Shown here one piece after another: positions 1-64,000 of a stretch of DNA of 64,000 nt. The translations under genes and the position numbers were made by a program. The notes below the pieces were generated by a model that saw only the letters and a program-made list of their open reading frames with translations, made no database searches and was not told where the DNA came from. The DNA is from Croceicoccus pelagius (lineage in GTDB: Bacteria > Pseudomonadota > Alphaproteobacteria > Sphingomonadales > Sphingomonadaceae), in contig NZ_LYWY01000039.1 in the NCBI RefSeq assembly GCF_001661915.1, positions 124,001-188,000 on the forward strand, read 5' to 3'. Positions within the stretch are counted from its first letter, which is position 1; every line of letters starts with the position of its first letter.

Positions 1-250
1 AGGTCGGAAACAAATTGATATTTTTCAAGGTTACCGATGTAACTTTAAGCCCGTTTGACCTGTCGTAATCGCTCGACTATGCGCAAACGGCGGGTCCGGT
101 TGCTACGACCGGACTGACCCGGAGAGAGGGAGAATCACCGGGGCTATTGCTCGAACATTCGTGACGAGCCCGTATTTGTCGCGGCGCAGACTGGCGCCAC
201 TTCGCCCCCGTTCGCGTGAGGACGGGCCGGGGGCCTGACAGGAGAGAGAC
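1..250. promoter_or_regulatory. pckA upstream region with an inverted repeat
   Basis: No gene is supported here. An inverted repeat with arms GTCCGGT (94-100) and ACCGGAC (108-114) around a 7-base loop lies about 140 bases before pckA. It could be an operator or the end of a transcript entering from the left. The GTG start of pckA is preceded by GGAGAG at 241-246. No confident -35/-10 pair was identified. Confidence 0.35.
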
Positions 251-1840
251 GTGTCGCTCAATACGCCGCTTGAAGCCCAGGGAATCGAAACCGGGGCCAA
301 AATCCATTCCAACCTGGGTACTGCCGCCCTTGTCGAACACGCGCTTGCGAACGGTGAGGGCCGTCTTGCCGCGCATGGCCCGCTGGTCGTCGACACCGGC
401 CGTTTCACCGGCCGCAGCGTCAAGGACAAGTTCGTCGTTCGCGACGAGAAGACCGAAGACACCATCAACTGGGGCAAGATCAACCAGCCGATGAGCGCGG
501 AGCACTTCGCGAACCTGAAGGCCGACTTCATGGAAGCGCTGAAGGAGCAGGAAACGCTCTACGTCGCCGACCTGTTCGGCGGTTCGCAGCCCGAATACCG
601 CGTCAACGTGCGCGTCATCAACCAACTGGCCTGGCACAATCTGTTCATCCGCACCCTGCTGGTCCGTCCGACCACTGAAGAGCTGGCGGATTTCGTGCCG
701 GAATACACGATCATCAACCTGCCCAGCTTCAAGGCCGATCCGGCCCGCCACGGCAGCGTGTCCGACACGATGATCGCCGTCAGCTTCACCGAAAAGCTGA
801 TCCTGATCGCCAACACCGAATATTCGGGCGAGATGAAGAAGGGCGTATTCGGCCTTCTCAACTACCTGCTTCCCGAACAGGGTGTCATGCCGATGCACTG
901 CTCGGCCAATGTCGGTCCGGACGGCAAGACCGCGATCTTCTTCGGCCTTTCGGGCACGGGCAAGACCACGCTTTCGGCCGACGCCAGCCGCACGCTGATC
1001 GGCGACGATGAACATGGCTGGTGGGATTCGGCGGTCTTCAACTTCGAAGGCGGCTGCTATGCGAAGATGATCGACCTGTCGGCAGAGGGCGAACCTGAAA
1101 TCTACGCGACGACGAAGATGTTCGGCACGATCCTCGAAAACGTGGCGATGGACGAACAGACCCGCGAGATCGATTTCACCGACACTTCGAAGACCGAGAA
1201 CACGCGCGGTGCCTATCCGATCGAGTACATTCCGAACACTTCGGAAAAGAACCTCGGTCCGGTCCCGTCGAATGTCATCATGCTGACCGCCGACGCATTC
1301 GGCGTTCTGCCCCCTATCGCGCGTCTTACGCCCGATCAGGCGATGTATTACTTCCTGTCGGGCTATACCGCGAAGGTCGCAGGCACGGAGATCGGCGTGA
1401 CCGAGCCGCAGGCGACGTTCAGCACCTGCTTCGGCGCGCCTTTCATGCCGCGTCACCCCAGCGTCTATGGCAACCTCCTTAAGGAACGCATCGCACAGGG
1501 CGGCGCGCAGTGCTGGCTGGTCAACACCGGCTGGACCGGCGGCCAGTACGGCACCGGAAGCCGTATGCCGATCAAGGTGACCCGCGCGCTGCTCAATGCC
1601 GCGCTCGACGGCTCGCTGAACAACGCCGAGTTCCGCAAGGACGAGAACTTCGGCTTCGAGGTTCCGGTCGCAGTGCCGGGCGTCGACAGCCAGATCCTCG
1701 ACCCCCGCGCGACGTGGAGCGACAAGGAAGAATATGATCGCACCGCGCAGAAGCTGGTGCAGCTCTTCGTCGACAACTTCGCCGACTTCGAAGCGCACGT
1801 CGATGAAGGCGTCCGCAAGGCTGCGCCGACCGCCGCCTGA
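251..1840 (+). CDS. pckA: phosphoenolpyruvate carboxykinase (ATP)
   Basis: PckA converts oxaloacetate and ATP to phosphoenolpyruvate, CO2 and ADP, the entry step of gluconeogenesis in the cytoplasm. The 529-residue product has the usual length of the ATP-dependent family. The P-loop [11 protein letters not shown] is at residues 232-242, followed by the kinase-2 type segment [10 protein letters not shown]. The GTG start at 251 is chosen because GGAGAGAG sits just upstream and the protein then begins at the usual family position. It is a single-gene unit with its own terminator. Net gluconeogenesis is needed for growth on substrates that yield acetyl- or propionyl-CoA, which fits the neighbouring catabolic island, but pckA is a general housekeeping gene. 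Confidence 0.96.
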
Positions 1841-1862
1841 TCGGACAGATCATCGACATGCT

Positions 1863-1896
1863 AAAGCGCCCCGGGCCGATGGCTTGGGGCGTTTTT
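1863..1896 (+). terminator. rho-independent terminator of pckA
   Basis: The arms CGCCCC (1867-1872) and GGGGCG (1886-1891) pair around a 13-base loop and are followed directly by five T (1892-1896). It begins about 25 bases after the pckA stop codon. Confidence 0.8.
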
Positions 1897-1929
1897 CGTT
1901 TCTCGCGGTGGGTGGATTCGGGGCCGGAA

Positions 1930-1971
1930 AATCAAAAAGGCGCGGGGAGCTTGCCACTTCCCCGCGCCTTC
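1930..1971 (-). terminator. strong hairpin with minus-strand T-run
   Basis: Twelve-base perfect arms AAGGCGCGGGGA and TCCCCGCGCCTT enclose a 10-base loop. On the plus strand no T-run follows. On the minus strand the stem is followed by TTTTTGATTTT, so it looks like a terminator for leftward transcription. The only leftward unit that could end here would start within the pckA-pheS gap or be antisense to pheS. It may also act as a back-up terminator for pckA. Confidence 0.55.
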
Positions 1972-2310
1972 GTGCCCCCGGGGTGTCGAATTGCCGGTCC
2001 CCCAACCTGCATTTCGACGTTCCGAGCGTCCGCCGGATCTGCGACCCAAAAACCGACGACCTGTTAACCAACTCCTCGACCGCGTTCTGAACGATTGCGC
2101 GTCGCGGGTCAGTGATTTCGAGCACAGGTATGAACACCGCGCGCGGCTCGTGGCAATGGGATCGGGATTTTCATACGGCAATTGTCATAAGTAGGGCGGA
2201 TTAGTTGCTGCCCCGGTTCCAAACCGTCCCAAGGCGGGGCATTGCGGTGATCGGCGGCAGTGCCTAGAGAGCGCTCCCGAACCTGCAAATTCCCTAAGTT
2301 GACGGAACCG

Positions 2311-3411
2311 ATGGCCGATACCGATTCTCTGCTTGCCGAGGCCCTGGCGAAAATCGCCGAGGCGGACACGCTGGACCTGCTCGAACAGCACCGCGTCGCC
2401 TTTCTGGGCAAGAAGGGCAGCATTTCCGCGCTGATGAAGACGCTGGGCGGGATGAGCCCTGAAGAGCGATCGGAGGCTGGCGCACGCTTCAACGTGCTGC
2501 GCACCGAAGTCGCCGATGCACTCGCTGCGCGCAAGGTCGCGCTCGAAAGTGCGGCGCTGGAGGCGAAGCTTGCGTCCGAAACGCTGGACCTATCGCTCCC
2601 CGCGCCCGAAGCTTCAACCGGTTCGGTCCACCCTGTTTCGCAGGTCATGGACGAACTGGCAGAGATTTTCGCCGACATGGGCTTTGCCGTCGCGACGGGG
2701 CCGGAGATCGAGGACGACTGGCACAACTTCACCGCGCTCAACATGCCGGAAAGCCATCCGGCACGCGCGATGCACGACACGTTCTACTTTCCGGATTCCG
2801 ACGAGCAGGGCCGCTCGATGCTGCTGCGCACGCATACCTCGCCGGTGCAGATCCGCTCGATGCTGAAAGAAGGCGCTCCGCTGCGGATCATCGCGCCGGG
2901 CCGCGTGTACCGTTCGGACAGCGATGCGACGCACACGCCGATGTTCCACCAGATCGAAGGCCTTGTGATCGACAAGGGAATTCATCTCGGCCACCTCAAA
3001 TGGACGCTGGAAACCTTCCTGAAGGCCTTCTTCGAGCGTGATGATATCGTCCTGCGCCTGCGCCCCAGCTACTTCCCGTTCACCGAGCCTTCGGTCGAGG
3101 TCGACGTCGGCTATTCGATGGAGAAAGGACGCCGCGTGGTCGGCGGTTCGGGCGACGATGAAGGCCATGCATGGATGGAAGTGCTCGGCAGCGGCATGGT
3201 CAATCGCAAGGTCATCGAATTCGGCGGGCTCGATCCAGATGAGTGGCAGGGCTTTGCCTTCGGCACCGGCGTCGACCGGCTCGCCATGCTGAAATACGGG
3301 ATGGACGACTTGCGCGCATTCTTCGACGGCGATCTGCGTTGGATGAAGCACTACGGTTTCGCGGCGCTCGATGTGCCCACCCTTTCCGGCGGCGTGGGAG
3401 TTTCGGCATGA
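2311..3411 (+). CDS. pheS: phenylalanyl-tRNA synthetase, alpha subunit
   Basis: PheS is the catalytic half of the alpha2beta2 class II synthetase that charges tRNA-Phe. The product is 366 residues, normal for the family, with an N-terminal coiled coil (about 1-100) and the class II core. The conserved motif-2 region [20 protein letters not shown] and motif 3 near [17 protein letters not shown] are both present. The frame opens earlier, at 2260, but the ATG at 2311 ([12 protein letters not shown]) matches the family start and the upstream 17 codons look non-homologous. The stop codon overlaps the pheT start as ATGA, implying translational coupling. Confidence 0.97.
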
Positions 3412-5807
3412 AATTCTCGCTCTCCTGGCTGAAGGACCACCTCGAAACAGAAGCGACTGTCGCGGAAATCGCGGCTAAGCTGAACGCCATCGGCCTTGAA
3501 GTCGAAGGTATCGAAAACCCGGCAGAGGCGCTCGCGGGCTTCCGCGTGGCCAAGGTGTTGACGGCGGAAAAGCACCCCGATGCGGACAAGCTGCAGGTGC
3601 TGTCGGTCGATCTGGGTGACGGGCAGCCGTTGCAGGTCGTATGCGGCGCCCCCAATGCGCGTGCAGGGATGGTCGGCGTCCTAGGCACTCCGGGCGCGGT
3701 CGTTCCTTCAAACGGCATGGAAATGCGCAAGGCCGCGATCCGCGGTGTCGAATCGAACGGCATGATGTGTTCGAGCCGCGAGCTCGACCTCGGCGACGAT
3801 CACGACGGCATCATCGAGCTTCCCGAAGGCGCGCCGATCGGCGCCGAGTTCGCGACTTTCGCCGATCTTGACGATCCGGTCTTCGACCTGTCGATCACGC
3901 CGAACCGCCCCGACTGCATGGGCGTCTATGGCATCGCCCGCGATCTGGCGGCGGCTGGCCTCGGCACGCTGAAGCCGGTGGCCGATACGGTCCATGCGGG
4001 CAGCTACCCCTGTCCGGTCGAGATTCGCAGCGACGACCGCGACGGGTGCCCCGCGTTTTTCGGCCGCACCATCAAGGGCGTGACCAACGGACAGAGCCCG
4101 GCCTGGATGCAGGCGCGCCTGAAGTCCGCGGGCCAGCGCCCGATTTCCGCGCTAGTCGACATCACCAATTTCGTGATGCTGACGTACGGGCGCCCCAGTC
4201 ATGCCTATGACATCGCCAAGCTGTCCGGCCCGGTCGTCGCGCGCCGTGCCAAGGCGGGTGAGGGCGTCACCGCGCTCAACGAAAAGCACTATCTGCTCGA
4301 CGACAGCATGACCGTCATCGCGGACGACAACGGCGTCCACGATATCGCAGGCATCATGGGCGGTGAACATTCGGGCTGCGGCGACGATACCAGCGACGTT
4401 CTTCTCGAAGTCGCCTACTTCGACCCGGAACGCATCGCCCACACGGGACGAACGCTCAACTTGACGAGCGATGCGCGAAGCCGGTTCGAGCGCGGGGTCG
4501 ATACGGACTTTCTCGGCACCGGTCTTGAAATCCTGACCGGCCTGATCCTCGACATCTGCGGAGGCGAGGCGAGCGAGGCGGTTCACGTCGGCGCAGCCCC
4601 TGCGGGCGGCAAGGTCGTCCGCTACGAACTGGGGCTGGCCGAAAGCCTCGGCGGTGTCGCGGTGCGCGAGGACGAGCAGCGCCGTATCCTGACCGCGCTG
4701 GGCTTCGAGATCGCTGAGATCGAGAACCATTGGGCCGTGACCGTGCCGAGCTGGCGTCCCGACGTCGACGGCGCGCCCGACATTGTCGAGGAAGTGATCC
4801 GCATCCACGGTCTGGACGACGTCCCCTCGGTCGCGCTGCCGCGCGGTGAAGGCGTCGCCAAGCCGACCGCGACCCCGATGCAGAGCCGTGAGCGCCGCGC
4901 GCGCCGCGCCGCTGCCGCGCGCGGGCTGCACGAGGCGATCACCTGGTCGTTCCTGCCGATGGCCGAGGCCGAAGCCTTTGCTGACGAACCGCTCTGGATT
5001 CTGGCCAATCCGATCAGCGAGGACATGAAGGCCATGCGCCCCTCGCTCATCCCCGGCCTGCTCATGGCGGCACAGCGCAACATGGCGCGCGGTGCCGCTT
5101 CGGTCCGCCTATTCGAGGTTGGTCGCCGATACTTGCGCGGCAAGGGCGGCGCGAGCGACGAGCGACTGACACTGGGCGTCGTGCTGGCGGGTGAGCGCAC
5201 CGGGCGTTCATGGCAGTCCGGCAAGGCACAGGGCTTTGACGCTTTCGACGCCAAGGCCGAGGCGCTGGCCCTGCTCGAAGCCGCAGGTGCGCCGGTCGGC
5301 AACCTTATGGTCATGGGCGAGGCGGGCAGCCAGTATCACCCCGGCCAGTCGGCCACGCTGCGCCTTGGCCCCAAGAACGTTCTTGCGCGCTTCGGCACGC
5401 TGCACCCCTCGGTCGCCAAACAGTTCGATCTTGAAGGCGCAGTCGTCGCGGTCGAGATCGATCTCGAAGCGATACCGGCGAAGAAGGGCGCGGCCACGTT
5501 CACGCGGGCCAGCTACACGCCGCCCTCGCTTCAGCCCGTGTCGCGCGATTTCGCGTTCCTCGTTCCTGCCGATCTTCCAGCAGGCGATCTGGTTCGCGTG
5601 GTTAAGGCTGCGGACAAGAAGCGCATCGTCGATGCCCGCCTGTTCGATGTCTTCACCGGACAGGGCGTGCCCGAGGGGCAGAAGTCGCTTGCCATCGAAG
5701 TCACGATGCAACCGGTCGAGGCGACGTTCACCGATGCCGACCTCAAGTCGGTCAGTGACGCGGTGACGGCGGCGGCTGCCAAGCAAGGCGCGACGTTGCG
5801 CGGATGA
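3408..5807 (+). CDS. pheT: phenylalanyl-tRNA synthetase, beta subunit
   Basis: PheT is the large subunit of PheRS. It carries an N-terminal tRNA-binding OB domain (about 40-150), the B3/B4 editing domain, B5, a catalytic-like core and a C-terminal ferredoxin-fold anticodon-binding domain, which begins around [20 protein letters not shown]. The product is 799 residues, the usual length. The ATG at 3408 overlaps the pheS stop by four bases and is preferred over the longer open frame from 3243, which would lie inside pheS. Its own stop overlaps the next gene as ATGA. Confidence 0.97.
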
Positions 5808-6712
5808 GCGAGGCTGTTGCCATCGGATCGGGCGAGCTGACGGCGCGCATATCGCCGCTTGGCGCCGAACTGGTATCGATCACCGATGCCGGCGGGGCCG
5901 AGTGGATGACCGATGGCAATCCCGAATTCTGGACGGGCCGTTCGCCGATCCTGTTCCCCATCGTGGGCGAACTGGCGGGCGGCAAGCTGCGGCTGGACGG
6001 GGCGGAATACGATCTTGCGCGGCACGGTTTTGCCCGCAAGCGCGTATTCGAGCGCGTTTCGCATGACGATGGTGCGGTGCTTTTCCGTCTCTCCGACGAT
6101 GAGGGAACGCGCGCCGTTTTTCCGTTCGCCTTTGATCTAGAGCTTTTTTACGAGATCGAGGACACCACGCTCGGCATGACCGCGACGGTCCGCAACACCG
6201 GCAATAGTGCGATGCCCTTCAGCATCGGCTTCCACCCGGGCTTCGCCTGGCCGCTGCCCGGCGGCGGTGACAAGCGGGATCACTCCGTGCGCTTTATCGA
6301 GCGCGAGGGCGGCCCGATCCGTCGTCTCGATGGCGACGGCCTGCTCTGCTTCTACGAGGATACGCCGGTCGTCGACCGCAGGATCGCGCTCCATTCCGGC
6401 CTGTTCCGCGCCGACGCGCTGATCTGGGACCGGTTGGAAAGTCGCAGACTGTGCTACGAAGGGGCGGCGCCGGAAGGCGAGGGGGCGAGCCCCGCGTCGA
6501 TCCAGATGGCCTTTCCCGATTGCCCGATGCTGGGCATCTGGCAAAAGCCGGGTGCAGACTTTATCTGCCTCGAACCGTGGGCAGGGCATGCGGACCCCGT
6601 GGGCTTCGACGGCGATTTCCGCGAAAAACCCGGCGTCATGGAACTGGAACCGGGCGCCGAACGCTCGTTCCGGGTAAGCGTCACGATCACACCCGCCGTT
6701 TCAGGAGAATAG
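5804..6712 (+). CDS. aldose 1-epimerase family protein
   Basis: The 302-residue product resembles the LacX/YeaD branch of the galactose mutarotase superfamily. It has an N-terminal block ISPLGAELVSI, the segment PEFWTGRSPILFPIVG and the internal GFHPGFAWPL, whose His is a likely catalytic or sugar-binding residue. Proteins of this branch interconvert anomers of hexoses or hexose-6-phosphates, but the natural substrate here is unknown. It overlaps pheT by four bases and is followed four bases later by an SDR gene, so it belongs to the pheST run. The link to pheST is probably only transcriptional. Confidence 0.85.
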   Translation: MSEAVAIGSGELTARISPLGAELVSITDAGGAEWMTDGNPEFWTGRSPILFPIVGELAGGKLRLDGAEYDLARHGFARKRVFERVSHDDGAVLFRLSDDEGTRAVFPFAFDLELFYEIEDTTLGMTATVRNTGNSAMPFSIGFHPGFAWPLPGGGDKRDHSVRFIEREGGPIRRLDGDGLLCFYEDTPVVDRRIALHSGLFRADALIWDRLESRRLCYEGAAPEGEGASPASIQMAFPDCPMLGIWQKPGADFICLEPWAGHADPVGFDGDFREKPGVMELEPGAERSFRVSVTITPAVSGE

Positions 6713-6716
6713 ACCC

Positions 6717-7460
6717 ATGCCGACCGCACTCGTCACCGGAGCGACTTCGGGCATCGGCGCGTCTTGTGTGCGCGAATTTATCGGCGCGGGCTGGAAGGTC
6801 GTGGGCACGGGCCGCAGGGCGGACCGGCTCGAAGCGCTGCGCGAGGAAATGGGCGACGCCTTCATGCCCTGCGTTTTCGATGTGCGCGACGAAGCCGCCC
6901 GCGACGCTGCGCTCGACGCGCTGGACGGCGATTTCGCTCAGATCGACTGCCTCGTAAACAATGCCGGCCTTGCGCTTGGCATGGCGGCGCCATGGGAAGC
7001 CGATCTGAATGACTGGAAGACGATGATCGACACGAACGTCACCGCGCTCGTCTCGATCACGCGCAAGCTTCTGCCGATGCTGGTCGAACGCAAGGGTGCG
7101 ATCATCAATATCTCGTCGGTGGCGGCGACTTATCCCTACAAGGGCGGCAACGTCTATGGCGGGACGAAGGCCTTCGTGCGCCAATTCAGTCTTGGCCTGC
7201 GCTCCGACCTCAACGGCACGGGCGTTCGCGTCGCCTCGATCGAGCCCGGAATGGTGGAAACCGAATTTACCGTCATTCGCAACGGCGGCAATCAGGAGGC
7301 GGCCGATGCCTTTTACGAAGGCGTGAACCCGATGACCGGCGATGACATCGCCGAAACCGTCCTGTGGGTTGCGACCCTGCCGCCGCATCTCAATATCAAC
7401 ACGCTCGAACTCATGCCGGTGAGGCAGGCCTTCGCCGGTTTCTCGGTCGAGCGGGAATAA
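6717..7460 (+). CDS. SDR family oxidoreductase, YdfG-like
   Basis: The 247-residue protein is a classical short-chain dehydrogenase. It has the cofactor motif TGATSGIG (residues 6-13), a downstream NNAG motif and the catalytic Y147-x3-K151 (YGGTK). GRRADRL after the second strand suggests NADP preference. The overall pattern resembles YdfG, an NADP-dependent 3-hydroxy acid (serine/allo-threonine) dehydrogenase. An AGGAGA ribosome-binding site precedes the ATG. It lies in the housekeeping run and is probably not part of the catabolic island. Confidence 0.88.
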   Translation: MPTALVTGATSGIGASCVREFIGAGWKVVGTGRRADRLEALREEMGDAFMPCVFDVRDEAARDAALDALDGDFAQIDCLVNNAGLALGMAAPWEADLNDWKTMIDTNVTALVSITRKLLPMLVERKGAIINISSVAATYPYKGGNVYGGTKAFVRQFSLGLRSDLNGTGVRVASIEPGMVETEFTVIRNGGNQEAADAFYEGVNPMTGDDIAETVLWVATLPPHLNINTLELMPVRQAFAGFSVERE

Positions 7461-7476
7461 GCAAAGCACAATCAAG

Positions 7477-8997
7477 ATGGCCGAACGCCGCACTTTCGCG
7501 ATCATTTCGCACCCTGACGCCGGTAAGACGACGCTTACCGAGAAACTGCTGCTGACCGGCGGCGCGATTCACCTTGCCGGCGAGGTGAAGGCCCGCGGAC
7601 AGGCGCGGCGCGCGCGTTCGGACTGGATGAAGATCGAGCAGCAGCGCGGCATCTCGGTTACATCCTCGGTCATGACGTTTGAGCGGGACGGCATCACCTT
7701 CAACCTGCTCGACACCCCGGGTCACGAAGATTTCTCCGAGGACACCTATCGCACGCTGACCGCGGTCGATTCCGCGATCATGGTGATCGACGCGGCAAAG
7801 GGCATCGAGCCGCAGACCCGCAAGCTTTTCGAGGTCTGCCGCCTGCGTTCGGTGCCGATCATCACGTTCGTGAACAAGGTCGACCGCGAAGGGCGCGAGC
7901 CATTCGAGCTGATGGACGAAGTAGCCGACATGCTGGCGCTGGACGTGTGTCCGATGACCTGGCCGGTCGGTATGGGCGGGCGGTTCGAAGGCATTCTCGA
8001 CCTTGCCAGCGGCTCGGTCGCGCGGCCCGAGGGGCCGTCGAAGGAGTTTCTCGGCAAGATCGATACCGATGCGACGATCCCTGAAGAATTCGCCGAACAG
8101 GTCGAACTGGCCCAGATCGGCTATCCCGAATTTGACGTCGACGCCTATCGCGCGGGCGACCTGACGCCGGTCTTCTTCGGTTCCGCACTCAAGAACTTCG
8201 GCGTGACCGACGTGATCGAGGCGATCGCCACCCATGCCCCGCCGCCGCGACCGCAGCCGAGCGAGGCAGGTCCGGTCGAGCCGACCAAGGACGAGGTTTC
8301 GGGCTTCATCTTCAAGGTGCAGGCCAACATGGATCCGCAGCACCGCGACCGTATCGCTTTCATGCGACTGGTGTCGGGTACGTTCAAGCGCGGCATGAAG
8401 CTGACGCCGTCCGGCCTTGGCAAGCCGATCGCGGTCCATTCGCCGATCATGTTCTTCGCGCAGGACCGCGAGATCGCAGATACCGCCGAACCGGGCGACA
8501 TCATCGGCATCCCCAACCATGGCACCTTGCGCGTCGGCGACAGCCTGTCGGAAAAGAACGACATCCGCTTTACCGGCCTGCCCAACTTCGCGCCCGAAAT
8601 CCTGCGCCGCGTGAAGCTTGCCGACCCGACCAAAACCAAGCAGCTGAGGAAGGCGCTCGACGATCTGTCGGAAGAGGGCGTGATCCAGGTCTTCTATCCC
8701 GAGATCGGTAGCCAGTGGGTCATAGGCGTCGTCGGACAGCTTCAGCTCGACGTGCTCATCAGCAGGCTTGCGGCAGAATACAAGGTCGACGCCAGCCTCG
8801 AACCCGCTCCTTTCGCGACCGCGCGCTGGGTGAAGGGCGATGAGAAGAAGATCGACGAGTTCGCTGGCTTCAACCGCGCCAACATGGCGAAGGACCGTGA
8901 CGACGATCCGGTCTTCCTCGCCAAGTCGCCGTGGGACGTGGGCTACCAGCAGGAAAAGAACCCCGACCTGACCTTCAGCACCACGAAGGAGCGATAA
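7477..8997 (+). CDS. prfC: peptide chain release factor 3
   Basis: RF3 is the GTPase that recycles RF1/RF2 from the ribosome after termination. The 506-residue product has G1 HPDAGKTT (about 12-19), the RF3-type segment ARSDWMKIEQQRGISVTSSV, G3 DTPGHEDF and G4 NKVD, followed by the EF-Tu-like domain 2 and the RF3 C-terminal domain. It is slightly shorter than the E. coli protein (529 residues). It sits 16 bases after the SDR gene and 3 bases before ytoQ, in the same transcription unit. Confidence 0.95.
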   Translation: MAERRTFAIISHPDAGKTTLTEKLLLTGGAIHLAGEVKARGQARRARSDWMKIEQQRGISVTSSVMTFERDGITFNLLDTPGHEDFSEDTYRTLTAVDSAIMVIDAAKGIEPQTRKLFEVCRLRSVPIITFVNKVDREGREPFELMDEVADMLALDVCPMTWPVGMGGRFEGILDLASGSVARPEGPSKEFLGKIDTDATIPEEFAEQVELAQIGYPEFDVDAYRAGDLTPVFFGSALKNFGVTDVIEAIATHAPPPRPQPSEAGPVEPTKDEVSGFIFKVQANMDPQHRDRIAFMRLVSGTFKRGMKLTPSGLGKPIAVHSPIMFFAQDREIADTAEPGDIIGIPNHGTLRVGDSLSEKNDIRFTGLPNFAPEILRRVKLADPTKTKQLRKALDDLSEEGVIQVFYPEIGSQWVIGVVGQLQLDVLISRLAAEYKVDASLEPAPFATARWVKGDEKKIDEFAGFNRANMAKDRDDDPVFLAKSPWDVGYQQEKNPDLTFSTTKER

Positions 8998-9000
8998 GCG

Positions 9001-9477
9001 ATGGAACGCACCTGGAACGTCTATCTCTCGGGCGAGATCCACACCGACTGGCGCAGCGAGATCGAGGATGAGGCAAAGCATCGCGGGTTGCCGATCCGCT
9101 TTTCCGGTCCGGTGACGGACCACCCCGCATCCGACGATTGCGGTGTCGCGATCACGGGGGCGGAGGACAACAAGTTCTGGCACGACCGCAAGGGTGCGCA
9201 AGTGAACGCGATCCGGACGCAGACGCTTATCAAGGACGCCGATGTCGTCGTCGTGCGCTTTGGCGAAAAGTATCGCCAGTGGAACGCTGCGTTCGACGCG
9301 GGCTATGCCGCCGCGCTTGGCAAGGCGATTATCGTCAACCACGACGAGAGCCTGACCCATCCGCTGAAGGAAGTTGACGCCGCCGCACTGGCCGTGGCGG
9401 AAACCCCGGCACAGATCGTCGACATTCTCGACTACGTGATTACCGGCAGGCTCGCGGGCTACACCGACAAGCGCTGA
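9001..9477 (+). CDS. YtoQ family protein
   Basis: The 158-residue product matches the YtoQ family, small proteins with a nucleoside 2-deoxyribosyltransferase-like Rossmann fold. Characteristic segments are the N-terminal VYLSGEIHTDWR, GPVTDHPASDDCG and DADVVVVRFGEKYRQWNAAFDAGYA. No reaction is established for the family that I can state with confidence. It starts three bases after the prfC stop and ends the rightward housekeeping run, converging with a leftward reductase gene ten bases away. Confidence 0.88.
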   Translation: MERTWNVYLSGEIHTDWRSEIEDEAKHRGLPIRFSGPVTDHPASDDCGVAITGAEDNKFWHDRKGAQVNAIRTQTLIKDADVVVVRFGEKYRQWNAAFDAGYAAALGKAIIVNHDESLTHPLKEVDAAALAVAETPAQIVDILDYVITGRLAGYTDKR

Positions 9478-9487
9478 ACGGGCTTCT

Positions 9488-10450
9488 TCAGGGACGCATC
9501 ACCACGCGTCCGAAGGGGTGCTGCGTTGCCACGAATTCGTGGGCCTCGCGCACCTCGGACAGGCGGAACTCACGCTCGATCGGCAAGACGAGCGCGCCGC
9601 TGGCAACGTCGGCGAAAAGGTCTTCCAGCAGTTGGTGAACGCGCGGCGTGTGCATGTCACGCCCGAACGAGATGCCGGTCACCTGCATCGCCTTGCGGAT
9701 CAGTTCGAAGAAATCGAAGCTGGGCAGGGTGCCTTCCGCAGCGCCAATCACCGAGTAACGGCCATGTGGGCGCAGCGCCTTTACCAGCAGGTCCTTGCCC
9801 TTGCCGCCAGCGAGGTCGAGCACGAGGTCCACGCCTTTGCCTCCGGTAATCTCGCGGCAGCGCGCGGCGATGTCCTCGTTCCTGTAGTCGATCCCGTGTT
9901 CTAGGCCGAGCGGACGGATACGGTCCAGCCGCGCCTCGCCCGACGCGGTGCCGATGACTTGCGCTCCGGCGCGCGCAGCCAGTTGCACCGCCGACAGGCC
10001 GACACCGCCCGCAGCGCCCTGGACCAGTACGAACTCGCCCGCTTTCAGCCCGCCATATTCGAACAAGGCATCATGCGCGGTGCCGAAGGCGATGGGAACG
10101 ATCGAGGCCTGCCGCAAGTCCATGCCCTCGGGCACGGGGTAGGCGTAGTGTTCGGGAACGGCGAAAAATTCTGCGTGGCTGCCGTTCCAGTCGAAGGCGA
10201 CGACGCGGTCACCCGCCTTGAAGCGGGTGACTTCGTTGCCCACCGCCTCGACAATGCCAGCGGCCTGATAACCGGGGATGTGATGGTCCGAAGAAGGCGC
10301 CGCGTGGATGCGGTTGAGCAGGTCACCGCCCTCGATCGAGATCCACTCGACTCGGACGAGTACCGTCTTCGGACCGACTTCCGGATCGGGAATATCGCCA
10401 TAGTGGAGGACCTCGGGCCCTCCGTTCTCGCCATACCATGCTGCTTTCAT
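9488..10450 (-). CDS. zinc-less MDR family NADPH:quinone oxidoreductase-like enzyme
   Basis: The 320-residue product is a medium-chain reductase of the quinone oxidoreductase type. It has an N-terminal GroES-like domain (about 1-120) and a Rossmann domain with the nucleotide motif VQGAAGGVGLSAVQLA near residues 140-156. Cysteine and histidine ligands of zinc alcohol dehydrogenases are missing. It could reduce an enone, an enoyl-CoA or a quinone. The gene follows the acyl-CoA dehydrogenase gene by 20 bases on the same strand, so the two are probably co-transcribed. An AAGG sits four bases before the ATG. Confidence 0.85.
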   Translation of the reverse strand: MKAAWYGENGGPEVLHYGDIPDPEVGPKTVLVRVEWISIEGGDLLNRIHAAPSSDHHIPGYQAAGIVEAVGNEVTRFKAGDRVVAFDWNGSHAEFFAVPEHYAYPVPEGMDLRQASIVPIAFGTAHDALFEYGGLKAGEFVLVQGAAGGVGLSAVQLAARAGAQVIGTASGEARLDRIRPLGLEHGIDYRNEDIAARCREITGGKGVDLVLDLAGGKGKDLLVKALRPHGRYSVIGAAEGTLPSFDFFELIRKAMQVTGISFGRDMHTPRVHQLLEDLFADVASGALVLPIEREFRLSEVREAHEFVATQHPFGRVVMRP

Positions 10451-10470
10451 GTGCCTTGCCGCAGTTGCGA

Positions 10471-11586
10471 TCAGGAGGCGAGCGCGTAGCGGTCCAGCGT
10501 GCTGAGCGGCGGTTCGGGCCAGCGCGATAGGACCAGCAGGCGCTTGTGCCCCTGTCCGATCGAAAGCTCGTCCGTCACGCCCATACCGCCGTGGAACTGG
10601 ATCATCTCGTGCCCCAGTTCGAGCGAGGCATCGGAAATGAAGGCGCGGGCGCCGTCGACATTGCGGATAAAGCCGTCCTCACCGTCGCTCACGATCGCGA
10701 GTTCGACCAGTGCGCGTGACTGTTCCAGGATCGCGTATTGCTCCGCCATGCGGTGCTGCAGGACTTGGAACTTGCCGAGCGGTGCGCCGAACTGTTCGCG
10801 GGTGCGCAGATAGTCCAGCGTTTCGGCGAACATGCATTCCATGATGCCAAGCGCTTCTGCCGAGCGGGCAAGGTTTGCCAGTGCATCGGCGCGTTCGAAG
10901 CCGTCCGGGTTGCTCGCGAGGCGGGCCGAGGCCGGAACGGTGACTGCTGAAAGCGTGAGCGAGGCGGTCCACGTACCGTCGGAAAAACGCCACTGCGTGA
11001 TGGTCAGGCCATCGGCGTCGGCCGGGACGAGGAACCATGCCCAGCCGTCGTTGTCGGTCGCATCGCCGCTTTCGCGCGCGCTGACGAGGTAGGCATCTGC
11101 CTGAGCGCCGGCGATCGCGTAGATCTTCTCGCCGTCGAGGACGAAATCCTCGCCGTCCTGCTTCGCGGTCGTCTCGATCCAGAGGCTGCCGTCGCGCGAT
11201 CCGCTTTCGATGGAGGCAATGGCCATCCGCTTTTCACCCGAGAGCAGGGCAGGGAGCCATTCTTCCTGCACTGCTTCCTCCGCACCGGCGGCCAGATAGA
11301 GACCGGGAAGAACGCAGCTTTCGAGAACGGGTTCGACCACGATGCCGCGGCCCAGCGCCTCGAAGATGACCGCAGTCGCGGTCGCGTCGAGACCGAGGCC
11401 GCCCGCTTCTTCCGAAAAGGGCACGGACATGACGCCAAGTTCGGCCAGCAAGGACCAGTTCTCGGCGCTGAAGCCTGCGGTTTCGGTCAGATAGCCACGG
11501 CGGCGCTCGACGTCGTAACGGTCCGCGACGAACCTTTCGACGACCGCCTTGAGCATTTCTTCGTCTTCGTTGAGGTCGAAATTCAA
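10471..11586 (-). CDS. acyl-CoA dehydrogenase, short 371-residue type
   Basis: This FAD-dependent acyl-CoA dehydrogenase has an N-terminal helical domain, the middle beta domain and the C-terminal domain with RTREQFGAPLGKFQVLQHRMAE and HEMIQFHGGMGVTDE. The start is a TTG at 11586, preceded by AAGGAG at a good distance; no ATG fits as well. It lies head-to-head with a luxR-type gene and pairs functionally with a second dehydrogenase at 14215. Such unequal pairs form alpha2beta2 enzymes in steroid side-chain degradation (ChsE type). That role is inferred, not shown. Confidence 0.85.
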   Translation of the reverse strand: MNFDLNEDEEMLKAVVERFVADRYDVERRRGYLTETAGFSAENWSLLAELGVMSVPFSEEAGGLGLDATATAVIFEALGRGIVVEPVLESCVLPGLYLAAGAEEAVQEEWLPALLSGEKRMAIASIESGSRDGSLWIETTAKQDGEDFVLDGEKIYAIAGAQADAYLVSARESGDATDNDGWAWFLVPADADGLTITQWRFSDGTWTASLTLSAVTVPASARLASNPDGFERADALANLARSAEALGIMECMFAETLDYLRTREQFGAPLGKFQVLQHRMAEQYAILEQSRALVELAIVSDGEDGFIRNVDGARAFISDASLELGHEMIQFHGGMGVTDELSIGQGHKRLLVLSRWPEPPLSTLDRYALAS

Positions 11587-11668
11587 GGGTCACTCCTTCT
11601 CCGGTTCGATGCCTAGCAGGAATCAATCGAGGCGGAGGCTCTGCAAAGTGTTAGGGATTGCGTCATTG

Positions 11669-11704
11669 TCCTGACAGAATCAGGAGGTTATCGTCCTGTG
11701 GACG
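11669..11704. promoter_or_regulatory. two palindromes in the acyl-CoA dehydrogenase/luxR divergent region
   Basis: TCCTGA-CAGAA-TCAGGA (11669-11685) and CGTCC-TGT-GGACG (11692-11704) are perfect inverted repeats within the 128 bases between two divergent genes. Both lie just upstream of the luxR-type start. They are candidate binding sites for the adjacent regulator. Confidence 0.4.
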
Positions 11705-11714
11705 AGAGGAAGCC

Positions 11715-12485
11715 ATGGCCCAATTCACGATCGACAAGCTGGACGAAGTCCGAATTCGCAAACCCGAAGATATTGTTCGCGCCGCAAAGGCGCTGGCCGA
11801 TATCGCTGCGGCAGAAGGGATGAAGGCCGCCCCCGCGCACGACATCGCGGACAAGCGCACCCCCGTCGATATGGAGGGCAACGTCCTTGCGTCCACAGTG
11901 TTTGGCTGGCCCGACACCGACGACGTGTGGTGGCGCAATCCGCGTATTGCACTCGAATCGCCGATCACGTCGGCCTGCCGGTTCGAGAACGAACCGTTCT
12001 GGGTGAACGCGGAAGGATTCCATCTGCCTTCGCCGAACAAGTATCTCGAATCGATCGATCTTTCGAACTTCGAGGCGCGCGCCCGAACCCGCGCGGCCAT
12101 CGTCGTGCCGGTTCACATGGCGTTCGGCCAGATCGGCGCCGTCAGTTTCGATTTCGACGATCCGGAAAAGGTCGATCTCACCGAAGATTTTGCCCGCAAC
12201 GGCGACAAGTTCGGGATCTACGCGCGCGCGTTCATCGAAAGCTACACGCGCGTCATGGGTGCGATCCAGGCGCTGCCGCCGGGTTCGCGCCTTTCGAAGC
12301 GCGAGGTGGAGTGCCTGCGCTGGGCCGCCATCGGCAAGACCGACATGGAAATCTCGATGATAATGTCGCGCAGCCGCGCGACCGTGCGTTTTCACATCCA
12401 CAACGCCTCGACAAAGTTGAACGCGGTGAACCGCAGCCAGACCGTCTTCAAGGCGGCCCAGCTCGGCTATATCTCGCTCAACTGA
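11715..12485 (+). CDS. LuxR family transcriptional regulator (solo)
   Basis: The 256-residue product has an N-terminal domain resembling autoinducer-binding domains (about 20-165, with VWWRNPRIALESPITSACR and PFWVNAEGF). A C-terminal GerE-type helix-turn-helix (about 194-254) contains LSKREVECLRWAAIGKTDMEISMIMSRS. The ATG at 11715 is preceded by GAGGAA and gives a better N-terminus than the frame opening at 11658. No luxI synthase is visible in the window, so it looks like a LuxR solo that may sense a pathway metabolite. It is divergent from an acyl-CoA dehydrogenase operon and precedes the side-chain degradation operon, which it probably controls. Confidence 0.85.
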   Translation: MAQFTIDKLDEVRIRKPEDIVRAAKALADIAAAEGMKAAPAHDIADKRTPVDMEGNVLASTVFGWPDTDDVWWRNPRIALESPITSACRFENEPFWVNAEGFHLPSPNKYLESIDLSNFEARARTRAAIVVPVHMAFGQIGAVSFDFDDPEKVDLTEDFARNGDKFGIYARAFIESYTRVMGAIQALPPGSRLSKREVECLRWAAIGKTDMEISMIMSRSRATVRFHIHNASTKLNAVNRSQTVFKAAQLGYISLN

Positions 12486-12675
12486 TCGCGGATTTCGTCG
12501 AAAATTCAGCCATCCGTTGCTTTTGCGGCGTGTCGGCGCGCGCCTTTCGGAATCGCGACCTGCGACATGTGCCTAGCGTTTTTAGGAGCCTGCGCAGGTC
12601 CGCCGATTGCGCTTTAAGCGGTATGACACAAAGCGACTCAAATCGGCACTGACGTCGATGCCGGAGGGGAGACAG

Positions 12676-13068
12676 ATGAAAGCGATCGCCGAAGGCCTAT
12701 TCACGAGCGAGCCCGAACCGCGCCTTGTCGGCGGGAAGGATCGCGAGAGCGGCCGTATCGTATTTCCCTGCCCCGTGAACGACCGTTTCGAACCCGTTCC
12801 CCTGTCGCGCAGTGGTACCTTGTGGAGCTACACCATCCAGCGTTTCCGACCGAAAAGCCCGCCTTATGCCGGGCCCGAAGCGTTCACCCCGTTCCCTGTC
12901 GCCTATGTCGAGCTGCCCGGCGAAACCATCGTCGAGGCCCGGCTGGTCGACGTCGACTTCGACGATATCGAGATTGGCATGCCGCTTGAATTCACGACGA
13001 CCCCACTCGACCCCGATGCGGCCGAACCGGTCCTGATCCCGGCGTTCCGTCCGGCGGAGGCTGCGTAA
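12676..13068 (+). CDS. DUF35 OB-fold protein, thiolase partner
   Basis: The 130-residue protein has the OB-fold half of the DUF35 family (GTLWSYTIQRFRPKSPP, then FPVAYVELPGETIVEARLVD). The N-terminal half, which normally carries a four-cysteine zinc ribbon, contains only one cysteine (C32), so the metal site is degenerate. A strong GGAGGGGA precedes the ATG at 12676. The stop overlaps the next gene as TAATG. Pairs of DUF35 and thiolase-like proteins form acyl-CoA thiolases, or retro-aldolases such as Ltp2 with the DUF35 domain of ChsH2. The gene order supports such a complex. Confidence 0.82.
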   Translation: MKAIAEGLFTSEPEPRLVGGKDRESGRIVFPCPVNDRFEPVPLSRSGTLWSYTIQRFRPKSPPYAGPEAFTPFPVAYVELPGETIVEARLVDVDFDDIEIGMPLEFTTTPLDPDAAEPVLIPAFRPAEAA

Positions 13069-14213
13069 TGGGCGACGTTTTCGTACTGGGTGTAGGCATC
13101 CATCCCTTCGGTCGGACCGAAGGCATGTCTGGCGTCGACCAGGGAGTCTTCGCGGTGCGCCAGGCGCTCGGCGATGCAGGGCTGGAATGGAAGGACGTCC
13201 AGTTCGCATACGGCGCGTCGGATGCGGCGGGCAATCCCGACACGATGGTCGACCAGCTCGGCCTGACCGGCGTCCAGTTCATAAACGTGCGCAACGGCTG
13301 CGCGGCTGGTGGCTCGGCGCTGTTCTCGGCGCAGATGGCGATCAAGTCGGGCGAATGCGACATCGGCCTTGCGGTTGGTTTCGACAAGCACCCGCGCGGG
13401 GCGTTCGATGCCAAGCCGTCCGAATACAACCTGCCCGAATGGTACGGCGATGCCGGCTACATGGTCACGACGCAGTTCTTCGCGAACAAGATCATGCGCT
13501 ATATGCACCTTAACGGGATCAGCCGCGAAACGCTTGGCCGCGTGGCCGAAAAGGCGTTTCGTAACGGAGAGAAGGCGCCACACGCATGGCGCCGCCAGCC
13601 GGTGCCGCTGGAAGACATTCTAGAGGCTCCGATGGTTTCGGACCCCTATTCGAAATACATGTTCTGTTCGCCCGCCGAAGGGGGCGTCGCGCTCATCCTC
13701 GGTAGCGAGAAGAAGGCTCGCGAACTCGGCGTGCCGCTGGTCCGCCTGAAGGCCGCGACGATGCGCACCCGTCCGCCGGGCAGCTTCGAGGTCTTCGCAC
13801 CTTCCGTCGATATCGAGCGTGGCGGCAGCGCGACCAATATCGCCAGCCGCGATGCCTTCAACATCGCGGGCATCGGCCCGGAGGATATCGATGTTGCCCA
13901 GCTTCAGGACACCGAGGCAGGCGCCGAGCTGATGCATATGGCCGAGAACGGGTTCTGCGCCGATGGCGAGCAGGAAAGGTGGCTGGCCGAAGGCCTGACC
14001 GAGATCGGCGGCAAGCTTCCGGTCAATACCGATGGCGGCTGCCTTGCCTGCGGCGAGCCGATTGGTGCTTCCGGTCTGCGCCAGGTTTACGAAAATGTCG
14101 TTCAATTGCGCGGACAGGGCGGCGCGCGGCAGGTGCCGGGCGATCCCAAGACCGCCTATAGTCATGTCTATGGTGCACCCGGCGTGTCCGCGGTGACCAT
14201 CCTGGAGCGTTGA
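13068..14213 (+). CDS. thiolase-like lipid-transfer protein (probable retro-aldolase)
   Basis: The 381-residue product belongs to the SCP-x/Ltp2-like thiolase branch. It keeps an active-site-like cysteine in NGCAAGGSALF (about residue 83). In the C-terminal motif the usual GHP of thiolases reads GEP (GGCLACGEPIGASGLRQVYE), so ordinary thiolysis is doubtful. Ltp2-type proteins with a DUF35 partner cleave beta-hydroxyacyl-CoAs of steroid side chains by retro-aldol reaction. The gene is translationally coupled to the DUF35 gene and one base from an acyl-CoA dehydrogenase. I favour an aldolase, with a thiolase of unusual mechanism as the alternative. Confidence 0.83.
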   Translation: MGDVFVLGVGIHPFGRTEGMSGVDQGVFAVRQALGDAGLEWKDVQFAYGASDAAGNPDTMVDQLGLTGVQFINVRNGCAAGGSALFSAQMAIKSGECDIGLAVGFDKHPRGAFDAKPSEYNLPEWYGDAGYMVTTQFFANKIMRYMHLNGISRETLGRVAEKAFRNGEKAPHAWRRQPVPLEDILEAPMVSDPYSKYMFCSPAEGGVALILGSEKKARELGVPLVRLKAATMRTRPPGSFEVFAPSVDIERGGSATNIASRDAFNIAGIGPEDIDVAQLQDTEAGAELMHMAENGFCADGEQERWLAEGLTEIGGKLPVNTDGGCLACGEPIGASGLRQVYENVVQLRGQGGARQVPGDPKTAYSHVYGAPGVSAVTILER

Positions 14214-14214
14214 G

Positions 14215-15423
14215 ATGGATATCGAGCTGACCCCGGAAGAGGAAAGCTTCCGCCAGGAAGTCCGCGACTTTCTGAAAAACAACCTGACGGACCGTATCCG
14301 CGAGGGTGCGGCCAGTTCGCCGACCGTGTTCGTCGAACCCGATATCGGGCAGGACTGGAACGCGGTGCTGAACGAACAGGGCTGGTTGGGTTATCAGTGG
14401 CCCAAGGAAGATGGCGGCACGGGCTGGACCCCGGTGCAGCGCTATATCTTCGAGAAGGAATGCGCGCTGGCAGGGGCCCCGAACCTGACCGTGCTGGGCC
14501 TGAAGCTTGTCGCGCCGGTTATCTTCAACTTCGGCACGCAGGAACAGAAGGAAAAGTACCTGCCCCGCATCCTCGCAGGCGAGGATTACTGGTGCCAGGG
14601 ATTCTCCGAACCCAATGCCGGTTCGGACCTTGCCTCGCTGCAGACCCGTGCAGTGAAGCAGGGCGACAAGTACGTTATCAACGGTTCCAAGATCTGGACT
14701 ACCCACGCGCACTGGGCGAACAAGATGTTCGTGCTCGCGCGGACCGATGCGACCGTGAAGAAACAGGCGGGCATCAGCTTCTTCCTCGTCGACATGAACC
14801 AGCCGGGTATCTCGGTGCGCCCGATCCTGACGATGGCGGGCGATCACGAAGTGAACCAGGTCTTCATGGAGGACGTCGAAGTCCCCGCCGGCGACCTTGT
14901 CGGTGAAGAAGGGCAGGGCTGGACGATCGCCAAGTTCCTGCTCGAAAACGAGCGCGGCGGTTCCTGCCATGCGCCCAAGCTGTTGTTCGACCTGGACCAG
15001 ATCGAGGAAATGTCGAAGGATGTGCCCGACGGCCGCGGCGGCAAGCTGGCCGACGATCTCGACTGGCGCCGCCGCATGGCGAAGCTGCGCCTTGGCATCC
15101 AGTCGCTCGAGGTGATCGAACTGAAGATCCTCTCGCGCATTGCCAAGGGGCAGAAGCCGGGTCCGCAGACTTCGCTGACCAAGCTGCTGGCATCAAACCT
15201 GCGCCAAGATGTCGATTTGCTGGCGGTCGACCTGTTCGGTCCGGCCGGTCTCCAATTGCCGACCGCGCGACCGCTCTATGGCGAGAACGCGCCGGCTCCG
15301 TTCCGCTGTGAAAAGGCGCAAGTCGCCGCAGCGCGCTATCTCAACAGTCGTGCATGGACGATCTTCGGTGGTACCGATGAAGTCCAGCGCACGATCATCG
15401 CCAAGACGGTGCTTGGCCTCTAA
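14215..15423 (+). CDS. acyl-CoA dehydrogenase
   Basis: The 402-residue flavoprotein has the complete three-domain family pattern, including GFSEPNAGSDLASLQTRA, a substrate-binding WTT segment (KIWTTHAHWANKMFVLAR) and the C-terminal IFGGTDEVQRTIIAKTVLGL. The position of the catalytic Glu of medium-chain enzymes (IYEGT) is Gly here (IFGGT), as in the alpha2beta2 dehydrogenases that use a base elsewhere. It follows the thiolase-like gene by one base. A heteromer with the shorter dehydrogenase at 10471-11586 is plausible. Confidence 0.9.
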   Translation: MDIELTPEEESFRQEVRDFLKNNLTDRIREGAASSPTVFVEPDIGQDWNAVLNEQGWLGYQWPKEDGGTGWTPVQRYIFEKECALAGAPNLTVLGLKLVAPVIFNFGTQEQKEKYLPRILAGEDYWCQGFSEPNAGSDLASLQTRAVKQGDKYVINGSKIWTTHAHWANKMFVLARTDATVKKQAGISFFLVDMNQPGISVRPILTMAGDHEVNQVFMEDVEVPAGDLVGEEGQGWTIAKFLLENERGGSCHAPKLLFDLDQIEEMSKDVPDGRGGKLADDLDWRRRMAKLRLGIQSLEVIELKILSRIAKGQKPGPQTSLTKLLASNLRQDVDLLAVDLFGPAGLQLPTARPLYGENAPAPFRCEKAQVAAARYLNSRAWTIFGGTDEVQRTIIAKTVLGL

Positions 15424-15449
15424 CAAAAATTCATACTCGGGAGAGATAA

Positions 15450-16436
15450 ATGCAACTCAGCCGTGAAGACCTGCTGGAGGCCTATCGCAGGATGAAGATC
15501 ATCCGCGATTTCGAGGATTTCCTCCACGACGAGATCGCCAAGGGCGAAATCGCCGGCTTTACCCACCTCTATGCGGGGCAGGAAGCCGTCGCCGTCGGGG
15601 TGTGTGAACACCTGACCGACGATGACAAGATCGTCTCGACCCACCGCGGACACGGCCACTGCCTTGCCAAGGGTTGCGATGTCGAAGGCATGATGAAGGA
15701 AATCTGGGGCAGCCGCGAAGGCCTGTGCAAGGGCAAGGGCGGTTCGATGCACATCGCCGACATCGACAAGGGCATGCTGGGCGCAAACGGCATCGTCGGT
15801 GCCGGCGCGCCGATCGCGGTCGGCGCAGCCATTGCCGCCAAGATCGACGGCAAGGACGAGAACGGCAACCTCAAGGTTTCCATCGCGTTTTCGGGCGACG
15901 GCGCCTGCAATCAGGGCACGACGTTCGAGGCTATGAACATGGCTGTCGTGACCAAGGCACCTGCAATTTTCGTGTTCGAGAACAACCACTATTCCGAGCA
16001 CACCGGCTTCGAATATGCGGTCGGCACCGACAAGGACATCGCCAGCCGCGCCGAGGCGTTCGGCATGAAGGTCTGGCGCGCCGACGGCACCGATTTCAGC
16101 GCGGTTCACGACACCATGCGCGAAGTGCTTGAATATGTCCGTGCGGGTAACGGCCCGGCTGCGGTCGAGTTCGATACCGAGCGTTTCTACGGCCACTTCG
16201 AAGGCGATCCGCAGCGTTACCGCGCCAAGGGAGAACTGGACCGCATCCGTGCCGAGCGCGACTGTATCAAGAAGTTCCGCGAGACCGTGACCGAGGCGAA
16301 GCTGCTCGAAGGCGAAGAACTCGACAAGATCGACGCCGAAGTCGCCAGCCGGATCGAGAAGGCCGTGGAATCGGCCCGCAAGGCAGAACGACCCACTGCC
16401 GAAGACGTCCTTGTCGACGTCTACATCGATTATTGA
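15450..16436 (+). CDS. 2-oxoacid/acetoin dehydrogenase E1, alpha subunit
   Basis: This 328-residue thiamine-diphosphate protein resembles AcoA and PdhA. The TPP motif GDGACNQG is at residues 149-156, with ENNHYSEHT further on closing the NN part. It is followed by E1 beta and E2 genes, so it forms the decarboxylating component of a 2-oxoacid dehydrogenase complex that makes an acyl-CoA. Location after an acyl-CoA dehydrogenase and the aldolase pair suggests use of a 2-oxo acid, or acetoin-like diketone, released from the catabolic substrate. GGGAGAG precedes the ATG. The substrate cannot be told from sequence alone. Confidence 0.92.
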   Translation: MQLSREDLLEAYRRMKIIRDFEDFLHDEIAKGEIAGFTHLYAGQEAVAVGVCEHLTDDDKIVSTHRGHGHCLAKGCDVEGMMKEIWGSREGLCKGKGGSMHIADIDKGMLGANGIVGAGAPIAVGAAIAAKIDGKDENGNLKVSIAFSGDGACNQGTTFEAMNMAVVTKAPAIFVFENNHYSEHTGFEYAVGTDKDIASRAEAFGMKVWRADGTDFSAVHDTMREVLEYVRAGNGPAAVEFDTERFYGHFEGDPQRYRAKGELDRIRAERDCIKKFRETVTEAKLLEGEELDKIDAEVASRIEKAVESARKAERPTAEDVLVDVYIDY

Positions 16437-16452
16437 GCGGGAGAGCGAAACA

Positions 16453-17466
16453 ATGGCACGTAAAATGTATCGCGACGCCGTTCGTGACACCATCTTTGAA
16501 GAAATGAAACGCGACCCCAACGTCGTCGTCCTTGGCGAAGACGTCGTCGGCGGCATGGGAACTGCAGGCGGCCCGGAAGCCATCGGCGGCATCTGGTCGA
16601 CCAGTGGCGGCTTCTACGAGGCATTCGGCCCCGATCGCGTGATCGACACCCCGATTTCGGAAAGCGCCATCGTCGGCGCGGCTGGCGGCCTTGCGCTGTC
16701 GGGCAAGCGCCCGATCGCTGAACTGATGTTCGCCGACTTCATCGGCGTCAGTCTTGACCAGATCTGGAACCAGATCGCCAAGTTCCGCTATATGTTCGGC
16801 GGCAAGACCAAGTGTCCGGCGATCATCCGCTGTATCTATGGCGCAGGTTACAACGCCGCGGCGCAGCACAGCCAGAGCCCGCACGCGATCCTGACCGGCA
16901 TGCCCGGACTGAAGGTCGTCATGCCCTCCACGCCGGCGGACGTGGCAGGCCTAATGCGCCAGGCGATCCGCGAAGATGACCCGGTCATCTTCATGGAGCA
17001 CAAGGCGCTTTACGGCATGAAGGGCGAAGTGCACGACGATCCGGATTACACCATCCCCTTCGGCCACGCGCGCCTGACGCGTGCCGGACAGGATGTGACG
17101 ATCCTTGCCACTGGCATGATGGTCGGCATGGCCGAGGGTGCTGCCGACAAGCTGGCGGCAGACGGGATAGGCGCGGACGTCATCGATCTTCGCACGACCA
17201 GCCCGCTGGATGAGGAAGCGATCCTTGATTCGGTGGAAGTCACCGGTCGTCTCGTCATCGTCGACGAAGCACCGCCGCGCTGCAGCCTTGCGACCGACCT
17301 TGCCGCGATCGTTGCGAACAAGGCCTTTGCAAGCCTCAAGGCGCCGATCGAAATGGTCACTGCGCCGCACACCCCGATCCCGTTCGCGCGGGAACTGGAA
17401 AGCGCATACCTACCGAACCCCGACAAGATCGAGGCCGCCGTCCGCAAGGCGCTGGCCTACAATTGA
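16453..17466 (+). CDS. 2-oxoacid/acetoin dehydrogenase E1, beta subunit
   Basis: The 337-residue product is the transketolase-C bearing half of a heterotetrameric E1. It shows the family blocks RDAVRDTIFEEMKRDP, VVLGEDV, PISESAIVGAAGGLALSGKRPI and IDLRTTSPLD. The ATG at 16453 follows GGGAGAG and matches family N-termini; an earlier frame opening at 16411 overlaps the E1 alpha coding end. It supplies part of the TPP site together with E1 alpha and is co-transcribed with it (16-base gap). Confidence 0.93.
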   Translation: MARKMYRDAVRDTIFEEMKRDPNVVVLGEDVVGGMGTAGGPEAIGGIWSTSGGFYEAFGPDRVIDTPISESAIVGAAGGLALSGKRPIAELMFADFIGVSLDQIWNQIAKFRYMFGGKTKCPAIIRCIYGAGYNAAAQHSQSPHAILTGMPGLKVVMPSTPADVAGLMRQAIREDDPVIFMEHKALYGMKGEVHDDPDYTIPFGHARLTRAGQDVTILATGMMVGMAEGAADKLAADGIGADVIDLRTTSPLDEEAILDSVEVTGRLVIVDEAPPRCSLATDLAAIVANKAFASLKAPIEMVTAPHTPIPFARELESAYLPNPDKIEAAVRKALAYN

Positions 17467-17479
17467 GGAGGCACGGATA

Positions 17480-18919
17480 ATGTCTAAGATACGTGCTTTC
17501 ACGATGCCGAAATGGGGTATCGAGATGACGGAAGGGACCGTCGCCGAATGGAAGTTCGGCGAGGGCGAAGCCTTCTCCAAGGGCGACCTGATCTGCCTGA
17601 TCGAAACGGACAAGATCACGAACGAGGTCGAGGCCGAATACGACGCGACCGTTCGCAAGATCGTCGTTCCCAGCAGCGATCAGCCCGAACCGGTCGGCGC
17701 GCTTCTGGCCGTGTTCGACGACGGCTCTGCAAGTGACGAAGACATCGCCAAGTTCGTCGAGGATTTCGTCCCCGCACAGGGCGGCGTTGCCGAGGGCAAG
17801 CAGAAGAAAAAGGAAGGCGAACCCAAGGAAGCCGCGATCGAGGGGCATGAAGACAAGCCCAAGGCGATCACGATCGACACCAACCGCCCGATCAGCCCCG
17901 AGGCGCTGAAGCTTGCCGAGGCCGAAGGCGTCGACATCTCTGACATCGAGGGTTCGGGCCGCGGCGGTCGCATCACATTCCAGGACGTGCAGCAGGCTCT
18001 GCGCGGACCTTCGACCGCATCACCCAAGGGCACGGCGGTTTTGCCGGACGAAACCGACGTCTTCGCATCGCCGCTGGCGCGCCGCATCGCGGCGATCCAC
18101 GGGATTGAGCTCGGCTCGATCAAGGGCACGGGTGCGCGTGGGCGTATCTCGAAGAAGGACGTCCTCGCCAAGGTTCCGGAAGACACCGGTTCGTCGGCAC
18201 CTACGGCTTTCGGTGCTCCGTTCGAGGCCGTGCCGAACGAGGCGAAGGTCATTCCCTTCGACAAGATCCGGAAAGTCGTCGCAAAGCGGCTTACCGCTGC
18301 CAAACAGAACATCCCGCATTTCTACCTGCGCGTAAGCGTCAAGGCGGACAAGATGCTGGAATTGCGCAAGACGGCGAACGTCGTGCTGGGCACCAAGGCG
18401 TCGGTCAACGACTACGTCGTCATGGCTGCCGCCAAGGCGCTTGCCGCACATCCCGACGTGAATGTGCAACTGCACGGCGAGGAGATCCACTCTTTCCCGC
18501 ACGCCGACATCGCGGTTGCCGTGGCCAGTCCCAAGGGTCTCGTCACGCCGATCGTGCGCCAGGCGAACCGCATGCGGATCGATCAGATTGCGGCAAAAAC
18601 CAAGGAATTGGTCGGCAAGGCTGGAGAGGGCAAGCTGGGCTTTGAGGAAATGGACGGCGGTACGTTCACCGTTTCCAACCTTGGCATGTTCGGGATCGAA
18701 AACTTCGATGCCATTGTGAATCCACCGCAGGGCGCGATCCTTGCCGTTGGCGGCGCGGAACGTCGGGCGGTGGAAACCGATGACGGCGGTATCGAATTCG
18801 CGACGATGATCTCGTTCACCCTCTCGGTCGACCACCGTGCCATCGATGGTGCGGCAGGTGCGCAGTTCCTCAAGACGTTCAAGGGGCTTCTCGAAAACCC
18901 CGAAGAACTCTTCGCGTAA
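17480..18919 (+). CDS. dihydrolipoamide acyltransferase (E2) with two subunit-binding domains
   Basis: This is the core of the 2-oxoacid dehydrogenase complex, 479 residues. An N-terminal lipoyl domain has lipoylation Lys45 in ETDKI. Two peripheral subunit-binding domains follow (about 136-174 and 195-231), each with its own GSGRGGRIT or GTGARGRIS type core. The C-terminal catalytic domain has DHRAIDG near residues 451-457. Most bacterial E2 proteins have one such binding domain, so the double arrangement is unusual. GAGGAGG precedes the ATG at 17480. No E3 gene is nearby. Confidence 0.93.
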   Translation: MSKIRAFTMPKWGIEMTEGTVAEWKFGEGEAFSKGDLICLIETDKITNEVEAEYDATVRKIVVPSSDQPEPVGALLAVFDDGSASDEDIAKFVEDFVPAQGGVAEGKQKKKEGEPKEAAIEGHEDKPKAITIDTNRPISPEALKLAEAEGVDISDIEGSGRGGRITFQDVQQALRGPSTASPKGTAVLPDETDVFASPLARRIAAIHGIELGSIKGTGARGRISKKDVLAKVPEDTGSSAPTAFGAPFEAVPNEAKVIPFDKIRKVVAKRLTAAKQNIPHFYLRVSVKADKMLELRKTANVVLGTKASVNDYVVMAAAKALAAHPDVNVQLHGEEIHSFPHADIAVAVASPKGLVTPIVRQANRMRIDQIAAKTKELVGKAGEGKLGFEEMDGGTFTVSNLGMFGIENFDAIVNPPQGAILAVGGAERRAVETDDGGIEFATMISFTLSVDHRAIDGAAGAQFLKTFKGLLENPEELFA

Positions 18920-18929
18920 GGAGGTTGTG

Positions 18930-19466
18930 ATGCCAAAGGCCAACACCATCGCGGGCATCGGCCCGATCATGCAGAACGCCTACCTGCCGAAGGATTTCGA
19001 CGCGGCGCTGAAGTACTGGACCGAGACGATGGGTGTCGGTCCGTTCTTCCTGCTCGAAAACATCCGCTTGGGCGACATGAAGTGCATGGGCGAGCCGACG
19101 GATGCGATCTTCACCGTCGCTATCGCCTACTGGAACGACATGCAGATCGAACTGGTACGGCCCGACAACGACGCCCCGGCGCACTACACCGGCAAGTACA
19201 AGGTGCACGACCGCATGCACCACACCTGTCAGGTGGTCGAGGATATCGAGGTCGCGCGCAAGGCTGTCGAGGACGCAGGCGCGACAATCGTGGTCGAAGG
19301 CAAGGTCGGCGAAACCGGCTATGTCATCTATGCCGATCCGGGCTTCGGCGCGGGCGGCATCGTGGAATTCGTTCAGCTTGCCGAAGGCGGCGCTGAATTC
19401 TTCGCGATGATGAAGGACGCGGCAGCGAACTGGGACGGCAGCGAACCGGTTCGCAAGCTGGGCTGA
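18930..19466 (+). CDS. VOC family protein (glyoxalase/epimerase-like)
   Basis: The 178-residue protein has the vicinal-oxygen-chelate fold pattern, with paired beta-alpha-beta modules and a metal-ligand candidate His in the HDRMHHTCQVVEDIEVARK segment. It resembles methylmalonyl-CoA epimerase and glyoxalase relatives, but its reaction is not predictable. The start at 18930 has AAGGAGG seven bases upstream. It is the last gene of the DUF35-thiolase-E1-E2 operon and is followed by a strong terminator. A role in isomerising an acyl-CoA or diketone made by the operon is an inference. Confidence 0.8.
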   Translation: MPKANTIAGIGPIMQNAYLPKDFDAALKYWTETMGVGPFFLLENIRLGDMKCMGEPTDAIFTVAIAYWNDMQIELVRPDNDAPAHYTGKYKVHDRMHHTCQVVEDIEVARKAVEDAGATIVVEGKVGETGYVIYADPGFGAGGIVEFVQLAEGGAEFFAMMKDAAANWDGSEPVRKLG

Positions 19467-19490
19467 TCAGGCCGCAAAGCCAGAACTTGA

Positions 19491-19521
19491 AAGAGCCGCC
19501 GGGGTGACCGGCGGCTCTTTT
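19491..19521. terminator. bidirectional rho-independent terminator
   Basis: Perfect 12-base arms AAGAGCCGCCGG and CCGGCGGCTCTT enclose a 5-base loop and end in a run of T. It separates two convergent operons, 25 bases after the VOC gene and just before the stop of the kinase-like gene on the other strand. Confidence 0.85.
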
Positions 19522-19525
19522 CGTA

Positions 19526-20593
19526 TCAGGAACAGCGTTCCATGGCCTCTGCCGCCAGTCGGGCAAGCCGCGGGAAGGCTTCGGCGCGTTCCCTGGCCTG
19601 TGCGTTCGCGGCGGTGCCGCGGATCACGCGGCCCTTGATGCCGTGGAAGATCGCGGCAAGCCGGAAGAACTGGAACGCGATGTAGAAGTTCCAGTTCGGA
19701 ATGCTCTCACGCCCCATGCGCTCGCAATAAGCGGCGACGTATTCGTCCTCGCTAGGGATGTTCAGCGCCCTCAGGTCCGCACCTTCCAGCCCTGCGACGA
19801 TATCCGGCGGCATGTGGTACATCATGGCGTGGTAGGCAAAGTCTGCCAGCGGGTGGCCCAGTGTCGACAGTTCCCAGTCCAGCACCGCGAGCACGCGCGG
19901 CTCGGTGGGGTGGAAGATCATGTTGTCGCAGCGCATGTCGCCGTGGACCACGGTCGTTTCGTCACCTGCCGGGATGTTCTCCGGCAGCCATGCGACGAGC
20001 CGGTCCATGTCCTCGTAGCGGCCTGCTTCCTCATCGGCCAGGTACTGCTTCGACCAGCGACCGATCTGGCGCGCGAAGTAGTTGCCCGGCTTACCATAGT
20101 CGCCAAGGCCGACGGCCTCGTAATCGACCTTGTGCAGGTCGGCCATGACCTTGTTCATCGCATCGAAGTAGGCGGGCCGCTCCTCACGGCTCACCTCGGG
20201 GAAAGTCGCGTCCCAGAAGATACGGCCTTCTACCATGTCCATCACGAAGAACCACGTGCCGATGACGTCGTCGTCGGTGCAGATGCCGTAGACCTTGGGC
20301 ACGGGGAAACCGGCCTTGCCAAGCCCGGTCATGACCTTGGCCTCGCGCTCCACCGCGTGCGCGCCTTTGAGAAGTTCGCCCGGCGGCTTGCGGCGCAGGA
20401 CGTATTTCGCACCCGGCGTCGTCAGCTTGTAGGTCGGGTTGGACTGGCCGCCCTTGAACTGTTCGATCGTCAGCGGGCCGGCAAAGCCTTCGACATTGGC
20501 TTCCATCCACGCGGTCAGGCGGCCTAGATCGACCTCGTAACCCTCGCGCACCGGCGTGGTGCCGGTGTTGGCCTCTGCAATCGTCTCAGCCAT
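19526..20593 (-). CDS. phosphotransferase family protein (APH fold, ACAD10/11-like kinase)
   Basis: The 355-residue product has the aminoglycoside-phosphotransferase fold. The catalytic loop is VVHGDMRCDNMIF and the metal-binding segment VLDWELSTLGHPLADFAY. Members of this branch are fused or adjacent to acyl-CoA dehydrogenases (ACAD10/11, and the LvaA/LvaC pair of levulinate catabolism), where the kinase phosphorylates a 4-hydroxyacyl-CoA. Here the gene overlaps the upstream dehydrogenase gene by eight bases, strongly linking the two. Antibiotic resistance is unlikely. Confidence 0.87.
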   Translation of the reverse strand: MAETIAEANTGTTPVREGYEVDLGRLTAWMEANVEGFAGPLTIEQFKGGQSNPTYKLTTPGAKYVLRRKPPGELLKGAHAVEREAKVMTGLGKAGFPVPKVYGICTDDDVIGTWFFVMDMVEGRIFWDATFPEVSREERPAYFDAMNKVMADLHKVDYEAVGLGDYGKPGNYFARQIGRWSKQYLADEEAGRYEDMDRLVAWLPENIPAGDETTVVHGDMRCDNMIFHPTEPRVLAVLDWELSTLGHPLADFAYHAMMYHMPPDIVAGLEGADLRALNIPSEDEYVAAYCERMGRESIPNWNFYIAFQFFRLAAIFHGIKGRVIRGTAANAQARERAEAFPRLARLAAEAMERCS

Positions 20594-21785
20594 CTTGTGC
20601 CTGCGCGTCGCGCCACTGGCGCTTGATCTTCTTGGCGAGCGACCATTTGTGGACCTCGGTCGGGCCGTCGTAGATGCGGAAGGCGCGGACTTCGCGGTAG
20701 ACCTGCTCGACGATGGTCTTGTCGGTCACGCCGGTGCCGCCCATGACCTGCACGCAGTTGTCGGCAATGCGCATCAGCGCTTCGGACACCGCGACCTTGG
20801 AAATGGAGCTTTCGGTCGTGCCGAGATCGCCGGTGTCGAGCACGCTCGCGCACCAGTAGATCATCAGTTCGGCCTGCTGGATGTCGATCTTGTTCTGGGC
20901 GAGCATGAAGCCCACGCCTTCGTGATCGATCAGCGTCTTCCTGAAAGCCTCGCGGCGGCAGGCGTAGTCGGTGGCGATTTCCTGGGCGCGGATGCAGCAA
21001 CCGAGCCAGCGCATGCAGTGCGACAGGCGGGCAGGCGACAGGCGGACCTGTGCGTACTTGAATCCTTCGCCCGGCTGGCCCAGCAGCTGGTCTGCCGGAA
21101 CGCGCAGGTTCTCGATCTCGACCGTGGCGTGGCTACCCGGCATCGAGGTGTCGATCGTGTTGGGCACGTCGACGATCCTGATCGCAGGATCGGGCAGGTC
21201 GACCAGGAACATGCATGCGCCGCCCTTGGAATCCTCTTCCTCGGACGCGGCCATGACGATGCCGACCTTCGCGCCATCGGCGCCGGTGATGAAGGTCTTC
21301 TTGCCGTTGACGACCCAGTGGTTGCCGTCCTTGCGGCAGGTCGTCTTCATCATCGAAGGATCGGAACCGGCACCGCCCCAGTCGGCAGGCTCGGTCATGA
21401 AAAATGCGCTGCGCGCGTGGCCCGAGACCATCTGCTTGAGGAACTTGTCCTTCAGCTCGGGCGAGCCGACATGGCCAAGCAGGTACATGTTGCCTTCGTC
21501 AGGCGCCATCGTATTGCAGGCCAGCGGGCCGAGCGGCGACAGGCCGGACTTGATGAGGACATATGCCGTCTCGACCTGCGTGAGGTGAGAACCGTCGGGC
21601 AAGATGTGCGGGGTCATGACCCCTGCGGCGCGGGCCTTCTCGCGCATCTCGTCGACCATTTCGTCCAGCGGCGCACCGTGGTGGTCGCGCCGGCCGTCCT
21701 TCTCATACGGAATGACGACTTCACGGACGAACTTCTCTACCCGCGCGCCGATTTCGAGCGCGCGGTCGGGAACGGCAAAATCCAT
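20586..21785 (-). CDS. acyl-CoA dehydrogenase, ACAD10/11-like
   Basis: The 399-residue protein resembles the dehydrogenase part of ACAD10/11, including AFFMTEPADWGGAGSDPS, a GRxxF-like segment and the C-terminal RIYDGPTEVHKWSLAKKI. In this branch the enzyme eliminates phosphate from a 4-phosphooxy-acyl-CoA and yields an enoyl-CoA, together with its kinase partner. It lies between an NTF2-like gene and the kinase gene. The unit probably handles a hydroxylated acyl-CoA formed during ring or side-chain breakdown. Confidence 0.88.
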   Translation of the reverse strand: MDFAVPDRALEIGARVEKFVREVVIPYEKDGRRDHHGAPLDEMVDEMREKARAAGVMTPHILPDGSHLTQVETAYVLIKSGLSPLGPLACNTMAPDEGNMYLLGHVGSPELKDKFLKQMVSGHARSAFFMTEPADWGGAGSDPSMMKTTCRKDGNHWVVNGKKTFITGADGAKVGIVMAASEEEDSKGGACMFLVDLPDPAIRIVDVPNTIDTSMPGSHATVEIENLRVPADQLLGQPGEGFKYAQVRLSPARLSHCMRWLGCCIRAQEIATDYACRREAFRKTLIDHEGVGFMLAQNKIDIQQAELMIYWCASVLDTGDLGTTESSISKVAVSEALMRIADNCVQVMGGTGVTDKTIVEQVYREVRAFRIYDGPTEVHKWSLAKKIKRQWRDAQAQDG

Positions 21786-21789
21786 TTTA

Positions 21790-22188
21790 TCAGGCTTTCT
21801 GCATTGCTGCTGCCGCGGCCTTCACGGGCGCGGGATCGAAATAATAGGGCTTGATCTCGCAGACCTTGCCGTCGCGGATCCGGAACATTTCGGTCAGTTC
21901 CGCCGGTTCGAGGCCTTCGCCGAAATTCATGCGCAGGATCTTCACGGCAAAATCGCCGCCATAGGTCGATCCGATGACGTCGAGCGACTGCACCTGCAGC
22001 ATGGCGAACACGTCGGTGAACAAGTCGCGCAGGGCATTGCGGCCCTGGTAGGTGCCGGCCATCGGCAGGCCCTGTGCCTCGGTGATGAGAAGGTCGTCGG
22101 TGACCATCGTTGCGACCTTGTCCCAGTCGCCGGCTGCACTCGCGGCGTAGAGGTCGTCGATAAGGGTTTCCACCTCTTGCTGTGTCAT
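21790..22188 (-). CDS. NTF2/SnoaL-like protein
   Basis: The 132-residue protein has the SnoaL-like cone-shaped alpha+beta fold: LIDDLYAASAAGDWDKVATMVTDDLLITEA, then GLPMAGTYQGRNALRDLF. The ATG at 22188 is preferred over 22221 because GGGAGAG precedes it. The family includes ketosteroid isomerases, dehydratases and cyclases, and the exact reaction here is unknown. It is the first gene of a leftward operon with the ACAD/kinase pair. Confidence 0.78.
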   Translation of the reverse strand: MTQQEVETLIDDLYAASAAGDWDKVATMVTDDLLITEAQGLPMAGTYQGRNALRDLFTDVFAMLQVQSLDVIGSTYGGDFAVKILRMNFGEGLEPAELTEMFRIRDGKVCEIKPYYFDPAPVKAAAAAMQKA

Positions 22189-22245
22189 CGTATGTCTCTC
22201 CCACACTGATTGAACCACCATCTTGTCGCCAATCGGCTCCGCAGG

Positions 22246-22257
22246 CGATAGCTATCG
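22246..22257. promoter_or_regulatory. palindrome in divergent promoter region
   Basis: CGATAGCTATCG is a perfect 12-base palindrome between the divergent NTF2-like (22188) and Rieske ferredoxin (22328) genes. It is a possible operator. A chance occurrence cannot be excluded. Confidence 0.3.
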
Positions 22258-22327
22258 GAATTGTTAGCGTGAAAGAGCCGGCCCAAGCCGTTAGGGCCGC
22301 ATTACGCATAGAGAGGATCGAATTAAC

Positions 22328-22678
22328 GTGAGCGAGACCTGGCATCCCCTGATCGCCGAAAGCGATTTTCCCGAGGAAGGCAAACTGGCGACCAAGGTCG
22401 CCGGCTGGTACGTCCTTGCCGCGAAGACGGAGGACGGATTTCACGCGGTCAACGATCGCTGCACGCACCAGGCGGCGCTGCTTTCGGGTGGCCGTATCCG
22501 TCGCGGCGCGGTGATGTGCCCGCTGCACGGCGCGCGTTTCGAACTGGAAACCGGACGCTGCATCGGCGGTGCCTACAAGGATCTGCGCACGTTTCCGATC
22601 CGCGTCGAAGGCGGGCAGGTCGAAGTGTGCATCCCCGACGAGGCCCCGACGATGGAGGAACTGCCTGTCGGGCAATAA
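22328..22678 (+). CDS. Rieske-type [2Fe-2S] ferredoxin
   Basis: The 116-residue protein is a stand-alone Rieske domain with C45-x-H47 (CTHQA) and C64-x2-H67 (CPLHGARF). It is the expected electron carrier from a flavin reductase to Rieske oxygenases and is the only one in the window, so it may serve several of the seven alpha subunits. The start is GTG at 22328, with GAGAGGA about 12 bases upstream. It begins a rightward run with an NTF2-like gene, two reductases, a ThuA-like gene and an SDR. Confidence 0.9.
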   Translation: MSETWHPLIAESDFPEEGKLATKVAGWYVLAAKTEDGFHAVNDRCTHQAALLSGGRIRRGAVMCPLHGARFELETGRCIGGAYKDLRTFPIRVEGGQVEVCIPDEAPTMEELPVGQ

Positions 22679-22793
22679 GGGCGTCTGGCCGCTCCAGATG
22701 CACTTGGCGCGGCCTACCTGCCAGAACGGATAGCTTTCGGCTTTCCCGTCACGCTCTACCCTCTGGTCAACTAAACCACTGGGAGAGAAATTC

Positions 22794-23222
22794 ATGCCTT
22801 TCACCGGACCGGACGCGGATCGCCTTGCCATTCGCGACCTCCTCGACGTTTATGCCGACGCGGTCACGCAGCGCGACGCCGACGCATGGGGCGCGACCTG
22901 GGCCGAGGACGCCCGCTGGGAAATGCCCGATTATCCCGAATTTCCGCCGCAGGAAGGCCGCGCAAACATCGTCGGCCTCTGGGTTGAGGCGATGAAGCAG
23001 TACCCGGGCATCATGTTCCATGCATGGCCGGGATCGATCGAAGTCGACGGCGATACCGCAAAGATGCGCAGCTACACCGCAGAAGTCTACGACCAGGACG
23101 GCAAGACCATGCGCGACCGCGGCGTCTATGAAGACGAACTGGTGAAAGTGGACGGCAAGTGGCTGTTCTCACGCCGCTCGTTCCGCAACATCCACCGCCA
23201 GCAAGGACCGAAGGGCGTTTGA
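22794..23222 (+). CDS. NTF2/SnoaL-like protein, dehydratase/isomerase type
   Basis: The 142-residue product opens with MPFTGPDADRLAIRDLLDVY, a pattern of the SnoaL_4 group, and has W-x3-W-x-E-D-A-x-W in the first half. It is clearly related to the protein at 37367-37807. Hydroxysteroid dehydratases of sphingomonads belong to this group, so dehydration or double-bond isomerisation of a ring intermediate is plausible. GGGAGAG precedes the ATG. It is closely followed by an MDR reductase gene (2-base gap). Confidence 0.8.
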   Translation: MPFTGPDADRLAIRDLLDVYADAVTQRDADAWGATWAEDARWEMPDYPEFPPQEGRANIVGLWVEAMKQYPGIMFHAWPGSIEVDGDTAKMRSYTAEVYDQDGKTMRDRGVYEDELVKVDGKWLFSRRSFRNIHRQQGPKGV

Positions 23223-23224
23223 AC

Positions 23225-24235
23225 ATGACGAAGAACCGTTTCTGGCGTCTCGACGATCACCCGCAAGGCGACGATTTCAGCTCTGCGCTCAGCCTGCAGG
23301 AGACCGAGCTTGCCCCGCTTCAGGATGGCGAAATTCGCCTGAAGGCCGACTACCTGTCGATGGACGCGGGCACGCGCATGTGGATGGGGCCGCGCGAAGA
23401 CGGCTACCAGCCGCCATTGCCGATGGGCATTCCGATGGCCGGGCAGGCACTGGGCCGCATCGTTGAAAGCCGCGACGATCGTTTCCCGGTAGGTCGCCTG
23501 GTCCGCGTGTTCGGTCAGTGGGCCGACTATTCGACCGTGCGTCCCGACGATTCGTGGGCCGTCCTGCTGGATGAAGACATCGACGATCCGCGCCAGCACT
23601 TCGGCGTCCTTGGCCTCAACGGCTGGACCGCGCTTTATGGCACCAAGGACATTCTCGGCGTCAAGGAAGGCGAGAATCTCGTCGTTTCCGCAGCTGCCGG
23701 CGCCACGGGCAGCCTTGCCTGCCAGATCGGCCGCAACCTTGGCGCCAAGGTTACCGGTATCGCGGGTGGCCCCGACAAGTGCCGTTACGTGGTCGAAGAA
23801 CTGGGCGCCGAACGCTGCATCGACTACAAGAACCAGGATGTCGCGGCAGAGCTCAAGAAGATCGACGGCGGCATCAATGCCTATTTCGAAAATGTGGGCG
23901 GCCCGATCCTCGATGCGGTTCTTGCCAACATGGCGCTTTTCGGTCGCGTAGCGGTTTGCGGCATGATCGCGAACTATGAAAGCGACGAAGGCGTGCCGGG
24001 TCCGAAGAACTACGACCAGGTTCTGATGCGCCGCCTGCGTATCGAAGGCTTCCTGCTTCCCGACGTTCCGGAACGCGGGCCGGAATACAATGCGCTGCTC
24101 AAGGGCTGGTACCAGGAAGGCAAGATCACCGTTCCCTTCGACGTGACGAAGGGGCTGGAGAATACGCTGGTCGCCTATAGCCGCATGATGACGGGCAAGA
24201 ACACCGGCAAGGTCATCGTCGACCTGACGGACTGA
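23225..24235 (+). CDS. NADP-dependent MDR family oxidoreductase (PTGR/LTB4DH-like)
   Basis: The 336-residue protein resembles leukotriene B4 12-hydroxydehydrogenase/prostaglandin reductase enzymes, which reduce the C=C bond of enones. It has the nucleotide motif VVSAAAGATGSLACQIGRN (about 155-172), the group-specific GGPDKCRYVVEELGAE, and FENVGGPILDAVL. The ATG at 23225 lies two bases after the previous stop and is chosen over the longer open frame from 23159. A close paralogue lies at 25066. Enone reduction would suit steroid ring intermediates. Confidence 0.87.
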   Translation: MTKNRFWRLDDHPQGDDFSSALSLQETELAPLQDGEIRLKADYLSMDAGTRMWMGPREDGYQPPLPMGIPMAGQALGRIVESRDDRFPVGRLVRVFGQWADYSTVRPDDSWAVLLDEDIDDPRQHFGVLGLNGWTALYGTKDILGVKEGENLVVSAAAGATGSLACQIGRNLGAKVTGIAGGPDKCRYVVEELGAERCIDYKNQDVAAELKKIDGGINAYFENVGGPILDAVLANMALFGRVAVCGMIANYESDEGVPGPKNYDQVLMRRLRIEGFLLPDVPERGPEYNALLKGWYQEGKITVPFDVTKGLENTLVAYSRMMTGKNTGKVIVDLTD

Positions 24236-24238
24236 TCC

Positions 24239-25048
24239 GTGCCGAAGATTGACTACCGGTCGCCCCTGCGCTGCCTTGTCGCGGTGCGTGGGCACCCGTT
24301 CGGGCGGGATGCCTTCGCCTCGCTGTTCGAGGGTATGGAAGGCATCTCGGCCACGATGGTGGACCAGCCTGCCGCATCGCTGCTGCTGAACCCCGACGGC
24401 ATGCGCGATTTCGATGTCGCGGTTCTATACGACATGCCGGGGCTGGATTTCGACGATCCCGACGCGCCGCCTGCCTATGTCGATCCGCCGCAAGTCTTGC
24501 GCGACGGGTTTCCGGCATTGTTCGGTGCGGGGAAGGGCGTCGTCGCGCTTCACCATGCCCTGGCCGGTTGGCCGACATGGCCCGAATATGGCGAGATCAT
24601 CGGTGGACGCTTTCTCTACAAGCCGGGCGAGGTGAGGGGGGTAGAGCGGCTCGACAGCGGCTATGCCCACGACGTGCGCCAGACATTCACACCGGTGCCC
24701 GGCCATCCGGTGACGGACGGGCTTCCCGCCTCGTTCGAGATCGTCGACGAGCCTTATCTGGCAGAGATATTCGAAGACGGCGTAACGCCGCTCCTGCGTT
24801 CGGATGCAACATTCGACCGTGATCATTTCTTCTCCGCCTCTCTCGCCGTAAAGGGCGAGATGTATGCGCGCGAAGGGTGGGACCATCCGGCGGGCAGCAA
24901 CCTTGTCGGCTGGGCGAAGGAGATCGGCAAGGGCGGGCTCGTCTATCTGCAACCCGGCGACGGGCCGGGTGCGTACGAAAATCCCGACTACCGCCGGCTG
25001 GTCGAAAATGCGATCCGCTGGACGGCAGAATCGGCAACAGCAGCCTGA
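24239..25048 (+). CDS. ThuA-like domain protein
   Basis: The 269-residue product belongs to the ThuA superfamily, which has a class I glutamine-amidotransferase-like fold. It shows KGVVALHHALAGWPTWPEYGEIIGG, a family hallmark, and a late HPAGSNLVGW. The start is GTG at 24239, three bases after the reductase stop, and no ATG fits. ThuA proteins take part in disaccharide oxidation in rhizobia, but their chemistry is poorly defined. A second ThuA-like gene at 55512 is fused by overlap to a Rieske gene, so this family appears tied to the island. Confidence 0.85.
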   Translation: MPKIDYRSPLRCLVAVRGHPFGRDAFASLFEGMEGISATMVDQPAASLLLNPDGMRDFDVAVLYDMPGLDFDDPDAPPAYVDPPQVLRDGFPALFGAGKGVVALHHALAGWPTWPEYGEIIGGRFLYKPGEVRGVERLDSGYAHDVRQTFTPVPGHPVTDGLPASFEIVDEPYLAEIFEDGVTPLLRSDATFDRDHFFSASLAVKGEMYAREGWDHPAGSNLVGWAKEIGKGGLVYLQPGDGPGAYENPDYRRLVENAIRWTAESATAA

Positions 25049-25065
25049 ATTGAAGGAGAGGTCGC

Positions 25066-26076
25066 ATGACCAACCGCCGCTTCATCCTCCGCCGCCGCCC
25101 TGTCGGCGATCCGGTGCCCGAGGATTTCGAACTCGTCAGCGAACCGATCCCCGATGTGCCCGCAGGCGGGCTGGTCGTACGCAATCACTACTGTTCGCTG
25201 GACCCGGCGCAGCGCGGCTGGATGGACGATGCGCCCAGCTACATGCCGCCGATCCCGCTGGGCGAACCGGTCCGCGCGACGACGGTGGGCGAAGTCTATG
25301 CCAGCGACAATCCGGACTTCCCGGTCGGCAGCTGGGTCATGAACCTCAGCGGAATCGAGGAATATAGCGCCGTCGAGCTCGGCCATTTCACTGCGCCGAT
25401 CGACATCGGCATGGTCGACAGTCCTTCCAAGTTCCTCTCCGCGATGGGGGCTGTCGGCCTGACCGCCTATTTCGGGATGCTCGAAGTCGCCAAGCCCAAG
25501 GCGGGCGAGACGCTTTGCGTCAGCGGCGCGGCAGGCGCAGTCGGCTCGGTCGTCGGGCAGATCGGCAAGATCCACGGCTGCCGCGTGATTGGCATCGCGG
25601 GCGGGGCGGAGAAGTGCCGCCGCCTGATCGAGGATTACGGTTTCGATGTTGCCATCGACTATCGCGGCAAAAGCCGGGAAGACTTGGTCGAGGAAATCGC
25701 CAAGGCAGCGCCAGACGGGCTCGACATGGTGTTCGAGAACGTGGGCGGCGACATCCTGGAGGCAGAGGTTCACAACCTTGCCAAAAAGGCGCGCATCGTT
25801 CTGTGCGGGCTGATCAGCGAATATAACTCTGTCGAAAAGCACGGGCTGCAGAACCTGTGGCAGCTGATCGTGCACCAGGCCTCGATCCACGGGTTCCTTA
25901 TCATGGACTACGCCGACCGTTTCCCCGAAGGCGGCGCGCAGATCGCGCAGTGGATCGCGGAGGGCAAGGTCCGCATCGACGAGGATGTGCAGGAAGGGAT
26001 CGAGAATACCTACGACGCCTTCATGCGGCTGTTCTCCGGCAAGAACACCGGCAAGCTGGTCCTGAAGATCGCATGA
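25066..26076 (+). CDS. NADP-dependent MDR family oxidoreductase, second copy
   Basis: This 336-residue protein is similar throughout to the one at 23225. It has the dinucleotide motif VSGAAGAVGSVVGQIGK, then GGAEKCRRLIEDYGFD and FENVGGDILEAEV. The N-terminal segments differ enough to suggest a different substrate. GAAGGAGAGG precedes the ATG. The stop overlaps the next SDR as ATGA. It is a candidate enone or enoyl reductase. Confidence 0.88.
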   Translation: MTNRRFILRRRPVGDPVPEDFELVSEPIPDVPAGGLVVRNHYCSLDPAQRGWMDDAPSYMPPIPLGEPVRATTVGEVYASDNPDFPVGSWVMNLSGIEEYSAVELGHFTAPIDIGMVDSPSKFLSAMGAVGLTAYFGMLEVAKPKAGETLCVSGAAGAVGSVVGQIGKIHGCRVIGIAGGAEKCRRLIEDYGFDVAIDYRGKSREDLVEEIAKAAPDGLDMVFENVGGDILEAEVHNLAKKARIVLCGLISEYNSVEKHGLQNLWQLIVHQASIHGFLIMDYADRFPEGGAQIAQWIAEGKVRIDEDVQEGIENTYDAFMRLFSGKNTGKLVLKIA

Positions 26077-26786
26077 GCGGACGGCTGGAAGGTCGCCGTG
26101 CGATCGTTACCGGTGCAGGTTCGGGCATCGGCGCTGCTGTCGCGAAGCGGCTGGCAGCCGACGGGGCGCGGGTCTTTACCTGCGACCTCAAGGGCGAAGT
26201 CGATCATCTTGCGGACGTAACTGTCGAAGGCGCCAGCGCGGCGCTGGTCGAGGCGGCGGTCGAAGCCATGGGAGGTCTCGACACGGTTGTGCCCTGCGCG
26301 GGGATTGCGGCATTTTCGCCACTGGAAGGTCACACCGACGCATACTTCCGGCAAGTCCTGGAAGTGAACCTCGTTGCGGTCTTCCGGCTGGTGCGCGATG
26401 CGGCAGAGCACCTCAAGCAGGCGGGCAATGGGCGGATCGTTACGATCGGCTCGACGACCTCGACGTATGGCGACGAAGGGCTTTGCGCCTATTCCGCGTC
26501 GAAGCACGCGGTGCTCGGCTTCACGAAGTCGGCGGCTGCAGAACTTGGCCCGCATGGCGTCACGGTGAATTGCGTTCAGCCCGGTGCGATCGATACTCCG
26601 ATGACGGCCCCTGCTTTCGAGGAAATGCCCGAATATCGCACGTTCTGGGAAAACAAGGCACCGCTGCGGCGGCTGGGCAGGCCCGAGGACATCGCCGACG
26701 TGATCGCTTTCCTGTGCAGCGACGATGCCCGCTTCATGTCGGGCCATGGCCTGTGGGTCGATGGTGGGGCGATGGTCCGGCACTGA
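26073..26786 (+). CDS. SDR family oxidoreductase
   Basis: A classical short-chain dehydrogenase of 237 residues, with the cofactor motif GAGSGIG (15-21), a Ser in IGSTTS and Y140-x3-K144 (YSASK). D38 after the second strand (TCDLKG) suggests NAD preference. The ATG at 26073 overlaps the reductase stop by four bases, so it is translationally coupled. In this setting a hydroxysteroid-type or 3-hydroxyacyl dehydrogenase is plausible. Confidence 0.88.
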   Translation: MSGRLEGRRAIVTGAGSGIGAAVAKRLAADGARVFTCDLKGEVDHLADVTVEGASAALVEAAVEAMGGLDTVVPCAGIAAFSPLEGHTDAYFRQVLEVNLVAVFRLVRDAAEHLKQAGNGRIVTIGSTTSTYGDEGLCAYSASKHAVLGFTKSAAAELGPHGVTVNCVQPGAIDTPMTAPAFEEMPEYRTFWENKAPLRRLGRPEDIADVIAFLCSDDARFMSGHGLWVDGGAMVRH

Positions 26787-26812
26787 CCGGACCACCGCCT
26801 GAAAATTTTCAG
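26773..26812. terminator. hairpins between convergent genes
   Basis: TGGTCCGG/CCGGACCA (26773-26780 and 26787-26794) form an 8-base stem over the SDR stop codon. The AT-rich palindrome CTGAAAATTTTCAG follows at 26799-26812, over the stop of the opposing gene. Together they may end both convergent transcripts. A clear T-run is missing, so this is tentative. Confidence 0.4.
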
Positions 26813-27993
26813 TCCTTCATCACCGGCATCGGCGTCTGGCCGGTCTCGTCGAGGTAGTACTCGATCCACTTGTGGAAGAACTGGTTGCCCGGCTCGTTCC
26901 GGCCAAAGGTCTGGTGCGTCATCGCGCCGCTTTCCAGCCCGTTCTGCACCTTGAGGCCGAGAAAGTAGTCTTCCTCTTCGACGACGTTGTAGAAGAAGTC
27001 GCACATCTCATCGAGCTTCTGCATCTCCTCGTCCGTTTCCGGTTGCGTGGGGAAAACGTAGTTCATGATCGTGACGTTCGTGTTCGGTGCATCGCCGGGG
27101 AACAGCTGCGCGAACTGGCACATTTCCGGCGCGAGGAAGAGTGCGAAGTTCGGGAAGAGCATCCGGATGAAGTCATAGCCGTCGTTCTCGTGGCGGCCCC
27201 ATTCGTCACGTGGCAGACCTTTCAGATCCACGATCGACTTCTGCGGAAAGCCCAGCCGGATATGCGGGCCGAACCCTTCGTAATGCGCGCGGTTGGACGG
27301 TGAGCGGGGTGCCACCGTATCCTTGTGAGCGGCGGCGAAGTGGTAACCTTCGAGATAGCCGTCATAGGCGACCTTCCAGTTGGCCCCGCGCATCTCGCGC
27401 GACTTGTGGTAGTACCAGTCCTCCAGCTTGAGGGCGGCGAAATCCTCGTACATGCCGCCCAGCCACGCTTTCGCATCGATTTCCAGACCCGGGGTCAGGA
27501 TCACGAAGATCATGCCCGCAACCTCGTCGCAGGGCAGTTCGGTCATGTTGAGATCGTTGCGGTCGACTTCGCCGAAGGTGCTGGCTTCGGCAATGCCGAG
27601 CAGCTTGCCGTCATTGGAGTATGTCCAGCCGTGATAGGGGCATGAAAAGCGCGAACAGTTGCCCTTGCCCTCGGGCGCGAGGTGGGCTGCGCGGTGCTTG
27701 CACACGTTGAGGAAGGCGCGGGCCTTCATGTCCTTGCCGCGGGTGATGACGACGGGAAGGCCCATGATCTGCATGGCCTTGAAGTCGTTCTTTTCCGGCA
27801 GCTCGATGGAAAGCGCCAGCATCAGCGGAAGGCGCTTGAACACGCGCTCTTTCTCCTGCTCCCAGCGCTGGGGGTTGAGGTAGTTTTCGACCGGCACGCG
27901 CATGGTGGCGCTGGCCTGATCGGTCGTACGGCTTTCCACGAAGTGGAGCATCCGCTCGGCAATGTCGCCGTACTTGGCATAGAGTTCGGTCAT
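26809..27993 (-). CDS. Rieske oxygenase alpha subunit A
   Basis: The 394-residue protein has a Rieske domain with C98/H100 (CKHRA) and C118/H121 (CPYHGW) and a mononuclear iron site H218-x4-H223 in DGYLEGYHFAAAH. The bridging acid before the first His is Glu215, where naphthalene dioxygenase has Asp. The ATG at 27993 has GAGGAT upstream and begins the family pattern; the open frame extends to 28353 but that part is not homologous. It is close to subunit C (34959). It probably oxygenates or demethylates a ring or side-chain carbon. It is co-transcribed with subunit B (23-base gap). Confidence 0.93.
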   Translation of the reverse strand: MTELYAKYGDIAERMLHFVESRTTDQASATMRVPVENYLNPQRWEQEKERVFKRLPLMLALSIELPEKNDFKAMQIMGLPVVITRGKDMKARAFLNVCKHRAAHLAPEGKGNCSRFSCPYHGWTYSNDGKLLGIAEASTFGEVDRNDLNMTELPCDEVAGMIFVILTPGLEIDAKAWLGGMYEDFAALKLEDWYYHKSREMRGANWKVAYDGYLEGYHFAAAHKDTVAPRSPSNRAHYEGFGPHIRLGFPQKSIVDLKGLPRDEWGRHENDGYDFIRMLFPNFALFLAPEMCQFAQLFPGDAPNTNVTIMNYVFPTQPETDEEMQKLDEMCDFFYNVVEEEDYFLGLKVQNGLESGAMTHQTFGRNEPGNQFFHKWIEYYLDETGQTPMPVMKD

Positions 27994-28016
27994 GGTGTGA
28001 TCCTCGCAGGAATTTG

Positions 28017-29420
28017 TCAGTCGGCGTTGAGGTAGCGGTCGAGCGCTTGGTGGAAGTGGCGTATTCGCACTTCCTGATAGTCGCCCAGTTCGACGCGCTG
28101 GTTCTTGGACGCCTTCAGGCCTTCGTGGCACAGTTCCATGTTCTCCATGTCCTGATCGACCACGCCGCCCAGAACACCCAGTTCCGGCGCATCGGACCAG
28201 TCCTCGTCCTCGCCCAGCAAGTGCATCGGCACGCCTGCGGGACGCGGCTGGCCTGCGGGGACGCGGGCAAGCACGCGCACTTCCATCAGGCAGGCGTTTT
28301 CGTCCGGCCAGGGGCGCCAGCGATAGACGATGTTCGGCATGAACCCGCCCCACGGCGCAAAATTCGGGAAGACGTTGTAGACCAGCGCATCGAGCAGTTC
28401 GCTTTCCGACACCTTCGAATAGTCGCCGCCGAACGTGCGCTCGCTCGTCTTGCGCATCGCTTGCCCAAGCGCCTGACGCGCGGTCAGGCCGGTCGGGACG
28501 GCGATGTTGTAGTCGTCCTTTTCGGGGTCGTAGTTATCGGCGCTGCGCCCGTTGTACTTCACGAACTCGTCGACGATCCACTGCTGCGGTAGGTCGTGCT
28601 GCTGCACATGGGGGCTCATCGTGCCGAACGGCGTGTAGTTCACGTTCACGTGGTCGCCCAGCACGTGGTAGGCCGCGTTGGCATCGCCGGTGAACGGCAT
28701 CAGCTGCGGGTGGGTGGCATAGGCGTGGTAGCTTTCCATGAAAGCTTCCATCACGATCTTCCAGTTCGCCTTCACGACCTTGCCGACCCAGGCGACGGTC
28801 GTGCAATCTTCGTGTCGCCAGCGTTCGAAGAACTCGGGAAGGGGGGCGAGGAATTCCTCGATCGACGGGCCTTCTTCGGCATCGCGCACGAAGACATATC
28901 CGCCCCAGCGCGCAACGTTGGCTTCGGAAAGCTTCATCTGATCGTCGGACAAGTGGCCGAAGTCCCAGCGGCAGGGAATCGAGTTCAGCGTTCCGTCGGT
29001 GTTCCAGGTAAAGGCGTGGAACGGGCAGACGAACTTCTCCGCCGAACCGCAGTCGGTCTTCAGCTTGCGCCCGCGGTGCAGGCACACGTTATGGAAGGCG
29101 CGGATCGAACCGTCTTCCTGCCGCACGATGAGATAGGAGCGGCCCACGTTTTCGTATGTGACATAGTCGCCGGGCTCGGGCAGGTCTTCCTCGCGCGTGG
29201 CGAACTGCCATACGGCGGGCCACATCTTCGTCTTTTCGGCCTCGAAGAACTCGGGAGAATGATAACGCGACGCGTCGATGGCCTCTGATCCGAGGTACTC
29301 GTAGCGGTCTTCGGCCATGAAGGCGGGCGGCTGGATGTCGTCGGCGGCCAGGATATCTTCCCAGCCCGGCCCCGGACAGCGGGCCACGTCCATAGGCCCG
29401 CGCGGATCTGCTTCTGCCAT
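28017..29420 (-). CDS. Rieske oxygenase alpha subunit B
   Basis: This 467-residue alpha subunit has C113/H115 and C132/H135, with the second half reading CPFHAFTW instead of the common CPYHGW. The iron ligands are H232 and H237, with bridging Glu229 in VMEAFMESYHAYATHPQL. It has an N-terminal extension of about 40 residues compared with A and C. It is clearly paralogous to subunit G (54094), with all ligand positions identical. GGGAGAA precedes the ATG. It is the upstream member of a two-gene leftward unit. Confidence 0.93.
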   Translation of the reverse strand: MAEADPRGPMDVARCPGPGWEDILAADDIQPPAFMAEDRYEYLGSEAIDASRYHSPEFFEAEKTKMWPAVWQFATREEDLPEPGDYVTYENVGRSYLIVRQEDGSIRAFHNVCLHRGRKLKTDCGSAEKFVCPFHAFTWNTDGTLNSIPCRWDFGHLSDDQMKLSEANVARWGGYVFVRDAEEGPSIEEFLAPLPEFFERWRHEDCTTVAWVGKVVKANWKIVMEAFMESYHAYATHPQLMPFTGDANAAYHVLGDHVNVNYTPFGTMSPHVQQHDLPQQWIVDEFVKYNGRSADNYDPEKDDYNIAVPTGLTARQALGQAMRKTSERTFGGDYSKVSESELLDALVYNVFPNFAPWGGFMPNIVYRWRPWPDENACLMEVRVLARVPAGQPRPAGVPMHLLGEDEDWSDAPELGVLGGVVDQDMENMELCHEGLKASKNQRVELGDYQEVRIRHFHQALDRYLNAD

Positions 29421-29480
29421 GTCGGCATTCTCCCTCGTATCTTTCGAGGGGAAGATTACCGGACCGGCGCACTGCGCTGA

Positions 29481-29533
29481 TTGACGAGGGTCAAGAAAAA
29501 CGCCCCTCCACCCCTGCGCTTTTGACTAGGTCA
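29481..29533. promoter_or_regulatory. repeated TGAC/GTCA operators upstream of Rieske unit B-A
   Basis: TTGAC-GAGG-GTCAA (29481-29494) and TGAC-TAG-GTCA (29523-29533) are two similar inverted repeats, 40 bases apart, 60-110 bases upstream of the Rieske B start. They share TGAC half-sites with the palindrome at 34842. They are candidate sites for one shared regulator. Confidence 0.45.
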
Positions 29534-29580
29534 GTCGCCAGCAATAGGGATGAAGGGGCAGTAGAGTGGAGGACCAGCGA

Positions 29581-29592
29581 CCCGTTAACGGG
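29581..29592. terminator. palindrome after leftward SDR
   Basis: CCCGTTAACGGG is a perfect 12-base palindrome 20 bases beyond the stop of the SDR gene at 29611. It may be the stem of a weak terminator or an operator. No T-run follows. Confidence 0.3.
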
Positions 29593-29610
29593 CCACCGTC
29601 CTTGAGTTGA

Positions 29611-30372
29611 TCAGAACTGTACGCGCTTGGTCATGCCGGCATCCACGACGATGTTCGCACCCAGCATGCCGCCTGCGGCGGGAGAGGACACGAAGACGAT
29701 CGTGCGGGCCAGTTCCTCGCCGGTCGTCATCTTGCCGGTCGGGATCTGGGCCATGATCGAGTCGTAGAACTCGGTCATGTTCTCCTTGATGTAGGCCCAC
29801 GGGCCGTCCTCGCAGAAAACAGGTCCGGGCGTGATGCAGTTGACGCGAATGCCCTTGGGGGCCAGCGCCTGTGCCTGCGTCGAGGAATAGTTCATCACCG
29901 CCGCCTTGAGGGCGTTGTAGGGCTGCACGCCCATGAATTCCTCGACCGCGCCGGTCGAACTGATGCAGCAGATCGCACCTGCGTCCGACTTCTCGATGAA
30001 GGGAAGCGCAGCTTCGATGCCGCGGCGCATCGGCAGGATGTCGGTCTTGAGGATCGTTTCCCAGCAGTCGTCGGTGTCCGTACCCGGATTGGCCGAGGTG
30101 AAGCTGATGAAGATGTCGCAGCCGCCAAGATCCTCGGCAGCCTTTTCCACAAAGGCGGGCACTGCCGCCACGTCGGTGACGTCAAGCGCTTCGGAATAGA
30201 CTTTCACGCCCGAAGGGCTGAGTTCGCCGACGACCTTGTCGACCTTTTCCTGCGAACGTCCGCAGATCGCGACATCGCAACCTTCAGCTGCGAATGCCTG
30301 TGCGACCTTGCGGCCGATGCCGCCATTTGCGCCGACGAGAATGGCTTTCTTGCCCTTGAGGCCGAGGTCCAT
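29611..30372 (-). CDS. SDR family oxidoreductase
   Basis: The 253-residue protein has GANGGIG (14-20), S138/S139, Y152 and K156 (YNALK). The usual NNAG is replaced by FTSAN, and the C-terminus is longer around the cofactor lid (PGPVFCEDGPWAYIKE). The ATG at 30372 follows AAAGGAT. It lies divergent from another SDR gene and upstream of the two Rieske genes on the same strand, with a 190-base gap that carries its own control elements. The substrate is unknown. Confidence 0.87.
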   Translation of the reverse strand: MDLGLKGKKAILVGANGGIGRKVAQAFAAEGCDVAICGRSQEKVDKVVGELSPSGVKVYSEALDVTDVAAVPAFVEKAAEDLGGCDIFISFTSANPGTDTDDCWETILKTDILPMRRGIEAALPFIEKSDAGAICCISSTGAVEEFMGVQPYNALKAAVMNYSSTQAQALAPKGIRVNCITPGPVFCEDGPWAYIKENMTEFYDSIMAQIPTGKMTTGEELARTIVFVSSPAAGGMLGANIVVDAGMTKRVQF

Positions 30373-30519
30373 ACGACGATCCTTTCCCTTGAATAGAAAC
30401 CTGCTTGATTGAAGCCGACAGTACGAATTGCCGCCGTCCGCTTCGACTGACGTTTTGCGCAGTCTTTTACGCACGCGCGCGATGTTACGCCTCTGTTCAT
30501 TGAGAGAGGGAGAATTGTG

Positions 30520-31326
30520 ATGGGTAGGCTCGAAGGCAAGCGGGCGCTGATCCTCGGTGCGAGCAGCGAGGGCAACATGGGGCAGGTCATGGCCCGCCGC
30601 TTCATGGACGAAGGTGCGAGCGTCATGGTCTCGGGCCGCAAGCAGTCGGTGCTGGACGATTTCGCATCGGCAACGGGTTGCCTTGCCCACGCCTGCGATC
30701 TGACAGACGAGGCCAGCGTCAACGCACTGCTCGATGCCGCGGTCGGGCAGATGGGCGGCGTCGACATCGCAGTGAACGCGACCGGCTGGGGGCTTCTGAC
30801 GCCGTTCCTCGACAATACGCGCGAAGAGCTTGAGCAGATGACCGCGCTCCAGCTTATCGGCCCGTTCCAGTTCTATCAGGCCTGCGTTCGCAAGATGGCG
30901 AAGTCGCACGGCGGCAATGGCGGCTCGATCATACAGATCAGTTCGGCGACAGCGAAAATCATGTTGTGGGACCACGCGGCCTACATGGGCACGAAGGCGG
31001 CAACCGATCACATCATCAGATGCGTCGCGAACGAGTTCGGCTTTGAAGGTATTCGCGCCAATTCGATTTCGCCGGGCCTGACCGAGACGCCGATGACGGC
31101 CGATGCGGGACAAGTGCCCGGCCTCTTCGAAAGCTTCGTGAAAGGATACCCGCTGGGCCGCTATGGCACGAGCGACGATATCGCCGCCGCCGCCGTTTTC
31201 CTGGCGAGCGACGAGTGTTTCATGACTGGCGAAAACCTGCAGGTGAACGGCGGGCTGTGCCTTCGCGGCAATCCGTCCCCAGAAGAGATGCAGGCCAGCA
31301 TCACCGCCGCTGCTGAGGGCAGTTGA
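30520..31326 (+). CDS. SDR family oxidoreductase with altered glycine motif
   Basis: The 268-residue protein has catalytic S141/S142, Y155 and K159 (YMGTK). The cofactor loop reads GASSEGNMG, an insertion relative to the classical TGxxxGxG and closer to enoyl-reductase-like SDRs. The asparagine motif is NATG. The ATG at 30520 is chosen over the adjacent GTG at 30517, with GAGGGAG upstream. The stop overlaps the flavoprotein start, so the two enzymes probably act in sequence. Confidence 0.86.
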   Translation: MGRLEGKRALILGASSEGNMGQVMARRFMDEGASVMVSGRKQSVLDDFASATGCLAHACDLTDEASVNALLDAAVGQMGGVDIAVNATGWGLLTPFLDNTREELEQMTALQLIGPFQFYQACVRKMAKSHGGNGGSIIQISSATAKIMLWDHAAYMGTKAATDHIIRCVANEFGFEGIRANSISPGLTETPMTADAGQVPGLFESFVKGYPLGRYGTSDDIAAAAVFLASDECFMTGENLQVNGGLCLRGNPSPEEMQASITAAAEGS

Positions 31327-32795
31327 TGATGAAGGAAGTGCCGGAACTGCTGTCGTTGGACGCGATCTCAAGCTGGGACCGCGAATGCGACGTCGTTGTG
31401 ATCGGGCAGGGCGTTGCCGGATCCTGCGCCGCGCTCGAAGCGCACCGCGCAGGCGCCGAAGTGCTGATCGTGGAACGCGCCTCTGGCGGCGGCGGGGCCA
31501 GTGCCATGTCGTCGGGCATCTACTACCTCGGTGGCGGCACGGCGGTGCAGAAGGCCACGGGCTATGAAGACACGCCCGACGAGATGGCCGCTTACATGAT
31601 GGCGAGTTGCGACCCTATGGACCCGGTGGCCGTGCGTAACTTCTGTGACGATGGACCGGCGCATTTCGACTGGCTGGAAGAACAGGGGCTTCCGTTCGAG
31701 CGGACTGAGTTCAAGGGCAAGGCTGTCTTCCTGAACAACACCACCTGCCTGATGGGCACCGGCAACGAAAAGCTGTGGCCCTACAACAAGATCGCCAAGC
31801 CCGCGCCGCGCGGGCACAAAGTGGCCGGCACGGGCGAAAACGCGGGCCACACCGGTATGGCCCCGCTGCTGCGGAAGTGCGAAGAAGAAAGCATCGCGGC
31901 GATCTACGACAGCGGCGTCACGGCGCTCGTCGCCGATGCATCGGGTCGTATCGTCGGGGTGCAGATCAAGCAGACCGATGGCACGATCTACGCCAAGGCG
32001 CGACGCGCCGTGATTATCGCGGCGGGCAGCTTCAACCTCAATCGCGAGATGATCGCCGAGAACATCCCCCTGCTGGGTGAGACGAGCGAGCCGCTCGGCA
32101 TTCCCAGCAACGATGGCGCGGGCGTGCTGCTGGGCCTTTCGGCTGGCGCAGGAACGAGCGCGATGGATGGGGTGATCCCGACCGCATCGATCTATCCGCC
32201 GGGGCAGCTCATCAAGGGCATCGTCGTCAACAAACGCGGCGAACGGTTCGTGTCCGAAGACAGCTATCACGGCCGCACCGCGAACTTCGTGATGGAGCAG
32301 CCCGACCAGAAGGCCTACCTGATCGTCGACAGCGAGATATTCGCCTATCCCGAGATCCCTACCGCGAACCACACCCTGATCGACGGCTACGAGACAATCG
32401 AGGAAATGGAAGCAGGCCTCGACCTGCCGACGGGGTCGCTCGTCAAGACGATGGCATTCTACAACGAAAATGCAGCAGAGGGCCGCGACCCGCTGCTGCA
32501 CAAGGATGCATCGTGGCTGAAGCCGCTGGACAAGGGGCCGTGGGCGGCATTCGACATCTCGTTTGACCGGTCGACCTACCTGTTCATCACACTGGGCGGG
32601 TTGAAGTCGGGCCCGAACGGCGAATGTCTGGACCCGCGTAGCGAGCCGATCCCCGGCCTCTATGTCGTGGGCGCCAGCGCGGCACACATTCCGCGCACCG
32701 GCAAGTCCTATGCCAGCGGCATGAGCCTTGGGCCCGGCAGCTATTTCGGCCGCCGCGCCGGCCGCCACGCAGCCGGCGCGAACTGGCAGCGTTGA
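31326..32795 (+). CDS. FAD-dependent oxidoreductase, KstD/fumarate-reductase family
   Basis: The 489-residue protein begins with a dinucleotide-binding motif (VVVIGQGVAGSCAALEAHRAG, about 21-41) and ends with GLYVVGASAAHIPRTGKSYASGMSLGPGSYFGRRAGRHAA, typical of the flavoprotein group that contains 3-ketosteroid dehydrogenases and fumarate reductases. No signal peptide is present. It is coupled to an SDR gene by overlap. It likely introduces or reduces a C=C bond in a ring ketone. The steroid assignment is inferred from the family and context. Confidence 0.86.
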   Translation: MMKEVPELLSLDAISSWDRECDVVVIGQGVAGSCAALEAHRAGAEVLIVERASGGGGASAMSSGIYYLGGGTAVQKATGYEDTPDEMAAYMMASCDPMDPVAVRNFCDDGPAHFDWLEEQGLPFERTEFKGKAVFLNNTTCLMGTGNEKLWPYNKIAKPAPRGHKVAGTGENAGHTGMAPLLRKCEEESIAAIYDSGVTALVADASGRIVGVQIKQTDGTIYAKARRAVIIAAGSFNLNREMIAENIPLLGETSEPLGIPSNDGAGVLLGLSAGAGTSAMDGVIPTASIYPPGQLIKGIVVNKRGERFVSEDSYHGRTANFVMEQPDQKAYLIVDSEIFAYPEIPTANHTLIDGYETIEEMEAGLDLPTGSLVKTMAFYNENAAEGRDPLLHKDASWLKPLDKGPWAAFDISFDRSTYLFITLGGLKSGPNGECLDPRSEPIPGLYVVGASAAHIPRTGKSYASGMSLGPGSYFGRRAGRHAAGANWQR

Positions 32796-32822
32796 TGATC
32801 GTGGTGATGGCGCGGTCGGCCC

Positions 32823-33079
32823 TTAGCAACGCAGTCGCTCGATCGCCGGGGCTGCGCGGTGAAGATCCGCCGCGAGGTCCATGATCAACGCATCGTCCGA
32901 CATTTCGTCGAACAGGCGCTGCATCGTCGCGGGGAGCAAATTTCTCATCGCCCGCTTTACAGGGCCCCGATCGACGCGGCCCGCCCCTTGTGATGGCGGA
33001 AAGCTTCGCGCGCGAGCATGGCGAGTACGAAAACGCGCAGTTCATCGTCGCTGACGGGCTCTCCGCACTCGTAAATACT
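32823..33079 (-). pseudogene. two short leftward frames, possible gene remnant
   Basis: This lies within the 315-base gap 32796-33110. One open stretch (33079-32957) encodes a natural-looking segment with VSDDELRVFVLAMLAREAFRHHKG but has no start codon. The next frame (32948-32823, 41 codons from ATG) encodes MRNLLPATMQRLFDEMSDDA and ends in a stop. Their composition resembles coding DNA of the window, and a single frameshift-like offset joins them. I read this tentatively as a decayed small gene after the CoA ligase gene. No family was recognised. Confidence 0.3.
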
Positions 33080-33110
33080 TCAAAATCCAACTTGTAATGC
33101 TGAGTTACTG

Positions 33111-34742
33111 TCAGGCCTCCGCTCGTTCTCCCTCGATCTTGGCCTTCACATCGGCGCGCAACTGGTCCTTTCGGATCTTGCCCGATGCGGTGCGCGGATA
33201 GTCGTCGACGAATTCGAAGCGTTCGGGCGTCTTCTGCTTGGCAAGTCCGCTCGCTTGCACGTGCGCGCACAATGCTTCCACCGTCGCCGGTTCTCCGACC
33301 GAGATGATGTAGGCGCAAACGCCTTCACCAAGGCGCTCGTGCGGCATGGCGACGACGCTGGCATCACGGACCTGCGGGTGGGTGCGAAGGACATCCTCGA
33401 TCTCGACGGCGCTGATATTCTCGCCGCCGCGGATGATGAGGTCCTTCTTGCGGCCCGTGATGGTCACCGCGCCGTTTGGCGACAGTGTGCCGAGGTCGCC
33501 GGTCTTGAAATAGCCCTCGGCATCGAATGCCGCCGCGCTCTGTGCTTCGTCGGCATAGCCGAGCATCATCGACGGCCCACGTGCTAGGATCTCGCCCTCG
33601 ACATCGCGCGGCAGGGGATTGCCGTCGTCGTCCACGATCTTGACTTCGTAGTCGACGACTTCGCCATCGGTCGTCGCGGCCAGGGCTTCGTCTTGCGGCC
33701 AGCCGAACGTGACCAGCGGAACCTCGCTGGCGCCGAAGACGCGGAAGGCCTGCAGGTTGTCGAACGCCGAATTGGCCGCCGGGATCAGGTCGGGCGGAAC
33801 AGCCGCGCCGCCGCAGGCGAAGACCTTCATGGAGGGCAGGCGGGTGCCGGCATTGCGCGCGGCATCGGCCAGTTCGACCAAGAAAGGCGTTGCAGCGACC
33901 GTGCCGCTGACTTCGTATTCCTGAATTAGCGAAAGCGCCTCATCCGCGTTCCATGCCTCCATCAATACTACGCGCACGCCGGCGATAAACGGACATTCGA
34001 GACCGTTGGCATAGCCCGAGATATGCGTGACGGGCGAAGGCATAATCATCGTCTCGCCCTTGCCAATGCCCCAGTGCCCGTAGCTTTTGCGCACGATGTT
34101 CTCGAGCGTTTCGTGGCTGTGCAGCACGCCCTTGGGGCGTCCCGTCGTGCCCGAAGTGAACAGCACCATCTTGACCGAGCCGGCATCGATTTCTGGTGCG
34201 ATGTCGGCAAGCGTGCGGCCTTCCTCGACCAGGGCGGCAAGGTCGTTCGGGCCGTTGCCGCGCACGGTGAAGACGTGTTCGAGGTCGGGAAGTTTCGGGC
34301 TCAGCCGCTCCGCCATTTCGGAGAAGTCGAACCGGCGGAACGTGGTGCAGGTGAAGATGGCGCGGGCGCGGCAGTCGCGCAGCATCAGTTCGACTTCGGC
34401 ATCGCGATAGATCGGGACGATCGGGTTCACGACCAGCCCCGCAATCGCGCAGGCGAGGTTGAGCACTGCTGCTTCGTGCCAGTTGGGTGTCTGGAAGGCG
34501 ATGACATCGCCCGGCTCCAGCCCGCGGGCGGCCAAGGTATTGGCCAGCGCCTGTGCATCGGCAAGCCATTCGGGAAAAGTCAGCGAGCGGACGCCATCGA
34601 CCATCGCCACGAAATCGGGGTCGGATGCTGCACGTTCGCGGGCAAGGTCCGCGATCGTCTTTCCGCTCCACTGGTTCGAAAACCGCGCAAGATGCTGCGG
34701 CGGAAGGTCCAGCCATTTCCACGGCATTTCGAGTTTGGCCAT
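33111..34742 (-). CDS. acyl-CoA synthetase (AMP-dependent ligase)
   Basis: The 543-residue enzyme activates a carboxylic acid to its CoA thioester. The P-loop-like motif LFTSGTTGRPKG lies at about 194-205. The hinge and C-terminal blocks YFKTGDLGTLSPNG, GRKKDLIIRGGENIS and the catalytic-lysine segment PRTASGKIRK are all present. The ATG at 34742 has AGGAG eight bases upstream and replaces a longer open frame from 34850. It is monocistronic and leftward. It resembles cyclohexanecarboxylate-type ligases and could activate a steroid side-chain or ring-opened acid. Confidence 0.92.
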   Translation of the reverse strand: MAKLEMPWKWLDLPPQHLARFSNQWSGKTIADLARERAASDPDFVAMVDGVRSLTFPEWLADAQALANTLAARGLEPGDVIAFQTPNWHEAAVLNLACAIAGLVVNPIVPIYRDAEVELMLRDCRARAIFTCTTFRRFDFSEMAERLSPKLPDLEHVFTVRGNGPNDLAALVEEGRTLADIAPEIDAGSVKMVLFTSGTTGRPKGVLHSHETLENIVRKSYGHWGIGKGETMIMPSPVTHISGYANGLECPFIAGVRVVLMEAWNADEALSLIQEYEVSGTVAATPFLVELADAARNAGTRLPSMKVFACGGAAVPPDLIPAANSAFDNLQAFRVFGASEVPLVTFGWPQDEALAATTDGEVVDYEVKIVDDDGNPLPRDVEGEILARGPSMMLGYADEAQSAAAFDAEGYFKTGDLGTLSPNGAVTITGRKKDLIIRGGENISAVEIEDVLRTHPQVRDASVVAMPHERLGEGVCAYIISVGEPATVEALCAHVQASGLAKQKTPERFEFVDDYPRTASGKIRKDQLRADVKAKIEGERAEA

Positions 34743-34841
34743 CTTCAAGCTCCTGTTCCCGTCCCGTCTTGTCGCGGGAACGCCCCGCCGCTGCCATTGG
34801 CGAAAGTAGTAGGCATCAACGCCCCCGCAGGTGCGCGCGGG

Positions 34842-34859
34842 AGATGACACCTGTCATCT
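34842..34859. promoter_or_regulatory. perfect palindrome upstream of Rieske subunit C
   Basis: AGATGACA-CC-TGTCATCT is a perfect 18-base inverted repeat about 100 bases before the Rieske C start and 100 bases from the ligase start on the other strand. It is the clearest operator candidate in the island. Confidence 0.5.
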
Positions 34860-34881
34860 TGGGCAGGTTGTGCAGGCCAGA

Positions 34882-34898
34882 GCAAGCATGCAGCTTGC
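34882..34898. promoter_or_regulatory. second inverted repeat upstream of Rieske subunit C
   Basis: GCAAGC-ATGCA-GCTTGC has perfect six-base arms. It follows the palindrome at 34842 by 22 bases and may be another regulator site or part of a leader structure. Confidence 0.35.
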
Positions 34899-34958
34899 AC
34901 AAGTTGGAGATCGGTTCGCGCGTGGGCGCGCCGGCACGTTTCTTGGGAGAGTACCATC

Positions 34959-36146
34959 ATGGACCGCGCAGCGCGCATCGGGCAGCTTGGCGACGTCGCC
35001 GAGGTCATGCTCGGCTATGTCGAGAACAAGACGACTTTCCAGGGCGAGGGCACGCTGAAAGTGCCGTCCGCGTCCTATTGCGACGAGGAGATCTACAAAA
35101 AGGAAATCGACCTCGTCTTCAAGAAGCTGCCGCTGATGCTGGCCTTCACAGCAGAGATGCCGAACCCCGGCGACTACAAGGCGATGGAAGCAGTCGGCCT
35201 GCCGGTGCTGATCACCCGCGACAAGGACGGTACTGTCCGCGCGTTCCTGAACGTCTGTTCGCACCGCGGCGCACCGGTGGCGGAGGAAGGCTATGGCAAC
35301 TGCCCGCGCTTTACCTGCAAATACCACGCGTGGACTTTCGGGCGCGACGGCAAGCTGATCGGCATTTCCGAGCGCCAGACCTTTGGCGATGTCGACAAGT
35401 CCGAACGCGGCCTGCGCCAGCTTCCCTGCGAAGAGCGGGCGGGCATGATCTTCGTCAGCCTCGACCCCGAAGGTTCGTTCGACCTCGACGACTATTTCCG
35501 CGGCTACCTCGCCGATTTCGAGGACATGAACTTCAAGGACTGGCATTACGTCGGCAATCGCACGATTCACGGCGCCAACTGGAAGATCGCGTTCGACGGC
35601 TATCTCGAAGGTTATCACTTCCAGTCGCTGCACCCCGAAACGATCTTCCCGCGCACGCCGTCGAACACGACGCACTACGAAGGCTTTGGCCCTTCGATGC
35701 GGATCGGATTCCCGCAGCACGAGATCAAGAACCTGCTGAAGGACGTGTCGCGTGACGAATGGGGCACGCGCGAGAACTACGGATACGACTTCGTTCGCAT
35801 CCTCTTTCCCAACGTATCGATCTTCGTTGCGCCGGAAATCACGCAGGTGGCGCAGCTCTTCCCCGGGCCGACGCCTGACAAGAACCGCACTGTCCTGAAC
35901 TATCTGTGCCGCGAAGCGCCCAAGACGCCCGAGGAAGAGGAAAATCTGCAGGGCATGGCCAACTTCTTCCGCGACGTGACTTACGAGGAAGATTACGTGA
36001 TCGGCATGGAGATCCAGAAGGGTCTCGAATCCGGCGCGCACAAGGAGCTGATCTTCGGCAAGAACGAGCGCGGCAACCAGTACTTTCACGAATGGCTGAA
36101 CTGGTACATGGCCGAAGATCCGTCAGCGCCCGAACCGCGGATGTGA
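34959..36146 (+). CDS. Rieske oxygenase alpha subunit C
   Basis: The 395-residue subunit has C100/H102 (CSHRG) and C120/H123 (CKYHAW), mononuclear iron ligands H220 and H225, and bridging Glu217 in FDGYLEGYHFQSLHPE. It is the closest relative of subunit A. GGGAGAG precedes the ATG. The gene is followed after one base by a TIM-barrel gene and then an EthD gene, forming a three-gene unit. It has no adjacent reductase and presumably relies on the ferredoxin at 22328. Confidence 0.93.
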   Translation: MDRAARIGQLGDVAEVMLGYVENKTTFQGEGTLKVPSASYCDEEIYKKEIDLVFKKLPLMLAFTAEMPNPGDYKAMEAVGLPVLITRDKDGTVRAFLNVCSHRGAPVAEEGYGNCPRFTCKYHAWTFGRDGKLIGISERQTFGDVDKSERGLRQLPCEERAGMIFVSLDPEGSFDLDDYFRGYLADFEDMNFKDWHYVGNRTIHGANWKIAFDGYLEGYHFQSLHPETIFPRTPSNTTHYEGFGPSMRIGFPQHEIKNLLKDVSRDEWGTRENYGYDFVRILFPNVSIFVAPEITQVAQLFPGPTPDKNRTVLNYLCREAPKTPEEEENLQGMANFFRDVTYEEDYVIGMEIQKGLESGAHKELIFGKNERGNQYFHEWLNWYMAEDPSAPEPRM

Positions 36147-36147
36147 C

Positions 36148-36942
36148 ATGAACCCGATCGCGCTCGCATCGGGCGTATTGCCGGAATACGGCCCGGTCGA
36201 CCTGATCGAGGCGGCCGCTGCGGCTGGTTTCGACATGGCAGGGCTCTGGGTCGATCCGGCCGAGTGGGACGCTGCCCGCCATCGCGATACCAAGAGTGCG
36301 CTGGCGCAAACTGGGATGCCGGTGGTCGATGTCGAGGTGGTCTGGCTTCAGCCGGGCTGCTCGGTCGACGACCACTTGCGCATCCTCGACATCGGGATGG
36401 AACTGGGCGCGGCCAATGCGCTGTGCGTCAGTTCGGTGGACGATCCGGGCGAAACGTCTGAGTGGTTGGCCCGCCTGTGCCGTCACGTCGAGGGAAGCCC
36501 GCTTCGCGTGAACCTCGAATTCGGCATCTTCACGAAAGTTCCGGATGTCCTTTCGGCCAAGCGGATCGTCGAGCAGGCAGGTCATCCGGCGGCGGCGATT
36601 CTTGTCGATCCGATCCATGTCGACCGGTCCGATACCGATCCGGCTGACATCGCCGCGCTCGACCGACGATTCATTTCCTACGCGCAGTTCTGCGATGCGC
36701 GGGCGGAGCGTCCAGATCCTTCGAACTTCGATGCGATCATCGAGGACGCGGTGGACCTGCGCGAACACGAAGGCGCGGGCGCGATCGATCTCGATGCGAT
36801 CTGGCGCGCGCTGCCTGCGGACATTCCGCTTTCTATAGAACTGCGCTCGAAAGCGCTGCGCGATGCCCATCCCGACGATCCGATCGGGAGGGCGAAGGCC
36901 GTCGCCAAGGCGACGCGCAAATGGCTGGGAGACAGGACATGA
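36148..36942 (+). CDS. xylose-isomerase-like TIM-barrel protein
   Basis: The 264-residue product has the AP-endonuclease-2/sugar phosphate isomerase pattern: IEAAAAAGFDMAGLW near the start, VVDVEVVWLQPG, NLEFGIF and AILVDPIHVDRSDTDP. Metal-binding acids and His are placed as in that superfamily. The substrate is unknown, and a sugar is not implied by the neighbours. It starts one base after the Rieske C stop and overlaps the EthD gene as ATGA, so all three are made together. An isomerase or lyase acting on a Rieske product is possible. Confidence 0.8.
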   Translation: MNPIALASGVLPEYGPVDLIEAAAAAGFDMAGLWVDPAEWDAARHRDTKSALAQTGMPVVDVEVVWLQPGCSVDDHLRILDIGMELGAANALCVSSVDDPGETSEWLARLCRHVEGSPLRVNLEFGIFTKVPDVLSAKRIVEQAGHPAAAILVDPIHVDRSDTDPADIAALDRRFISYAQFCDARAERPDPSNFDAIIEDAVDLREHEGAGAIDLDAIWRALPADIPLSIELRSKALRDAHPDDPIGRAKAVAKATRKWLGDRT

Positions 36943-37301
36943 CGGTTACGCTTCTTTCGATCTTCCGCCGCCGTGAAGGCATGAGCCATGACGAGTTCGT
37001 GGAGTATTACGAGACCTTCCACGCCAGGATCGGTGAGAAGGTCTTGGCCGGATATACCTCTGCCTATCGCCGCCGCTTCACGACGCCTCTCGCGCACGAA
37101 GCGGGACCAAGTGATCCGGACGTAGTCATGGAGATCGAGTTTCCCGACGAGGAAACGATGCAGGCGTTCTTCGCCTCTATCGCAAATGACGCGGAAACCG
37201 CAGAGATGATCCGCGTCGACGAGGACAAGCTCTTCGATCGTGATTCGATGAAGGTCTACCGCATCGATGAGCGGGTTAGCGAGATGCCCCCCGTCGGGTG
37301 A
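36939..37301 (+). CDS. EthD-domain protein
   Basis: The 120-residue protein has the ferredoxin-like EthD fold: LLSIFRRREGMSHDEFVEYYETFHA, then VMEIEFPDEETMQAFFAS and DEDKLFDRDS. EthD proteins are small stand-alone partners found with P450 or polyketide genes. Some act as cyclases or decarboxylases of unknown mechanism. It overlaps the TIM-barrel gene by four bases and closes this operon, before a convergent hairpin. Confidence 0.82.
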   Translation: MTVTLLSIFRRREGMSHDEFVEYYETFHARIGEKVLAGYTSAYRRRFTTPLAHEAGPSDPDVVMEIEFPDEETMQAFFASIANDAETAEMIRVDEDKLFDRDSMKVYRIDERVSEMPPVG

Positions 37302-37316
37302 GGGCGGACGGTCCCG

Positions 37317-37348
37317 GCGGGCGGATCGGCGTTATGTGATCCGCCCGC
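37317..37348. terminator. hairpin between convergent operons
   Basis: Arms GCGGGCGGATC and GATCCGCCCGC enclose a 10-base loop, 16 bases after the EthD stop and 19 bases from the opposing gene end. The stem is strong but no T-run follows on either strand. It likely serves as a bidirectional transcript end. Confidence 0.55.
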
Positions 37349-37366
37349 AAGGGCCGTGTTGCCGGA

Positions 37367-37807
37367 TCAGTCCCGGCGTTCGTGGAAGATGCGGTATTCG
37401 CGGCGGGTAAAGACCCATTTGCCGTCGATCTTCGCCAGTTCGTCCTCATAATGACCGTTGGTGTGGACGGTCTCTCCCGTTTCGGGATGCTGGTAGATCT
37501 CGATCGTGAAGGTCGTGGCGATCGCTTTGTCCCCGTCGACCTCTATCCGGCCTGGATTGGCGAGATAGACCATCGGACGGGTCATGTCGTCGAGGCCATA
37601 GACCTCCATCGACCCGACCCATGCGTCGACAATCGCCTTTTTGCCCTCAAACCCGCCAAGGTCGGGGTATTCGGGCAGCGCCCAGTAGGCGTCGTCCGCC
37701 CAGGTTGCGGCCCAGACTTCGGCGTCCTTGGTCATGACGCCGTAGGCGTACGTCTCCATCACCTCGCGGATCGCGATGCGATCCTCGAGCGGTCCGGTAA
37801 ATGCCAT
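37367..37807 (-). CDS. NTF2/SnoaL-like protein, dehydratase/isomerase type
   Basis: The 146-residue protein starts MAFTGPLEDRIAIREVMETY, closely resembling the product of 22794. Both share W-x3-W-x-D-D-A-x-W and end with a segment like KIDGKWVFTRREYRIFH. GAGGAGGAT precedes the ATG at 37807, preferred over 37843. It is the last gene of a leftward unit with a Rieske oxygenase and an SDR. A hydroxysteroid dehydratase-like activity is a reasonable guess. Confidence 0.8.
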   Translation of the reverse strand: MAFTGPLEDRIAIREVMETYAYGVMTKDAEVWAATWADDAYWALPEYPDLGGFEGKKAIVDAWVGSMEVYGLDDMTRPMVYLANPGRIEVDGDKAIATTFTIEIYQHPETGETVHTNGHYEDELAKIDGKWVFTRREYRIFHERRD

Positions 37808-37820
37808 CGTCAGATCCTCC

Positions 37821-38510
37821 TCAAAGCGGGTGCAGCTCGCCATTCCATTTGAAGAAGCCGCCGCTGTCTTCCACGGTCAGGCGATCGGTGAGCGCCGTGA
37901 TGCCCGCGACGCTTTCTTCGGTGGTGATGTCGGCATCGGGCCCACCCATGTCGGTCTTCACCCAGCCGGGGTGCAGCGAGATGAGCGAGATACCACGCTC
38001 CTTCAGGTCGATCGCCATCGAACGCGTCAGGGCGACGAGTCCAGCCTTGGTCGCGACGTAGACGTAGAACCCGCCATAGGGCCAGGTCGATGCGGCAAGC
38101 TGGCTCGAGAAATTGATGACCTTCGAACCTTCGCCCATCCTGGGCAGAAACGCCTTGGTGATGGCGAACGGGGCCTTGAGCATCACGTCGATGGCAAGGT
38201 CCCATGCGTCCCAGTCGGTGTCGCCTTCCAGCTCTCCGCTGATGGGGCCGGTGACGCCCGCGACGTTGTAGAGCACGTCGACGCTGTCGCACGGAACCGC
38301 GTCTGCGGCTGCCGGGATGCCGGCGATGTCGGCCGCGTCCAGCATGTGCACGCTGACTGCGCCGTCCGATCCTTCGGCAAGCGCCGAGAGGTCTTCCGAC
38401 TTTGCCGTATCGCGCACGAGGGCAAAGACACGGTCGCCGCGTTCTGCGTGGGTGCGCGCCAGTTCGAGGCCGATGCCGCGACCGGCACCGGTGATGATTA
38501 CATTAGCCAT
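37821..38510 (-). CDS. SDR family oxidoreductase
   Basis: The 229-residue protein has TGAGRGIG (7-14), NVAG, S135/S136 and Y151-x3-K155 (YVATK). LVRD after the second strand suggests NADP use. It resembles the sniffer/CsgA-like branch with a short C-terminus (HPGWVKTDMGGPDADIT). It lies one base after Rieske D and 13 bases before an NTF2-like gene on the same strand. Confidence 0.87.
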   Translation of the reverse strand: MANVIITGAGRGIGLELARTHAERGDRVFALVRDTAKSEDLSALAEGSDGAVSVHMLDAADIAGIPAAADAVPCDSVDVLYNVAGVTGPISGELEGDTDWDAWDLAIDVMLKAPFAITKAFLPRMGEGSKVINFSSQLAASTWPYGGFYVYVATKAGLVALTRSMAIDLKERGISLISLHPGWVKTDMGGPDADITTEESVAGITALTDRLTVEDSGGFFKWNGELHPL

Positions 38511-38511
38511 A

Positions 38512-39858
38512 TCAGGGCCTTCTCCCTTCGATCCAATCGTTCAAAACTTCGTGGAAGAACCGGATGCGTGTCTCCTGATCAGAGAGATAGGCATCCGTGT
38601 AACCACGTGAATGCATACCGGCCTGCATGTTCTCGGCCAGTTCCATGTCCTGGTACACGATCTGTCCGGCCAGTTCCGGAATGCCGCGGCCGCCGTCGAA
38701 CACGCGGTGCTCGCACTCGGCCACTTCCTTGAGCGGCTTGCGCCCGGCCATGATCGATTCCACCTCGGTTTGCCCTTCGACGGGGAAGGCCATGCACCAC
38801 AGGTCGAAATAGCACTTTTCCGGATCGGTGGCGTGCGGTTCGGAGCGGAAGAAGACCAGGTTGTCCGGCAGGAAGCTGATCGTCACGTTCGGGAACATGA
38901 CCGTGTGCGGGCTGTCGGTGATCTCTTCGTCGTCCATCTTTTCGTAATGGACATAACCCTTCTCGCGCCACAGCTTCTGCTTGGCCGCCTTGAGGTCCTT
39001 CCAGCCCTGCATGGCGAACTCTTCGTAGCTTTCGTACTTCGCGGGATCGATGTCCCACTTGGCAAGCTCTGCTTCGAACATGGCATTGCCGCCGCCTTCG
39101 GGACGATCGGAGAGCGAGGGGCGCATGGGTTGAACCGTGCGGCCATGGCCCTTGGACCACATTTCATGGCGCGCGGAATCGACGTCCTGGTCGATCCATG
39201 GCGGAACCTGCGGGTGGGCGGTGCGGGTGTGATAGCTTTCCGAGAAGTTGTCGGTAACGAACTTCCAGTTGGCGTTGATCTCGATCCGGTACCACGCGAC
39301 GCGCACGGCGGTATCCATCGGGTAATTGCGATAAAGCGCAGGCATTGGCTCAAGGAAGTCGGCGAGCGATACCCCGTCCGGATCCATCGAATACCACACG
39401 AACCCGCCCCAGGTGTCGCAGCGCAGCTCGTTCAGGCCGATCTTGCCGCAGGGGTTGCCTTGGCTGAAATCGACATCGGCGTCCTGCGCGTGGATCAGCT
39501 TGCCGTCGAGGCCGTAGCGCCAGCCGTGATAGGGGCAGTGGAAAGCGTCGACCGAGCTGGAATCGTCGACCATGCGCATGCCGCGGTGGGCGCAGGAATT
39601 GTAGAAGGCACGCACCGATCCGTCTTCCTGGCGGACGGCGATCACCGATTCCTTCATGAAGTTGTGAACGAGGAAGTCGCCCGCTTCGGGGATGTCTGCG
39701 GTCCGTCCGGCGATGTGCCAGATCTTGGTCCACATGTGATCCCATTCCTTCTGCGCGAACTCGTCAGAGAAATAGCGGTCACCGGTAATCTTGTCGCCGC
39801 GCAGGTTCGAAGGGTCGCGCCCGTCCATAGGGGGCGGAACGGCAGTCTGCGTATTCAT
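38512..39858 (-). CDS. Rieske oxygenase alpha subunit D
   Basis: The 448-residue subunit has C89/H91 (CAHRG), C108/H111 (CPYHGW), H210 and H215, and bridging Glu207 (DNFSESYHTRTAHPQ). It groups with E and F by the GDKITGDRYFSDEFAQKEW start. The ATG at 39858 follows GGGAGAA and is preferred to 39894. It begins a leftward unit of oxygenase, SDR and NTF2-like protein. An adjacent inverted repeat may be its control site. Confidence 0.93.
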   Translation of the reverse strand: MNTQTAVPPPMDGRDPSNLRGDKITGDRYFSDEFAQKEWDHMWTKIWHIAGRTADIPEAGDFLVHNFMKESVIAVRQEDGSVRAFYNSCAHRGMRMVDDSSSVDAFHCPYHGWRYGLDGKLIHAQDADVDFSQGNPCGKIGLNELRCDTWGGFVWYSMDPDGVSLADFLEPMPALYRNYPMDTAVRVAWYRIEINANWKFVTDNFSESYHTRTAHPQVPPWIDQDVDSARHEMWSKGHGRTVQPMRPSLSDRPEGGGNAMFEAELAKWDIDPAKYESYEEFAMQGWKDLKAAKQKLWREKGYVHYEKMDDEEITDSPHTVMFPNVTISFLPDNLVFFRSEPHATDPEKCYFDLWCMAFPVEGQTEVESIMAGRKPLKEVAECEHRVFDGGRGIPELAGQIVYQDMELAENMQAGMHSRGYTDAYLSDQETRIRFFHEVLNDWIEGRRP

Positions 39859-39922
39859 CAGGCTTCTCCCAAATGAAGCTTGTCTTGCCGTCAAGGGTGC
39901 GCTCGTGCCGGGCGCCTCTCAA

Positions 39923-39938
39923 CTATTACATGCAATAG
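39923..39938. promoter_or_regulatory. inverted repeat in the Rieske D promoter region
   Basis: CTATTACATGCAATAG has perfect CTATT/AATAG arms and a near-palindromic centre. It lies 65 bases upstream of the Rieske D start and just beyond the tetR gene end, so it is a candidate operator. Confidence 0.4.
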
Positions 39939-39962
39939 AAAACAGGTCGATCGACCTGTTTT
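39939..39962 (-). terminator. terminator of the leftward tetR gene
   Basis: AAAACAGGTC-GATC-GACCTGTTTT is a perfect hairpin that overlaps the tetR stop codon and ends in T residues in the leftward direction. It separates tetR from Rieske D downstream. It could also serve as an operator because it is fully palindromic. Confidence 0.5.
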
Positions 39963-40668
39963 ATCGTTTTGCTGCCTCGGCTAATCGCATGACAATCCCG
40001 ATCAGTTCGTTCTGAATCATGCGAACGCGGTCTTCGCCGATGGTCGATCCGTTAATCAGCAGACCCAGTTGCACCGCCTGCGTGAAGTCGCTGGCCAGCC
40101 GCATCAGTTCAGGTGCGTTGCGCCATTGGGGGAAGGCGTGGTCCATCTCTTCCAGCCACACTTCGTCATAAAGCTTGGCGGCCGGGTCGAAGGCTTCGGC
40201 CAGTTCTGGGTCGTTGCGGGCGGCGACGGCCAGACGAAGGTAGGCTTCGAACTCACGGCTTTGTACCGAGTGCCAGTGCAATTCTACAGCGATTACATGG
40301 GGTTGCAGTTCTGCATCGGCATTATCGATGACTTTCAGGCGCGCTACGAAATCATCAAGAAAGTAGCGCATGCGACTGTAGAAGACATGCTCGATCATCC
40401 CGCGGACCAGCGCGATGCGGTTGGGGAAATGGTGATGCATCGCCCCGCGCGAGACCCCTGCGCGCCGGGCCACGTCGTTTGTGGAAAGCCCCGCGTATCC
40501 GCTCTCGACCAGACTGTCGACGGCGGCGTCGAGAATCGATTCCCGCGTCAGCGAGCTTTTGCGCTGCTGCCAGCGGTCGAAATCCTCCGGCCCCCCGTTC
40601 GGGCGGATCTTGCGAAGCGCCAAGTCTCTACGTGCAACTACCATCGGTCCAGCTACTCTTCCGGGCAT
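39961..40668 (-). CDS. TetR family transcriptional regulator
   Basis: The 235-residue protein has the TetR helix-turn-helix at about 41-88 (ILDAAVDSLVESGYAGLSTNDVARRAGVS, then GAMHHHFPNR) and a variable ligand domain. The N-terminus is about 30 residues longer than usual. An internal ATG at 40644 is an alternative start. It is divergent from the TonB receptor operon, with a 145-base shared region that carries a palindrome, so it probably represses that operon until a pathway ligand is bound. Confidence 0.88.
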   Translation of the reverse strand: MPGRVAGPMVVARRDLALRKIRPNGGPEDFDRWQQRKSSLTRESILDAAVDSLVESGYAGLSTNDVARRAGVSRGAMHHHFPNRIALVRGMIEHVFYSRMRYFLDDFVARLKVIDNADAELQPHVIAVELHWHSVQSREFEAYLRLAVAARNDPELAEAFDPAAKLYDEVWLEEMDHAFPQWRNAPELMRLASDFTQAVQLGLLINGSTIGEDRVRMIQNELIGIVMRLAEAAKR

Positions 40669-40726
40669 CCTGACGGCACCCTATCACTTCATTCAGTAGT
40701 ACATTTCGATCACTTCCGACACAAAA

Positions 40727-40744
40727 ACCGACAAGGTTGCCGGT
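40727..40744. promoter_or_regulatory. candidate TetR operator before the receptor operon
   Basis: ACCG-A-CAA-GG-TTG-C-CGGT forms arms ACCGnCAA and TTGnCGGT, broken only at one position per arm. It lies between tetR and the TonB receptor, 70 bases from the receptor start. The position and shape suit a TetR dimer. Confidence 0.5.
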
Positions 40745-40813
40745 TAACGGTGACTCGGGCCACAATTGCCCGCCCGCGAAAAGTAACCGGCGGGTATGAG
40801 GGAGGGAGAGGAT

Positions 40814-43102
40814 ATGACTAAGGTTCACAGGTATCTTGTAAGTGGTGCGATCGGTGCGCTGGCCATGTCGGCGGCCCCCGCCTTCGCACAGGACGATACG
40901 ACCGGGCAGCCCGCATCGGGCCTCAACGAAATCGTCGTCACCGCGCAGAAGACTGCCGAATCGATCCAGGACGTGCCGATTTCGATCACCGCTGTCGGGG
41001 GTGAACGCCTGTCCGACATGCAGGTGACGACGCTTCAGGCCCTTCAGGGCAGCGTCCCCAACGTACAGATCGACAACTTTGCCAATACGCCGAACAACGC
41101 GGTCTTCACGATCCGTGGCATCGGCGTGATCGAGCCGGACCCTTACGCCGGTAACACGGTGTCGATCGTGGTCGACGGCGTGCCGCAGTTCTTCTCGATG
41201 GGCGCACTGCTCGACACTTACGACGTCCAGCGCGTCGAAATCCTGCGCGGTCCGCAGGGCACTCTGTTCGGCGCCAACACGACGGGCGGCGTCGTCAACG
41301 TGGTCACCAACCAGCCCAAGGGCGAGTTTGGCGGCTACGTGAAGGCCGTTTACGGCAACTGGAACCGTTTCGACGTTTCCGGCGCGCTCGAAGTGCCGAT
41401 TGCCGAGGATGTGGCATCGTTCAAGATCGCGGGCATCCACACCGAGCGCGATGGCTGGGTCACGAACGTCTATGACGGTTCGGACATGGGTTCGAAGAAC
41501 GTCGACGCGATCCGTGGTCAGCTTTACCTGACCCCTTCGCCCGACCTGTCTATCACGCTTCAGGGCGAATATGTCGGCGCCCGCAACGGTGCTCCGATCG
41601 TCGTCAACGGCGGTCTGCCGGGCGAAGCTAACTACGTACCAGAGGGTTCGTTCTGGAACGGTGCGGAACTGCCCCAGTACGCAAGCCCCTGTGCGGTGGC
41701 GGGTTCGCCCTGCGTTGCGCCGGACAAGTTCTTCTCGGGCAACAACGAAGTGCCCGACACCTCGAACATCGATACCTACTTCGGCATCGCCACGATCGAA
41801 TTGGCCAACACGGCCATCGGCGACATCACGTCGATCACCGGGTACAAGGAATTCACGCAGTTCGAATATACCGACCAGGATGGCACGGCGAAGACGAACA
41901 ATTCCACCCGCCGCAGGACAAAGGGCTGGCAGCTGAGCGAAGAACTTCGCACCGCGTTCGAGAGCGGCATCATCTCGGGCGTCGCGGGCGTCTTCTTCAT
42001 GAAGACCAACTACAATCACTACCAGATGTATCACCTGGACTTCGCGCTTCCGGGCCTGATTCAGTATAACGAACAGGACCAGACGACCGAGAGCTACTCG
42101 GCCTTCTTGCAGACCTATGCGCAAGTCACCGACCGCCTGAAGCTGCAGGCCGGCATCCGCTTCACGCATGACAAGATCGACGCGCGTTCCACGCTCGACA
42201 CCGGCCTTGGCAGCGAGGCGCTGACCTCGCCGGACTGGGACAAGTTTGACGTGCTTTTCCCGGGCAGCCTCGACGTTGGCGGCAAGGAAAGCTGGGACAA
42301 TGTGGGTTGGAAGCTCGGTCTCGACTATGAACTTGGCGACGATGCACTGGCCTATGCCAGCTGGTCGCGCGGCTTCAAGTCGGGCGGTTTCACGGGCCGT
42401 ATCGGTGTCGCCGCCGACGGTGATACGCCCTACGATCCGGAAGAAGTCGATACGTTCGAAATCGGCCTGAAGGCTGACTTCTTCGATCGCACGATCCGTA
42501 CGAACTTCGCGGCGTTCTACACCAACTACCGCGACATGCAGCTGGCCCAGATCTACTTCGATCCGGACACCAACGTGCAGGGCAACCGCATCCTCAATGC
42601 CGCGAAGTCCGAGATCAAGGGCTTTGAGCTGGAAATGCAGGCCGTGCCGACCTACGGGCTCACGCTGCGCAGCGCATTGTCGTACCTCGATGCGAAGTAC
42701 AAGGATTTCGACTACTTCGATCCGGTGTCGACGACGGTCTTCGACCTGACGGGTTTCCGCCTGCAGAACGCGCCTGAATGGCAGGCGATGCTGGGCGTCA
42801 ACTACGACTACGAAATGAACAACGGTTCGCGGATCGTGGCCGACGTTTCGTGGATGTACACGTCGAAGAAGTACTACACCGCGATCGTGAACACGCCGCG
42901 TTCAACGGTGCAGCCGACCTACCTTGTCGATGCGCTGCTGACTTACCACGCACCGGACGGCCAGTGGTCCGCCGGTCTGTGGGGCAAGAACCTTCTCGAC
43001 AAGCGGTACATCTCCACCGTCTACGACTCGCCCGGCTACATGGGCATCGTGGGCTATGCGCCGCCGCGCCAGTACGGTGCGTCGCTGCAGTACAACTTCT
43101 GA
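40814..43102 (+). CDS. TonB-dependent outer-membrane receptor
   Basis: The 762-residue protein carries a signal peptide cleaved after AFA (about residue 25), then GLNEIVVTAQK, a plug domain (about 45-160, with LRGPQGTLFGANTTGGVVNVVT) and a 22-stranded barrel ending in YGASLQYNF with the terminal Phe. It takes up a substrate across the outer membrane using TonB energy. It heads an operon with P450, NTF2-like and Rieske genes, so the ligand is probably the compound the island degrades, rather than a siderophore. GGAGGGAGAGG precedes the ATG at 40814. Confidence 0.95.
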   Translation: MTKVHRYLVSGAIGALAMSAAPAFAQDDTTGQPASGLNEIVVTAQKTAESIQDVPISITAVGGERLSDMQVTTLQALQGSVPNVQIDNFANTPNNAVFTIRGIGVIEPDPYAGNTVSIVVDGVPQFFSMGALLDTYDVQRVEILRGPQGTLFGANTTGGVVNVVTNQPKGEFGGYVKAVYGNWNRFDVSGALEVPIAEDVASFKIAGIHTERDGWVTNVYDGSDMGSKNVDAIRGQLYLTPSPDLSITLQGEYVGARNGAPIVVNGGLPGEANYVPEGSFWNGAELPQYASPCAVAGSPCVAPDKFFSGNNEVPDTSNIDTYFGIATIELANTAIGDITSITGYKEFTQFEYTDQDGTAKTNNSTRRRTKGWQLSEELRTAFESGIISGVAGVFFMKTNYNHYQMYHLDFALPGLIQYNEQDQTTESYSAFLQTYAQVTDRLKLQAGIRFTHDKIDARSTLDTGLGSEALTSPDWDKFDVLFPGSLDVGGKESWDNVGWKLGLDYELGDDALAYASWSRGFKSGGFTGRIGVAADGDTPYDPEEVDTFEIGLKADFFDRTIRTNFAAFYTNYRDMQLAQIYFDPDTNVQGNRILNAAKSEIKGFELEMQAVPTYGLTLRSALSYLDAKYKDFDYFDPVSTTVFDLTGFRLQNAPEWQAMLGVNYDYEMNNGSRIVADVSWMYTSKKYYTAIVNTPRSTVQPTYLVDALLTYHAPDGQWSAGLWGKNLLDKRYISTVYDSPGYMGIVGYAPPRQYGASLQYNF

Positions 43103-43109
43103 TCCGGCG

Positions 43110-43143
43110 GGAGGCGGTGCCGCATTCTCGCGGCATCGCCTCC
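43110..43143 (+). terminator. long hairpin after the TonB receptor
   Basis: A 14-base stem (GGAGGCGGTGCCGC with GCGGCATCGCCTCC, one G-T pair) with a 6-base loop follows the receptor stop by eight bases. No T-run follows. It may be a partial terminator or an mRNA-stabilising 3' structure that lowers the expression of the downstream genes relative to the receptor. Confidence 0.5.
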
Positions 43144-43243
43144 GTCCGGCGCAATTTACGGGACGAAAGGGGGCTGACATGATCGACTGCGCACAAGCAT
43201 CGACCGCCTTTGAAGTTCGGCGCGCGAAAAGATCAGGAGAAGG

Positions 43244-44467
43244 ATGATGGCGACACTCGCCGAAATGGACATTCCCGCACATGTCGACCCCACCCGTGTG
43301 GTCGATATCGACGTTTACGCGCCCGAGGGACTTGCCGCCGACTATCACGCAGCATGGGCTCGCGTGCAGGCGGACAATCCCGAAATCGTCTGGACCCCTC
43401 GCAACGAAGGGCACTGGATCGCGTTGGGAGGCGAGGCGCTGGCCGAAGTGCAGTCGGACTGGGAACGCTTCAGTAGTCGCGTGATTGTTCTGCCGAAATC
43501 GATGGGGGAACATCACCAGCTTCTGCCCACCACGATCGATCCGCCCGAGCATCGCCCCTATCGCAAGCTTCTGAATGAGAACCTGACGCCTTCTGCCATT
43601 CGCGGGCTCAAGGAATCGATCCGCGAGGCATCGGTCCACCTGATCGAGAAAGTGCGAGAGCAGGGCCACTGCAATTTCACCGAAAGCTACGCTCAAGTCT
43701 TTCCGCTTCACATTTTTCTGAGGCTGCTCGGCGTGCCGCTTAGCGATGCCGACCATATCCGGCATCTTGCTCTTTGCATGACGAACCAGGGCATGGACCT
43801 GGATTTCGAACAGGCCCGCGAGCAGTTCTATGCCTATGCAGACCCGCTTGTGCGGGAACGCATGGCCAACCCGCGCGAAGACATGTTGAGCCGCCTCCTC
43901 ACCGCTGGTGTCGAGGAGGATGGCGTGCGCCGCGAAATCCGGCATGACGAGGCGCTTGCCCTTGTCGTTCAGGTGTTGATCGCCGGTGTCGACACGGTCG
44001 GAAATTTTCTCGGTTTCGCGATGCTGGCGCTTGCCCGCTCGCCTGAGCTGAAGGCCGAGATCCAGTCCTATCCGGGCGGCACTCTGGCTGCCACGAACGA
44101 ACTTTTCCGCAGGTTCGGGATCGTCGCTATCGCGCGCGAAGTCCGCCATGACATGGAATTTCGCGGTGTCGCGATGAAGGCGGGGGACATGGTTTCGATC
44201 CCCACGGTGGTTCACGGGATCGACCCGACGGTCAATGCGGACCCGCTCAAGATCGACTTGCAACGCAAGCGGCCCGTGCATTCCACGTTCGGAAGCGGCG
44301 CGCACATGTGCCCCGGTCAGGAACTGGCCCGTGCCGAAGCTGCGATCACGATCGAGGAATGGCTGAAGCGGATCCCCGATTTCCGCGTCGCACCGGACAG
44401 CGATCTTACCAACGAAACGGGCATCGTCGCGAGCGTGCGCCGCCTTTGCCTTGAATGGGACGTTTGA
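43244..44467 (+). CDS. cytochrome P450
   Basis: The 407-residue soluble bacterial P450 has the I-helix motif AGVDT (about 247-251), the ExxR (ELFRR) of helix K and the heme-binding loop FGSGAHMCPGQELARAE with Cys356. It hydroxylates a C-H bond, using an electron from a ferredoxin that is not encoded nearby. ATG at 43244 or 43247 is possible, with AGGAGAAGG upstream. The gene follows the receptor gene by 141 bases and its stop overlaps the next NTF2-like gene as TGATG. Confidence 0.94.
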   Translation: MMATLAEMDIPAHVDPTRVVDIDVYAPEGLAADYHAAWARVQADNPEIVWTPRNEGHWIALGGEALAEVQSDWERFSSRVIVLPKSMGEHHQLLPTTIDPPEHRPYRKLLNENLTPSAIRGLKESIREASVHLIEKVREQGHCNFTESYAQVFPLHIFLRLLGVPLSDADHIRHLALCMTNQGMDLDFEQAREQFYAYADPLVRERMANPREDMLSRLLTAGVEEDGVRREIRHDEALALVVQVLIAGVDTVGNFLGFAMLALARSPELKAEIQSYPGGTLAATNELFRRFGIVAIAREVRHDMEFRGVAMKAGDMVSIPTVVHGIDPTVNADPLKIDLQRKRPVHSTFGSGAHMCPGQELARAEAAITIEEWLKRIPDFRVAPDSDLTNETGIVASVRRLCLEWDV

Positions 44468-45003
44468 TGGCGACGACCGCATTCGACCTCGAAGCGGAAA
44501 TCCGCGACCTTGCCGCACGGCGCGACATTGCCGATGCGACGCACCGCTACATGCGCGGACTGGACCGGTTCGACCGCGACCTGCTGCTCAGCGCCTTTCA
44601 CGCCGACGCGCATATCGATTGCGGTTTGATGAAGGGCGATCCGGACGCCTTTGCAGACTTCGCGTTCGGCTTCCTCGGCGACATGAACGGCACGCACCAT
44701 ATGCTGGGTCAGATCCGCATCGAGATGACCGGTGCTGACAGCGCGCAGGGCGAGTGCTATTTTCAGGCATTCCACGATGTCAGCGACGAAGCGGGGCAGG
44801 CGCGCGACCTGTTCATTTCCGGGCGCTATATCGATGAGTATACATGCAGGAATGGCGAGTGGCGCATTGCGAAGCGCGCACTCATAACCGACTGGGTTAC
44901 CGACCATCCCGGCAGCCGCGCCTTCTTTACCGACAATCCCCAGGCGGGTCGCGGACACAGGTACGGCGCCGATTTCAGTCAGACGCGAAACTGGTCGGCT
45001 TAA
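44467..45003 (+). CDS. NTF2/SnoaL_4-like protein
   Basis: The 178-residue product has RRDIADATHRYMRGLDRFDRDLLLSAFHADAH, the pattern of SnoaL_4 proteins, with a longer C-terminus (ITDWVTDHPGSRAFF). It overlaps the P450 stop by one base and precedes Rieske E by 26 bases. It may isomerise or dehydrate a P450 product, or pair with the Rieske enzyme. Confidence 0.82.
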   Translation: MATTAFDLEAEIRDLAARRDIADATHRYMRGLDRFDRDLLLSAFHADAHIDCGLMKGDPDAFADFAFGFLGDMNGTHHMLGQIRIEMTGADSAQGECYFQAFHDVSDEAGQARDLFISGRYIDEYTCRNGEWRIAKRALITDWVTDHPGSRAFFTDNPQAGRGHRYGADFSQTRNWSA

Positions 45004-45029
45004 CACACACGCAAGAGAGGCATTTCACC

Positions 45030-46379
45030 ATGAACGTACAGTCAGGCGCAGCCCGTTATTCGGCCGAATTCGACCAGCCCGTGCGCGGCGACATGATCAC
45101 CGCCGATCGCTACACCTCGCGTGAGTGGATGGAGGGCGAGTACGAAAAGCTCTGGCCCAGCGTATGGCACCTTGGCGGCATGCTTGCCGACCTCGAGGAA
45201 GAGGGCGATGTAATCCGCCACAACTTCGGCCGCGAATCCATCATCATGATCAAACAGGCCGACGGGTCGGTAAAGGCGTTCTACAACGTCTGCCCGCACC
45301 GCGGTAACCGTCTTGTCCTCGGCGATATCGCGTCGACCCCGCGCATCACTTGCGGCTATCACGGCTGGCAGTTCGATGCCTCGGGCACGCTTGTCGACGT
45401 GCAGGACCCCGACGATTTCCCCGGTGGCAACCCCTGCGGCAAGGTCCACCTGACCGAAATCCAGTGCGCGACCTGGGGCCCCTTCGTGTTTTGGGCTATG
45501 AACGACGATGTCGCTCCGCTGGAAGAATGGCTCGCCCCGTTCCCCGAGCGCCTCAAGGGTTACAACCTTGAAAACTGGGTGCGCGTGCTGAACCTGTCGG
45601 CGGACTGCGAGTTCAACTGGAAGATCATCCGCGACAATTTCAACGAGAGCTACCACCTCCCGACGATCCACCCCGAACTGGCGACCTTTATCAACGACGG
45701 CCTGCCGACCACGCTGTTCGAGATGTACGAGAACGGCCACAACTCGATGTGGATGATCGGTCACCAGGCCACCAGCCGCAAGGACTACGTCAGCGGCGAC
45801 GTGCCGCCGGGTCTCTACGAGGCGGCCGAGGCATGGGGCATTGATCCCAAGGAATATCGGGGTCGCACTCAGGAAGTGCGTCAGGCGGTGATCGAGGCCA
45901 AGCGCAAGCACGGCGCAGAGCGTGGCTACGACTATTCGGAAATGACCGACCAGCAGCTCGTCGATTATTTCCACTGCACGCTTTTCCCCAACCTCACCAT
46001 CACGATGAGCCCGGAACAGTGCCAGATTCTGCGCACTGAGCCGCACCCCACGGACCCTGCCAAGTGCGTCTTCCAGCACTGGTGCCTCTATCCGCCGGTG
46101 AAGGGCATGAAGGAAGTCGTCACGCCCGTCGGCAACGCTCCGCTCAAGCATGATGCGATCCAGCGCCACTCGGTCTACGGCGATGGCGTCTCGCTCGGCT
46201 TTGTGGCCGATCAGGATCTGTCGATCGGCACGACGCAGCAGCAGGGCCTCAATTCGCGTGGTTTCAAGGGTTGCATGCTGACCTATCAGGAAAAGCGCAT
46301 CCAGCGTTTCCATGAACTGCTTAACGACGTCGTGCTCGGCCACCCGACCGAACAGGCGCCGAACGCGGGCGAGGAGTAA
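45030..46379 (+). CDS. Rieske oxygenase alpha subunit E
   Basis: The 449-residue subunit has C88/H90 (CPHRG), C108/H111 (CGYHGW), H209 and H214, with bridging Glu206 in DNFNESYHLPTIHPE. The second Rieske half has CGY rather than CPY. The ATG at 45030 follows AGAGAGG and is chosen over an open frame from 44844 that overlaps the preceding gene. It is followed by two tandem NTF2-like genes and Rieske F in the same operon. Confidence 0.93.
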   Translation: MNVQSGAARYSAEFDQPVRGDMITADRYTSREWMEGEYEKLWPSVWHLGGMLADLEEEGDVIRHNFGRESIIMIKQADGSVKAFYNVCPHRGNRLVLGDIASTPRITCGYHGWQFDASGTLVDVQDPDDFPGGNPCGKVHLTEIQCATWGPFVFWAMNDDVAPLEEWLAPFPERLKGYNLENWVRVLNLSADCEFNWKIIRDNFNESYHLPTIHPELATFINDGLPTTLFEMYENGHNSMWMIGHQATSRKDYVSGDVPPGLYEAAEAWGIDPKEYRGRTQEVRQAVIEAKRKHGAERGYDYSEMTDQQLVDYFHCTLFPNLTITMSPEQCQILRTEPHPTDPAKCVFQHWCLYPPVKGMKEVVTPVGNAPLKHDAIQRHSVYGDGVSLGFVADQDLSIGTTQQQGLNSRGFKGCMLTYQEKRIQRFHELLNDVVLGHPTEQAPNAGEE

Positions 46380-46386
46380 TCCGGTC

Positions 46387-46809
46387 ATGGCAACGAACAT
46401 GCCCGAAGACGTCTTCAAGGCGCTCTGTAACCTGATGACTGAATATACCTACGGGGTCGACGCGATCGCCGACCCCGAGAACGTGGTCGACCTATTTACC
46501 GACGATGTCGTGATCGACTTTTCCGATGTCGCGTTCCCGAAGATGGAGGGCAAGGACGCGGTTCGCGCCTTTTATACGGGCCTGACGGAGAACATGACTC
46601 ACGAATTCCACATGCCTGCCAATTTCCGGGCGGAAAGCTGGGACGGAACGGTTGGTGCTATCACCGCCTACGTGATGGGAATGGGACGGGCGAAGGACGG
46701 CACGGCGATCAGCGTGAAAGTCCGATATCGCATGGAATGCGTCGAAGTGGATGGCGCGTGGAAGTGCCGTCACTTCTCGCTGAAGAACATGATGCCGCTG
46801 CCGGCCTGA
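46387..46809 (+). CDS. NTF2/SnoaL-like protein, first of a tandem pair
   Basis: The 140-residue product (LMTEYTYGVDAIADPENVVDLFTDDVVIDF) is a paralogue of the next gene. Both share NFRxESWxGTVGxxTAYVxGMG. The ATG at 46387 is seven bases after the Rieske E stop. Being wedged between two Rieske alpha genes, it could act as a beta-like structural subunit, since classical beta subunits share this fold. A separate enzyme role is also possible. Confidence 0.8.
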   Translation: MATNMPEDVFKALCNLMTEYTYGVDAIADPENVVDLFTDDVVIDFSDVAFPKMEGKDAVRAFYTGLTENMTHEFHMPANFRAESWDGTVGAITAYVMGMGRAKDGTAISVKVRYRMECVEVDGAWKCRHFSLKNMMPLPA

Positions 46810-46849
46810 TCGGTTTCAATCCGCCAGCAAGCGAAGAAGAGGAATTTCG

Positions 46850-47299
46850 ATGCCCCAGATGCCCGTAGACGTCCGTACCGCGATCGAGCGGCTCATGATC
46901 GAGTATTGCTACAACGTCGATGCGCTCGAGAACATGGACCGTTTCCTGTCAGTCTTTACCGACGATTGCGTTGCGGACCTTTCGGCCATCGGCCTGCCGC
47001 TGATGCACGGTCACGACGGGCTTCGCGGGTTTTTCGAGCCGGTCTTTGCCGATATGACCCATCACTTCCACTTCATCAGCAATTTCCGCGAGGAAAGCTG
47101 GGAGGGGACGGTCGGTACGATGACCGCTTATGTCATCGGCATGGGTGCTGCGAAGGACGGCAACACCGTCGAGGTGCAGGTCAAGTACCGCATGGAATGC
47201 GTGCAGGACGACAGCGGCGCATGGAAGTGCCGCCATTACACCATCACGCCGATGATGCCGATGCCCGGCTCGCTCGACGAGATTCACGGGGACCGCTGA
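46850..47299 (+). CDS. NTF2/SnoaL-like protein, second of a tandem pair
   Basis: The 149-residue product starts with AIERLMIEYCYNVDALENMDRFLSVFTDDC and ends with KCRHYTITPMMPMPG, parallel to the product of 46387. GAAGAGGA precedes the ATG. It is 32 bases upstream of Rieske F. The tandem copy suggests a heteromer or two successive reactions. Confidence 0.8.
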   Translation: MPQMPVDVRTAIERLMIEYCYNVDALENMDRFLSVFTDDCVADLSAIGLPLMHGHDGLRGFFEPVFADMTHHFHFISNFREESWEGTVGTMTAYVIGMGAAKDGNTVEVQVKYRMECVQDDSGAWKCRHYTITPMMPMPGSLDEIHGDR

Positions 47300-47331
47300 C
47301 CACCGCCTGCAGGTCTGAAGGAGAAACGACC

Positions 47332-48678
47332 ATGGCTACCGTTCTCGACAAGCCCTCGGGCAAGCCCGGTTATCCCACGCATCCCGATGCCGAAGTGCCG
47401 GCAGCGCGCGGCGATAAAATCACCGGCGATCGTTACTGGTCCAAGGAATTTGCTGACCGCGAATGGCAGCACATGTGGAAGAAGATCTGGCACGTCGGCG
47501 GGCGCACCGCCCAGCTTGAAGAGGCCGGCGACTTCATCGTCCACGAGTTCATGCATGAATCGGTCCTGATGGTCCGTCAGGAAGACGGGTCCATCAAAGC
47601 GTTCCTCAACGTGTGTCAGCACCGCGGCAACCTGCTGGTGAATACCAGCGAGGGCGGCGTGATGAGCCATTTCGTGTGCCCCTACCACAACTGGAAATGG
47701 CGTCTCGACGGCGTGCTGGACCAGGTGCAGGACCCCGAGGATTTCCCGCAGGGCGATCCATGCGGCAAGTTGAAGCTGCATGAGCTGAAGTGCGATACCT
47801 GGGGCGGGTTCATCTTCTTCAGCTTCAACCCCGATCCGGTGCCGTTGCTCGACTATCTCGACCCGGTGCCGACGCTTTTGGGCAATCGCGATCTGGACGA
47901 ATGGACCCGCGTCGTGTGGCGCCGCCTGCGCGTCAACACTAACTGGAAGTTCGCGTCCGACAACTTCAACGAGGCCTATCACATTCCGGCCGTCCACCCG
48001 CAGTTCGAGCCGATGATCGACGATCACTACTCGACCTCGGTCTTCGAGATGTACCCGACCGGCCACAACCGTATGATCGAGAAGCTGCAACCGTCCTCGC
48101 GCTATGAAGACGCGCAGCAAATGAAGCCGCTCTGGGCCGAAGTCCTGAAGGAATGGGACATTAACCCCGACGACTTCGACGGTCGCGCGCAGGAAGGCCG
48201 CGTCGCGTTGCAGGAAGCACGCCGCCGTCTGGGGCCGGAACGTGGCTATCATTACTTCGACAAGTTCACCGACGATGAACTGACCGACCAGATGCACCAT
48301 ACGCTGTTTCCGAATCTGACGCTGACGGGAACGCCGGAAGGCCTGCACGTTTTCCGCACCGAACCGGACAAGGACGACCCGAACTGGTCGACCTTCGACT
48401 ACTGGTATCTTGTGCCGAAGGTCGAAGGCGCAAAGGAAGTGGCGACGCTTTATGGTATGCGCCCCTACAAGGAAGCCGAGTTCGAGAGCGACAGCTATGC
48501 CGACTACGAAGCGGACATTCCGCAAGGCGACTTCCTGACGCAGGACCTGTCCCTTGCCGTCACACAGCAGCGCGGCCTTCGTTCGATGGGATTTACCGAT
48601 GCCTATCTTGCGAACCAGGAGACTCGCGTCCGCCGGTTCCACGAGGTAATCAACGATTATCTGGAAGGACGGCGCTGA
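47332..48678 (+). CDS. Rieske oxygenase alpha subunit F
   Basis: The 448-residue subunit has C95/H97 (CQHRG), C116/H119 (CPYHNW), H217 and H222, with bridging Glu214 (SDNFNEAYHIPAVHPQ). It is related to D and E by the GDKITGDRYWSKEFADREW start. GAAGGAGAAACG precedes the ATG at 47332. It is the last oxygenase of the receptor-P450 operon, and a tetR gene follows 24 bases later. Confidence 0.93.
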   Translation: MATVLDKPSGKPGYPTHPDAEVPAARGDKITGDRYWSKEFADREWQHMWKKIWHVGGRTAQLEEAGDFIVHEFMHESVLMVRQEDGSIKAFLNVCQHRGNLLVNTSEGGVMSHFVCPYHNWKWRLDGVLDQVQDPEDFPQGDPCGKLKLHELKCDTWGGFIFFSFNPDPVPLLDYLDPVPTLLGNRDLDEWTRVVWRRLRVNTNWKFASDNFNEAYHIPAVHPQFEPMIDDHYSTSVFEMYPTGHNRMIEKLQPSSRYEDAQQMKPLWAEVLKEWDINPDDFDGRAQEGRVALQEARRRLGPERGYHYFDKFTDDELTDQMHHTLFPNLTLTGTPEGLHVFRTEPDKDDPNWSTFDYWYLVPKVEGAKEVATLYGMRPYKEAEFESDSYADYEADIPQGDFLTQDLSLAVTQQRGLRSMGFTDAYLANQETRVRRFHEVINDYLEGRR

Positions 48679-48702
48679 GGCGCATCGAGGAGTAGGTACC
48701 GA

Positions 48703-49299
48703 ATGCCCGCTATCGTCGATCACGACAAACGACGCGAACAGGTTGCATCCGTCGCGTACGATCTCGTGGCCGAGATGGGCATCGAGGCTGTTACTTTCCG
48801 ACAGGTCGCGGGGGCGGCGGGTTCGTCGACCGCGATCGTGTCGAACTATTTCGAGAACAAGGGCCACCTGCTGCATGAAGTCTATCGCATCGCCAACCGG
48901 CGGGTGATGGACCGGCTGCAGGTGGCATTCGAACAGGATGAAGACCTTGTGGACTGTCTCTCGGTCGTCCTGCCGGTGACCGAGGATAATCGCCGGACAT
49001 GGCACGTCTGGCTGGCGTTCTGGGGCAGGGCGCACTGCGACGAAGCATACCGCGCCGAAACCGCGCGCAACGCGGGTGAGAGCCTGGCCCTGTATCGAAG
49101 GATGCTTGCGCGCCGTTACCGCCTCGACGAGCAGGTAGACAATCCACAAATCGAGAGTCTGGCACGGCGTCTGATCTCTACTGTCGGCGGCGTCGCGCTA
49201 CAATGCGTGCTAGCTCCCGACGACTGGCCGCTTTCGCGACTGCGCGAGATAATAGCGGCCGAGATCGCGATCCTCGATGCGGAGTTTGCGCAGGGCTGA
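48703..49299 (+). CDS. TetR family regulator, BetI-like
   Basis: The 198-residue protein has a TetR helix-turn-helix at about 10-57 (VAEMGIEAVTFRQVAGAAG, then STAIVSNYFENK), a pattern like BetI, and a TetR C-terminal domain with WHVWLAFWGRA. It follows Rieske F in the same direction and probably regulates the receptor operon or the next flavoprotein gene. GAGGAG precedes the ATG. It may respond to a pathway intermediate. Confidence 0.87.
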   Translation: MPAIVDHDKRREQVASVAYDLVAEMGIEAVTFRQVAGAAGSSTAIVSNYFENKGHLLHEVYRIANRRVMDRLQVAFEQDEDLVDCLSVVLPVTEDNRRTWHVWLAFWGRAHCDEAYRAETARNAGESLALYRRMLARRYRLDEQVDNPQIESLARRLISTVGGVALQCVLAPDDWPLSRLREIIAAEIAILDAEFAQG

Positions 49300-49378
49300 C
49301 CTGCATTTAATGACAGTCGTCATTTTTAACGCCTGATGGCAGTCTTTCCCCGTAAGAAGAAAGGCTGGGACTGGATCG

Positions 49379-51109
49379 ATGGCGAAATCGAATGGACTGA
49401 GCCGCCGGCGGATGCTGGCAGGAAGCGGCGCTGCAGCAGTCGTGGCAACGACCGCGGCGTGCAGCCGCGGGCCCAGCGCGGGCAGCGAGACCTGGGACGA
49501 GACTTGCGACGTCCTGTGCGTGGGCAGTGGCGCGGCCGGGGGTACTGCGGCCGTGACGGCATCGGCGGCCGGCGCGAAAGTGCTGGTGCTCGAAAAGATG
49601 TCCATCCCTGGCGGCACGACCGCCAAGTCGGGCGGCGTGACCTGGATATTCAATCACTTCCTGCTGAAAGAGCAGGGGATCGAGGACAAGAAGGATGACG
49701 CGCTGCGATATGCTGTACGCTACGGCTTCGCGCGCGAGTACGATCCGGCCAGTCCGACGCTCGGCCTCGACGAGACGCGCTATCGCACGCTCGAGGCGTT
49801 CTACGATCACGGCAGCGACGCGATCGACCACTTGCGCGAACTGGGCGCGGTGCAGTTCAAGCAGTTCCGCATGTTCTTTGTCGACAAGCCCGCGCCCGAC
49901 TATGCCGACCACTTGCCCGAGAACAAGGTGCCGACAGGCCGCGCGCTGGAGCCTTCGGTCGGCTCCGGCTCGACAGAGGGCGGCGGCAGCCTTGCGCGTC
50001 AGCTTGGCGCCTATCTGGAAAAGCAGAAAGTACCGGTCATGCTGGACACGGCCGTCACGAAGATCGTCAAGGACAGCGATGGCCGCGTAGTCGGCGTAGA
50101 GGCGGAGCGCGGCGGCGAAAAGCTGCGTATCAGGGCCGAAAAGGGCGTCGTATTTGGCACCGGCGGTTATTCGCATAACGTCGATTTGTGCAACATCCAC
50201 CAGCCTGCAGTTTATGGCTCGTGCTCGTTGCCCGGATCGACCGGCGACTTCATCGCGCTGGCGCAGGAAGCAGGCGCGAAGATGGGCAGCATGGGACTGG
50301 GCTGGCGTAGCCAGGTCGTGCTGGGCGAAGCGCTGGCATCGCGCGCGGTCGGCCTTGGCGCATTCGTACTGCCCGGCGATTCCATGATCCTTGTGAACAA
50401 GTACGGGGACCGCGTCGTCAACGAAAAGCGCGACTACAACGACCGCACGCAGGCCCACTTCCCTTATGATCCGGGGCACGAGGAATATCCCAATCACCTG
50501 ATGTTCATGCTGTTCGACGCGCGCTCGATCGACGCGTTCGGCGGTGCCTTCCCGTTCCCGGTAGAAGAGAAGGAGCAGCCGCACCTGCTGAAGGCGGATA
50601 GCTGGGACGCGCTTGCAGGGAAGATCTCGGCCCAGCTTGCGGGCTGGTCGGGCAAGTCGGGCGGTGTCGCGCTTGCAAATGACTGGGGCGCGAAAGTTCG
50701 CCAGACGGTCGCCCGATACAACGGGTTCGCCAAGGCTGGCGTCGATGCCGATTTCGGGCGGGGCAAGTATCTCTACGACCGCGAGTGGCATTTGCTGTTT
50801 TCCGCTCGCCGTCAGGGCACCACCCAGCCGGACAACCCCTATCCGAACATCACGATGCATCCCCTTGCCGATAACGGCCCCTATTACGCGATCGTTCTGG
50901 CGCCGGGCACGCTCGATACTGCAGGTGGGCCGCAGATCAACGCCAACGCGCAAGTGCTAGGCGCAGACGGGGAGCCGATCGAGGGGCTTTACGCGGCGGG
51001 CAACTGCATCTCCGCACCGACGGGGCAGGCTTATCTCGGGGCAGGGGGCACGATCGGTCCTGCGGTCACCTTCGGCTACATCGCCGGCAAGCACGCGGTG
51101 GAGGCATGA
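49379..51109 (+). CDS. Tat-exported 3-ketosteroid dehydrogenase-like flavoprotein
   Basis: The 576-residue protein opens with a twin-arginine signal (LSRRRMLAGSGAAAVVATTAAC; lipobox-like C28), then the FAD motif VGSGAAGGTAA (49-59). The C-terminus has NGPYYAIVLAPGTLDTAGG and GLYAAGNCISAPTGQAYLGAGGTIGPA, close to the pattern of KstD enzymes, including the conserved PYYA tyrosines. KstD introduces the 1,2 double bond into 3-keto steroids and is normally cytoplasmic. This one is predicted to be exported. The start is the only ATG in frame and has a weak ribosome site. Its stop overlaps a cytochrome c gene. Confidence 0.88.
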   Translation: MAKSNGLSRRRMLAGSGAAAVVATTAACSRGPSAGSETWDETCDVLCVGSGAAGGTAAVTASAAGAKVLVLEKMSIPGGTTAKSGGVTWIFNHFLLKEQGIEDKKDDALRYAVRYGFAREYDPASPTLGLDETRYRTLEAFYDHGSDAIDHLRELGAVQFKQFRMFFVDKPAPDYADHLPENKVPTGRALEPSVGSGSTEGGGSLARQLGAYLEKQKVPVMLDTAVTKIVKDSDGRVVGVEAERGGEKLRIRAEKGVVFGTGGYSHNVDLCNIHQPAVYGSCSLPGSTGDFIALAQEAGAKMGSMGLGWRSQVVLGEALASRAVGLGAFVLPGDSMILVNKYGDRVVNEKRDYNDRTQAHFPYDPGHEEYPNHLMFMLFDARSIDAFGGAFPFPVEEKEQPHLLKADSWDALAGKISAQLAGWSGKSGGVALANDWGAKVRQTVARYNGFAKAGVDADFGRGKYLYDREWHLLFSARRQGTTQPDNPYPNITMHPLADNGPYYAIVLAPGTLDTAGGPQINANAQVLGADGEPIEGLYAAGNCISAPTGQAYLGAGGTIGPAVTFGYIAGKHAVEA

Positions 51110-51531
51110 GTGTGAAGAGCAACCTGACGATCATGTCGCTTCTTCTGCTGGCCGGATGTTCCGGTGGTTCCGAAGAGGCCACTGCTCCGGTGGAAGAGAT
51201 GGCGACACCTTCGTTGTTTGCCGAGAAAGTCGCGCCAACGTTGCAGGCGCAATGCGCGACCTGCCATCTGACGGGGCAGGAACAGGGCAATATCTCGCTC
51301 GTGCCGGCAAAGGCGATCGAGAGCCTTGTTGGCGTCCCGTCACAGGAAGCACCCGATATCCTGCGGGTAAAGGCTGGCGATCCGGATGCGTCCTATCTCG
51401 TCATGAAGATCGAGGGGACGCATCTGGACCACGGAGGCAACGGCGTACGAATGCCGTTTGGTGCCGCGCCGCTGACGGATCAGCAGATCGCCGACATCCG
51501 CCAGTGGATTGCAGAGGGCGCGAAGCCCTGA
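51106..51531 (+). CDS. lipoprotein c-type cytochrome
   Basis: The 141-residue protein has an N-terminal lipoprotein signal (SLLLLAGC, Cys18), one heme motif CATCH (50-54) and a candidate axial Met in RMPFGAAPL. It overlaps the flavoprotein gene by four bases as ATGA. A periplasm-facing cytochrome of this type can take electrons from a flavoprotein and pass them to the respiratory chain. Pairing with the upstream KstD-like enzyme as its electron acceptor is an inference from overlap and shared export. Confidence 0.87.
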   Translation: MSVKSNLTIMSLLLLAGCSGGSEEATAPVEEMATPSLFAEKVAPTLQAQCATCHLTGQEQGNISLVPAKAIESLVGVPSQEAPDILRVKAGDPDASYLVMKIEGTHLDHGGNGVRMPFGAAPLTDQQIADIRQWIAEGAKP

Positions 51532-51549
51532 TGCCCGGGACGGGCGGGA

Positions 51550-52329
51550 TCAGACCTGGCTGAACCCGCCGTCCATGACCAGCTCGTCGCAGGTCATGAA
51601 GCTCGATGCTTCAGAGGCGAGGAAGACGACACCGCCCGCCATTTCGCCTGGGCGGCCCATCCGGCCGATGGGGTGGTTGGCCTTGATGCCTGCAATCGCG
51701 GTGTCGACATCGGGAACTGCGCCCAGTTCGACATAGCGTTCCATGATGCTGCTGAGCATCGGAGTGTCGATCCCGCCGGGATGGACGCTGTTCACGCGGA
51801 TGTTGTAGCCGAGCGCGGCGAACTCTGCGCCCATGCACTTGCTCAGCATCTTCACCGCCGCTTTGCTGGTGCAATAGGCTGCGTTGAAAGCCGCGCCGCG
51901 AAGGCCGCCAACGCTGGAGAAGTTAATGATCGAAGCACCCCCTTCGCGCGCCTTGCCACCTTCTTTAAGCAGCGGAAGCAGGACTTGCGCGCTAAGCACC
52001 ACGGCATCTACGTTCACCGCGTTGACGCGGTGGAAATCGGACAGCGGCGTGTCTTCCAGCTTTGTCACGATGGAAATGCCGGCATTGTTCACCAGCGCGT
52101 CCAACCGACCGTAAGTCTCGGAAATGAAGGCGCCGATCTCGTCCCAGTCGTCCTCGCGCGTTACGTCGTGCTGGAAGTAGTGATCGGCTCCGCCATGATC
52201 TCCGCCATCGGCGATGTCGGTGGCGATCACGGTCGCGCCCGCGGCCTTCATGGCCTTCACGATTTCGCGCCCGATACCGCCGGTTGCCCCCGTCACGAGG
52301 GCGATGCAGTTTTCCAATGCTATCGTCAT
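51550..52329 (-). CDS. SDR family oxidoreductase
   Basis: The 259-residue protein has TGATGGIG (13-20), NNAG (81-84), S138/S139 and Y152-x3-K156 (YCTSK), ending in DGGFSQV. TDIAD after the second strand suggests NAD preference. It is the downstream member of three tandem leftward SDRs, with GAGGAGGGG before the ATG. Hydroxysteroid dehydrogenases have this domain pattern, but the specific position cannot be read from sequence. Confidence 0.88.
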   Translation of the reverse strand: MTIALENCIALVTGATGGIGREIVKAMKAAGATVIATDIADGGDHGGADHYFQHDVTREDDWDEIGAFISETYGRLDALVNNAGISIVTKLEDTPLSDFHRVNAVNVDAVVLSAQVLLPLLKEGGKAREGGASIINFSSVGGLRGAAFNAAYCTSKAAVKMLSKCMGAEFAALGYNIRVNSVHPGGIDTPMLSSIMERYVELGAVPDVDTAIAGIKANHPIGRMGRPGEMAGGVVFLASEASSFMTCDELVMDGGFSQV

Positions 52330-52348
52330 GTACCCCTCCTCAAATAGG

Positions 52349-53155
52349 TCAGCGTGAGATGTAGCCGCCGTCGACGACCAGTTCCGAACCGGTCATATAG
52401 CTCGATGCCTCTGTCGCGAGGAACGCGACCGCGTCCCCGATCTCGTCAGGATCGGCGAGCCGGTTGACCGGCGTGGAGGCCGCGACCTGGTCCTTCAGGT
52501 CCTGTGCCTTCTCCGCGACCCCGCGCGAGACCATCCGCTCGAACCCTTCGTCGAGCAGCGGCGTCTGCACGAAGCCGGGATGCACCGAGTTCGCACGGAT
52601 CGGCACACCATAGGCGGCGAATTCGACGGCGCAGGCCTTGGTGAACAGGCGGATCGCGCCCTTCGACGTGCAATACGCCGCGCTTTCGGGGAAGGCGACG
52701 AAGCCCATGATCGAACTGACGTTGATGATGGAAGAGCCGCCCTTGCGGTCCTTTCCGCTCTTTTCCATCAGCGCGAAGCTGTGCTTCACACCAAGGAAGG
52801 CGCCGTCGCTGTTCACGGCCTGGACCTTGCGCCAAAGCTCGAGGCTCATGTCCTGGATGCGGCCCGTGCCGTCGATGCCGGCATTGTTGACGAGCACGTC
52901 GAGACGTCCGTCAGCAGCCTCGATCTTGGCGATCGCGTCGATCCATGACTGTTCCTCGGTGACGTTGAGCTGGACATATGCCGCCCCGCCACCGATCGAT
53001 CCCAGTGCTTTTGCCACGGCATCGTCGCTTTCTGACGTAAGATCGCCGATCCAGACTTTCGCGCCCTTGGCGGCCAGTTTCTCTGCGGCTGCGAGACCGA
53101 TCCCGCGAACGCCGCCGGTGACGAGCGCGACGCGTCCTGCGAGTTCTTCGCTCAT
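52349..53155 (-). CDS. SDR family oxidoreductase
   Basis: The 268-residue protein has TGGVRGIG (13-20), NNAG, S147/S148 and Y161-x3-K165 (YCTSK). IGDL after the second strand suggests NAD preference. It overlaps the upstream SDR gene by four bases and lies 19 bases before the downstream one. It resembles the other two tandem proteins but is not a near-identical copy, so the triplet probably covers different alcohol positions. Confidence 0.88.
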   Translation of the reverse strand: MSEELAGRVALVTGGVRGIGLAAAEKLAAKGAKVWIGDLTSESDDAVAKALGSIGGGAAYVQLNVTEEQSWIDAIAKIEAADGRLDVLVNNAGIDGTGRIQDMSLELWRKVQAVNSDGAFLGVKHSFALMEKSGKDRKGGSSIINVSSIMGFVAFPESAAYCTSKGAIRLFTKACAVEFAAYGVPIRANSVHPGFVQTPLLDEGFERMVSRGVAEKAQDLKDQVAASTPVNRLADPDEIGDAVAFLATEASSYMTGSELVVDGGYISR

Positions 53156-53934
53156 ACGCCCGACATCCCTGCGGTGGTTGCTCCGTCGATGGTATATTCC
53201 CCGCCCGAGATGAACGCTGCCTCGTCCGATCCGAGGAAGGCGACCAGGGAGGCCACTTCATCTACGCTTGCCATGCGCTTTAGCGGCGCCATGCCTTCGT
53301 ACATTGCGCGCGCCGCTGCCGGGTCTTCCTGAGAGTTCATGATGTTGAGGATCAGGTCGGTCTCGACCACACCGGGCAGGATCGCATTGACGCGGATCTT
53401 GTAGCCGGCGAGTCCGCAGTAGTTTGCGGCCGACTTCGCCAGCGCCACGACAGCGGCCTTGGTGACCGAATAGCCCATATAGTTGCCCATCGCCCGGTGG
53501 GCGTTCATCGAACTGTTGATGATGACCGATCCGGTCGGACCGCCGGGGTTGTCCTTCATGATGCGGATGGCGTTCTGACACGTCAGCATCGCGCCGGTCT
53601 GGTTGACTTCCACGATGAAGTTCCAGCCTTCGAGCGTGATGTTCTCGACGCTGCCGTCATTCTTTTCGGTACCGGCATTGGCGAATGCGATGTCGAGGCG
53701 GCCGAAATCCTTGCGGATTTTCGCCGACAGCTCTTCCCATCCCTGTGCGTCCTGCACCCGGTGCGAGAAAAAGGTTGCGCCGGTTTCCTCGCAAAGCGGG
53801 CGTGCCGCTTCCTCGCGCGAACCGGTGAAGATGACCTTGGCGCCTTCGGCAGCCAGCCGCCTTACGGCGCCCGCACCGATACCCGCCGTGCCGCCCGTTA
53901 CGAGCGCCACTTTGCCTGAAAGCCTGTCGGACAT
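53152..53934 (-). CDS. SDR family oxidoreductase
   Basis: The 260-residue protein has TGGTAGIG (13-20), NAG, S141/S142 and Y155-x3-K159 (YSVTK). It is the first gene of the three-SDR leftward operon, with GGAGCAGGAT before the ATG. It is divergent from Rieske subunit G across 159 bases, so the two units may share regulation. Confidence 0.88.
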   Translation of the reverse strand: MSDRLSGKVALVTGGTAGIGAGAVRRLAAEGAKVIFTGSREEAARPLCEETGATFFSHRVQDAQGWEELSAKIRKDFGRLDIAFANAGTEKNDGSVENITLEGWNFIVEVNQTGAMLTCQNAIRIMKDNPGGPTGSVIINSSMNAHRAMGNYMGYSVTKAAVVALAKSAANYCGLAGYKIRVNAILPGVVETDLILNIMNSQEDPAAARAMYEGMAPLKRMASVDEVASLVAFLGSDEAAFISGGEYTIDGATTAGMSGV

Positions 53935-54093
53935 TATCCTGCTCCAATCTTATCCGTAGGCTTCAGATTTGGCCGACTGGCCGCGGATGGCAACCTATGA
54001 CTTCGGCAAGGTGACGCACGCTTTGCCAATGGCCAAGGTAAGGCAAATTCCGGAGATTTCGTCCGGCTCACAAGAACCTAGAGGATCGAAGGC
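53935..54093. promoter_or_regulatory. divergent region between SDR triplet and Rieske G
   Basis: No gene is seen. The segment around 54020-54053 has TTTGCC and GGCAAA arms (with GCCAatgGCCA between them), a possible operator. Core promoter boxes were not called. Confidence 0.3.
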
Positions 54094-55512
54094 ATGTCCG
54101 ACATCGATGTCACCGAAAAGTTCGGCGAGGACCGCAGCGAAGGCATCAGCTGGAACGAGCTGATGGAGCGCGATTCCCGTCCCGCGCCGGACATCTTGAC
54201 CGAAGAATCATACGAGTACCGCGGCTCCGACCCGATCCCGGTAGAGCGCTACACGAGCGAGGAATTCGCGAAGAAAGAGCGCGAGCGCATGTGGCCCTAT
54301 GTCTGGCAGTTCTGCGCCCGCGAGGAAGAGCTGAACGAGCCTGGCGATTTCGTCGTCTATGAAAACGCAGGCCGCAGCTATCTCGTCGTGCGCCAAGACG
54401 ACGGTTCGATCCGCGCCATGCACAACGTGTGCCTTCACCGCGGCCGCAAGCTGCGCACCGAGGACGGTTCGGCCGACAAGTTCACCTGCCCGTTCCACGC
54501 CTTCACTTGGAACAAGGACGGCACGTTCAACCATGCACCGTGCCAGTGGGATTTCCCGCACCTCGAAAAGAAGAACATGGACCTGCCCGACGCCGAAGTG
54601 GCGACGTGGCAGGGTTATGTCTTCCTTCGCGAGGAAAAGGGCGGGCCGAGCCTCGAGGAATATCTCGCGCCGCTGCCCGACCACTTCAAGCGCTGGCGCC
54701 ACGATGAATGTGCGACCGTGATGCACGTTGCCAAGGAAGTGCCTGCCAACTGGAAGGTCGTGATGGAAGCCTTCATGGAAGCTTGGCACACGATCGTCAC
54801 GCACCCGCAGCTCCTGCCGTTCACGGGCGATTCCAACTCGGCCTACCGGACGTGGGGCGACAATATCAACGTGAACCTCGTGCCCTTCGGCATCATGAGC
54901 CCGCACATCCAGGAAGGGCAGGGCGAGCAGTGGATTGTTGACGAGTTCATCAAGTACAACGGTCGCAGCTCGGACAACTACGAGAGCGCGGGCGACCCGA
55001 TGGCGATCGCCGTTCCCGAAGGCAAGACCGCGCGTGAAGCTTTGGGCGACAAGATGCGCGAGGTTTATACCGAGACCACGGGCTACGACCATTCGGATGC
55101 GACCGACGCCGAAGTGCTCGACGCGCTGGTCTACAACGTCTTCCCGAACTTCGCGCCGTGGGGCGGGTTCATGCCGAACATCGTCTACAGCTGGTTCCCC
55201 GGCAAGACGCCAGACACCTGCGTCATGGACGTTCGCATTCTTGCCCGTTTCAAAAAGGGCGATCCCCGTCCGGCCGCCGCGCCGCGCAAGTTCCTCACCC
55301 TCGACCAGAAGTGGACCGAGGCGCCCGAACTCGGCATTCTCGGTGACGTGTTCGAGCAGGACATGGACAACCTCCCCTTCGTTCAGGAAGGCCTCCACGC
55401 CTCGAAGACCGGCGAGGTCCAGTTGGGCAACTATCAGGAAATCCGCATCCGCCAGTTCCAGGATACCATGATGAAATACCTCAATGGTGAACTCGGAGGC
55501 TCGAAGGCCTGA
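54094..55512 (+). CDS. Rieske oxygenase alpha subunit G
   Basis: The 472-residue subunit has C113/H115 (CLHRG), C132/H135 (CPFHAF), H232 and H237 and bridging Glu229 (MEAFMEAWHTIVTHPQ). It is paralogous to subunit B, with the same ligand positions, and shares its CPFHAF variant. GAGGAT precedes the ATG. The stop overlaps the ThuA-like gene by one base (TGATG), so both are expressed as a pair. Confidence 0.93.
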   Translation: MSDIDVTEKFGEDRSEGISWNELMERDSRPAPDILTEESYEYRGSDPIPVERYTSEEFAKKERERMWPYVWQFCAREEELNEPGDFVVYENAGRSYLVVRQDDGSIRAMHNVCLHRGRKLRTEDGSADKFTCPFHAFTWNKDGTFNHAPCQWDFPHLEKKNMDLPDAEVATWQGYVFLREEKGGPSLEEYLAPLPDHFKRWRHDECATVMHVAKEVPANWKVVMEAFMEAWHTIVTHPQLLPFTGDSNSAYRTWGDNINVNLVPFGIMSPHIQEGQGEQWIVDEFIKYNGRSSDNYESAGDPMAIAVPEGKTAREALGDKMREVYTETTGYDHSDATDAEVLDALVYNVFPNFAPWGGFMPNIVYSWFPGKTPDTCVMDVRILARFKKGDPRPAAAPRKFLTLDQKWTEAPELGILGDVFEQDMDNLPFVQEGLHASKTGEVQLGNYQEIRIRQFQDTMMKYLNGELGGSKA

Positions 55513-56306
55513 TGGACAAGATCGACCACGGACCCGACCCGCTCGCCGAGTTTTCTGCCAAGAACCATCCGGATCGCATCGACTGCGTTCTGATCGCGGG
55601 CGGTGTCTGGCACGATATAGATTTCGCGCGTCTGGAACTTCTGAAGCTTCTGGCAGAGGACCCGCGCGTTCGCACCCGCGTGTTCGAGGATTTCGAAAAC
55701 CTCGATGCGATCCGGGACGCCGACATCCTCATCAGCTACACCTGTAACGTTGTCCCTTCGGACGCGGCGCAGGAAACGCTGCGCGACTGGATCGAGGCTG
55801 GCGGGCGCTACTACGCGCTGCACGGCACGAACTCGATTCTGAAGCTGATGGACGACGGTCTGTTCCACGCTCCGCGTGAAGCGCAGTTGTTCATGGACGT
55901 GCTGGGCAGCCAGTTCATCACCCACCCGCCGATCGCGCCCTATAGGGTTACGGTCGCGGACCCGGATCACGAACTGGTCACCGGGGTCGAGCCTTTCGAG
56001 ACGACGGACGAGCTCTACCACCTCGAAACGCACGGCGACCTTCATGTCCTGCTGGAGACCGAGTGCACCGAGGAAGGTACCGGCTTTGCCGAGGCTGCGG
56101 ACGCACTTGGCGTACACCCCGTCATGTACATCAAGGAGCGGGGCAAGGGCGCGGTCCTCTACAATACCCTCGGCCATTGCCGCGGGCACTACGACCTCCA
56201 GCCGCTGGCCGACTGGTGGCCGACGGTCGATCGCTGCGCATGGGAGCTGCCGGTCTATTACGACCTGCTTCGCCGCGGCATCGGCTGGATAAAACGCCGC
56301 GACTAG
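55512..56306 (+). CDS. ThuA-like domain protein, coupled to Rieske G
   Basis: The 264-residue product has the ThuA pattern: VLIAGGVWHDIDFARLELLKLL, then GGRYYALHGTNSI and a late GKGAVLYNTLGHCRGHYDLQPLADWW. It is distantly related to the product of 24239. It starts on the last base of the Rieske G stop codon. A partner role for the oxygenase, or a hydrolase/lyase acting on its product, is plausible, but no reaction is known for this combination. Confidence 0.85.
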   Translation: MDKIDHGPDPLAEFSAKNHPDRIDCVLIAGGVWHDIDFARLELLKLLAEDPRVRTRVFEDFENLDAIRDADILISYTCNVVPSDAAQETLRDWIEAGGRYYALHGTNSILKLMDDGLFHAPREAQLFMDVLGSQFITHPPIAPYRVTVADPDHELVTGVEPFETTDELYHLETHGDLHVLLETECTEEGTGFAEAADALGVHPVMYIKERGKGAVLYNTLGHCRGHYDLQPLADWWPTVDRCAWELPVYYDLLRRGIGWIKRRD

Positions 56307-56354
56307 GCGCGGGGCGCACGAATTCTGGAAGCGGTCTGCAAGGGCTGCTACGCA

Positions 56355-56387
56355 AAAGGCTTCGGGGCATGAACCCGAAGCCTTTTT
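56355..56387 (+). terminator. rho-independent terminator after ThuA-like gene
   Basis: A perfect 12-base stem (AAAGGCTTCGGG with CCCGAAGCCTTT, 7-base loop) ends in five T (56383-56387), about 50 bases after the ThuA-like stop. It closes the last catabolic transcript and overlaps the upstream ATG of the next frame at 56369. Confidence 0.88.
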
Positions 56388-56404
56388 CGTTCGTTGTCAG
56401 GTCG

Positions 56405-57103
56405 ATGCAGCTCAAATTTGCCAGCTACAACATTCACAAGGCCGTAGGGCTGGACCGCAGGCGCGATCCCGATCGCATACTGTCGGTCCTGCATGAGCTC
56501 GATGCCGACGTGATCGCGCTTCAGGAATGCGACCGCCGTTTTGGCCGGCGGGAAAGCGTGCTGCCAAGGGCGCGCATCGAGGATTCTCCCTATCGTCCGA
56601 TTGCGCTGAGCATTCGGCCCGGCAGTCTCGGCTGGCACGGCAATACGTTCCTGCTTAAAAAGGAGATCAGCGTGGTCGAGACCGATCCGTTGATCCTGCC
56701 CACATTGGAGCCGCGCGGGGCCGTGCGCGTCGATATCGAACATGGTGGCAAGCGCGTCCGCGCAATCGGAATGCACCTCGACCTCTCAGGTTTTCGACGG
56801 CGTCACCAGGCAGAGGCCGTCCTTGCCCATCTTGACGATTGCAAGCATGACTGCCCGACTGTCGTCATGGGCGACACCAACGAATGGTCGAGCACAGGCG
56901 GCATGCTCCGCCTGTTCCGCGACCGCTGGCATTCGCCTGATTGCGGGCCCAGTTTTCCGACGCGCCGCCCGATCGCGCGGCTCGACCGGATCTTTGCCAG
57001 CCATCAGTGGGACATGGTCGACAGCGGGGTGCATCACAGCCTGCTGGCTTCTCGTGCGTCGGATCACCTGCCGGTATGGGCGACCCTGTCGCTCAAATCC
57101 TGA
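56405..57103 (+). CDS. endonuclease/exonuclease/phosphatase family protein
   Basis: The 232-residue protein has the EEP fold: FASYNIHKAVGLD, DVIALQECD (catalytic acid), the GMHLDLS and VVMGDTNEWSS segments and the terminal ASDHLPVWATLSL with the catalytic His. Substrates of this superfamily range from phospholipids to DNA, so the function is open. The ATG at 56405 is preferred over 56369, because the latter lies in the loop of the preceding terminator. This gene appears outside the catabolic operons. Confidence 0.85.
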   Translation: MQLKFASYNIHKAVGLDRRRDPDRILSVLHELDADVIALQECDRRFGRRESVLPRARIEDSPYRPIALSIRPGSLGWHGNTFLLKKEISVVETDPLILPTLEPRGAVRVDIEHGGKRVRAIGMHLDLSGFRRRHQAEAVLAHLDDCKHDCPTVVMGDTNEWSSTGGMLRLFRDRWHSPDCGPSFPTRRPIARLDRIFASHQWDMVDSGVHHSLLASRASDHLPVWATLSLKS

Positions 57104-57141
57104 GCGCGCACTTGCACAAAATTTAAGCAGGTTCGTTCGCA

Positions 57142-57158
57142 TGCACGGAATCCGTGCG
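57142..57158. promoter_or_regulatory. NtrC-like enhancer site
   Basis: TGCAC-GGAATCC-GTGCG matches the NtrC pattern TGCAC-N7-GTGCA at nine of ten fixed positions. It lies about 70-85 bases upstream of the -24 element, the usual distance for an activator of sigma-54 promoters. Confidence 0.65.
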
Positions 57159-57225
57159 CTAATGTGAACAGAAGGTTACTGCGTCGATTCCGCCGAAAAC
57201 CGCCGATTATTGCGCTTGCAGCATT

Positions 57226-57242
57226 TTGGCACGCCCCTTGCA
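57226..57242 (+). promoter_or_regulatory. sigma-54 promoter of the first glnK-amtB unit
   Basis: TTGGCACG-CCCC-TTGCA matches the sigma-54 consensus exactly, with GG at 57228-57229 and GC at 57240-57241, ten bases apart. Initiation is expected near 57253, giving a leader of about 38 bases before the P-II gene. Confidence 0.88.
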
Positions 57243-57290
57243 GTACCACTGGCACCGGCAGACGGGCCGGGAGGCAATAAGGGGGCTGAG

Positions 57291-57629
57291 ATGAAATTCA
57301 TCATCGCCATCATCAAGCCGTTCAAGCTGGACGAAGTACGCGAGGCACTTGGCTCGCTGGGCGTCGCGGGCATGACGGTGACCGAGGTTAAGGGTTTCGG
57401 GCGTCAGAAGGGGCAGACCGAGATCTACCGCGGTGCGGAATACTCCACGAACATGCTGCCCAAGGTGAAGATCGAGATTGCCGCAAGCGACGCGCTTGCT
57501 CCGCAGATCATCGAATCCATCCAGCAGACTGCCAGCACCGAAGCCATCGGCGACGGCAAGATCTTCGTGCTCGACCTTGCCAGCGCCGTGCGTATCCGCA
57601 CCGGCGAATCTGGCGACACCGCGCTCTGA
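57291..57629 (+). CDS. glnK: P-II family nitrogen regulatory protein, first copy
   Basis: The 112-residue P-II signal protein senses 2-oxoglutarate and ATP/ADP and blocks the ammonium channel when nitrogen is plentiful. The T-loop is FGRQKGQTEIYRGAEYSTN with Tyr51 as the uridylylation site, and the B- and C-loop segments TASTEAIGDGKIFVLDL and RIRTGESGDTAL are intact. The start at 57291 is set by the conserved MKFIIAIIKP. It is expressed from a sigma-54 promoter and precedes amtB by 17 bases, the standard pair. Distinguishing GlnK from GlnB rests on this linkage. Confidence 0.94.
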   Translation: MKFIIAIIKPFKLDEVREALGSLGVAGMTVTEVKGFGRQKGQTEIYRGAEYSTNMLPKVKIEIAASDALAPQIIESIQQTASTEAIGDGKIFVLDLASAVRIRTGESGDTAL

Positions 57630-57646
57630 TACGAAGGGGATTCCCA

Positions 57647-58978
57647 ATGGATCGTAACACCATCAAATGGGGCATGCGCGCGGTTGCTGCCGCTGCCCTG
57701 GTCGCGCCCGTCGCGGCTTTCGCACAGGATGAGGCCGTACCGGCTGCCGAAATGGTCGGCGGCGGCACCGCCTATATCCTGAACACCCTCCTGTTCCTCA
57801 TCGGCGGTTTCCTCGTCATGTGGATGGCCGCGGGCTTCGCCATGCTCGAAGCCGGTTTGGTGCGTTCGAAGAACGTCTCGATGCAGTGCCTCAAGAACAT
57901 CGCGCTCTACTCGATCGCGGGCATCATGTTCTGGGTCATCGGTTACGGCATCGCCTATCCGGGCGATTTCAACGGCTACTTCGCCTTCGGTTCGATCCCC
58001 TATGCCATGCAGGGCGTGGGTGAAGCCGACGTCGAAACCGGCTACTCGGTCGCTTCGGACTGGTTCTTCCAGATGGTCTTCTGCGCCACCACGGCCTCGA
58101 TCGTCTCGGGCACGCTGGCCGAACGCATCAAGATCTGGCCGTTCCTGATCTTCACCGTGATCCTGACCGGCGTGATCTACCCGACCGTCGTCAGCTGGGA
58201 ATGGGGCGGTGGCTTCCTTGACCAGATGGGCTTCTCCGACTTCGCGGGCTCGACTCTTGTCCACTCGACGGGCGGCTGGGCTGCGCTGACCGGTGCGATC
58301 ATCCTCGGTGCCCGCATGGGTCGCTATGGCCCTGACGGCAAGGTCAACGTCTTCCCGGGCACGAACATCCCGCTTGCAACGCTGGGTACGTTCATCCTGT
58401 GGCTCGGCTGGTTCGGCTTCAACGGCGCTTCGCAGCTTGCCATGGGCACTGTCGGCGACGTTTCGGACGTGTCGAAGATCTTCGTGAACACCAACATGGC
58501 CGCCTGCGCCGGCGTTGTCGTCGCGATCATCCTGACGCAGATCCTGTACAAGAAGATCGACGTTACCATGGCGCTCAACGGCGCGCTGGCCGGCCTCGTC
58601 TCGATCACTGCCGAACCGCTCACTCCGTCAGTCCCGATGGCGCTGCTCATCGGTGGCATCGGCGGTGCGATCGTGGTCTTCGCGGTCCCGATGCTCGACA
58701 AGCTGAAGATCGACGACGTTGTCGGCGCGATCCCGGTTCACCTGATGGCCGGCATCTGGGGCACGCTGGCGGTCTGCCTGACCAACGGTGACGTTCCGTT
58801 CGTCGCGCAGATCACCGGCGTCATCGCCACCGGCGTCGTCGTCTCGATCCTGAGCGGCATCGTATGGTTCGTCCTCAAGCTCGTCATGGGCCTGCGCCCC
58901 TCGGCTGAAGACGAATTGCTTGGCCTCGACAAGGCCGAGGTCGGCGTCGAAGCCTACCCGGAATTCGTCAACGGCTGA
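57647..58978 (+). CDS. amtB: ammonium transporter, first copy
   Basis: The 443-residue inner-membrane channel has an N-terminal signal (AFA near residue 26) and about 11 membrane helices. The conserved pore histidines lie in DFAGSTLVHSTGGWAALTGA and DDVVGAIPVHLMAGIWGTLA. It belongs to a different Amt subgroup than the second copy, since these two segments differ clearly. Co-transcribed with the first P-II gene, it imports ammonium when nitrogen is scarce. Confidence 0.95.
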   Translation: MDRNTIKWGMRAVAAAALVAPVAAFAQDEAVPAAEMVGGGTAYILNTLLFLIGGFLVMWMAAGFAMLEAGLVRSKNVSMQCLKNIALYSIAGIMFWVIGYGIAYPGDFNGYFAFGSIPYAMQGVGEADVETGYSVASDWFFQMVFCATTASIVSGTLAERIKIWPFLIFTVILTGVIYPTVVSWEWGGGFLDQMGFSDFAGSTLVHSTGGWAALTGAIILGARMGRYGPDGKVNVFPGTNIPLATLGTFILWLGWFGFNGASQLAMGTVGDVSDVSKIFVNTNMAACAGVVVAIILTQILYKKIDVTMALNGALAGLVSITAEPLTPSVPMALLIGGIGGAIVVFAVPMLDKLKIDDVVGAIPVHLMAGIWGTLAVCLTNGDVPFVAQITGVIATGVVVSILSGIVWFVLKLVMGLRPSAEDELLGLDKAEVGVEAYPEFVNG

Positions 58979-58997
58979 CGATTTTCGAACACCAGTT

Positions 58998-59038
58998 TTG
59001 GCGGGGTGGTTCCTCCTCTCCTCTCCCCACCCCGCCAA
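58998..59038 (+). terminator. first hairpin after amtB copy 1
   Basis: TTGGCGGGGTGG and CCACCCCGCCAA form a perfect 12-base stem around a 17-base pyrimidine-rich loop. No T-run follows directly. Confidence 0.55.
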
Positions 59039-59069
59039 TAACGACGTTCCATCCTGCGAACGTAACTCC

Positions 59070-59107
59070 AAGGGTCGGAAAGCCAGCCGCTTTCCGACCC
59101 TTTTTTT
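59070..59107 (+). terminator. rho-independent terminator after amtB copy 1
   Basis: A 13-base stem (AAGGGTCGGAAAG with CTTTCCGACCCTT) with a 7-base loop is followed by seven T (59101-59107). It separates the two glnK-amtB units, so the second must use its own promoter. Confidence 0.92.
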
Positions 59108-59122
59108 GCATTTGCGAAAGGA

Positions 59123-59139
59123 TTGGCAGACACGCCGCT
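59123..59139 (+). promoter_or_regulatory. possible sigma-54 promoter of the second glnK-amtB unit
   Basis: TTGGCA at 59123-59128 and a CCGCT element at 59135-59139 give a GG-N10-GC spacing, but the -12 box deviates from TTGC. It is placed about 80 bases before the second P-II gene. A clear NtrC site was not found upstream. Confidence 0.45.
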
Positions 59140-59215
59140 TGCCTAACGGCAAAAGACATGCATCAGTGTTCCGCCCGGCAGCTTGCCGGAAATTGCAACA
59201 GGAGGGGCAATTTCG

Positions 59216-59554
59216 ATGAAATATATCATCGCCATCATCAAGCCGCACAAGCTTGAGGAAGTACGCGAAGCGCTCGGATCGCTTGGCGTGGCCGGTATGA
59301 CGGTCTCCGAAGTGAAGGGCTTCGGTCGCCAGAAGGGCCAGACGGAAATCTACCGCGGCGCCGAATACTCTGTGAACATGGTGCCGAAGGTTAAGCTCGA
59401 GATTGCCACCTCGGACGCGCTCGCCCCGCAGATCGTCGAGACGATCCAGGGAACGGCCAACTCCGATGCAATCGGCGACGGCAAGGTATTCGTGCTCGAC
59501 CTGGGATCGGCCGTGCGCATCCGCACCGGTGAAACCGGCGACACCGCGCTCTAG
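59216..59554 (+). CDS. glnK: P-II family nitrogen regulatory protein, second copy
   Basis: The 112-residue P-II protein differs from the first copy at roughly 18 positions by eye, mostly conservative. The T-loop Tyr51 and the GDGKVFVLDL and RIRTGETGDTAL segments are intact. An unusually strong AGGAGGGG precedes the ATG. It is paired with the second amtB 21 bases downstream. Both copies should still bind 2-oxoglutarate and may form mixed trimers. Confidence 0.93.
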   Translation: MKYIIAIIKPHKLEEVREALGSLGVAGMTVSEVKGFGRQKGQTEIYRGAEYSVNMVPKVKLEIATSDALAPQIVETIQGTANSDAIGDGKVFVLDLGSAVRIRTGETGDTAL

Positions 59555-59575
59555 CGCTCAGACGGAGGGACTTTC

Positions 59576-60916
59576 ATGGACCGCAAGATGCTTTGCGGTG
59601 CTGGCGCGGCTGCGGGATCGCTGCTTTTCGCCACCACTGCTTTCGCGCAGGAGGCTGCAGAGGCAGCCGCCGCCGTACCCAACCCCGGAAACAACGCCTG
59701 GATGATGACCTCGACCTTGCTGGTCTTGCTCATGATCATCCCGGGCTTGGCCCTGTTCTACGGTGGTCTGACCCGCTCGAAGACCATGCTATCTACGATG
59801 ACGCAGATCGGCGCCACGGCGGCTCTTGCCATGCTGATCTGGGTGATGTGGGGCTATTCGCTGGCGTTTGGCGATACGACTTATGAAGGAACGCTGGGCC
59901 TGTTCATTTCCGGCGGCAGCTACTTCCTGTCCGGCACTGATGCCAGCAGCACGGCGGCCACTTTTACTGACGAGGTAATCAGCAAATACGTCTTCATCAG
60001 CTTCCAGATGACTTTCGCGGCCATCACTGCGGCGCTGATCCTGGGGGCGACGGCTGAACGCCTGAAGTTCAACGCGCTCATGCTCTTCGTGCCGATCTGG
60101 CTGACGATCGTCTATTTCCCGATCGCGCACATGGTCTGGGCAGGCGGCGGCCTTCTTTTCGAGGACGGTGCGCTGGACTTCGCCGGTGGTACGGTCGTGC
60201 ATATCAATGCTGGTGTTTCGGGCCTCATCCTTGCCTACCTTCTGGGCAAGCGTCGCGGCTTCCCGCATGAACCGATGCCGCCCCATTCGTTGACTTTGAC
60301 GATGGTCGGCACAGGGCTTCTCTGGGTCGGCTGGTTCGGGTTCAACGCGGGTTCCGCACTTGAAGCCGACGGTTCGGCAGGTCTTGCAATGATCAATACG
60401 TTTGTCGCCACGGCTGCGGGTGCGCTTGCGTGGATGGTCATTGAACGCATGGCCGGTCACAAGGGATCGGCGCTTGGCTTCTGTTCGGGTGTGATCGCAG
60501 GTCTTGTCGCGGTGACTCCCGCCGCAGGTAACTCCGGCCCGTTCGGTGCGATCCTTCTGGGCATCGTCGCTTCGGCAGTCTGCTATTTCTTCGTTGCCAA
60601 GGTGAAGGGCAAGTTCGGCTACGACGATTCGCTCGACGCGTTCGGCATCCATGGCGTTGGCGGCATCGTCGGCGCGATCGGGACGGCAGTGGTTTACCAG
60701 CCGTTCCTTGGCGGCCCCGGCGACGGTTCGGTCGGTCTTGGTGCCCAACTGGGCATCCAGACCTTCAGCGTCGTCGTTACGATCGTCTGGGCAACTGCCG
60801 GCACGTTGATCGCGGCATTCGTGGTCAAGGCTCTCGTTGGCCTGCGTGTTTCGGAAGAAGTCGAGCTTTCGGGCCTCGACATCGGCGAACACGGCGAACG
60901 CGCCTACAACGACTGA
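59576..60916 (+). CDS. amtB: ammonium transporter, second copy (E. coli AmtB type)
   Basis: The 446-residue channel has a signal peptide (AFA near residue 24) and pore segments DFAGGTVVHINAGVSGLILA and DAFGIHGVGGIVGAIGTAV, which match the classical AmtB motifs more closely than copy 1. The unit carries a strong terminator downstream. Having two different channels each with its own P-II protein suggests use at different ammonium levels. Confidence 0.95.
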   Translation: MDRKMLCGAGAAAGSLLFATTAFAQEAAEAAAAVPNPGNNAWMMTSTLLVLLMIIPGLALFYGGLTRSKTMLSTMTQIGATAALAMLIWVMWGYSLAFGDTTYEGTLGLFISGGSYFLSGTDASSTAATFTDEVISKYVFISFQMTFAAITAALILGATAERLKFNALMLFVPIWLTIVYFPIAHMVWAGGGLLFEDGALDFAGGTVVHINAGVSGLILAYLLGKRRGFPHEPMPPHSLTLTMVGTGLLWVGWFGFNAGSALEADGSAGLAMINTFVATAAGALAWMVIERMAGHKGSALGFCSGVIAGLVAVTPAAGNSGPFGAILLGIVASAVCYFFVAKVKGKFGYDDSLDAFGIHGVGGIVGAIGTAVVYQPFLGGPGDGSVGLGAQLGIQTFSVVVTIVWATAGTLIAAFVVKALVGLRVSEEVELSGLDIGEHGERAYND

Positions 60917-60943
60917 CCCTCCTCACGGGGTCAGCCCAAAGAA

Positions 60944-60973
60944 AAAGGGCCGGAGGTTCGCCTCCGGCCCTTT
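60944..60973. terminator. bidirectional terminator with UUCG loop
   Basis: A 13-base stem (AAAGGGCCGGAGG with CCTCCGGCCCTTT) closed by a TTCG loop lies between the second amtB and a convergent gene. It ends in T residues in both directions. A smaller hairpin CTGACCC/GGGTCAG (60913-60934) precedes it. Confidence 0.9.
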
Positions 60974-60992
60974 CTCATTTCGGGTGGTGGTG

Positions 60993-61427
60993 TCAGCTTC
61001 CGGCGCTGAGCATATCGATCAACTGACGGATCGGCGATACGTCGTAACCTGCACCCGAAGCCTTGGAGGAAATGACCGCCGGATTCTTTCCGGCCTTCGC
61101 CTCGGCCAAGGCCCAGAGCAGGGTCGAGCGCGTGCCCGAACGGCAATAGGCCAGCACCGGACCTTCGGCCTTGTCGAGAGCTTCTCGCATCGCATCGACC
61201 TGCCCCTGGCCGAAACCTGCGTGGGTGATCGGAATGGCGATGTATTCGATGCCAGCCGCCTTCGCCGTGGCCTCGATCTCGGCACCCGGTGTCTGATCGG
61301 GGGACTCGTCCTCTGGCCGGTTGTTGACGATCAGCGTGACGCCCAGCGCCTTGGCATCGGCAATTTCGTCAACGGTGATCTGGGGACTGGCGTAGATCGT
61401 GTCATCGATCTGGCGGAACTGGCTCAT
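60993..61427 (-). CDS. TIGR01244 family phosphatase-like/sulfur transferase protein
   Basis: The 144-residue product has the dual-specificity phosphatase-like fold of the TIGR01244 (Blh-type) family. The active-site loop is [15 protein letters not shown] and an upstream Asp/Asn block reads [15 protein letters not shown]. Members often occur next to sulfide or persulfide handling genes. Here it overlaps a TerC gene by four bases. Its physiological substrate is unknown. Confidence 0.85.
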
Positions 61428-62233
61428 GCGGTAAGGTCCTTCATGGATTTTTCTTGGGCGCGTCGATTGCGCTGAATCATGTTGAGGAGCTCTACACCGA
61501 CGGAAAAGCCCATGGCAGCGTAGATATAGCCCTTGGGGACGTGGAAACCGAACCCGTCCGCGATCAGCACAAGCCCGATCATGACGAGGAACGCCAGCGC
61601 CAGCATGACGAGCGAGGGGTTCTTCTCGATGAAGCGGGCAAGGGGATCGGCGGCGACCAGCATGATGCCGACCGTGATGACGACGGCGGTCACCATGATC
61701 GGGATTTCATCGGTCATGCCGACGGCGGTCAGAATCGAATCGACCGAGAATACGAGATCGAGCGCGATGATCTGCGCGATCGCGGCGCCGAAGCCGATCG
61801 TGGCGACGGCTTTGCCGGTGTTCTTGTCCAGCATCGTGCCCGAATCGCCTTCGGGGTCCATGGAGTGGTGGATCTCGGTCGTCGCCTTCCAGAGGAGGAA
61901 CAGACCGCCCGCGATAAGGATGAGATCGCGGCCCGAAAAGGCTGTTTCGAAAGTCGCCTCACCATGTGGGCCGGGCGCGCCTGTGATGCCCAGATCGAAC
62001 AGCGGGGTCTGGAGCGTCACCAGCCAGCCGATCAGCATCAGCAGGCAGATTCGCATGATGAGGGCAAGGGCAAGGCCTAGCCGCCGTGCCTTGGATTGCT
62101 GATGCTCGGGAAGGCGGTTCGAAAGGATGGCGATGAAGACGAGATTGTCTATTCCCAGAACGACTTCAAGCACGATCAGGGTGAGGAGGGCGGCCCAGGC
62201 AGCCGGGTCGGAAAGCAGCGCAAGAATGTCCAT
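61424..62233 (-). CDS. TerC family integral membrane protein
   Basis: The 269-residue membrane protein has about seven helices and the TerC blocks [21 protein letters not shown] and [20 protein letters not shown], with acidic residues buried in the membrane. The family exports metal ions, notably manganese in characterised members. Its stop overlaps the start of the TIGR01244 gene, so both belong to one leftward unit. Confidence 0.9.
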
Positions 62234-62486
62234 GGCGCGGGTTTTTGCCGCCCGTCAGCCGCCGTGGCAAGTAATCTCGGGCCTGCCGGACCTGTGATAT
62301 TCGTGCCATCGTGTCCGGAAAATGGCGGCCAAAGCGTAAATTGTTCGCCAATGGTTCCCAAATGCCTTATAACGTCTCACCGTCAGGGACCGTTGCACGA
62401 GGTATCGGTCCAAAGTCGTCGGTTTCTGTCCGTCCGCAGGCCATGGCGATCGAGGGAAGGGCGAGAGTTAAGGTACGCTTAGATTT

Positions 62487-63293
62487 ATGGGTTATGACAG
62501 AGGTCGGCGCGGTCGTGGCCGCGACAAACGCGATGGTTTCGGCGAAGACAATTACGATCCGTTCTCGCAGGGCGGGTTCGGATTCGATCAGGGCCCAGAC
62601 AACCGTGGCGGCGGTGGCGGTGGTTACAACCGCGATCGCGGCGGATTCGGTAATGATCGCGGTGGTTACGGCGGCGGCGATCGCGGCGGTGACCGTGGTG
62701 GCTTTGGTGGCGGTGGTGACCGCGGCGGCTTCCGTGGCGGCCCGGGCGGCGGCGGCGGCGGTGGTTTCCGCGGCGGCGGCGGTGGCGCCGGTGGCCGTAT
62801 GCCCCCGCAGGTCGTCGGCACCGGCAAGGGCGTCGTAAAGTTCTTCAACTCGGGCAAGGGCTTCGGTTTCATCCAGCGTGAAGACGGCGGTGAGGACGTG
62901 TTCGTCCACATCAGCGCGGTCGAGCGCGCTGGCCTCGAAGGTCTGGCCGAAGGTCAGGAGCTGGAGTTCAACCTCGTCGATCGCGGCGGCAAGATTTCGG
63001 CAAGTGACCTTCAGGTCGTCGGCGACGTGATCCCGGTCGAAAGCAAGCCCGCAGCGCCGCAGCGCGAGCTGACGGGCGACAAGGCCGTCGGCACGGTCAA
63101 GTTCTTCAACTCGGTGAAGGGCTTCGGCTTCATCACCCGCGATGACGGCGAGCAGGATGCTTTCGTCCACATCAGCGCGGTTGAACGTTCGGGCCTGTCG
63201 CAGCTGAACGAAGGCGATCGCCTTGAATTTGATCTCGAGGTCGACCGCCGGGGCAAGTATTCGGCCGTGAACCTCGTGCCCATCCAGGGCTGA
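62487..63293 (+). CDS. RGG-rich protein with two cold-shock domains
   Basis: The 268-residue protein has a glycine/arginine-rich tail (residues 1-105, many RGG, DRGG and GGFGG units) and two cold-shock domains (about 114-177 and 200-264). Each domain carries RNP1 KGFGFI and an RNP2-like VFVHI or AFVHI. It should bind single-stranded RNA or DNA. The long RGG tail is uncommon in bacterial cold-shock proteins and is typical of proteins that self-associate with RNA. The 253-base upstream region has no gene and may form a leader, as with csp genes. Confidence 0.9.
62605..62805 (+). repeat. GGN-rich low-complexity coding repeat
   Basis: Imperfect tandem units of GGC/GGT triplets with interspersed CGC and GAC encode the RGG tail. 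It is prone to length variation but contains no spacer structure. Confidence 0.7.
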
Positions 63294-63360
63294 GAGCTTC
63301 ATCGGCGGGATCCGGCCCACGGTTGATTGACCGAACAGGCCGGATTTCCTAGATGCAGAA

Positions 63361-63398
63361 AAATGGCGGTTCCCACCGGGGGCCGCCATTTCTCTTTT
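63361..63398 (+). terminator. terminator after the cold-shock gene
   Basis: AAATGGCGG (63361-63369) and CCGCCATTT (63383-63391) pair around a 13-base loop and are followed by the T-rich tail CTCTTTT. It begins about 70 bases after the stop of the cold-shock gene. Confidence 0.7.
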
Positions 63399-63424
63399 GA
63401 ATATTCCGTAAGAGGATCGCTGAA

Positions 63425-64000
63425 ATGTCGATTACGCCCCTGATGCCCGTGTATCCGCGCTGTGATGTCCGGCCGGTGCGAGGCGAAAACTGCCATCTCG
63501 TTTCCGAGGATGGCCGGCGATTCCTCGACTTTGCCAGCGGTATCGCGGTGAATCTTCTCGGCCATTCGCATCCGGGTCTGATCGGTGCGATCAAGAAGCA
63601 GGCCGAGACGCTGATGCACGTCTCGAATATGTACGGTAGTCCGCAGGGCGAATCGCTGGCGCAGCGGCTTGTCGACCTGACCTTTGCCGACACCGTTTTC
63701 TTCACGAACTCGGGCGCCGAGGCGGTCGAGACCGCGATGAAGACGGCGCGGGCCTATCACCAGCATGACGGCAACGAAGATCGCTACGAGATCATCACCT
63801 TCAAGAACGCCTTCCACGGCCGTACGATGGCGACGATCAGCGCGTCGAACCAGGACAAGATGCACAAGGGCTTCATGCCCCTGCTGCCCGGATTCAAGTA
63901 TGTAGAGTTCAATGATCTCGAAGGCGCCAAGGCCGCTGTCGGGCCGCACACTGCCGCGATTATGGTCGAGCCGGTGCAGGGCGAGGGCGGCATCCGCGTT
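63425..64000 (+). CDS. argD: acetylornithine aminotransferase, 5' part only
   Basis: The first 192 codons of a class III PLP aminotransferase are present and the gene runs off the window. Visible blocks are MPVYPRCDVRPVRGEN, FLDFASGIAVNLLGHSHPG, NSGAEAVETAMKTAR and FKNAFHGRTMATISAS, followed by MVEPVQGEGGIRV. They match ArgD/AstC/RocD-type enzymes, most simply ArgD of arginine biosynthesis. The PLP lysine lies beyond the window. The substrate choice among N-acetylornithine, succinylornithine and ornithine is not settled, though ArgD is the usual alphaproteobacterial case. Confidence 0.88.
   Translation, partial: MSITPLMPVYPRCDVRPVRGENCHLVSEDGRRFLDFASGIAVNLLGHSHPGLIGAIKKQAETLMHVSNMYGSPQGESLAQRLVDLTFADTVFFTNSGAEAVETAMKTARAYHQHDGNEDRYEIITFKNAFHGRTMATISASNQDKMHKGFMPLLPGFKYVEFNDLEGAKAAVGPHTAAIMVEPVQGEGGIRV

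Follow-up and report, generated by a model that had tools for sequence, protein, structure and literature searches.

The window, a 64,000-nt stretch of Croceicoccus pelagius DNA, contains 62 genes by our own gene calls. Genes g8 to g53 form an island of 46 genes (9488-56306, approximately 47 kb; Table 1). A Pfam run on all 46 island genes bore out each item of the inventory in the original prediction: two FAD_binding_2 flavoproteins (g30, g47), an OB_ChsH2_C/DUF35 and thiolase-like pair (g11, g12), three acyl-CoA dehydrogenases (ACADs; g9, g13, g19), one AMP-binding CoA ligase (g31), six SDRs (g26, g29, g36, g49, g50, g51), six NTF2-fold SnoaL proteins (g20, g22, g35, g41, g43, g44), one P450 (g40), one TonB receptor (g39), and seven Rieske alpha subunits (g27, g28, g32, g37, g42, g45, g52). 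As also claimed, extradiol, KshB-like, and MaoC proteins are absent from these 46 genes at Pfam E≤0.001. Overlooked were E1alpha, E1beta, and E2 components (g14-g16), a split ACAD11-type pair including the APH kinase g18, a Rieske ferredoxin (g21), a cytochrome c (g48), two ThuA proteins (g24, g53), TIM barrel (g33), EthD (g34), and VOC (g17) proteins, three medium-chain reductases (g8, g23, g25), and LuxR (g10) and TetR (g38, g46) regulators. An NCBIfam scan covered 20 proteins; among the matches listed, g30 alone passes a cut-off, for two generic PRK07121 models. The families of the island are widespread in aromatic, alicyclic, and polyketide pathways.

Table 1. Genes of the island, with window coordinates, strand, and basis of assignment.
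Gene	Assignment	Position	Strand	Basis
g8	Medium-chain dehydrogenase/quinone reductase	9488..10450	-	Pfam ADH_N/ADH_zinc_N
g9	Acyl-CoA dehydrogenase, probable small-subunit type of heteromeric ACAD	10471..11586	-	Pfam
g10	LuxR-type regulator	11715..12485	+	GerE 1.9e-14; Autoind_bind 4.5e-4 (below cut-off)
g11	Stand-alone DUF35/OB-fold partner	12676..13068	+	Pfam OB_ChsH2_C
g12	SCP2-thiolase/lipid-transfer-like putative C-C cleaving enzyme	13068..14213	+	Thiolase_C_1
g13	Acyl-CoA dehydrogenase, probable large-subunit type	14215..15423	+	PDB and NCBIfam matches
g14-g16	E1alpha, E1beta, E2 of 2-oxoacid dehydrogenase	15450..18919	+	E1_dh, Transket_pyr/Transketolase_C, 2-oxoacid_dh
g17	VOC protein	18930..19466	+	Glyoxalase_4
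g18	APH-family kinase, presumed 4-hydroxyacyl-CoA kinase	19526..20593	-	Pfam APH 1.9e-53
g19	ACAD11-type acyl-CoA dehydrogenase	20586..21785	-	PDB matches
g20	SnoaL_2 NTF2-fold protein, no Y-D-H triad	21790..22188	-	Pfam, residues
g21	Rieske ferredoxin	22328..22678	+	Pfam Rieske
g22	SnoaL_4 NTF2-fold protein, no Y-D-H triad	22794..23222	+	Pfam, residues
g23, g24, g25, g26	MDR, ThuA, MDR, SDR	23225..26786	+	Pfam
g27	Rieske alpha, bridging Glu	26809..27993	-	Pfam; best PDB CntA 6y8j
g28	Rieske alpha, bridging Glu	28017..29420	-	Pfam
g29	SDR	29611..30393	-	Pfam; longer ORF to 31371 judged spurious upstream extension
g30	FAD_binding_2 flavoprotein, PRK07121 type	31326..32795	+	540.5 bits (cut-off 537)
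g31	Acyl-CoA ligase	33111..34742	-	AMP-binding
g32	Rieske alpha, bridging Glu	34959..36146	+	Pfam
g33, g34	TIM barrel (AP_endonuc_2), EthD protein	36148..37301	+	Pfam
g35, g36	SnoaL_4 (no triad), SDR	37367..38510	-	Pfam, residues
g37	Rieske alpha, bridging Glu	38512..39828	-	Pfam
g38	TetR regulator	39961..40644	-	Pfam
g39	TonB-dependent receptor	40814..43102	+	Pfam
g40	Cytochrome P450	43244..44467	+	Pfam
g41	SnoaL_4, LinA-like Asp-His	44467..45003	+	Pfam, residues
g42	Rieske alpha, bridging Glu	45030..46379	+	Pfam
g43, g44	SnoaL_4 dehydratase-like proteins, Y-D-H triad	46387..47299	+	Pfam, residues, g44 model
g45	Rieske alpha, bridging Glu	47332..48678	+	Pfam; model pLDDT 89.9
g46	TetR regulator	48703..49299	+	Pfam
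g47	Putative cyclic-ketone dehydrogenase, CDH/KstD type	49379..51109	+	Pfam, PDB, residues
g48	c-type cytochrome, lipobox (by eye)	51112..51531	+	Cytochrome_CBB3 8e-5 (below curated cut-off), Cytochrom_C 5.8e-4, CxxCH
g49, g50, g51	SDRs	51550..53934	-	Pfam
g52	Rieske alpha, bridging Glu	54094..55512	+	Pfam
g53	ThuA protein, directly downstream of g52	55512..56306	+	Pfam

The island had been read as a steroid or terpenoid locus diverging from the 9,10-seco route, and as far as tested this departure holds genome-wide. No PF19298 (KshA_C) match is present anywhere in the genome. Of 298 genomes of the family, 61 exceed the cut-off of this model and 48 reach E<1e-20; weak matches in three congeneric relatives favor a steroid role. 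The sole BphC_D1 match of the genome (C20:6511) lies inside an aromatic alpha-beta ring-hydroxylating dioxygenase cluster and is not counted as an HsaC/TesB-type steroid extradiol enzyme. HIP enzymes were represented by one marker, IpdE2; it is termed only IpdE2-like because no genome reaches the curated 450-bit cut-off. With 7 of 15 candidates scored, this marker has no match in the genome at E≤1e-40. Across the family, 34 of 298 genomes contain it at E<1e-50, and each of these is also one of the 48 KshA genomes. Close g45 relatives occur in 12 of the 298 genomes. Four of these carry both steroid markers, an association that speaks for a steroid role (nominal p 0.04 for IpdE2, 0.11 for KshA), but eight lack both, which weakens the case for a steroid substrate. 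The reading as a large locus for catabolism of a bulky cyclic compound is supported, and the terpenoid or alicyclic half of the original prediction is our better guess.

It is very unlikely that the locus is a side-chain or ring cluster for bile acids, sterols, or estrogens feeding the 9,10-seco/HIP route or its Chol11 delta-4,6 variant. KstD-type flavoproteins, DUF35/thiolase-like pairs, and NTF2 dehydratases do recur in steroid clusters. For Sphingobium sp. Chol11 and Caenibius tardaugens, also sphingomonads, excerpts on bile-salt clusters describe ACADs, a CoA ligase, and SDRs as in the island, along with hydroxysteroid dehydratases of the NTF2 and EthD types, families that the island also contains. 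Its EthD protein g34 is reminiscent of Hsh3, described in excerpts as an EthD-domain 7-beta-hydroxysteroid dehydratase (PMC12175502). However, Chol11-type degraders, for which a 9,10-seco step is proposed, have KshA homologs and lack Sal2/Ltp2 homologs according to excerpts (PMC8399759, PMC8540908, PMC12175502), whereas in this genome a thiolase-like pair occurs and KshA_C has no match.

The genome of 3.3 Mb contains 30 Rieske-domain matches, and 8 lie within the 47-kb island versus approximately 0.4 expected from an even spread; catabolic genes tend to cluster in any case. Further Rieske-rich clusters are present elsewhere in the genome. All seven alpha subunits have Glu at the bridging position (E-x2-H-x4-H), as do 199 of 200 typed relatives at the named loci. 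CntA-type monooxygenases also have a bridging Glu, which points to monooxygenation by the seven enzymes; ring opening by Rieske chemistry, suggested earlier from their excess, stays conjectural. Among solved structures, CntA is closest to g27 and g52, and by sequence and fold it also ranks near the top for g45, but identity over the g45 model is 16-17%, dioxygenases score about equally, and the best PDB match of g45 by sequence is HcaE, a dioxygenase. Unlike CntA, g45 has a SnoaL partner gene. In 42 of 49 loci, the g45 relative has such a gene immediately upstream, whereas direct SnoaL neighbors adjoin two of the seven window Rieske genes (shuffle mean 1.3) and one of nine Glu-type Rieske genes elsewhere in the genome; the adjacency is strong for g45 only.

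The BaiE triad and the LinA dyad are the reference residues for SnoaL/BaiE/LinA-type dehydratases. The prediction of NTF2-fold dehydratases is supported for g41, g43, and g44, which contain a Tyr-x4-Asp ... His triad, but not for g20, g22, and g35, which lack it. The triad is conserved in 51 of 51 g44/g43 relatives and in 62 of 73 g41 relatives. It is quite improbable that the six proteins are diverged Rieske beta subunits. The g44/g45 adjacency resembles beta/alpha pairs, the NTF2 fold is common to both families, beta subunits are weak matches of g41 (E 0.07-0.9), and SnoaL_4 also matches three of the genome's seven true beta subunits. However, PF00866 (Rieske beta subunit) matches none of the six window proteins at E≤1e-3 but does match all seven small proteins encoded next to Asp-type Rieske enzymes in this genome, and the conserved triad further argues against beta subunits. 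The g44 model (pLDDT 95.4) has 3b8l as its nearest fold (TM 0.93). The next best are a putative scytalone dehydratase and further NTF2 proteins, LinA among them, and no beta subunit ranks higher than 38, although TM-scores differ little between dehydratase-like proteins (0.78; LinA 0.73-0.77) and beta subunits (3eby, 0.73).

The flavoprotein g47 has cyclohexanone dehydrogenase (CDH) as its nearest solved protein (353 bits, versus 144 bits for the steroid dehydrogenase 7p18). The four named catalytic residues of Alicycliphilus denitrificans CDH (8AM3/8AM6/8AM8; PMC10966990), Tyr-195, Tyr-376, Tyr-570, and Gly-574, are present in 22 of 22 sequences, comprising g47 and 21 relatives of at least 50% identity. 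Pocket residue Trp-113 is instead the smaller Val in all 22. The W113A mutation of CDH admits a bulkier substrate (PMC10966990), and the Val suggests that g47 acts on a ring system larger than cyclohexanone. A Tat-like start with a lipobox, read by eye, suggests that g47 is exported. The cytochrome gene g48 lies directly behind g47, a difference from CDH, and its product is presumably the electron acceptor.

The best NCBIfam match of g9 is pimD_small (260.8 bits, below cut-off). That of g13 to pimC_large (355.7 bits) is also below cut-off, and its best PDB match is 4x28 (202.5 bits), which we take to be a heteromeric cholesterol ACAD and which favors a steroid role. Cyclohexanecarboxylate-CoA ligase is the second-best NCBIfam match of g31, below cut-off. 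With the CDH likeness of g47, these pimeloyl-CoA dehydrogenase and ligase matches raise a doubtful alternative, alicyclic hydrocarbon or naphthenic-acid catabolism by cyclohexanone-type desaturation and cyclohexanecarboxylate/pimelate-like beta-oxidation. The Val at position 113 of g47 argues against it, a simple alicyclic acid should need fewer than seven Rieske and six SnoaL proteins, and pimC/pimD similarity is also common among steroid ACADs.

The thiolase-like g12 matches 6hsj (156.6 bits), 7pxp (152 bits), and 6ok1 (93.5 bits), the latter two presumably BbsB and Ltp2. The Ltp2-ChsH2 aldolase and the BbsAB thiolase likewise pair a thiolase-like subunit with a DUF35/OB-fold partner; unlike theirs, g11 shows no MaoC domain by Pfam. 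The NGC of g12 aligns with the NNC of SCP2-thiolase and places Cys at the nucleophile position, which rules against an Ltp2/Sal2-type steroid aldolase; Sal1 and Sal2/Ltp2 are described in an excerpt as lacking this Cys (PMC8399759). The best PDB matches of g19 are ACAD11 structures (8v3u, 8v3v, 2wbi), and its gene adjoins the APH kinase g18, as expected of an ACAD11-type system. ACAD10 and ACAD11 kinase-dehydrogenases process 4-hydroxyacyl-CoA, as excerpts describe (PMC12440821, PMC11342911); in contrast, g18 and g19 are two separate proteins of putative activity.

The cluster, common to many sphingomonads, looks like an undescribed breakdown route for a bulky cyclic natural product without the standard steroid-degradation enzymes. 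The preferred reading, on which we are evenly balanced, is a conserved modular supercluster that degrades a bulky ketone or acid of alicyclic isoprenoid type, independently of the 9,10-seco/HIP steroid route. The substrate is most likely a cyclic terpenoid, with steroid-like compounds possible. In this putative route, whose substrate, step order, and reactions are read from gene families and residues, the TonB receptor would take up the substrate, and Glu-type Rieske oxygenases and the P450 would hydroxylate unactivated ring positions. The new hydroxyls could be oxidized by SDRs or dehydrated by SnoaL/EthD enzymes. Exported g47 with g48 would desaturate the cyclic ketone, MDRs would reduce enones, and g31 would convert the acid to a CoA ester. 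A 4-hydroxyacyl-CoA would be phosphorylated en route to enoyl-CoA (g18/g19), the chain cleaved by the heteromeric ACAD g9/g13 and the g11/g12 pair, and a 2-oxoacid decarboxylated by the g14-g16 E1/E2 complex. In a bolder and unlikely version, the cluster would suffice for full aerobic degradation of the rings of polycyclic isoprenoids (triterpenoids, diterpenoids, or steroids) without KshA, extradiol dioxygenase, or HIP enzymes. There, Glu-type Rieske hydroxylases coupled with SnoaL/EthD dehydratases, together with the exported ketone desaturase, would prepare the rings for cleavage by retro-aldol and 2-oxoacid reactions, and ring-opened lactone-type acids would be drained through 4-hydroxyacyl-CoA kinase/ACAD11 chemistry. 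Sphingomonads are prominent in the breakdown of steroids, terpenoids, and pollutants, and surveys by classic steroid markers (KshA, HsaC, HIP genes) would overlook such a route. If true, the partnership of a SnoaL dehydratase-like protein with a Glu-type Rieske enzyme would be a new kind of pathway logic, as would a split ACAD11 system within a cluster for ring degradation.

Related clusters are found on plasmids of Novosphingobium, Sphingobium, and Croceicoccus. In 22 of 80 named loci, mostly of Novosphingobium and Croceicoccus, a g45 relative adjoins three or more of the genes g42 and g49-g53, and g10 is present in 15 of 20 g12 neighborhoods. An alternative that we consider improbable is a hot-spot of several peripheral modules for different substrates, one compound per Rieske enzyme, with no single pathway. 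Other Rieske-rich clusters of the genome fit this idea, as do the separation of g8-g19 from g20-g53 in C. gelatinilyticus and C. sediminis and the wide differences in gene content: in each of 20 genomes, a 40-kb stretch that includes g12 contains 3 to 30 of the 46 island genes. However, three complete plasmids (pNL2, pCME4A9I, and pTomTYG65a) and four further genomes (G061, G118, G189, G288) combine genes of both blocks, and this joint recurrence, in more than one gene order, suggests selection for linkage.

The cluster on pNL2 of Novosphingobium aromaticivorans DSM 12444 (SARO_RS18510-18680), a strain that is easily handled in the laboratory, has no reported function in the literature found. 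It unites relatives of at least 50% identity to g35-g36, g38-g42, g45, g47-g53, and g9-g17, with that of g37 approximately 30 kb away; unlike the island, the stretch examined has no such relatives of g18-g34. It also encodes a g44-like NTF2 protein of 46% identity, which is probably the protein solved as 3b8l (Saro_3538), since both are 46% identical to g44.

The island g8-g53 is a catabolic supercluster that is real, conserved, and undescribed in the literature within reach of our search. Gene calling yields 62 genes in the window, which belongs to a Croceicoccus pelagius genome of 3.3 Mb in 40 contigs. A Pfam run on all 46 island genes recovers each family named in the original prediction in the number given there. 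Pieces relevant to mechanism but not listed in that prediction are an E1alpha/E1beta/E2 2-oxoacid dehydrogenase set (g14-g16), an APH kinase (g18) adjoining the acyl-CoA dehydrogenase g19, a Rieske ferredoxin (g21), a TIM barrel (g33), an EthD protein (g34), two ThuA proteins (g24 and g53), and a cytochrome (g48) immediately 3' of the flavoprotein gene g47. The literature search found no description of the cluster, with most subscription journals outside its reach.

Locations of the window and of features discussed in the text
Feature	Location	Remark
Window	C32:124001-188000	contig C32 of the C. pelagius genome
Island g8-g53	window 9488-56306	46 genes; blocks g8-g19 and g20-g53
Tandem duplicated PII/AmtB pair (genes 55/56 and 57/58)	window 57291-60916	just downstream of the island; read from the sequence, AmtB by Pfam for gene 56 only
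Paralogue of g52	L009 5236-6633	80% identical; start of C32, near further Rieske genes
Fetched loci L013-L015	C25, about 114-157 kb	Glu-type Rieske, SnoaL, SDRs, thiolase relative, E1alpha/E1beta relatives (41%)

Steroid markers were searched across the whole genome with the KshA_C, BphC_D1, NAD_binding_1, and IpdE2 models. The profile search returns zero genome-wide matches to KshA_C (PF19298). The extradiol N-domain BphC_D1 has a single match, on the small contig C20 amid ring-hydroxylating alpha-beta dioxygenases, and the three NAD_binding_1 reductases of the genome all lie outside the window. The KshA model is functional in the family, with 73 of 298 genomes matching at E<=0.001, 61 exceeding the cut-off, and 48 remaining at E<1e-20. 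With seven candidates scored per genome (7 of 15 in C. pelagius), the IpdE2 model matches 48 of the 298 genomes at E<=1e-40, a number that drops to 34 at E<1e-50; no genome exceeds the model's 450-bit cut-off. These 34 are all among the 48 KshA genomes, so the two markers agree.

Carriers of the Rieske gene g45 (at least 70% identity) have both markers in 4 of 12 genomes and neither in 8 of 12 at these limits, and 12 of 17 carriers of the thiolase-like g12 (at least 80% identity) have neither. A small positive association between g45 and the markers (p 0.04 for IpdE2 and 0.11 for KshA, in statistics that ignore kinship) speaks a little for a steroid link. Three genus relatives (genomes G036, G178, and G290) have weak KshA_C matches (3e-5 to 5e-5). 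In G061, G118, and G189, the listed marker matches are found either on different contigs from g45 or at distances of hundreds of kb; G289 has one KshA match and IpdE2-like matches 65-87 kb from g45. From these counts and positions, the cluster is separable from canonical steroid degradation as tested by KshA and IpdE2. Locus and families of the predicted steroid- or terpenoid-catabolic island stand, and its steroid half is weakened by the marker tests. The best available reading of the cluster is an alicyclic isoprenoid one, which we judge evenly poised between right and wrong.

Two related steroid readings were also set aside. A Chol11-type bile-acid cluster was rejected on account of the zero KshA_C matches and the presence of the thiolase-like pair g11/g12. 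Degradation of steroidal glycoalkaloids has a point of contact in Sphingobium TomTYG65, the strain of the glycoalkaloid study, whose genome contains a related cluster; the word Rieske is absent from that study, whose accessible text names steroid orthologues.

The flavoprotein g47 scores 353 bits against cyclohexanone dehydrogenase and 144 against the 3-oxosteroid 1-dehydrogenase 7p18 in a PDB search. The accessible text of PMC10966990 gives Y195, Y376, Y570, and G574 as catalytic residues of cyclohexanone dehydrogenase, a numbering verified on the 8AM8 chain. Their g47 counterparts, Y175, Y353, Y552, and G556, are invariant across 22 sequences, g47 among them, and all 22 have Val at the position of W113. 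A W113A mutation of cyclohexanone dehydrogenase admits a bulkier substrate (PMC10966990, same text). These residues support a predicted g47 substrate that is a cyclic ketone larger than cyclohexanone, which would fit terpenoids and steroids alike. Read by eye, g47 has a Tat-like start, and both g47 and g48 have lipoboxes. Matches to g47 also occur on plasmids of Sphingobium TKS and MI1205 and of Sphingomonas MM-1, at 45.7% over about half the protein.

The thiolase-like g12 resembles the lipid-transfer protein 6ok1, which we take to be Ltp2, less closely than it does SCP2-thiolase and benzoylsuccinyl-CoA thiolase. It keeps Cys at the nucleophile position, with QDTE in place of the HDCF block and GEP in place of the GHP block, as we presume these motifs to be named. 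Because the Cys is kept but both blocks are altered, g12 could catalyze either thiolysis or retro-aldol cleavage. Abscisic-acid catabolism, described for Novosphingobium sp. P6W, offers chemistry plausible for a retro-aldolase; the available part of that study names no genes, and the reading was rejected as a guess. The solved proteins nearest to g19, beside its kinase g18, are ACAD11 structures (8v3u, 8v3v, and 2wbi). As far as the accessible text of the sources goes, ACAD10/11 phosphorylate 4-hydroxyacyl-CoA for entry into beta-oxidation (PMC12440821, PMC11342911).

All seven window Rieske alpha subunits have Glu in the E-x2-H-x4-H motif, as do 199 of 200 typed relatives (at least 35% identity, named loci). 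Fetched stretches elsewhere in the genome add nine Glu-type and seven Asp-type alpha subunits, and a PF00866 beta subunit adjoins each Asp-type one (7/7), three of these betas also matching SnoaL_4. The 30 Rieske matches in the genome comprise 23 typed alpha subunits, three small ferredoxin-like proteins, one fragment, two on C37 missed by the typing script, and one on C34 outside the fetched stretches. CntA, which presumably has a bridging Glu, is the best solved sequence relative of g27 and g52, while that of g45 is the dioxygenase HcaE. In model-based fold comparison, g45 has CntA among its best matches, alongside dioxygenases and demethylases. The predicted Rieske-based ring opening is not borne out by motif typing, PDB sequence matches, or fold comparison.

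The NTF2-fold SnoaL proteins could in principle be Rieske beta subunits. PF00866 is absent from all six in the window and matches 7 of 7 true betas as a control; on this and on a conserved triad, the beta-subunit reading was rejected as unlikely. Alignment places the triad at Tyr19, Asp24, and His74 of g44 (conserved in 51 of 51 g44/g43 relatives) and at Tyr28, Asp33, and His78 of g41 (62 of 73 relatives); g20, g22, and g35 are without it. The nearest solved sequences to g41 are those of LinA, gamma-hexachlorocyclohexane dehydrochlorinase (E 0.002-0.004), and the Asp and one His coincide in the alignment (E 0.002).

The AlphaFold2 model of g44 (pLDDT 95.4) best matches 3b8l, Saro_3538 of N. 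aromaticivorans (TM 0.93, 46% identity). Behind it, at TM 0.78, ranks a putative scytalone dehydratase, with ketosteroid-isomerase-like proteins and LinA (TM 0.73-0.77) further down. A Rieske beta subunit ranks 38th (TM 0.73), and with scores this close to those of LinA the fold alone is indecisive between dehydratase and beta subunit. The g41 and g44 SnoaL families may harbour LinA kin. The 3b8l entry bears the title 'putative aromatic ring hydroxylase', yet is SnoaL dehydratase-like; it probably took that title over from its genomic surroundings.

In 42 of the 49 named loci, the gene immediately 5' of the g45 relative encodes a SnoaL protein. Among the other seven, three have a g44-like gene just downstream (L067, L069, and L074), two end at a contig edge (L077 and L096), and in two none was found (L064 and L070). 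A general Rieske-SnoaL coupling was considered and rejected. Other Glu-type Rieske genes in g45-centred loci show moderate enrichment, with a SnoaL neighbour in 58 of 132 cases against 35 expected, a count that none of 1000 shuffles attains. In the window the count is 2 of 7 against 1.3 expected, which is not significant, and it is 1 of 9 in other stretches of the genome.

The g12 gene occurs in 63 of 298 family genomes (E<=1e-100). In neighbourhoods from 20 genomes selected out of these 63, at only 40 kb each so that missing genes may be edge effects, the g10-g13 operon is the most constant (15, 16, 20, and 17 of 20), followed by g14-g16 (12, 12, and 11) and g25 and g53 (11 each), then g9 (9) and g17, g19, g51, and g52 (8 each). 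Related clusters are carried by the plasmids pNL2, pCME4A9I, and pTomTYG65a. Among the named matches listed, the closest to g45 are from Croceicoccus gelatinilyticus (98%), C. sediminis (96%), and C. bisphenolivorans (95%). Relatives of g45 at 69-78% in gammaproteobacterial records (Luminiphilus, Zhongshania, and Halopseudomonas among them) point to horizontal transfer.

Two relatives, C. gelatinilyticus (G178) and C. sediminis (G119), have the island split into g8-g19, adjoining the window's housekeeping genes, and g20-g53, adjoining its PII/AmtB genes. The g18-g19 pair lies at the break of the split islands (L180, L203, and L207), and C. gelatinilyticus has a copy in both blocks, which suggests recombination across the pair. 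The C. pelagius genome has g19 in one copy, plus a 58% and a 31% relative. An assembly chimera at the block joint was rejected: the identical joint is present on a complete C. marinus plasmid record, and because that record has the same order, the joined order is probably no assembly error.

The C25 cluster is a paralogous supercluster in the C. pelagius genome. Near the g52 paralogue on C32, L009 also encodes a 540-aa protein resembling a GMC oxidoreductase by eye. Loci L016 and L017 are aromatic alpha-beta dioxygenase clusters on the small contigs C20 and C21. Judging by its length and initial residues, the TonB receptor fragment with which they open is the same in both, pointing to a repeat at the contig ends.
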